Assembly: GCA_001275005.1 (NCBI GenBank)
Contig: JWZX01002043.1
Location: 1 to 28,215 of the forward strand
Reading direction: 5' to 3'
DNA length: 28,215 nt
DNA from: Chrysochromulina tobinii
Lineage: Eukaryota; Haptophyta; Prymnesiales; Chrysochromulinaceae
The notes under the pieces were generated by a model, which was given only the letters and a program-made list of their open reading frames with translations, made no database searches and had not been told where the DNA came from. Made by a program: the position numbers and the translations under genes. Within the stretch, counting starts at the first letter, position 1. Each line of letters starts with the position of its first letter. Positions 1-28,215 of this stretch are shown here, in pieces.

Positions 1-112
1 GGGTGGGTGAGGGTGCAGGTGAGGGGTGAGGGGTGAGGGGCGAGGGGCGAGGGGTGAGGGGTGAGGGTGAGGGTGAGGGTGAGGGTGATGGTGAGGGTGA
101 GGGTGAGGCTGA
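1..112. repeat. G-rich GGGTGA minisatellite
   Basis: Short G-rich repeats of the form GGGTGA/GGGCGA fill the left edge of the window. Runs of three or more G spaced by 3-4 bases could form a G-quadruplex on the plus strand. On the minus strand the array is CCTCACC-rich and lies downstream of the splice donor of the neighbouring gene, so it is probably intronic. It is not a canonical telomere repeat. Confidence 0.85.
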
Positions 113-161
113 ATTCTCGCAAGGGGCAATCAAGTGCAATCAGGGAGGCAAGTCGACTCAC

Positions 162-707
162 CGCATGGATCTTGCGCAAGATTGGTCCACTCACCTCCTG
201 ACCATGGGCCTTACTGATGGCCCGGGCGGCCGTGTCTGCGGAGGCGAAGACGGGCAGGGCCGTCCTGTAAATGGACACGGCGAGCTCGAGCTGTCCCTCC
301 TTCTCGCAGCGTTGCATGCGCGTGACCAAACCCTCGAGGAATGCAATCTCGGGCACATCTGTCGGCGTCGGCTGCTGCGGCTGCTGCTGCGGCTGCTGCG
401 GCTGCTGCGGCTGCTGCGGCTGCAGCGGCTGCTTCTGCTGCTCTTTCATGGCCTCCTCGGCCGCCAGTTTCAACATTCGCGCGGTGCTCATCTTAGGCGG
501 CGATTCACCATCCTCTGGTGGCGGCGGCGCCTTAGGCAGCGAGTCCATGCTTCTTGAGAGAGCACTGAATCCAGAAGAGATGCCGCCGAAGATCTTTTCG
601 CCCGCCTGCGCCGCGGCTGATGGCGGTGGTGGCGCTGCTTTCGCTGGCGGTCCGAATGGATTTGTGTCCGTCGGTGGCCCAAACGGATTCGAGAGCTGTG
701 GTGGCAT
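162..707 (-). CDS. Pro/Gln-rich protein with NPFG motifs, 5' exon (partial gene)
   Basis: Family not recognised. Reading the minus strand from the ATG at 707, the exon encodes about 182 residues. Near the N-terminus are two NPFGPP motifs (LSNPFGPP and TNPFGPP), the kind of NPF tripeptide bound by EH domains in endocytic proteins. A Pro-rich stretch, a helical segment (MLKLAAEEAMKEQQK) and a Gln/Pro tract encoded by repeated CAG/CCG codons at about 369-430 follow. After that comes a probably helical domain containing VPEIAFLEGLVTRMQRCEKE and a tail ending near ARAISKAHGQE. Two in-frame GTGAGT donors lie 33 bp apart, at 194 and 161, so the exon may end at 195 or 162. Past the second donor the sequence has the intron-like motif TTGATTGC. 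The rest of the gene lies beyond the window. An endocytic or vesicle-traffic role is an inference from the NPF motifs only. Confidence 0.6.
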
Positions 708-1015
708 TGCCGTTTTGTGCGTCGAACGGAGCGGACAGCGGTGAAGAGAGGGTCGACTGCGACAAGGACCTCATCTGTTTCCGGTGTGAAGATTGGTCTA
801 TGAAAGACACATGTTTCATTTTTGACAGGATCTTCGTGAGCCTCCCTGCGTCTGTCGTCTTGCTGAAGACGAGAACCGGAAACCGAGCGTTCTTCTGGTT
901 CACAAACTGGTTCACAGGCTAATGGCGGGGACGCCCAGAAGAGAGCGGCCTTGGTCGTCGGGTGTGCGCCACGTCGAAGGGCCCTTGGCTGGCCGTGCCG
1001 AGCTCTCGTGGCCTC
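708..1015. promoter_or_regulatory. Divergent intergenic region
   Basis: About 300 bp separate the minus-strand start at 707 from the plus-strand mannosidase start at 1016, so the two genes may share promoter sequence. I see no clear TATA box. A frame-closing TAA at 920-922 lies upstream of the mannosidase in its own frame, which limits how far the coding sequence can extend without another exon. An acceptor-like TTCACAG at 911-917 would allow an unseen 5' exon. Confidence 0.4.
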
Positions 1016-4000
1016 ATGACTTTGACGATTCACCTGGTGCCGCACAGCCATACGGACCCTGGTTGGTTGCAGACAGCCGATCGCTACTACGGCATGGAGG
1101 TGAAGCCTATCCTTTCCGGCGTCATCGGAGCACTGGAGGCAGATGGCAACTTTACGTTTTCATGGGCGGAGACGTGCTTCTTCGCGCGCTACTATGCCGA
1201 GCTGAGCGTACGGCGGCAGGCAATCGTGCGTGCGCTCGTCGCCTCTGGTCGACTCGAGTTTGCTGGTGGTGGCTGGGTGCAGCACGACGAAGCTCTGACC
1301 TCGGTTGGCGGCATCCTTGAGTCCATGACAGAGGGGCACGCATGGTTACAGTCGACCTTTGGCGTGCGGCCGCAGGTTGGGTGGCAAATTGATCCGTTTG
1401 GGCACTCCGCCGCAAGCGCAGCTCTCATGGCTCGTATGGGATTGCGAGCTCTCGTCATCAACCGGATTCACTACAGGCTCAAGGAGCGCTGGCGATCGTT
1501 TCGAGAACTTGAGTTCGTGTGGAAGGCGGGCGCACCGCAGCTCGGCGGCCTCGGGGGCACTCAAGGCATTCACACCCACGTGCTTCACACCCACTACGCC
1601 TCTCCCCGAGGCTTTGACTTTGAGTCGCGTCGCACGCCGGGTGAGCCTCCCTCATTGCATGCTGATTGCCTCCCTCATTGCATGCTGATGGCCTCCCTCA
1701 CTGCATGCGCAGCCTCCCTGCCGCAAGTGGAGCTCGAGCAGAAAGCGCGCGAGTTCATCGCGTTTGCCACGAAGCGCGCGCAAGCATACCGAACGCGCCA
1801 CGTCATGATTCCCCTCGGCGACGACTTCCGATGGAAGAATGCCCTTGGAGCTGCCTCTGCTTGGTCGCGGCTTGCAGCGTGGGTCAACGGGCACATGCAA
1901 GGGGCTGAAAGGCACCCGGGTGAGCCGATGCGCATAGCATGCTGATGGCCTCCCTCATCATTGCAGATTGCATGCTGATGGCCTCCCTCATTGCATGCTA
2001 ATGGCCTCCCTCATTGCATGCTAATGGCCTCCCTCATTGCATGCTGATGGCCTCCCTCATAGCATGCTGATGGCCTCCCTCATTGCATGCCTCGCACCCA
2101 GGCGAGCAGTTGCGTGTCCTCTTCTCAACGCCCTCACGCTACTTTGCCGCGGCGTACTTTGAGAAGGCCGCGCTCCCCACGATCTCGTACTCTGGAGATC
2201 TGCTCCCCTACGCCGACGATGACCACTCGTACTGGACGGGCTTCTACGGCACTCGGCCGGCGCTCAAGACGGCGCTGCGGCGCGCCGAGGCGGCGCTCCA
2301 CGCGGCCAACTGGCTCGTCGTCCTCGCGCATGCAAGTGCTCATCACGGCGTGGTCCGTTGGCTCGCCTCTCTCGAGGGGGAGGAGCGCCGTGACGAGCAC
2401 TTGCATGCCGCGTTCGAGACGCTCACGCAATGTCGCCGGGCTGTGGCGTTACTACAGCACCACGACGCGATCACGGGCACATCTCGCACCCAGGTGGTGG
2501 CAGGAGCGCCTCCCTGAGTGCATGCGGATGACCTCTCTCATTGCATGCGGATGACCTCCCTCATTGCATGCTGATTGCCTCCCTCATCGCATGCAGATTG
2601 CCTCCCTCATCACATGCCTTGCACGCAGGTGGTGGCAGACTATGAGAAGACACTGCGTGACGTCATCTCGAAGGCACGCAAGCTGGCTGCCACCGCGGCT
2701 GCAATGTTGCTCGCGGGCGCTCCACTGCAAGAATTCCCCACCGAGTTCGTCGAAAGGCGGCTGCCTTCAGTGTCGCACCACGTCGACCACGCACCACCCG
2801 CGAGCACGGTGCCTCTGATCCTGTTCAACCCGCTCCCAACACCTCGCTGCGCGCTGGTGGCGATGAGCCGCGCATGCGCTCAGGACGGCGCTGTCGAGTG
2901 CGCCGACGCGTCCGTGCTCGACGATCTCGGGCGCGAGATTCCATCTGCACGTCTGGCCGAGCCGTCGGACGTGGCCGAGCTCGTCCAAATTAGGAACGTC
3001 GGGCATGGCGCCATGCCGAGCACCGATCCATTAGTGCGCGTGGCCTCCAAATTAGGAAGTCCGAGCACCGATCCCTCGGAGGTACAGGTGGCCTTCCGTG
3101 CCTGTGTGCCCGGCCTCGGCCTCGCGACGTATTTCGTGTCGCCAGCACGAGCTGCAGCCTCAGTCGCCACCACGACTACCACTGCCTCCTCTCAATCCTC
3201 GTCTGCAGCAGCCGCACAACCCTCGGTTGCAGGCAGGCTGCCTCGTATGGAAGTCTGGGGCGGCTCGGTTGCAGGCCCGTCGCGGCCGGTTCTGCATGGC
3301 GGGTGCACCGACGTGCACCTCGATGGCAGCTCGGGCCTGATGCGTGAGCTGTCCTTCGGCTGTGCTGGTGAGCCGAAACTCACTGATTGCCTCCCTCAAT
3401 GCATGCTGATGGCCTCCCTCATTGCATGCAGGTGAGCCGAAGCTCGCCCTGCGGGTGCATACCTCACTCCTAGCCTACAGCACAGACAAGTCCGGCGCCT
3501 ACATCATGAGGCTGCTCGACAAGGCGCCGATGGCGCTGAGTGACGTGGCGCGGCAGGTGTCGTTGGAGCGTACGCGCCTCTTCGAGCAGGTACGGAGCAC
3601 GGGCCCTCATTGCATGCTGATGACCTCCCTCATTGCATGCTAATGACCTCCCTCCTTGCGCGCCTCTTCGAGCAGGTACGGAGCACGGGCCCTCATTGCA
3701 TGCTGATGACCTCCCTCATTGCATGCTAATGACCTCCCTCCTTGCGCGCCTCTTCGAGCAGGTACGGAGCACGAGCCCGGGCCACTTCACAGTGACCACC
3801 CGAGTGCATCACGCGAGCGGCGGGGTGCCCACGACGGCGCCGAGAGGCGGGGCGGACGACTTCCAAATTAGGGACAGCGAGCATGAGGCCGCGGTGGAGA
3901 TGGACGTGACAGTGTACGCCGCGCGCAATCAAGAGGTGGTCTTGCGCGTGCAGAGCGGGCTGCTCTCCGCCGTGACAAGCACGATGGCTTCCAAATTAGG

Positions 4001-4754
4001 GACAAGCTTCCACACGCACGATGGCTTAGCGTGGCGCCGACGAGGGCCACCCCCGGGTATGGACCGTACTCCCTTCCCCGCTGCCGCCTTCTTCCCCACA
4101 GCCGTTGGCGCAGCTCTGCGGCAGGCTGGCAACGGCACAGGGGGCACGGGCGCCCACCACGGCGCTCACCACGGCGCCCCGCAGCAACTGACGCTGCTCT
4201 TCGATCGCTCCGTTGGCGCTGCGAGGGTGGGCGACGGCGGTCTCGAGATCCTCCTTCATCGCTCGCTGGGGCAGGTGTGATCTCCCTTGATTGCCCTTGA
4301 TTGCCCTTGATTGGCACACTCGAGATCCTCCTTCATCGCTCGCTGGGGCAGGTGTGAGCTCCCTTGATTGCCCTTGATTGCCCTTGATTGGCACACTCGA
4401 GATCCTCCTTCATCGCTCGCTGGGGCAGGTGTGAGCTCCCTTGATTGCCCTTGATTGCAGGACGACGGCCGTGGGCTGATGAGACCTGCAATCGACTCTG
4501 GCCCGTCCAATCTCAAGATTTGGTTCGTCTGGGGCCACCTGTCCACGAGGCATCGGATGAGCCTCACCGCACGCATCTTCGGAATGCAAGCGCCCCTTGT
4601 CGTTCTACGGGGCGAGTGCGCCAAGGGGACGCCCACCACGGCGCCCAACTCGGCGCCCGCCACGGCGCCCCTCTCGCCTGATGAGCAGTCCGACGAGTGC
4701 GAGCGCGCTCGGTGGAGTGTGAGCTACCAGACGGCGGTAAGCCCGCTTGATTAG
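1016..4754 (+). CDS. GH38 alpha-mannosidase (Golgi mannosidase II-like), seven exons
   Basis: A glycoside hydrolase family 38 enzyme, which removes alpha-mannose from N-glycans in the secretory pathway. Exons by phase matching: 1016-1640, 1713-1919, 2102-2493, 2629-3367, 3432-3589, 3762-4274, 4461-4754, giving 975 residues. Visible signatures: HSHTDPGWL at residues 10-18 (zinc ligands His and Asp of the HxD type), QIDPFGHS with the predicted nucleophile Asp at about residue 126, IPLGDDFRW, HHDAITGT (zinc His), SGAYIM, and QLTLLFDRS followed by GDGGLEILLHRSLGQDDGRGL. The first in-frame ATG is at 1016 and leaves almost nothing before HSHTDPGW. No signal anchor is seen, so a 5' exon may be missing. 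About 90 residues follow DDGRGL, where animal homologues have roughly 180, so the terminal beta domain looks cut short. Translation stops at TAG 4752-4754 just beyond a GTAAGC donor at 4737. Every intron is made of minisatellite. Confidence 0.92.
1641..1712 (+). repeat. Mannosidase intron 1, GCATGCTGATGG minisatellite
   Basis: A 72-bp intron from GTGAGC to GCATGCGCAG, containing units of about 23 bp of the form GCATGCTGATGGCCTCCC. Its length is a multiple of three and it has no stop, so the frame reads through if it is retained. The exon join FESRRTP-ASLPQVELEQ leads into the conserved IPLGDDFR block, which supports splicing here. Confidence 0.75.
1920..2101 (+). repeat. Mannosidase intron 2, minisatellite with degenerate flanking repeat
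   Basis: A 182-bp phase-1 intron filled with repeats of the GCATGCTGATGGCCTCCC type, including CTAAT variants. The bases around the donor (GCACCCGGGTGAGC) resemble those around the acceptor (GCACCCAGGCGAGC), as expected if the exon edge was duplicated long ago and has since diverged. Splicing restores GEQLRVLFSTPSRYF. Confidence 0.75.
2494..2628 (+). repeat. Mannosidase intron 3, flanked by direct repeat CAGGTGGTGGCAG
   Basis: A 135-bp phase-0 intron. The 13-bp sequence CAGGTGGTGGCAG spans both splice junctions, at 2491-2503 and 2626-2638, with further similarity upstream. Between the copies lie GCATGC repeats with CTGAT. Splicing gives TGTSRTQ-VVADYEKTL, in agreement with the family alignment I know for this region. 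Confidence 0.82.
3368..3431 (+). repeat. Mannosidase intron 4, 64-bp duplication unit
   Basis: A phase-1 intron exactly one duplication unit long. GGTGAGCCGAAACTC at the donor is repeated as GGTGAGCCGAAGCTC at the acceptor, 64 bp downstream. The interior has GCATGCTGATGG repeats and ends in GCATGCAG. Splicing gives AGEPKLALRVHTSLLAY. Confidence 0.85.
3590..3761 (+). repeat. Mannosidase intron 5, two tandem 86-bp units
   Basis: Three copies of the exon edge CGCCTCTTCGAGCAG|GTACGG occur with GT at 3590, 3676 and 3762, exactly 86 bp apart. The intron therefore runs over two identical units. The middle copy is an AG directly followed by GT, which is a zero-length exon or recursive splice site. 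The filler is GCATGCTGATGACCTCCC/GCATGCTAATGACC repeats. Confidence 0.9.
4275..4460 (+). repeat. Mannosidase intron 6, tandem 77-bp units with CCCTTGATTG filler
   Basis: The exon end CTCGAGATCCTCCTTCATCG through GGGGCAG|GTGTGA is repeated with GT at 4275, 4352 and 4429, exactly 77 bp apart. The filler is a 10-bp repeat CCCTTGATTG. The intron ends in TTGATTGCAG at 4460. Splicing joins LHRSLGQ to DDGRGL, a conserved junction in GH38. Confidence 0.9.
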
Positions 4755-4871
4755 CCTCCCATTGCATGCTGATGGCCTCCCTCATTGCATGCTGATGGCC
4801 TCCCTCATTGCATGCTGATGGCCTCCCTCATTGCATGCTGATGGCCCCGGGCTGCCTCCCTCCCACATTAG
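4755..4871. repeat. Intron-type minisatellite at the junction of two incomplete genes
   Basis: About four copies of the 23-bp GCATGCTGATGGCCTCCC unit follow the mannosidase stop. They end at the acceptor CCCACATTAG that precedes the first b5-reductase exon. The upstream GTAAGC donor at 4737 is phase 0, whereas the downstream acceptor needs phase 2, so a simple fusion transcript would be out of frame. Confidence 0.75.
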
Positions 4872-5784
4872 GTACATCTTCAACACGGACATCTTGCAGC
4901 CGAAGAGCGCTGTGAATGGCGGTGTGAATGCCGACTCGCTCACGACGTTCACGCACACGCCCTCGGGGGAGAAGAAGCTCTTCGACACAATCGGCTTCAT
5001 CGCCGGCGGCTCGGGCATCACCCCCGTGCTCCAGGTGCGATCTCCCTTGATTGCCCTTCATCGCCGGCGGCTCGGGCATCACCCCCCTTTCTCCTGGTGC
5101 GATCTCCCTTGATTGCCCTTGATCGTACTGGATTGCCACTCATGAGCTTCGTCATCGGGCATCACCCCCGTACTCCAGACGTGCCATGCTCTCGTCGCCA
5201 ACGCGGCGCGAAAGTGCTCACCACGACGCCCCCTCCACTTCCCCACAGGTATGCCATGCTCTCGTCGCCAACGCGGCGCGAAAGCTGAAGATCTCGATCC
5301 TCTTCGCGAACCGGACTGTGGAAGACATCCTCTGCAAGGATCTCCTCGATGAGCTCGCAAAGGATCCACGCGTGACGGTGATTGCACCGTGATTGCACCC
5401 TGATTGGATCTCCTCGATGAGCTCGCAAAGGATCCACGCGTGGCGGTGATTGCACACTGATTGCACACTGATTGCACACTGATTGGACCCTGATTGGACC
5501 GGAGTGCATCGTGAATGCATCCTGAGTGCATGCTGAGTGCATGCTGATGGTCCCGAATGGCGTCGTGCATGCAGGTGTGGTACACCGTTGACGTGCAGCC
5601 AGAGAATCAGCCATGGAAATATTCGGTTGGCTTCGTCAACCGGGAGATGATCGAGGCGCACCTGCCAAAACCGGCCGAGAAGACGGTGATCTTCATGTGC
5701 GGCCCGCCTCCGATGCTCAACTTTGCATGCAAGCCTAACCTCGAGAAGGCAGGCCACATTGCTGCGAACGTGCTCTACTTTTAG
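4872..5784 (+). CDS. NADH-cytochrome b5 reductase, 3' half only
   Basis: The C-terminal NAD(H)-binding half of a cytochrome b5 reductase, which passes electrons from NADH through FAD to cytochrome b5. Exons: 4872-5034, 5249-5377 and 5575-5784, about 166 residues. Motifs: [14 protein letters not shown] (nucleotide-binding GGxGITP), [50 protein letters not shown] (CGPPPM) and an aromatic C-terminus VLYF. The FAD-binding half, with its RxY(T/S) motif, is not found upstream in the window. The first exon starts in phase 2 with no compatible donor nearby. This may be a broken gene, a recombinant or an assembly misjoin. If intact elsewhere it would be a normal membrane-associated reductase. Confidence 0.9.
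5035..5248 (+). repeat. b5-reductase intron with two nested exon-edge duplications
   Basis: A phase-0 intron containing a copy of the upstream exon end (CTTCATCGCCGGCGGCTCGG) at 5056, 61 bp after the original, plus a degenerate third copy at about 5147. It also contains a 32-bp copy of the downstream exon start (GCCATGCTCTCGTCGCC) at 5183, 70 bp before the real exon. TTGATTGCCC repeats lie in the first part. The second part has the GTGCTCACCACG cassette and the CCCCACAG acceptor. A relict acceptor CTCCAG sits at 5178. Confidence 0.85.
5378..5574 (+). repeat. b5-reductase intron with 68-bp duplication of exon end
   Basis: The exon end GGATCTCCTCGATGAGCTCG through CGTGACG|GTGATT at 5338-5383 is repeated 68 bp later (5406-5451) with few changes. 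The filler is an 11-bp GATTGCACACT repeat carrying CTGAT, followed by GCATGC-type units. The acceptor is CGTGCATGCAG at 5574. Splicing gives PRVT-VWYTVDV. Confidence 0.85.
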
Positions 5785-6484
5785 CCGGGCACGCCGCCAC
5801 TGAGAACATGCACCTGCGCGGGGGATACCCCCCCCGCTTTAGGTGCGGAGATGTCAGACTCGTTGGGGGCACCCCCTGTCTCTCCCGAGCGTCGTGCTGG
5901 GCGCGTCGTGTCATGTGAGCGCGAGCTCGGCGCTCTGCAGCTCCTTGATGACCACTGATGAGCTCCGCATCTCGTCGCGTCGTGCTGGGCGCTCCTCTCA
6001 CTGCCGTATGGATGCGGCTCTGCAACGGAGTGGGGAGGGCAAGGGGGGCGGAGGTGGGGAGGGGGGAGGTCGGGAGGGGGGAGGTCGGATGGCGCTTGTG
6101 TTGGGCTACTGGGCTGCAGTCGCGTGCGCGCGCCCAGTCGCGTGGTCTCGAGCGTCATCGCAGGAGCATGATCAGCATGCCCTTACATCTGTTAGAATGA
6201 GTATATTGGTGTCTGACAAGTAGTCGGCTTTGAAGGCAGCCTTCGCCCACTTTCTCCGGTGTGCGTCTGAGGTGTGTCGCAGTGTCGGTGACCCCTGGCG
6301 TGTGACTGCGTCCCCGTACTGTACGCAGCCAGCACCCCAGGAGGAGGAGCATCTCATTCTTCATACATACCGCGCACTCGTGACTCTCTGGCTGACTCGA
6401 CCCCCGGGCATCAGTCGCAGTCCACCGCACCGAGGTGGCGAGTGGTCTCTTTAACTACCTATTTCCAGATTCCACAAATCGATG
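5785..6484. other. Noncoding stretch with an 88-bp duplication
   Basis: I find no convincing gene here. The 16-mer GCGTCGTGCTGGGCGC occurs at 5889 and again at 5977, 88 bp apart. The interval contains TTGATGACCACTGATGAGC, which resembles the intron filler elsewhere. A run of GGGAGGGGGGAGGTCGG at about 6055-6090 is G-quadruplex-prone. The region is probably 3' UTR and intergenic sequence of two convergent genes. Confidence 0.45.
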
Positions 6485-7573
6485 TTAGTTTAATAACGGG
6501 CCCGAGCGCGGCACGGCGGGCACGAGCGGCATGGCGGGCACGAGCGGCCCAGGCGGTACAGGCGGAGACGCCGTCGTGAGGGACGCGCCATCGATGGGGG
6601 ACGCGCCCACCATGGCGCCCAAACTATAAGAGGATGCGCCCACCACGGCGCCCAAGCCAGCGTGGGACGCGCCCGCGCTTGAGGACGGCTCGGACGCGCC
6701 CGCGCATTCCGTGGCCTCCAGGCATTGGCGCTTGCCAAGATCTCGGGTCGATCTCGCCGAGTCGGAGCTCGATCCGAGATCGCCGAGTCGGAGCTCGGAG
6801 CTCGCTTGCCGTCTTCTCGGGTCGGAGCTTCGTGCGTGCGCCCTTGCAACTTCTACGGCAGCCATGGCATGCGTCACAGCGCTCGTCGCGCCAGCTGCAT
6901 CCTCGCACTGGAGGAGGGCTTGCGCTTCTCTGCTATCCGCTGCTCTCTCAGTCGCGTCGTGGCACTTCTTTGCCAGCCGCCGGAGGACCAAAACGACCTC
7001 CGGGGTATATGCATTAGGGTTGAATCCATCGATGAGGTTCTCCAAGGCCTGAATGTGGCAAATGAATTCTTTCGCTCGCCACGCCTTAGGGTCCGGCTTC
7101 TCTATCTTTTCCCACTTCTTGGTTAAGATCGTCTTCGCATACTTCGTCACCTTAGTGACCTTGCTTCCTATCGGGTCTGGCTTCTCCTGCTCCGAGAAGC
7201 CGCACTGCACTGCGGTTTGACGCCACAGCGCCTGGACTGTTGAGTTGCTACCGTGAGCCCTCGACCTGCCGCCGCCAATGATGATGTGAGGGTTCTCTTT
7301 CGCGTACACCAATGCGACTGCCACTTCGAAACGAACCTCGTCTCGAACCTTGTCGTCTATCACGGATGTCATGTCGCCGGCCTTGATCACCTTCATACAT
7401 AGCTCATCAAAGTCAGACGGCTCAGCCGAGAGGGATTCGGGGATGAGTTCCGCTCTTTCCATCGGCACGAATACAGCACCGTCTTCTTCTGACGCAGGAA
7501 AGGACATCGCAACATCAGCCGCCGCATCGAGGACAGAATCGGGGGGCGATGAATTCAGCAACCCAGCGGACAT
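6485..7573 (-). CDS. Unknown intronless protein, 362 residues
   Basis: Not recognised. I place the start at the ATG at 7573 (context ACGATG, MSAGLLNSSPPDSVL). The frame is open another 25 codons upstream to 7648, giving 387 residues. The middle part (about residues 55-230) has ordinary composition with FDELCMKVIKAGDMTSVIDD, RDEVRFEVAVALVYAKENPH, GGGRSRAHGSNSTVQALW, ILTKKWEKIEKPDPKAW and NPNAYTPEVVLVLRRLAKKC, so it is likely a folded domain with many Lys. The C-terminal third is low complexity. It includes GLGAVVGASSYSLGAMVGAS, which is the dispersed CACCACGGCGCC-type motif translated from the opposite strand, and a Pro/Val/Ala repeat ending PRSGPLLN. It has no intron repeats and a more AT-rich middle than its neighbours, so later acquisition is possible but unproven. 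Confidence 0.6.
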   Translation of the reverse strand: MSAGLLNSSPPDSVLDAAADVAMSFPASEEDGAVFVPMERAELIPESLSAEPSDFDELCMKVIKAGDMTSVIDDKVRDEVRFEVAVALVYAKENPHIIIGGGRSRAHGSNSTVQALWRQTAVQCGFSEQEKPDPIGSKVTKVTKYAKTILTKKWEKIEKPDPKAWRAKEFICHIQALENLIDGFNPNAYTPEVVLVLRRLAKKCHDATERAADSREAQALLQCEDAAGATSAVTHAMAAVEVARAHARSSDPRRRQASSELRLGDLGSSSDSARSTRDLGKRQCLEATECAGASEPSSSAGASHAGLGAVVGASSYSLGAMVGASPIDGASLTTASPPVPPGPLVPAMPLVPAVPRSGPLLN

Positions 7574-7620
7574 CGTCGTCGCAAAAAGAAAGGAGATCTC
7601 ACCGGAAAACCCGGGACCCA

Positions 7621-7637
7621 GGTACGAGGGTCGTACC
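7621..7637. promoter_or_regulatory. Palindrome GGTACGA-GGG-TCGTACC
   Basis: A perfect 7-bp inverted repeat with a 3-bp centre lies about 50 bp upstream of the minus-strand start at 7573. It could be a dimeric factor site in the 5' region of the unknown gene. If translation starts at 7648 instead, it would be coding. Confidence 0.35.
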
Positions 7638-7648
7638 AGGTCGTTCAC

Positions 7649-8720
7649 ACCGCGCGCCCCCGTGGGCGTTCACGCATCACACACATCGTCAGCACTTACA
7701 GAAGTACGTGCTCTCCTCACCAGAGGGATCGGCGTCCTCGCGCTGGCCCCACACGGCGCGACCAGAGGGTCGGCGGAGGGCGACGCACGCGTCGGATCCA
7801 AGGTCAAATCCCCCCTACACACTAGCCAACACACATGGTGAGGACGCGGCACGGCACCTTTGCCCGTAGTCTCAGTCCTCCTCAAACTCAATACTATCTC
7901 AGCAGCCGCTCCGGTTGAGGGCGGGCGGGTGGGCAACGAATGGGCGCTTGGCGGCTCCGGCTGCTGTGCTGTATGCGCTCCTCGGCTCCTGGCCTTCCGA
8001 CAAGATAGTCGTGGCTGCGACCCGTCACCCGTGCGATTCCCGTGCGACTGTCCGAATCCGAAGCGACAGCTAGCGGTAGACGCCGCGGCGCTTCCACTGC
8101 GAACTATGCATGCATGCGCGAGATCCGTCCCCCCGCGCCGATTCTTACTTCTTACTCTTAGCCGATTCCCCATGCCCATCTCAACTCCGTCCCCGGACCC
8201 CGCCCGCCGCGAGACGCGAGAGGGCGGGTCGGGGGACTCACGAACCGCTCGTCCGCTCCACAGATGTTCTGGGAATTGAATGCATTCAACAGACGAGAGT
8301 TATCACCGACTGGTCACTGCAGAGTGGTGCGGTCACACATACTTCCTAAGTTCAATCATTTTGTAGTCGCACCGACGGCCACACAGCACACTGCTCACCC
8401 TCCGCCTCGGGATCCGCGCCGACTCGCCGCTCAGATCAAAGAGCGCACCCTCGCGATGCATGTCCACGGCTCAACAAGTTGTCCTCAGACTTCCTCGGCG
8501 TATTGTAATTGATGTGTACGGTCGCATCGTTCGGAGTTGGTGCGCCCCGAAGTAGCACCTCAGCTAGCAGCGGTCGCCATCGATGCCCTTTCATTCATGG
8601 CTATCGGATGGCTCTCGGATGGCCTTCGATGGCCTTTCACTCCAATGCCCTTTCACTCAGGCCGGCGAGGGACTCCGGTTGTCGTTCACCAGAGGGTTGC
8701 TCGATTCCCCACAGCTTCGT
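7649..8720. other. Noncoding stretch without a recognised gene
   Basis: The open frames here are short and have no recognisable domain. The interval separates the 5' end of one minus-strand gene from the 3' end of the next. The only structure I see is around 8684-8756, where TTCACCAGAGGGT(T/C)GCTCGATTCC is tandemly duplicated. The START-gene stop codon at 8721-8723 lies inside that duplication. Confidence 0.45.
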
Positions 8721-10265
8721 TCACCAGAGGGTCGCTCGATTCCACAGCTTCGGCGAGGGGCATGCCCCTCCGCTTGCATGCAAGCTGCTCGCGCTCAGGC
8801 TCCGGTGGTCGGGCATTCGGTCGGCCGAGCTTGCCAGGTCCTGGAGGCACAGCTCCGACAAGCTCCGCGCGAACCCGGCGGAGGACGCGCCGTCGCGGGC
8901 GCCCGCAACGGCGCGCCGCCCTCGTACCGGCGCGACCACCTCTGTCGACCCTTTGCCCCGCCGCACCTCGAAGCGTTTCCAGCGCCGCCACGCGCGCGTC
9001 TGCTTGCGACGGCGCGCGCACTCGCGCAGCGCGTGGGCGGCAACGGCGAACGCCGTGCTGAGCGCGACCACGGCGGCGAGCACTTCGAAAGGCGAGCGCT
9101 CCGAAAGGCGAGCACTTGGGAAGCACTCCGAGAGAGCCTGCTGCGCGCCCTCGAGGCTCACCGAGCGCCGTTCTGAGCGCGCCGTGCTGAGTGCACCGTC
9201 GTGGCAGAGCGGCGAGGGGCCATTAAGACTGCTGCTGCCACTGCCGCTGCTGCTGCTGCTGCCGCCGCCGCCACCGCCGCTGCTGCGCCAGCGCGCCTGC
9301 TCGCGCGTGCGCTGCCATCCGACGAACAGAGGATGCTCACCGAGATGGAGCCGCGTCGTCGCCCTCTCGAAGTTGCGCATCGACTCTGTGAGAGAGTGCT
9401 TCTGCACGTAGTCGACGATGAAAGAGGGCACGCCGACCGTGAAATTCTCCGAGATTGCGAGCTCGACCGTGATGCGCGTGCGCTCGAGGGGAAGCGAGTC
9501 GAATTTCCACATCTGGCACGGGGGGTATTAGGAGGCGGCCGGGGTGCGCTGAGTGGCGAGTGTCGTCGCTGATGCGCGAAGTCCCTTGTGTGTGTGCGCG
9601 TGTGTGTGTGTGTGCATACGTGCCCGGCATCACCCGCATGGCCAGTGCGAGAGGGGGAGAGACGGGCGAGAGGGGGAGAGACGGGCGAGAGGGGCAGAGA
9701 CGGGCGAGAGGGGGAGAGACGGGCGAGAGGGGCAGAGACGGGCGAGAGGGGCAGAGACGGGCGAGAGGGAGTTCCTTCAGGCTCTCACCGATCCGATGAT
9801 CTCCATCCGTACGCGCTCCGACGAGATGGGCACGCGATCCGTATGCACCGACGCGCAGCGTGCGGTCACGCTCTGCGTGCCACGCGCCACGTCGTTCGTG
9901 CAGCGCATCAGGAGCTCTCTGCTCTTGAGTGGCCACGGCAGTCCGTAGGTCTGATGCACGATCTCGCCGTGCAGTGCGTCCTGCACGACATGCTGCGAGG
10001 ACATACGCTGGTTCCACTCGCGGTTGAGGGTGGGGCTGCGGCAGCACGTGAGGGGACGAATGGGAGCGGTGAGCGCTGGAAGGGGAACGGCGTGAGCCGC
10101 GCAGAGTGGACTGGTGAGCGAGGGGAGCGAAGGTGCGGCTGAGTTGGAGCCTGGCACGCACTCGAGGAAGAGAGACATGAACTCAGAGATGTGCCGATCG
10201 AATGTCAGCGTGCTCGAGGTGCGCATCGCTGCCAAGGGCGTGCACGCGAGGAGCAACGTCGCCAT
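8721..10265 (-). CDS. START-domain lipid-binding protein with C-terminal membrane segment
   Basis: Two exons on the minus strand, 10265-9789 and 9512-8721, phase 0, giving 422 residues. The join is RVRMEIIGS-MWKFDSLPLERTRITV. The domain spans about residues 100-240 and shows REWNQRMSSQHVV, HQTYGLPWPLKSRELLMRC, RVPISSERVRMEI, RTRITVELAISENF, GVPSFIVDYVQKHSL and ESMRNFERA, a pattern typical of the StAR-related lipid-transfer (START) fold. It is followed by a Gly/Ser linker and a hydrophobic segment VLAAVVALSTAFAVAAHAL with Arg/Lys residues after it, probably a tail anchor. The start MATLLLACTPLAAM is the first good ATG inside a longer frame. A Pro/Ser-rich insert (about residues 38-80) before REWNQRM may be an unremoved short intron. 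The ligand cannot be told from the sequence. Confidence 0.75.
9513..9788 (-). repeat. START-gene intron with 19-bp repeats and a GT/CA tract
   Basis: A 276-bp GTGAGA...GTGCCAG intron. It holds about six copies of a 19-bp unit GCGAGAGGGGGAGAGACGG (plus-strand sense, 9647-9770) and a (GT)n/(GTGC) microsatellite at 9588-9616. It differs from the GCATGC/CTGAT filler of the plus-strand genes. Confidence 0.75.
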
Positions 10266-10532
10266 TTTCGGAAGGTCAACGCCGATTTCGGCATTCTGTC
10301 GAAGGCGTCGGGAAGGCGAATCTGGACCGCGAAGCGACGAATCTTTTCGATGATCTGGGGATGATCTGGACTCGGACGATCCCGTGGAGTGTTGAATCAA
10401 GTGTCCTGCAAAATCCATCGGGCCCCGTTTACGAATCCTTCCAGGAATCGTTCCTACGCGCCCTCCTTTTTCACATCACCCACTTCCCGCCTTCACTCAC
10501 CGCCAAGCCACGCATTCGAACACGCCGACAAG
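10266..10532. promoter_or_regulatory. Divergent promoter region
   Basis: About 270 bp separate the START-gene ATG (10265, minus) from the favoured ATG of the giant coiled-coil gene (10533, plus), so the two may share a bidirectional promoter. The plus-strand frame is open from 10389, but the segment 10389-10532 reads as Ser/Arg/Pro-rich 5'-leader sequence. I see no clear TATA box. Confidence 0.4.
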
Positions 10533-13500
10533 ATGGATTCCACCTTCGCTTGGTCACAGTACAAGGTCAACGTCGCGACGGGCTCGCTACTCGCGGCCGC
10601 GGCCGGCTCGATGATCTTCGGCGGCGGCGCCTTCTTCCCCGCTGCGACGGTCGCGCTCCCGCCGACGCCGGCGCCGGCAGCTGCGCAGCCAAGCTTCGTC
10701 TCTACCGCCCAGAGCTGCGGTCCGTGCATCCCCTACCTCAACGAGACCCTGATGCAAGCGCGCCGTGCCACCATCGCACCCCCGCTCAGCATCCCGATCC
10801 TTCGCCCGGCGCGCCCGAAGCTCGCGTGCCTGGCCAGCGAGGCGGACGCGGCGGCTACGCGTGTCCACCTCGCTGCCGCAGTCTGGCAGCACGCCGAGTG
10901 CGAGACGGCGCGCGCCGATGAGCACGGCGCGTGCGAAGCGGCGCTTGCCGCGGAGCATGCCGCCTGCGCTGCGGAGCAGCAGCAGGCGCTCCGCGCCGCG
11001 GCCGACGCGGCCGCGAGCGAGCGGGCGGCGCAAGCGCGCGAGCACGAGCTCAGCTGCCGGGAGACGACCCAAGCCCTGCTCGACGATGCACACGCGGCGG
11101 CGCAGCAGCGGCTCGACAAGGCGATGGCGCGCGCGGCCGCGGCCGCGCTTCAGGCCGAGGCCGATGCCTCGGACAAGGCGATCAAGGCCGCCGAGGCGGC
11201 GGCGGCCGAAGCCCACTCTGCCGCGGAGCCGATCGTGACCGAACTGGCGGGAAACCTGGCCAAGGCGGAGGCTAAGGCCGCGAGGGCTCAGGCCGAGGCC
11301 GAGGACGCGCTGGCGCGCGCGGCCACGGCGGAGGCCGACGCGCACACGGCGCGCGCGGCCCAGGCGGTGAGTGACGCCGCACTGGCCCACGCGACAGCAC
11401 AAGCGGCCGCGGCCGCTGCGTCGTCGGGAGCTGCGCCACCGACGTCTCTTGTGACGATGCTGAGCTGGCTGCTGCTGCTCGTGGGCTGCGCGGCGTGCCT
11501 GGCCGTCGGCGCGGTGCTCGTGCTCGTCGACACGCGCGTGGCGCATGCGGCGCGCGCGCTCGCGGGCGCGCTGCAGCTGACGCCGGTTTTTGAGAAGATG
11601 GTGGCGGAGGAGGTGGAGGGCAAGGTGGCGGCTGCGGCGCGGGCGGTCGCGGCGGCGGAGGCGGCCGCAGCGCAGTCGGCGGCCGAAGCGCAGCAGTCCA
11701 TTGCGGCCGCGGAGGCGGCCGTGGCAGAGGCAGCCTCCAAGGAGGCTGCGGTGGAGGCTGCCGTCGCGGCGGCTGATCTCGCAGTTTCACGCGCGGAGGC
11801 GGCGCGTGCCGAGTTGGAGGCCCTCGCCGCACAGGCAATCGCCGCCGCCCATGCAGAGACCGAAACTGCGCGTCAGGAGACGGCCGCAACACGAGCGGCG
11901 GCAGAGGCGGCGCGTGCGGCCGCGGCGAAGACCGAGGCGAGTGCGCAGCATGGCCGTGTGGAAGCTCTCGCGATCACGAAGGCGATGTTGACGGCACAGG
12001 ACCAAGCGGCGAGTGCGCGGGCGCAGGCGGCGGAGGCCGAGGCGCGGGCAGCGCAGTCGGTGGCGCAGGCGGCGAAGGCGGAGGCGCGGGCGGCGCAGGC
12101 GGAGGCGAAGGTGGCGCAGGCGGAGACGAACGCGGAGGCGAAGGCGGCGCAGGCGGAGGCGCAGGCGCAGGCGAAGGTGGCGCAGGTGGAGGCGAAGGCG
12201 GAGGCAATGGTGGCGCAGGCGGAGGCGCGTCTCGAACAGGTGCAGGCGGCTGCGGCGGAGGCGCAGGCGCGGGCGGCGGAGGCCGAGGCGCGGGCGACGC
12301 AGGCCGAAACACAGGCGACGCAGGCGGCGCAGCAGGCGGCCGAAGCGCGCACGACGGCGGCCGAGGCGCAGTCGCAGGCGGCCGCCGCACTCTCGCAGGC
12401 GAGTGACAGCGCGACCGCTACCAAGGCCGCGGAGGACGTGCTGGAGCGTGTGCTGAAGGATAACGACGCTCTCGCAACGGAGCTGCAGGCGGCTGTAGCC
12501 ACGGCCCTCGCGGCAGAGGCGGAGGCGGAGGCGGCGGCAGAGGCAGAGGCAGAGGCGGTGGCGGTGGCGGCGGTGGAGGCGGAGGCGGCGGTGGAGGCGG
12601 CGGCGGCGGCGGCGGCGGCGGCAGCGTCGGAGGCGCTGGCTCGTGCGGCCGCCAAGGCGGCGGCGCTGCGCGAGGCGGCGGCGCTGCGCGAGGTGGAGCT
12701 GGTGAAAGCTGAACTGTCACTCGTTAAGGGGGCTCTCGTGACCGCCCTCGCATCGGCTGCTGAGGCGGAGGAGACGGCGGCGGCCATGGAGGCCGCCTCG
12801 GAGGTGGCGGCGGCGGCGGCGGCGGCAGAGCTGGCGGCGGCCGCGGCGGTGGCGGCGGCCGCGGAGGAGGCGGCCGCGGAGTCTGCTGCTTCCGTGGATG
12901 TCTCGCGCATGGAATCGGCGGAGGCGGCCGCGGAGGTCGCCGAGGTCGTGGCGGCGGTCACGGCAGAGGCGACATGGTTGGCAGCCGCGCTAGTGGAGGC
13001 TGTTGGCCGCGAGTCTGCTCTGGTCTTAGCGCTCGAAGCCGATGCAGATCTGATCGCAGCGCTCGAAGCTGCCCTCGACCAGTCAACACTCGACCAGGCA
13101 GCTGCCGCTCAGGCCGCCGCCCTTGCCGCGACCGCGACCGACACGGCGGTCAGCGTCGCTCGTGCCGCCGCTGCGATCGTTCACCGGAGCGGCGCCGCCG
13201 ACGGCATGGTGCCTCTGACGCCCTCGGCAGTTGTCGCTGCCATTCAGGGGCTGCCGCCTGCAGCGTCGCCCGATGCTTGGTGGACGGAGTTCGGGCGCGA
13301 GTATGAGTGCTCGCCTTCCGAATTCGCAGCGGTGTCGATCGTGTCCCCTTCCGGCGGCGCGGCGGCGGGACCGGTGCTGTCCGGCCCGGTGCTGTCTGGT
13401 CGCTTCTCACCGCTCGCCCGCGCTCGCGCTCTCGCGCGCTGCTCGCCGCTGGCCACCAAGCCCGAGGCGTCCGTGCCCGAGGCGGCGCTGCGCTGCTCGC

Positions 13501-16500
13501 CGCTGGCCACCAAGCCCGAGGCGCCGCTGGCCACCAAGCCCGTGGCGTCCGTGCCCGAGGCGGCGCTGCGCGAGTCGGCGGCAGCGCCCGCGACAGAGCC
13601 CGCGACCGCGCCCTCGTCGGAGGCGGCAGCAGCTGTCCCAATGATCGACCCGATGGTCGACCCAATGGTTCTGTCCCCCGGCGGCGGGTTTGGCATGGCG
13701 GCGAGACGTCGAAGCATGGGCACACGGCGCACGACGCCCGAGACGGCGCCTGAGAGCAGCAGCTACGTGCGCTTCGAGGCTGGGCACGAGCACGAGGACG
13801 AGGGCGAGGACGAGGACGAGGAGGTGATGGCCCAGCAGGCGGCGGCGGCGAGCGCTGGCCGTGGCATGCCAGCAGAGGCTCCGGTCGGAGGCTCGCTCGC
13901 TCTGCCCACAGTAGCTTGGCGCAATCTCCTGGCGGAGCTCGTGGCAATCTTGAAGGACGCTGCCGAGTTGGCGGACTGCTTGCGGCATCCGGCCTCCGCC
14001 ATCGCCTCCCGCGTTGCCTCCGCCGCCGCCACGCGCGTTGCCTCCACCGCCGCCTCGCGCGTTGCCTCCACCGCCGCCTCGCGCAACGTCTCCGTCGCCA
14101 ACTCGCGCAACGTCTCCGCCGCCGCCTCGCGCGCTGCATCTGTAGGTGCTTCGACCGCGGGCTCTCCGATCGCCGACGCCGAAGCGGCCGCAAACGCCGC
14201 CGCCGACGCCGCTGCTGACGCGACCGCATACTGGGCAGGGCTCGTGCGGCAGTCCAACCCTCTGGCAAGCACGCGGGCGGTGGTGGCCGTTCACGCGGGC
14301 TCCAAGACCCCACAGGCCCTTCCACAGCCCAAGGGGAGCCCGACCGCCTTCTCGCCGGGTGTGAATGTGAAGGGTGCTCCATCCAACGGCAGCTCGCCCG
14401 CCTCGTCTGATGGCGTCGGGCCGACTGGAGGCACGCCGACTGGTGGAACGCCGCCGCCGCAGCCGCAGCCGAAGGCGGAGGAGGAGGAGGCCCAGCAGAA
14501 GGAGGAGCCGGAGGCTGACGCGAAGGCTGTGGCGGGCGCGGCGGGGGAAGCCGACGCAGCCCTCGCGGAGTGCAGTGCGCGTGGCCTGTGGCCGTGGTCG
14601 TCTCCGAACTTGAGTGGCTCCGGACCGGTCGGTTCCAAGTATGGTTCCAAAGCAGCGGATGCCGAGAGCCCCACTGCCGAGGCGGCGGCGGCCGCTGGAG
14701 CCGTTGCGGACGAGACCCTTGCCGATGAGGTCGGCGCCGATGAGGTTGGCTCCGATGAGGTTGTCCTGATCGCCGCCGATGCCGCCTCTGCTCTGAGCGA
14801 GCGGCTGCACCTGTTAATCCTTCGCGTGGTCGAGGCGCTCCAGCAGCAGCAGCAGGAGGAGGAGGAGGAGCAGGGGCAGGGGCAGGGGCAGGGGCAGGGG
14901 CAGGGGCGGGCAGAGGCCCTCGCCACCGACATGCAGCTGCAAGGCGCGCCGCTCGCCGAAGCGGCCTCCTTGCTACACAAGTTCCTTCACGGACGCTGCG
15001 CCGAGGGCAGCAGCGGAGGGGGGGGCAGCGCTCAGTACGGCGCGTCGCGGCCGTTGGACGGCGCGGAGCCGATGGCTGAGGCGCTCACGGCCTTTGGCGA
15101 CTTTCGGTTTGGCCACGACGAAACGTTTGACGAAACCCTGGGGGTGTACGACGAGTTCGAGGGCGTTGTGGAACCAGCGACCCCGGCCGCCGCACCGAGC
15201 CCCGCGGCCCCGAGCCCCGCGGCCGCCACAACCGCCCCCGCGCCGACCCCTCCGGCCATCTCCACCGCTGCCCTCTTTCCAATCCTCGGCAGCGTTCACA
15301 GCAGCGTTCACAGCAGCGGCCTGTGCAGAAGCCTGAGCAGCGGCATGAGCAGTGGCATGAGCAGCGGCATGAGCAGCGGCATGAGCAGCGGCATGAGCAG
15401 CGGCATGAGCGAGGCCTACCTCGAGGCCTTCAGCGAGGCTTTCGCGGAAGCCCAAGCCCAAAATGGCCAGCACGAGGCGCATGCAAGTGCTCACCACAGC
15501 GCCCAAATTGGCAAGCACGAGGCGCTTGGCGATGTCGACTCACTCGTCGGGGCGGCTCTGGGCGCGGCATTCGGGGCGGCGTTCGGGGCAACACAGCCCA
15601 GCTTCGCGAAGGGGGATCGCGCTGTCGTGGACGCCTCAGGCGGCGCGTCGGTGCACGGAGGCGGCGCCGTCGTGGGCGCGTTCTCGTCGGAGTTGCTCAG
15701 CCCCGTTGGCGTGATGGGATCACTGGGCGACGCCGACGAGGGTGCCGACGAGGGTGGCGACGAGGGTGGCGACGAGGGTGGCGACGAGGGTGGCGACGAG
15801 GGATCGTATGTGCCATTCTGCCTGGGGACGACAGCAGTGCCGGATGCGATGGGGTCGCTCGATGCCGTCGACGCGTCGCCATATCCGCCGGCGATGGCGG
15901 CGGCGGCGGAGGAGGAGCTGCCTGAGGCATCGGCGGCGGCGGAGGAGCTGCCTGAGGCGTCGGCGGCGGCGGAGGAGCTGCCTGAGGCGTCGGCGGCGGA
16001 GGAGGAGCTGCCTGAGGCATCGGCGGCGGCGGAGGAGGAGCTGTCGCAGGCGCCGACGGCAGCGGTGGCCGTTGAGGAGGCGCCCTGCATGCAAGTGCTC
16101 ACCGCAGCGGCGGTCGTTGAGGAGGCGCCCTGCATGCAAGTGCTCACCACAGCGGTGGTCGTTGAGGAGGCGCCCTGCATGCAAGTGCTCACCACAGCGG
16201 TGGTCGTTGAGGAGGCGCCCTGCATGCAAGTGCTCACCACAGCAGTGGTCGTTGAGGAGGCGCTTGCCTTGCCGGCGTCTGTGGAGGATGCGGCTGCGGC
16301 GGACGTGCCGGCGTTTGTGGAGGAGGCGGCGGACGTGCCGGCAATTGCGGCGGACGAGCCGGCAATTGCGGCGGACGTGCCGGCAATTGCGGCGGACGAG
16401 CCGGCAATTGCGGCGGACGTGCCGGCAATTGCGGCGGACGTGCCGACGGCGTCTCAGGAACCAGCTGCATGCATGCCGACGGCCGTGGCCGCCGAGACGA

Positions 16501-16562
16501 AGACGTTAGCGGCGCCGCCGGCCGGACGGACGGTGCGCAAGTTCAAGCGCCCGACACGGTAG
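10533..16562 (+). CDS. Giant intronless Ala-rich coiled-coil membrane protein, 2009 residues
   Basis: Function unknown. The start at 10533 (MDSTFAWSQYK) is preferred over 10389 because the upstream codons look like leader. A hydrophobic stretch at residues about 14-42 (TGSLLAAAAGSMIFGGGAFF) and a strong membrane helix at about 307-332 (MLSWLLLLVGCAACLAVGAV) flank an Ala-rich coiled coil. From about 333 to 880 runs an extreme Ala/Glu coiled coil of AEAKAAQAEA-type heptads. The C-terminal half is low complexity: KPEAS repeats, poly-Gln and GQGQ (14838-14910), GMSS repeats, DEGG repeats, EELPEASAAA repeats, a 15-residue repeat and VPAIAAD repeats. It ends FKRPTR, followed by TAG. The other frames are also open over long stretches because of the GC-rich repeats, but only this frame is continuous for 6 kb with sensible membrane segments. 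A structural or scaffold role is a guess. Confidence 0.75.
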   Translation: MDSTFAWSQYKVNVATGSLLAAAAGSMIFGGGAFFPAATVALPPTPAPAAAQPSFVSTAQSCGPCIPYLNETLMQARRATIAPPLSIPILRPARPKLACLASEADAAATRVHLAAAVWQHAECETARADEHGACEAALAAEHAACAAEQQQALRAAADAAASERAAQAREHELSCRETTQALLDDAHAAAQQRLDKAMARAAAAALQAEADASDKAIKAAEAAAAEAHSAAEPIVTELAGNLAKAEAKAARAQAEAEDALARAATAEADAHTARAAQAVSDAALAHATAQAAAAAASSGAAPPTSLVTMLSWLLLLVGCAACLAVGAVLVLVDTRVAHAARALAGALQLTPVFEKMVAEEVEGKVAAAARAVAAAEAAAAQSAAEAQQSIAAAEAAVAEAASKEAAVEAAVAAADLAVSRAEAARAELEALAAQAIAAAHAETETARQETAATRAAAEAARAAAAKTEASAQHGRVEALAITKAMLTAQDQAASARAQAAEAEARAAQSVAQAAKAEARAAQAEAKVAQAETNAEAKAAQAEAQAQAKVAQVEAKAEAMVAQAEARLEQVQAAAAEAQARAAEAEARATQAETQATQAAQQAAEARTTAAEAQSQAAAALSQASDSATATKAAEDVLERVLKDNDALATELQAAVATALAAEAEAEAAAEAEAEAVAVAAVEAEAAVEAAAAAAAAAASEALARAAAKAAALREAAALREVELVKAELSLVKGALVTALASAAEAEETAAAMEAASEVAAAAAAAELAAAAAVAAAAEEAAAESAASVDVSRMESAEAAAEVAEVVAAVTAEATWLAAALVEAVGRESALVLALEADADLIAALEAALDQSTLDQAAAAQAAALAATATDTAVSVARAAAAIVHRSGAADGMVPLTPSAVVAAIQGLPPAASPDAWWTEFGREYECSPSEFAAVSIVSPSGGAAAGPVLSGPVLSGRFSPLARARALARCSPLATKPEASVPEAALRCSPLATKPEAPLATKPVASVPEAALRESAAAPATEPATAPSSEAAAAVPMIDPMVDPMVLSPGGGFGMAARRRSMGTRRTTPETAPESSSYVRFEAGHEHEDEGEDEDEEVMAQQAAAASAGRGMPAEAPVGGSLALPTVAWRNLLAELVAILKDAAELADCLRHPASAIASRVASAAATRVASTAASRVASTAASRNVSVANSRNVSAAASRAASVGASTAGSPIADAEAAANAAADAAADATAYWAGLVRQSNPLASTRAVVAVHAGSKTPQALPQPKGSPTAFSPGVNVKGAPSNGSSPASSDGVGPTGGTPTGGTPPPQPQPKAEEEEAQQKEEPEADAKAVAGAAGEADAALAECSARGLWPWSSPNLSGSGPVGSKYGSKAADAESPTAEAAAAAGAVADETLADEVGADEVGSDEVVLIAADAASALSERLHLLILRVVEALQQQQQEEEEEQGQGQGQGQGQGRAEALATDMQLQGAPLAEAASLLHKFLHGRCAEGSSGGGGSAQYGASRPLDGAEPMAEALTAFGDFRFGHDETFDETLGVYDEFEGVVEPATPAAAPSPAAPSPAAATTAPAPTPPAISTAALFPILGSVHSSVHSSGLCRSLSSGMSSGMSSGMSSGMSSGMSSGMSEAYLEAFSEAFAEAQAQNGQHEAHASAHHSAQIGKHEALGDVDSLVGAALGAAFGAAFGATQPSFAKGDRAVVDASGGASVHGGGAVVGAFSSELLSPVGVMGSLGDADEGADEGGDEGGDEGGDEGGDEGSYVPFCLGTTAVPDAMGSLDAVDASPYPPAMAAAAEEELPEASAAAEELPEASAAAEELPEASAAEEELPEASAAAEEELSQAPTAAVAVEEAPCMQVLTAAAVVEEAPCMQVLTTAVVVEEAPCMQVLTTAVVVEEAPCMQVLTTAVVVEEALALPASVEDAAAADVPAFVEEAADVPAIAADEPAIAADVPAIAADEPAIAADVPAIAADVPTASQEPAACMPTAVAAETKTLAAPPAGRTVRKFKRPTR
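15341..15411 (+). repeat. 12-bp coding repeat (GMSS)n
   Basis: Six copies of a GGCATGAGCAGC unit encode GMSS repeated in tandem within the giant protein. The near-perfect identity indicates recent expansion. Confidence 0.85.
15733..16446 (+). repeat. Cluster of four coding tandem repeats
   Basis: In order: a 12-bp GACGAGGGTGGC unit (DEGG, about 15733-15801); a 30-bp unit encoding EELPEASAAA (about 15908-16045); a 45-bp unit encoding EEAPCMQVLTTAVVV (about 16071-16260, four copies); and a 21-bp unit encoding VPAIAAD or EPAIAAD (about 16333-16446). The 45-bp unit contains the GCATGCAAGTGCTCACC core that also occurs in introns of other genes. Confidence 0.88.
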
Positions 16563-16790
16563 GTGACGAAGCACACGGAAGGTGACGAAGTCGACGTACG
16601 TGGTAGGTGAAGAAGGCCACGGAAGGTGACGACGCCGGCGCGGTAGGTGACGAAGCCCACGGAAGGTGACGGAAGTCGACGTGGTAGGTGACGAAGCCCA
16701 CGGAAGGTGACGAAGTTGACGTGGTAGGTGACGAAGCCCACGGAAGGTGACGAAGCCGGCGCGGTAGGTGACGAAGCCCACGGAAGGCAT
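16556..16790 (+). repeat. About 40-bp minisatellite spanning the stop codon
   Basis: Six units of about 39-43 bp begin GGTAGGTGACGAAGCCCACG and contain GGAAGGTGACGAAG. The tails alternate between TCGACGT and CGGCGC. The TAG of the giant gene (16560-16562) lies in the first unit, so the array begins at the end of the coding region and continues through the 3' UTR. Confidence 0.88.
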
Positions 16791-17567
16791 AGAGAGGGCG
16801 GGGACGGCAACACTCTCTCGGCCAGATCTCGGTCAGATCTCGGCGGGAAGACATTCTGATCTCGACTAGATCTCGGTACAGTCGACGGTGCAGGGGTAGA
16901 CTCGGGGGGCAAACAGGCCGGGGCGAGGCGACGGCCCAGAAGGCCTGGGAGGGGCCTGTGGGCGCTGTCCCGGGCGTGGCGGCGGCCCAGAAGGCCTCGG
17001 GGGCGTCGTCCCCCGCATCATGCAGGCGGATGGGGAACCGCGCGCGAAGTCACGGAGACAGGCGAGCATGCAGGCGAGAGCAAGCGCATTCGATAGGCTT
17101 CGGATTAGTTGTACCGTCGTGATCTGTGTTCGTGGTAACTTCGTCTTCGACATCGGCCCGGGGCGCGGGGGCGGGCACGCTCGTGAGCAAGGGCCACTCA
17201 TCAAGGGCGGGAGTCTGTGAAACGAGTTTGGAGTTACTCATTAAGTTACTCATACTGATTCCAGCATGTTCCAGACGAGACCGAGGGCAGGGGAGAGAGA
17301 TGAAAGTGACAAAAGTAACGGCTAACGCCACTCGCCAGGAGCGCACATTTCCATCCGCGTCACATTGCTCAAGATGATACTTCTCAACCTGACGAGACTG
17401 ACGCTGACCGTGCTCCCATAATCGAACGGAGCGCAAGCCGAATTACTAAATGCATTGCGAATTACTAGCCGAATTACACAAGCGTTCGGCTAGTAATTCG
17501 GCTAGTAATTCGGACAGAATTGCGCGTGAGAGAGCGCGTTCCGAGATATAACGTTTACTTTTTCCAG
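16791..17567. other. Noncoding stretch upstream of the propeller gene
   Basis: No convincing coding region. It contains a small cluster of AGATCTCGG motifs (16824-16877), GC-rich direct repeats around GGCGGCCCAGAAGGCCT (16925-17000), and an AT-richer end with a strong hairpin. The polypyrimidine-AG TACTTTTTCCAG at 17567 looks like a splice acceptor, so a 5' exon of the next gene may lie in this interval, but I cannot identify it. Confidence 0.45.
17458..17512. repeat. Perfect 19-bp inverted repeat (hairpin)
   Basis: The arms CGAATTACTAGCCGAATTA (17458-17476) and its exact reverse complement (17494-17512) are separated by 17 bp. The arm motif also occurs partly outside the hairpin, at about 17439. 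It lies about 60 bp upstream of the first ATG of the propeller gene. It is much more AT-rich than its surroundings. Confidence 0.9.
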
Positions 17568-20259
17568 GATTATAATGGGAGCGGATTGGGCAGTCCAGGC
17601 GCGCGCGTCCGGCTCCCAAGGCTCCGGCATCGCGTACACGGGTGCGGGAGGGGCTCTCGTGACGGGCGACTTCTACGGCGAGGCCTCATTCGGCTCGACG
17701 TTCCTCATAAGCCGAGGCAGTTACGACGCGTTCGTGATGCACGTGGCGGCATCTGGCGCCATCGACTGGGCCATCCAGGCGGGCGGCACGTCTGATGACG
17801 GCGGCTTCGGCATTGCACACGATGGCGCGGGAGGTGCTCTCGTGACGGGCTACTTCGGCGGCGAGGCATCGTTCGGCTCGACGTCCCTTATAAGCCGCGG
17901 GGATTACGACGCGTTCGTGATGCACGTGACGGCATCGGGCGCCATCGACTGGGCCATCCAGGCGGGCGGCACGTCTTTCGACGGCGGCTACGGCATCGCG
18001 CACACGGGCGCGGGGGGTGCTCTCGTGACGGGCTATTTCTACAGCGAGGCATCGTTCGGCTCGACGTCCCTCACAAGCCGCGGGGAGTCCGACGTGTTCG
18101 TGATGCACGTGGCGGCGTCGGGCGCCATCGACTGGGCCGTCCAGGCGGGCGGCACGTCTGATGACGGCGGCTACGGCATCGCACACGATGGCACGGGAGG
18201 GGCTCTCGTGACGGGCTACTTCAGCGGCGAGGCGTCGTTCGGCTCGACGTCCCTCACAAGCCGCGGCAGTTACGACGCGTTCGTGATGCACGTGGCGGCG
18301 TCGGGCGCCATCGACTGGGCCATCCAAGCGGGCGGCACGTATGATGATCGCGGCTTCGGCATTGCACACGATGGCACGGGAGGTGCTCTCGTGACGGGCT
18401 ACTTCTACGGCGAGGCATCGTTCGGCTCGACGTCCCTCACAAGCCGCGGCAGTTACGACGCGTTCGTGATGCACGTGACGGCATCGGGTGCCATCGACGT
18501 GTTCGTGATGCACGTGGCGGCGGCGGGCGCCATCGACTGGGCCATCCAAGCGGGCGGCACGTCTGATGATCGCGGCTTCGGCATCGCGCACGATGGCACG
18601 GGAGGGGCTCTTGTGACGGGCTACTTCTACGGCGAGGCATCGTTCGGCTCGACGTCCTTCACAAGCCGCGGCGTGCAGGACGCGTTCGTGATGCACAATG
18701 CGGCATCGGGCGCCATCGACTGGGCCGTCCAAGCGGGCGGCACGTCTGATGACGGCGGCTACGGCATCGCGCACGATGGCGCGGGCGGTGCTCTCGTGAC
18801 GGGCTACTTCACCGGCGAGGCATCGTTCGGCTCGACGTCCCTCACAAGTTTCAAGGGATCAGCAACTTGCTTCGTTGCATCTCTCATTCCGCCGCCCCTT
18901 CCACCCCTGCTTCCACGCCCGCCGCCAGCGCTTGATGCTATGGCACCGCCACCAGGCTCTTCATGGACACTACCTTCGACGACAGCTACGCCTGACATGG
19001 TGGCGCCTCGCTTCGACGCGACGGCAGCCCTCACCTCCGCGATTGCACTTGCACTTGCGCTGCTTTTGGCGTGCGGCTATCGCCGCTATCGCCGCCTGGC
19101 CGACAATTTTCGAGTGTCGCGTGACCGCGCCCAGCTCGACCTGCACATACTCGAGCACCGCTTCATGCAGCACACATATCCGCAATGCGAGGACTTGCCT
19201 GGAGCTCCGCGCCCGTCTGTATCGCCACCCAACTCGATCCCGCCCGGTCCTCCCTCCTCTAGTGGCAGTAGTCATCGCGGCAGCAACGGCTTCGGTGCTG
19301 GGAGCGTGATCGACGAGGGGACACTCGCTGCCATCTTCATGGCGCCCTCTCGGGAAGTGGGGCTGGCCAAGCTGCGCCCTGATCTCGACAGGGCTATGCC
19401 CAAGCAGAGCGCTGACAGCTTCGAGGTGTGCTGTGGGAAGCTGTACGTGCTCTCACGCGTGAGCAGCAAGATGGCGCCAGACGCATCGTTCGCCAAGGCA
19501 CAAGAGATCACCGATGCCCTGAGCCGCGAGTGCTCGACGGCTAGCCGCACGGCAGCATCGCTCGTCCTCGGCCTCAAGCGCATCTTCGAGGAACGGATCC
19601 TTCCGAATGGTGCGCTTGCTCATGTCATCGAGCATGACTTTAGGCTGCCCGCCGGCGAGGTAGGGGCGCTTCTCGACCGGTACCGTTGGCCAGACGACGC
19701 CAAGCGTCGGCACGTGATGATCATCTTGCGCAAGACCTTGGAGGCGGTCTTGGAGTTCCGCGGCGCAGTGGATGCCGCCGTGTTGGGCAATGGGAGCGCC
19801 GTGTTGGGCAGTGCGAGCCTTCAGGAGGTTGGGCAGTGGGAGCGCCGTGTTGGGCTCACTGTGCAGCATTCGCACGGCCGTTTGATCCAGACCATCGAAG
19901 GGGTGCTCGACGAGCATGCGAAGCGTGCGGATCCAACGGAGGCGCTGGGTGGGCGCATCTTCAGAGCGGTTGCGGACTGTGCGATTGCGCATGCGGCGGC
20001 GGCGAAGGCGGCGGCGAAGGCGGCGGCAGAGGAAGCGGCGATTCGCAGCGGCGAAGGCAGAGGCTGCGGCTGCGGCGAATCATCAGCGGAGGCAGCGGCG
20101 ATGCGTGCTCTAGCAGGGCTGCAGATCTCGCCTCAATCTCCCCTTATCTCGCCTGATCTCGCGGCGCTGCAGATCTCACCTCAATCTCCCCTGATCTCGC
20201 CTGATCTCGCGGGTCTGCAGATCTCGCCTCAGCCTCTCCCACCCCCGCCGCACCCGTAA
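17568..20259 (+). CDS. Membrane protein with seven propeller repeats and a cytoplasmic tail
   Basis: The frame is open from 17568, with the first ATG at 17575 (894 residues to TAA-type stop 20257-20259). Residues about 1-430 are seven tandem repeats of about 61 residues with the core DWAIQAGGTSDDGG, GIAHDGAGGALVTGYF and EASFGS, matching the SBBP-type beta-propeller repeat. Seven copies suggest one closed seven-bladed propeller. A Pro-rich linker follows, then a membrane helix at about 481-500 (AALTSAIALALALLLACGY) with RRYRR on its inner side. The cytoplasmic part of about 390 residues has an alpha-helical region (LAAIFMAPSREVGLAKLRP, ASRTAASLVLGLKRIFEER, VMIILRKTLEAVLEF) that I do not recognise. 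It ends with an Ala-rich helix and three LQISPQSPLISPDL repeats. No signal peptide is seen at the ATG, and an acceptor-like AG sits at 17567, so an upstream exon probably supplies it. A cell-surface binding role is inferred. Confidence 0.75.
17575..18870 (+). repeat. 183-bp coding tandem repeat, seven copies
   Basis: Seven units of about 183 bp encode the propeller blades and are almost identical at the nucleotide level, for example GGTGCTCTCGTGACGGGCTA in most copies. One extra 39-bp partial duplication at about 18497-18535 inserts AIDVFVMHVAAAG between blades five and six. The identity suggests recent expansion or gene conversion. Confidence 0.9.
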
Positions 20260-20539
20260 CCCCACGCCAGACGCTGGCCCGCGTGGGATTTGGGTGGAAA
20301 GTGGCGGCCATAAACACTAGCCGCCGATCTGTGTGGCGTGTGGCTCGGCGGTGGTCGCCGTTGGGTGCGTGTGGTCCAGTCGCGTTCCCGTTAGCTCATG
20401 TTCGCTCGTGAAAAGGGAGCTGTGAAGTGTCTTCACGGCTGTCCTGCTTACGTGTTGTGTGTATTAACATGAAGAGCGCAGTCAGCCTCACCCTCGTCCG
20501 CAAACGTCTCTCTTCGGCGTCGGTTTCCGGGGTCTTCAC
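20260..20539. other. Intergenic region with a small hairpin
   Basis: No gene seen. A GGCGGC...GCCGCC stem (20303-20308 with 20320-20325, loop of 11) lies about 45 bp after the propeller-gene stop and could mark its 3' end. The rest leads to the ATG at 20540 and is presumably promoter sequence. Confidence 0.4.
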
Positions 20540-21935
20540 ATGGCAGCGAAGGTCGGCTCGGTCATGACCTTCGCCGTGGGCGGCAACCATGTGACGGGCA
20601 CGGTCAGGTACATCGGCCCGCTTGCCGAGGATGTCACGGGTGGAACGTGGCTCGGCGTCGAGCTCTCCGAGCCCATCGGCCGCCACTCGGGCCGACGCTA
20701 CTTTGCGTGTGCGGAGCGGCACGGCCTCTTCGTCAGGGCTTCGGCGGCGGCCGCGGCGATGGTCGCGCACTTGACTTCTCCACCGCGAGGTCCGATCTAT
20801 ACGCAGTACGAGGCTGGCATCAAGACCGCCGCAGCGGCGTCTGGCGTGCCGTTCGTGATGCCTCCGCCGCACCGGCTTGGCGCGGGGGACGCACTGATCC
20901 TGATCGACTTGCAGTACGACTACTTGCCGGGCGGCGCCTTTGGCGTGCCCGAGGGCAACGACGTGCTCGCGTCGCTCGCCGGGCTGCTCACGGCAGGCGC
21001 CGCCGCGGGCGCCACCGTCGTGTGCACGCGCGAGTACCACCCAATTGACCATGCCTCTTTCCGAACAGCGAAGCCAGTCGCCGGCCCGTTCCCGCCGCAC
21101 TGCGTGCAGGGGAGCCGCGGCGCGCGGCTGGCGGCGCCGATCGCCGCCGCCGCCGCCGCCGCGCGCAAGGCCACGCCCGATCGCGTCGAGATCGCCTTCA
21201 AGGGCTTCCACAGGGATGTCGACTCGTTTGCATGCTTCGAGTACCCAGGCGCTCTCGCCAAGGGGCGCTTGGTGCAGCGCCCATCGCCAGATCCAGGCGC
21301 GCTGCTGGGCTGGACAGGGAGCCTCGTGATGCGCTCGTCGGCCCTCGATGAAGACATCAATGCGCCGCCGGACGTACTCGCACACGCCGCTGGCGGAGCC
21401 CTCACACTGGCTGAGCGGCTCGGACCTGTGAAGGTGCTCTTCCTTGCCGGCTTGGCGCTCCATTCCTCAGCATGCAAGTGCTCACCACGGCGCCATCGCC
21501 CCACAGGTGCTCTTCCTTGCCGGCTTGGCGCTCGACTTTTGCGTCCTCGACTCGGCGCTCACAGCGCGCGCAAAGGGCTACCAGGAGGTATACATCATCA
21601 GCGCCTCTGGTCGCCCCTGAGTGCCTCGTGATGACCTCTGATGAGCTCTGAAGGCCTCTGAGTACCTCTGATGACCTCTGATGACCTCTGAGGACCTCTG
21701 AGGACCTCTGAGGACCTCTGATGACCTCTGAGGACCTCAGAGGACCTCAGAGGACCTCTGATGACCTCTGATGACCTCTAATGACCTCTGATGGCAGGTG
21801 TATATCATCCTCGATGCCTCGCGCGCTCTGCACGTCGCGCCTGTGGGGTTCCTGACGCCGCCCGCCGAGCTGTGGGCAAAGCTGCATGCAGGTGGGATCA
21901 AGCTGTGTATGCTGGCCGACGCCTTCCCGGGCTAA
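20540..21935 (+). CDS. CAP-Gly domain fused to nicotinamidase
   Basis: Three phase-0 exons, 20540-21433, 21507-21587 and 21798-21935, encode 370 residues. Residues about 8-70 resemble a CAP-Gly domain (GTVRYIGPLAEDVTGGTWLG, VELSEPIG, RYFACAERHGLF), but the usual GKNDG loop reads GRHSG and a few residues are missing after it. From about residue 112 comes an isochorismatase-fold nicotinamidase, which hydrolyses nicotinamide to nicotinate and ammonia in NAD salvage. It shows ALILIDLQYDYLPGGAF (catalytic Asp), TREYHPIDHASF (metal-binding site, with Glu where Asp is usual), PFPPHCVQG, EIAFKGFHRDVDSF (catalytic Lys) and GLALDFCVLDSALTARAKG (catalytic Cys). The Cys is encoded only in the second copy of a duplicated segment, so removal of intron 1 is needed for the triad. 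Ends CMLADAFPG. The CAP-Gly part would suggest microtubule or plus-end association. That link is inference. Confidence 0.88.
21434..21506 (+). repeat. Nicotinamidase intron 1, 73-bp duplication with cassette
   Basis: GTGCTCTTCCTTGCCGGCTT and seven more bases (21434-21460) are repeated exactly at 21507-21533. Between them lie GCATGCAAGTGCTCACCACG (from 21470) and the acceptor CCCCACAG. The intron equals one 73-bp unit. If unspliced, the frame shifts and the catalytic Cys is lost. Confidence 0.92.
21588..21797 (+). repeat. Nicotinamidase intron 2, TGATGACCTC repeats
   Basis: A 210-bp phase-0 intron made mainly of a 10-bp TGATGACCTC/TGAGGACCTC repeat, ending TGATGGCAG. The donor side GGTATACATCATC resembles the exon start GGTGTATATCATC, a diverged exon-edge duplication. 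Splicing gives AKGYQE-VYIILDASRAL, as expected for the family. Confidence 0.88.
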
Positions 21936-22333
21936 TGGATCTTCGAGTCCACCTGAGCGCATGATGAAATTAATGGTCATGATGGAGCCCTGCAAAGGTG
22001 CCTATCCGTAGTATCTATCGGTCGCGGCTGACTTCTCACGAGCGCGGCGAGTCTGGACGGTCGTGGACGGAGTCGGCTCGGACGCGTATCGAGAGCGGCG
22101 CCTCTGCTCGGCAGCGGGCATGCGGGCTCGTCTCGCGACGTCAGTGTCCGGCCGTCGCAGGCCGGGCGTCTTTCTCTCAAACTCAATTGTATATAGCGGG
22201 GGACCGGGGATGCGACTAGTCGATAGTATTTGTGAACGCCGTAGCTGAAGGCGTACCTTGGGTAGAAGTAGAAGCTAGATTTAAAGAACTGTAAAGAGCC
22301 ATCAACCTAAGATTGTCCGCCCACTTTCCTTTT
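21936..22333. other. Noncoding stretch
   Basis: No gene identified. A weak TATA-like TGTATATAGC lies at about 22188-22197, and the sequence becomes AT-richer towards 22290. It contains the 3' UTR of the nicotinamidase gene and intergenic DNA. Confidence 0.4.
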
Positions 22334-22930
22334 TCAACTGGTTGCACGTGGAGAGTCGTACTCGTTGTGAGGACCAAAGGGGTCCGTCAAGTCGGTCGTG
22401 CCTGCACGGCATACATGTGGGCGGCGACGAGAGATGAGACGGGTGAGTCGAGCAGCGAGCACAGCAGGGGCGTCGCGCGACGAGCGTGGGCGAGTCGCGG
22501 CGCGTTGCGGCGTCGGCGGAGATGCGCGCCACGCCGGCCTACCGCGATTCCCAGCGACCAGTTGGTGCAGGCAGTAGTAGATGCGATCCGTGAGAACCTC
22601 ATCCGCCCGGAGCGCCGTGACGATGGCCATCTGGTTCTGGATGCCACTGATTCTGTGCTCGCGCAGGTACTTTTGGACGGATTTGACGGCGTGCACCTCG
22701 CCATCAGCAGTGTCGACCTTCTGCGCAGGCCGTGGGAGCTCGGGAAAGGCCGTGAGAACAGTGAGGCCGGCGCGAAGAGGGCGAAGAGGCAAGCGCGCCT
22801 TGCGGAGCTCGGGAAAGGCCGGTCCCAGGTCACCAAGCTTTCTCCTCAAGTGCGGCGTCATCTTCGACATGCCATCCACAACAGGATCGTAGTCTGGCAC
22901 CCATTTGGCTGGGTTCGAGAGCTGCGCCAT
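22334..22930 (-). CDS. Hypothetical protein, doubtful gene model
   Basis: A 198-codon frame, not recognised. The first part (MAQLSNPAKWVPDYDPVVDG, LRRKLGDLGPAFPEL) and the middle (VDTADGEVHAVKSVQKYL, ISGIQNQMAIVTALRADEVL, TDRIYYCLHQLVAGNRG) have protein-like composition. The last 60 residues are Arg-rich and probably noncoding. CGGCCTTTCCCGAGCTCC occurs twice, 69 bp apart (22736 and 22805 on the plus strand), the same spacing as intron duplications elsewhere, so an intron probably lies around 22730-22850 and the true structure is spliced. I could not find a phase-consistent donor and acceptor pair. Confidence 0.35.
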   Translation of the reverse strand: MAQLSNPAKWVPDYDPVVDGMSKMTPHLRRKLGDLGPAFPELRKARLPLRPLRAGLTVLTAFPELPRPAQKVDTADGEVHAVKSVQKYLREHRISGIQNQMAIVTALRADEVLTDRIYYCLHQLVAGNRGRPAWRASPPTPQRAATRPRSSRDAPAVLAARLTRLISRRRPHVCRAGTTDLTDPFGPHNEYDSPRATS

Positions 22931-22984
22931 TTATCGGCCTGCCGATTCGGGCAAGTTTACGAGGCTCCGCACGCGCGCAATTCA

Positions 22985-23100
22985 ATTCAGTTCAGTTCAG
23001 TTAAATCGACTCCCGTCCTCCTCTGCTGGCTTCCGGAGCACATTCGATAGGCTTCCGTATGGTTGTCTGTTGTTTATGTAGTAACTGAACTGAACTGAAC
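22985..23100. mobile_element. Small inverted-repeat element with 10-bp target duplication (MITE-like)
   Basis: About 116 bp bounded by terminal inverted repeats ATTCAGTTCAGTTCAGTTA (22985-23003) and TAACTGAACTGAACTGAAC (23082-23100), matching at 18 of 19 positions. It is flanked directly by the repeat GCGCAATTCA at 22975-22984 and 23101-23110. That arrangement is typical of a non-autonomous DNA transposon. The element is too short to encode a transposase. A target duplication near 10 bp would fit Mutator-like elements best, but the superfamily is not certain. Confidence 0.75.
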
Positions 23101-23250
23101 GCGCAATTCACACCAACGCGAACAGCCGGTCGAAACAGACGGTGAATGTTTAGTTTCGCAACGTCAATGCACGAAACTGCTTCGGCGGTGTGCTAAGCCG
23201 CCCGCCGCCGCCGACGGACGAACCCGCAGCGCTCGCAAGGAGGACAGCAC

Positions 23251-25767
23251 ATGGACGACGAGGATCAGGCCAAGGTCAAGATCAAGGTTCTGCAGGCGAG
23301 CCTCGAGTCGGCGGTGAACGAACTCAAGAAGAAGACCGAGGAGGCGGCCGCGCGCAGCAAGGAGCTCGCGGAGCAGAAGGATCTCGTCGGCCAGATCGAC
23401 AAGAAGCTCAACGCGCTCGCCAAGGAGAACAAGCTGCTCGTGCAGGCGAACGACCGCTTCAAGCGCGCGCGCGACGAGATGGTCAGCTGCGAGGTGCAGA
23501 CGGACGCCGACGCGCTGCTCGTCGCCGCCGAGGCGGCGCGCGACACGGCAGTTGCCGCACTGGCGGAGGAGGAGAAGCGGAGCGCCAGCGCGCTCGAGGC
23601 GGCGCAAGCGGAGACGGCGCGCCGGGCGGCCGACTGGGAGGCGGCCAAGGGACGCGCCGTCTCGCAGCTCAAGGCACTCCAGGCGGACAAGGCCGATCTC
23701 GCGGCCAAGCTGCAAGCGGCGCAGGAGGCGGCCAAGGCGGAGGCGACGGCGGCGGCGGAGGCGGCGGCCGCGCGTGAAGTGGAGGCGCGCGAGGCGGCAG
23801 CGAAGGCGGCGGCGGTGTACGCGACGCAGCTCGATGCTCTCATGGAGCGCCTGCGTGAGAAGGAGGCCGCGCAGGATGTGGCCGCAGATCAAGCTCGCGA
23901 GCTACGGAGACACTTGAACCAAAAGCTCGCGGATGGCGCGAGCGCGGCGGCGGCGCAGGCGGCGGCGGAGGCGGCTCTCAAGGAGGAGATGGCGGCGCTG
24001 CGGGCGCAGATGCAGCGCAGTGAGGAGGAGCACTCGAGGCATCGAGCGGCCTCAGAGGAGGGGGCCAGCGAGCTACGTAGGAGGCTGCAGCAGAGCGAGC
24101 TGGAGAAGACGCAGCTGGCCAAGCTCAAGGCGGAGCTCTCGGTGCGCTGATGACCTCTGATGACCTCCCTGATGACCTCCCTGATGACCTCCCTGATGAC
24201 CTCCCTGATGACCTCCCTGATGACCTCCCTGATGACCTCCCTGATGACCTCCCTGATGACCTCTGATGGCCCTCTTCGGCGCACAGGACATGCTCTCCTC
24301 GGCGGCAGCTGCCAGGCAAGCCCAGACCGATCAACTCGCGGCCATGTCTGCGGCGAACAAGGCGGCACAGGAGGTGGCCAAGGAAGCGACTGCGAGGGAA
24401 AAGGCGACGAATGAAAAGTATCGCGCGCTCAAGGACACTGCCAAGGATACGGCTGCGAAGGAGAAGGTGAATTCTCACGATTGCTCTCTGAAACCCCTCC
24501 CTGATGACCTCTGATGACCTCTCTGATGACCTCCCTGATGACCTCTGATGCTCTATGAAACCCCTCCAAGTGCCGTCGGATTGCCCTCTGATGACCTCCC
24601 TGATGACCTCTGATGACCTCTGATGACCTCCCTGATGACCTCTGATGCTCTATGAAACCCCTCCAAGTGCCGTCGGATTGCCCTCTGATGACCTCTGATC
24701 GCCTCTGATCGCCTCTGATCGCCTCTGATCGCCTCTGATCGCCTCTGATCGCCTCTGATCGCCTCTGATGACCTCTGATGGCCTCTGATGGCCTCTGATG
24801 GCCTCTGATGGCCTCTGACGATTGCGACTGAGAGCATCCTTGATGACCTCTGAGGACCTCTGATGACCTCTGATTGATCGATCTCTGATGACCTAATTGC
24901 GACTGAGTGCATCCTTGATGACAGGATGCGGTGGCGCGATGGCGAGATGCGATCTCCCGCGAGCAAGCGGCGTTAACGAAACTCGCCGAGGCCGAGGCGC
25001 AGCTCAAGCTCGAGCGGGAGATCGCATCTCGGGAGATCAGGGCGGCTGGGGCGGCGGGAGCCATCACGGGAGATCGCATCTCGGGAGCCGCCTCTACTGC
25101 CGCCCTCACGCCATCAGCCATGCCAGCGCCGTCGTGGGCGCCGTCCGCGCCGCCCGCGCCGCCTGTGCCGCCAGCCGATGAGCTGCTGGCCGCAGCCGCG
25201 GCCACAGCGGCGGCAGCGGCAGCCGTGGTGGCGGCGGCCAAGGCGGCGGCGGCGAAGGAGGTGACAACAGCAGCAGTAGCAGCAGCTGCTCCTGCCGCAC
25301 CCTCTGCGACTGCACCAACTGTAGTGCCGTCAATGGTCTTCGGTGACGTTGGCGATTTGAGCAATTTCACTTCCCAGCCTCCCGCCGCGCCGCCGCCGCC
25401 CGCCACGACGACGCGTGGTGCTGAGGGCTTCCCCGATTTGGGCGACGGTTTCGTCAGCTTCGTCTCGGCTTCGTCTCCGGCGCACAGCAGCAGCGTCAGC
25501 CTCGTCAGCGCCGCTGCAGGTGACGAACCCGCACTGCCGCCGCCGTCCGCGCCCTTTGATCAGTTGGCGTGGGCAGCGGTACCTCCGGCGGCGATGCCGA
25601 CAGAGGATGAACAGTTAGCGTGGGCTCTTCGAGAATCGAATCGAATGGCCGCCGAGACGGCGCCTCCGCCGCTCGAGACGGCGCCTCCGCCGCCATCGCC
25701 GTGGGTAGGCGCGCCCGGTACGGCGCTCAGCACGGCGATCTTCGACTCGAATGCGTTCGGCTCAGAT

Positions 25768-25820
<53 letters not shown>

Positions 25821-27277
25821 TGCTGGGCCGGCTGATGAGGGACTGACGAAGGAGGAGGCACGCATCGGATTGCGTCTGATTGCGTCTGATTGAATCCGAT
25901 TGCGTCTGATTGAATCTGATTGAATCTGATTGCGTCTGATTGCGTCTGATTGAATCGGATTGAATCGGATTGAATCTGAGTGCGTCGGATGGCGTCGGAT
26001 GGCAGGCGCGCTTGGCGCTCGTCCAGTTCTATCGTGAATTCAACCCGACCAAGCTGCACGAGATTGAGACGATCCTAAATAGGTACGAGGGCTCCTATAC
26101 GCGGCCGTGCTCGCATGCAAGTGCTCACCACGGCGCAAAATCTCCCCACAGGTACGAGGGCTCGTACACGGCCATGTTCGCTCGTCTCCGAGTCAAGTAC
26201 CAGCATGCGGCCGACGAGGGCCGCGCCCAGCCACCTCCTCCGCCGCCGCCGCCGAGCACTGGGCAGCAGCCCGCGTCCGAAGCGGGCGCGCCGTCGGCGG
26301 AGCCGGCTTCGTCAAAGGCACTGCCGTTGCATGCGGCCAAGGAGCAACTTGGCGGGAAGCTATCGAGCCTCTTCGGTGAGTGCCTCTTGATTGCGTCTGA
26401 TTGCGTCTGATTGCGTCTGATTGCGTCTGATTATGATTGCGTCTGATTATGATTGCGTCTGATTATGATTGCGTCTGATTATGATTGCGTCTTATTGCGT
26501 CTGATTGCGTCTCGGATGATCTCTGATGACCTCTGATGACCCCTGATGGCAGGCGGCCTGAACGAGCGGCGCGAGAAGCTGCTGGAAGACGCAAAGGGCA
26601 AGCTCAAGGACGTCAAGGACCGTGTGAAGGACGTCAAGGAGTCGGTACAGGAGACGGTGCAATCGGGCGGCAGGCATGCCGCCAAGCTCGAAGGGCTTCG
26701 AGAAGGCCTTGGCTCTGTGGTGCGAGGTGTGAAGAGCGCCGTAAAGGACGTGATCCCTCTCCCCGGCCCGAGGCTACCGGCAGGCTGGGCGTGGGCGAGA
26801 GACGGCGACGGGCAGCCCTACTTTTACAACCGGTCGCTCGACGTCGTCACGTACGATGATCCGCGCGGACCCGTCGATGTCGCGACCGCCGCTCTCTCTA
26901 GCTCTGCCTTCAGCGACGGCTACGCAGAGGGTGCCCCCGCCATCCGGCCCGTACAGCTCCCAGCGATGCCAGAAAAGTTCTCGATCAAAAAGATCATCGC
27001 CGACACGCTCGCTGAGGCTGCCTCCGATGCCAGCACGGACACCTCAAGTACGGCCGCTAGGGCAGCGCCGCCACCCGCTACGCCGCCGCCGCCGAAGCCG
27101 ACGGATCTTCTCGCGCCGACGCCTGGAATGGCCTCGCCTTCCTCGGGGCCCAATTTGATGGACTTGCTCACGCCGATACGGCCGGCAGCCATGCCCACGG
27201 CACTGCCGTCCGCGGCACCGCCGGCCTCGGTGCCGGCGCTGACCGCCTCGCTGATTGATATGGAGATTCTGGAGTGA
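23251..27277 (+). CDS. Coiled-coil / UIM / WW adaptor-like protein, six exons
   Basis: Exons 23251-24141, 24287-24466, 24925-25857, 26006-26082, 26152-26375 and 26553-27277 join in phase to give 1009 residues. Residues 1 to about 390 form an Ala/Glu/Lys coiled coil (start MDDEDQAKVKIKVLQASLES). An Ala/Pro-rich region follows, then a ubiquitin-interacting-motif match EDEQLAWALRESNRM at about 584-598 and an acidic Asp/Glu run at about 639-657. Next is a short domain ALVQFYREFNPTKLHEIETI-LNRYEGSYTAMFARLRVKY (about 669-710) of a type seen in many algal and plant proteins. Lys-rich amphipathic helices (KLKDVKDRVKDVKESVQETV) come next, then a WW-like domain at about 843-873 (GWAWARDGDGQPYFYNRS with YDDP, the second Trp being Tyr). 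The C-terminus carries LIDME, a clathrin-box-like motif, and NLMDLL. An endocytic or ubiquitin-dependent sorting adaptor is a reasonable inference. Intron 3 appears to be GC-AG. Confidence 0.82.
24142..24286 (+). repeat. Adaptor intron 1, TGATGACCTCCC repeat
   Basis: A 145-bp phase-0 intron, GTGCGC to GCACAG, filled with about nine copies of a 12-bp CCCTGATGACCT unit. Splicing gives AELS-DMLSSAAAARQ. The retained frame would stop at once (TGA 24148-24150). Confidence 0.8.
24467..24924 (+). repeat. Adaptor intron 2, compound TGATGACCTC / CTCTGATCGC repeats
   Basis: A 458-bp phase-0 intron with several repeat blocks: CTCTGATGAC, CTCTGATCGC (about seven copies at 24690-24770) and CTCTGATGGC. 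A longer unit with GAAACCCCTCCAAGTGCCGT occurs at 24558 and 24654, 96 bp apart. It ends TTGATGACAG. Splicing gives KEK-DAVARWRDAISREQ. Confidence 0.82.
25858..26005 (+). repeat. Adaptor intron 3, GC-AG intron with GCGTCTGATT repeats
   Basis: No GT donor gives the right phase, but GAG|GCACGC at 25858 with acceptor GGATGGCAG at 26005 does (phase 0 on both sides). The donor context AGGCACGCATCGG resembles the exon start AGGCGCGCTTGGCG, so this looks like an exon-edge duplication using AG|GC in place of AG|GT. The filler is a 10-bp GCGTCTGATT/GAATCTGATT repeat. Confidence 0.75.
26083..26151 (+). repeat. Adaptor intron 4, 69-bp duplication with cassette
   Basis: AGGTACGAGGGCTCCTATAC at 26081 recurs as AGGTACGAGGGCTCGTACAC at 26150, 69 bp apart. 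GCATGCAAGTGCTCACCACG and the acceptor CCCCACAG lie between. Phase 2. The unit is a multiple of three and has no stop, so retention would insert 23 residues with a second RYEGSYT. Confidence 0.9.
26376..26552 (+). repeat. Adaptor intron 5, GCGTCTGATT repeats
   Basis: A 177-bp phase-1 intron, GTGAGT to TGATGGCAG, composed of the 10-bp GCGTCTGATT repeat with a 15-bp variant containing ATTATG, then TGATGACCTC units. Splicing gives LSSLFG-GLNERREKLL. Confidence 0.85.
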
Positions 27278-27849
27278 TCTAATTCATGTCAAGGCGACGA
27301 TACTCGGACCGCGCGAGATTTTGACCTTGTGGGGGGACTCTCACGGTATGTTTCCACGATCCAATCGGAACGTCACTTCTCGTACGTCGTTACACACAGA
27401 TTTTCGTTAGAATCTTCCATCGACATAACAGAACGTGACCTCACCCCCAACCCCTCCAATTCACACATACACGACACACCTCCTTGCAGACTGCGCCCGG
27501 GCACAAACTTCTAGTACACGGTAGCCTATCGTATGGGAGTGGGTGCCTCATGACACACATACACCTCACCTGATACCTCACCACCCACGCCCAGCGTGGC
27601 GCGCTCAAGAGCAAAGTCGCGAGTACAGCCACCATCGCCAATTAGCTGCACATCAAGCATGCCCCCCTTTCATCACACATCACCCTCTCGCTCCCTTGTG
27701 TGCAAGCGCCCTCTAGCCAGGCATGCGCTACTGCCGAGAGTCGTCGTCCAGGTTGTCATTCGCCACGCCTCTCTACCACCCAATGGAGCAAGCCTCGCTA
27801 CCACTCGATCGAGCAAGCCACGGTGGGGATTACCACGCGATGGCCTTTA
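27278..27849. other. Convergent intergenic region
   Basis: About 570 bp between two convergent genes. I see only short open frames with no recognisable domain and no strong repeat. It presumably holds both 3' UTRs. Confidence 0.45.
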
Positions 27850-28173
27850 TCAATGGCGCAGCACCTTCATCCATGGCGGCAGCGGCGCAGGAGCACCCGC
27901 GAGCCCGAGCGGGTCGAGTGCGGACTCGATGTCGATCGGTGACTCGTGTGTTGGCGCTGGTGAGGCCGCGGTGATCACAGACGGCGCGCCCGCGTCGGGG
28001 AGCCGGACGCTTGCGCAGGTCAAGTTTGTCGATAGGAGCTCTTCTTCGGCGCGGGCTTTATTCCCGCAGGGAGCACGGATAGGATGCTCGGGCGCCTTGG
28101 CACGCTGCTCACGCGAGTGCTCCGCCCTTGCCTTGCGCTCCATCTCCAACTCCTTCGCCACCGCCGCCTCGGC
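27850..28173 (-). CDS. C-terminal exon of an unknown coiled-coil protein (partial gene)
   Basis: On the minus strand the acceptor CCGTGCGCAG precedes 28173, and an exon of 107 codons follows to the stop at 27850. It begins with a charged helix (AEAAVAKELEMERKARAEHS) and continues into a Pro/Ala-rich tail with PIDIESALDPLGLAG. DPL-type and acidic motifs of this sort are seen in clathrin/AP-2-binding tails, but this is weak evidence. The rest of the gene lies beyond the right edge. Family not recognised. Confidence 0.6.
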   Translation of the reverse strand, partial: AEAAVAKELEMERKARAEHSREQRAKAPEHPIRAPCGNKARAEEELLSTNLTCASVRLPDAGAPSVITAASPAPTHESPIDIESALDPLGLAGAPAPLPPWMKVLRH

Positions 28174-28215
28174 CTGCGCACGGAGTGGGGGTGTGAGATT
28201 GTGTGGGCTTGAGGT

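Follow-up and report, generated by a model that had tools for sequence, protein, structure and literature searches.

The origin of new introns is an old open question, since the footprints of the event decay. Several described systems bear on it. In introners, duplications of 3-9 bp are given for the earlier families in the excerpted report, which also has introners from Chrysochromulina sp. MAG, with an example of 4 bp that carries its own 5' site (Gozashti et al. 2022, PMC9860276). Recently gained Daphnia introns, attributed to staggered break repair, have 33 repeats of 4-12 bp in the excerpt of that study, where repeated rounds of breakage were proposed to lengthen introns (PMC4202315). In potato RdRp, the excerpted account describes one case of an intron gained when a tandem duplication spanned a 3' splice site (PMC4974935). 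Rogers and Bendich 2025 proposed, in the excerpted text, that the borders of introns keep insertion footprints in the form of direct repeats, which measure 4-30 bp with a mean of 11.4 bp over 213 mixed introns (PMC11782384).

Exon-edge copies and tandem repeats in the window

The window, a stretch of 28,215 nucleotides from Chrysochromulina tobinii (contig JWZX01002043.1), contains exon-edge duplications that are real and that extend beyond it. Its features are as follows (a slash marks a splice boundary).

1920..2101, + strand: alpha-mannosidase intron with diverged copies in register at donor and acceptor (GGCACCCGG/GTGAGC and CGCACCCAG/GCGAGC); gene finder.
2494..2628, + strand: alpha-mannosidase intron; one copy spans 2486-2503, the other 2621-2638 (d 135); Alpha-mann_mid score gain.
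3368..3431, + strand: 64-bp intron with a 14-nt copy of the exon-2 start (13 matches) and a 23-mer filler ending GCATGCAG; gene finder.
3573..3778, + strand: 34-bp exon segment across AG/GT in three copies with filler (86-bp unit, 2.4 times); intron 3590-3761; gene finder.
4242..4458, + strand: 77-bp unit, 2.8 times, of exon end, donor and filler, inside the intron ending at 4460.
4995..5125, + strand: 61/62-bp tandem repeat of exon end and donor within intron 5035-5248 of a cytochrome-b5-reductase-like gene; paralogue L051 has one copy.
5182..5284, + strand: 70-bp insertion at a 3' splice site, with a 33-bp exon-start copy (5182-5214), a cassette (5215-5251, TGCTCACCACGACG..CCCCACAGGTA) and the second copy (5252-5284).
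5338..5474, + strand: 68-bp tandem repeat of exon end and donor in intron 5378-5574; paralogue L051 has one copy.
16059..16263, + strand: 45-bp in-frame coding repeat with a GCATGCAAGTGCTCACC core; this motif is found within an open reading frame too.
21434..21506, + strand: 73-bp nicotinamidase intron with an exact 27-bp copy of the exon-2 start (21434-21460) and a cassette (21461-21506, GCATGCAAGTGCTCACCACGGCGCC..CCCCACAG).
21588..21797, + strand: nicotinamidase intron with a diverged 12-nt exon-2 copy (10 matches) and a 10-mer filler array; gene finder.
24142..24286, + strand: CTGATGACCTCC-repeat intron with no exon-edge copy (contrast case); gene finder.
26083..26151, + strand: 69-bp intron with a 19-nt exon-2 copy (17 matches) and a cassette with GCATGCAAGTGCTCACCACGGCG and CCCCACAG; its exons are not joined by the gene finder.

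The unit spacings given by the first-pass annotation, 61/62, 64, 68, 69, 70, 73, 77 and 86 bp, are all present in the sequence. Its description, in which an intron extends between one copy's GT and the AG that precedes the following copy, holds for five of the eight (64 at 3368, 69 at 26083, 70 at 5182, 73 at 21434 and 86 at 3573). In the remaining three (61/62 at 4995-5125, 68 at 5338-5474 and 77 at 4242-4458), exon end, donor and intron start are repeated in tandem within an intron, and in the 61/62- and 68-bp repeats the GT of the second copy has no AG before it. Additional coherent copies are found at 2486/2621 (d 135), with diverged pairs at 1920 and 21588. The pair at 1920..2101 has ungapped p values of 0.012 on the left side and 0.024 on the right, and its gapped exon-2 test is not significant. 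The splice of intron 2494..2628 falls within the alpha-mannosidase middle domain, with the gene finder's donor placed 3 nt later, at 2497. At least three of the 12 gene-finder introns in the window (24142, 25874 and 26376) have no exon-edge copy.

Domain scores and relatives that read through suggest that the window introns are spliced out. Removal of the predicted introns raises the Isochorismatase score from 30.2 to 51.8 bits and the Alpha-mann_mid score from 59.9 to 77.3 bits, and both nicotinamidase intron positions are read through in all ten aligned relatives' proteins (of 66 matches). Two of the nicotinamidase's relatives, P0130 and P0131, carry other inserts that resemble unspliced introns, so these two sequences are probably genomic.

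Several of the examples that had been taken as intron births are instances of later growth. The 77-bp repeat is intron growth, not birth, and paralogue L051 has the corresponding introns without the 61/62- and 68-bp repeats. The gene with intron 5035-5248, which we take to be a cytochrome b5 reductase, also contains the 70-bp event at 5182; L051 lacks this event and already has that intron, and the event extended an existing intron rather than beginning a new one. ACG precedes the first copy and GTA the second, and the GTA at 5249-5251 came with the insert, so that the codon changed from ACG (T) to GTA (V) while the stranded first copy in the window still reads ACG. Since L051 and eight of nine aligned relatives have T at this V position, the insertion is, judged by these protein alignments, derived.

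Growth alone, in which old introns lengthen by tandem duplication across splice sites as in potato RdRp and the exon copies are secondary, has in its favour the 61/62-, 68- and 77-bp repeats, the 70-bp event in an intron already present in the paralogue and several arrays elsewhere in which intron end and exon start are duplicated (L033 2317; L032 6996 and 7300; L034 7138 and 7667). As an explanation of the whole pattern it is quite unlikely, since in the simplest cases (21434, L034 8322, L047- 1552 and L003 917) exon 1 is followed immediately by the exon-2 copy and older intron sequence is absent before that copy, and since both nicotinamidase introns are missing at their positions in the ten relatives, including the two that are probably genomic.

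Contigs C973 and C2185 share window positions 1000-4839 at 99-100% identity and differ in unit number and in the sequence that follows. In C2185 the 86-bp and 77-bp repeats are each shorter by one unit. This could reflect an allele or a difference in assembly, and it calls for caution over the recent activity previously read from identical copies. This discrepancy is the point in favour of an assembly artefact or chance, an extremely improbable origin for the pattern as a whole: divergence is seen in many of the copies, the pattern is found again on contigs that are unrelated, and the sequence of protein cluster P0121 (source 'ena', with 51 members from 5 contigs) extends into the insert of the nicotinamidase.

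Exon-2 copies in sampled introns

The 53-Mb genome that contains the window was sampled in 19 10-kb stretches at steps of 112 contigs, in which a gene finder blind to repeats called 25 introns. A second set of 23 introns comes from loci linked to fillers; it includes L032 (contig C33), previously met among filler matches, while L001 was left out as a duplicate of part of L032. Some of the sampled calls are probably false, for example those in L042 and L036, which lie within repeats, and the call at 1487 in L003 reads as 18 nt late, with a GT at 1469.

In the 25 regular-step introns, the intron start resembles the start of its own exon 2 over those of others (p=0.022 ungapped, 1.4e-4 gapped). 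The same own-pair similarity has p=1e-5, ungapped and gapped, in the 23 filler-linked introns, and counting L032 with the regular-step set (31 introns) gives 7.8e-4 ungapped and 1e-5 gapped. The excess donor-acceptor flank similarity over permuted pairs that was anticipated from the window is thus present, both in the regular-step introns and in 43 introns including those of the window (p<=1e-5). Offset 0 gives the highest own-pair similarity of 41 offsets in both sets. The copied stretch begins at the splice site and comes mainly from the exon-2 side, which is copied in 13 of 48 introns against 1.28 expected; exon-1-side copies occur in six of 48 against 1.15. Recognisable copies are found in 5/25 regular-step introns (0.58 expected; two of the five in doubtful repeat-type introns) and in 8/23 filler-linked introns (0.73 expected). 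These numbers exceed expectation and bear out only in part the claim that such duplication is the normal way in which introns are made here.

Copy length was measured in 15 events, hand-chosen as exon-2-side cases. It is 12-41 nt with a median of 22, and just 1-6 of the 10 nt upstream of the copies match. In these events the exon copy opens with the GT and the cassette closes with the AG. Exon 2 begins with GT in 10 of the 25 regular-step introns (10/17 among those starting with G) and in 16 of the 23 filler-linked ones (16/19), compared with T after 14.2% of coding AGG.

Cassette families and the proposed route of intron gain

The first-pass statement that the fillers belong to a few families is borne out: they form dispersed families common to many loci. 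With exon-edge duplication recurring on unrelated contigs, this makes the common mechanism that it proposed likely. A cassette consists of branch-point-like CTRAY repeats or a CAAGTGCTCACCACGGCGCC core, followed by a pyrimidine stretch and AG. Scored by the general branch-point consensus, a branch-point-like word lies upstream of the acceptor in 34 of 48 introns, against six and nine in exon controls. Genome-wide, 214 exact cores of family A are accompanied by CCCCACAG no more than 30 nt away, some being tandem units at the same site. GT directly follows 188 of these 214 cassettes and 782 of 1157 TGCCTCCCTCATCAG (genome-wide in both cases, tandem copies counted singly), whereas 4.3% of AG in coding sequence is followed by GT. 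One family-A intron used as a query gave 50 listed matches, itself included. Among the other 49 listed, 48 begin at or after query position 203, so that their overlap with the exon copy (186-205) is at most 3 nt; 27 reach the cassette end or 1-6 nt past it, and one spans the whole query. Region searches gave no second exon-level copy that could be recognised among the matches listed. The linkers of family A are variable, which does not look like copying from one master. Inspection by eye revealed no terminal inverted repeats in the cassettes, and the analysis identified no source element or enzyme for them.

In the Rogers-type model, introns arise through tandem duplication of AGGT-containing exon segments, and the first-pass annotation had read the window in this way. 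At 3573-3778 an AG/GT does lie inside the duplicated exon segment. This origin predicts an exon copy of whole intron length, and in the 15 chosen exon-2-side events only 12-41 of 64-210 nt are copied, the remainder being filler from dispersed families that supplies the AG; it is very unlikely to be the general route.

The reading that we consider probable, with reservations, is introner-like intron gain with a long and variable target-side duplication, followed by tandem growth. A cassette would enter an exon immediately upstream of a GT, and the insertion would copy about 12-41 nt of exon from that GT, giving exon 1, exon-2 copy, cassette ending in AG, and exon 2. The copied GT would become the 5' splice site and the cassette would supply the branch point and the 3' splice site, leaving the mRNA unchanged; later, the unit or the donor edge would re-duplicate in tandem and lengthen the intron. 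The copies with their register and asymmetry, the shared cassettes, the GT bias and one polarised insertion are observed in the sequence, whereas splicing and the manner of insertion are inferences. Several observations count against this reading: the majority of sampled introns have no recognisable copy, some gene-finder introns are probably false, a branch-point-like word is limited to 14 of the 25 introns of the regular-step set, the family-A linkers vary, and, when repeats are taken first, AG/GT is not special, coming fifth by count among 256 dinucleotide pairs. At the starts of repeat arms AG/GT ranks 16th, 13th and 42nd in three sets, and its enrichment there over the rest of the arm has p=0.049 (19 stretches) and 0.0067 (larger mix). 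Of 27 non-frame repeats, 14 are AG/GT-coherent, where shifted positions give a mean of 5.1, but other dinucleotide pairs do equally well; repeats with both arms coding are in frame in 8/8, a type of call that the gene finder itself favours.

Two introns recur in other genes with exon sequence of their birthplace still attached. A unit of the mannosidase intron at 3590 is found in a gene of contig C343, presumably RibA-like, directly after the same 13 letters (CCTCTTCGAGCAG), at which both proteins read LFEQ, and it carries the first 17 nt of mannosidase exon 2. This gene name and that of the cytochrome b5 reductase would reach beyond the Pfam matches. At these new sites the two intron copies stand without an exon-copy duplication, which argues against classical DNA-transposon introners, in which a transposase would insert a non-autonomous element and the long copies would be unusual target-site duplications. 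Such elements are suited by the cassette families, which are dispersed and whose ends are fairly constant, and also by the 5' site from the duplication with the 3' site on the element, a layout documented in the excerpted introner report (PMC9860276). The variable duplications of 12-41 nt, against a fixed 3-9 bp, and the varying linkers add to making this origin unlikely.

For the introner-like gain favoured here, the variable duplication lengths, the GTA brought by the insert and the introns that recur without new duplication point to a staggered break, or to a template switch copying the 3' end of an existing intron, rather than to a classical transposase. More tentatively, the spread of introns may need no transposase and may proceed through template switching where exons share a short sequence, of which the mannosidase unit in C343 would be an example. 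The nascent DNA strand would leave exon 2 after 12-41 nt, copy the intron 3' end or the whole intron of another gene, and return at AG/GT; the exon copy would be a backtrack, and then the homology arm for the next jump. If so, young introns would carry the address of the gene of their birth.

One genome thus seems to hold many legible footprints of intron birth, perhaps hundreds or more by extrapolation. Young introns would still bear the mark of their possible origin, a copy of the exon-2 start and then a shared cassette giving the end-of-intron signal. Such footprints tell which side was copied and how far, which cassette came in, how the intron later grew and, in two cases, the source gene, so that transposase, break repair, template switch and reverse splicing models become directly testable.

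Comparison with known systems

Like introners, as excerpted, the introns form families of similar sequence, and one of the two splice sites comes from the target duplication, among others in a layout where the element carries the 3' site (PMC9860276); this arrangement is seen at the predicted splice sites of the 15 events. Unlike introners in that text, they have copies of 12-41 nt instead of a short fixed duplication, mainly from the exon-2 side and with the 3' site carried, and they show tandem growth and recurrence in other genes. With the Daphnia introns they share a direct repeat of the exon terminus at the intron's opposite end, here the exon-2 start at the intron start and, in fewer cases, a copied exon-1 end. 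They differ from the excerpted Daphnia description (PMC4202315) in their dispersed cassette families and longer copies, 14 of the 15 measured exceeding 12 nt, in tests that shorter ones would escape. As in the excerpted potato RdRp case, the donor comes from copied exon 2; there the branch site, pyrimidine tract and AG come from copied intron, and here several such arrays occur together with cases that have no older intron before the copy (PMC4974935). Cassette families and a polarised event, neither described in the excerpted text of PMC11782384, are both present here.

Window genes and exon-edge copies

The window is contig C973 of a searched assembly of 53.15 Mb in 2253 contigs. Three of its genes are of interest: a CAP-Gly/nicotinamidase gene, a WW-domain gene, and a GH38 alpha-mannosidase that continues into the 3' part of a gene resembling cytochrome b5 reductase. 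Protein searches indicate a haptophyte alga: the best match of the mannosidase bearing a species name is from Prymnesium parvum, and a named match of the reductase is from Phaeocystis antarctica. Once the predicted introns are taken out, the Isochorismatase score rises from 30.2 to 51.8 bits and the Alpha-mann_mid score from 59.9 to 77.3 bits, and the spliced reductase part matches NAD_binding_1 over its full length (94.9). Both nicotinamidase intron positions are read through in all 10 aligned relatives (of 66 matches). These domain-score gains and read-through relatives give indirect, sequence-based support for splicing of the predicted introns. At 4737-4900 a 23-mer intron array links the mannosidase to the 3' part of the reductase gene. 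Positions 1000-4839 match contig C2185 close to its end (C2185:55457-59133) at 99-100% identity, after which C2185 continues differently; the junction is either an assembly chimera or a real fusion via intron repeats. The short motif CCAAATTAGG occurs four times in mannosidase exons (2987, 3050, 3862 and 3988), and TA-rich words resembling it recur elsewhere, for example at 7340-7400 of locus L034. Tandem coding repeats of 183 bp with a Pfam SBBP beta-propeller match lie at 17541-18899, in the ORF at 17575-20259.

The first-pass annotation ascribed the introns to tandem duplication of AGGT-containing exon edges. All eight of its unit spacings are found, and five (64, 69, 70, 73 and 86 bp) are splice-coherent, but in the 70-bp case the three letters preceding the copy are altered. 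The other three (61/62, 68 and 77 bp) are not, and represent an exon end plus donor repeated within an intron. In the plainest layout, exon 1 is followed by a copy of the exon-2 start, filler ending in AG, and exon 2.

Exon-edge copies in the window
21434: exon-2 copy, 27 nt exact, then filler ending CCCCACAG
26083 and 3368: diverged exon-2 copies in the plainest layout
3573: 34-nt piece across AG|GT, three occurrences

Resemblance of introns to their own second exons

Twenty stretches of 10 kb were sampled, 19 at regular contig-number steps plus C33 (L032), which is not unbiased because it had already been met among filler matches. All intron counts depend on a home-made gene finder with codon and splice-site terms and none for repeats, seeded with window exons and introns picked by eye; it yielded 56 genes and 43 introns, with 12 introns within the window. 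In the comparison proposed in the first-pass annotation, positions 6-20 of all 43 introns agree with the corresponding positions of their own exon 2 at 0.371, compared with 0.266 when paired with the exon 2 of another intron (p<=1e-5). The 25 introns of the regular-step stretches give 0.325 against 0.276 ungapped (p=0.022) and p=1.4e-4 gapped, with a score of at least 11 in 5/25 against 0.58 expected, two of these five being doubtful repeat-type introns. At the filler-linked loci (L032 and 11 others, 23 introns) the values are 0.409 and 0.269 (p=1e-5), with 8/23 against 0.73 expected. Offset 0 is the top of 41 offsets in both sets. Copies of the exon-1 end at the intron end are rarer (6/48 against 1.15 expected), and the six include two repeat-type cases and one misplaced donor. 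Taken together, the own-pair tests, the peak at offset 0 and the fewer exon-1 copies mean that the similarity is real and begins at the splice site, chiefly towards exon 2. It is strongest where the shared fillers occur, and introns lacking them add little to it. Most sampled introns have no recognisable exon-edge copy.

If the donor is recruited from the target, exon 2 itself is expected to begin with GT. It does so in 10 of the 25 regular-step introns (10/17 of those beginning with G) and 16 of the 23 filler-linked ones (16/19), the coding control being T after AGG in 14.2%. Genome-wide, GT directly follows the filler end TGCCTCCCTCATCAG in 782 of 1157 copies and the family-A cassette in 188 of 214, compared with GT after AG in 4.3% of the coding control, but these totals count each tandem unit singly, so that the events are not independent. 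When repeats are taken as the starting point, AG|GT does not stand out, being fifth among 256 pairs; at repeat-arm starts it ranks 16, 13 and 42, and the 19 regular-step stretches give p=0.049 for its enrichment there.

Dispersed cassettes and recurring introns

The filler between copies is not exon sequence and belongs to dispersed cassette types. One has CTGAT/CTAAT-like words in arrays together with CCTCCCTC and ends in CATCAG or GCATGCAG; in another, family A, GCATGCAAGTGCTCACCACGGCGCC is joined to CCCCACAG by a variable pyrimidine-rich linker. Upstream of the acceptor, 34/48 introns have a branch-point-like word, against 6/48 and 9/48 in exon controls, and its A lies most commonly 17 nt from exon 2. 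With a family-A intron as query (exon copy at 186-205), 48 of 49 other matches start at or beyond query position 203; 27 reach the cassette end or 1-6 nt past it, one of them covering the whole query weakly, and 22 end inside the cassette. The examined loci contain nine distinct family-A places, seven of them flanked by direct repeats with reported lengths of 21-38 nt; such repeats are absent at L001 1305 and L034 6674. The repeat begins at AG|GT at 21478, 26121, L002 and L047 and after GTA at 5214, while L010 and L034 8104 have no GT at its start. L034 8104, where the spacing of 63 bp is a multiple of three and AG is lacking, is an insertion of the same kind that may have remained part of the coding sequence. 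Slightly changed family-A cores also lie within open coding frames (2327-2349 and 16059-16263; L034 8058-8158), and a giant alanine-rich ORF has the core as a 45-bp repeat. Family-A pairs or a triplet, 73-85 bp apart, occur on C88, C167, C267, C791, C858, C943, C1018 and C1026. Tandem family-A cassettes suggest multi-unit introns with AG|GT at every unit boundary, possibly serving as recursive splice points.

Some introns recur in other genes (2 of 6 whole-genome query stretches, with the best 40 candidates scored per query). The L034 intron (contig C239), including a 35-nt exon copy, has a whole match on C1742 (81/86 identical) between other flanking exons, where the exon copy with its preceding CAG equals C239 exon 2 at 38/38. 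A different gene, on C343, has a match to one unit of the window's 3590 intron between LFEQ and TGGMF (91/101 aligned columns), directly after the same 13 letters as its mannosidase counterpart. It bears the first 17 nt of mannosidase exon 2, a segment that seems native to the mannosidase because it is ungapped in 7 aligned relatives. Both cases look like introns copied without new duplication, with an inferred direction of copying.

Direction of change and origin of the copies

The reductase part has a paralogue, L051 (C2218), with aligned blocks 78-90% identical. The intron at 5035, with a 3' end that repeats the end of exon 1, is present there too; missing are the 61/62-bp donor repeat, the 68-bp donor repeat and the 70-bp event at 5182. 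GITPVLQ (GITPSLQ in one) is followed by T in the paralogue and 8/9 aligned relatives (of 120 listed), and by V in the window and the Phaeocystis protein; the window's first, intronic copy begins ACG (T), while the exon in use begins GTA. Since L051 lacks the event, most relatives have T and the intronic copy is still ACG, the 70-bp event is, on the simplest reading, derived; GTA probably arrived together with the insert. C2185 has one 86-bp unit and one 77-bp unit fewer than the window; either the copy number changed recently or the assembly differs.

We lean towards a reading in which a cassette would insert at a GT, the target side would be duplicated over a long stretch, and tandem growth would follow; the 15 measured events were picked as exon-2-side cases. 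For the step producing the duplication, we infer that staggered-break repair or template switching would fit better than a transposase, because of the variable length, the carried-over letters and the recurrence of introns at common sequence. Vaughn and Bennetzen reportedly described partly tandem insertions in rice in 2014, and Schiml is said to have dealt with paired nicks in 2016.

The literature searched, mostly outside subscription journals, yielded no account of long exon-2 copies being common among the introns of a haptophyte. Introners are described with duplications of 3-9 bp, 4 bp in the case of a Chrysochromulina MAG (PMC9860276), and Daphnia neo-introns with repeats of 4-12 bp (PMC4202315). 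In a potato case the copying runs across the 3' splice site (PMC4974935), and a survey of direct repeats near splice sites gives lengths of 4-30 bp (PMC11782384).
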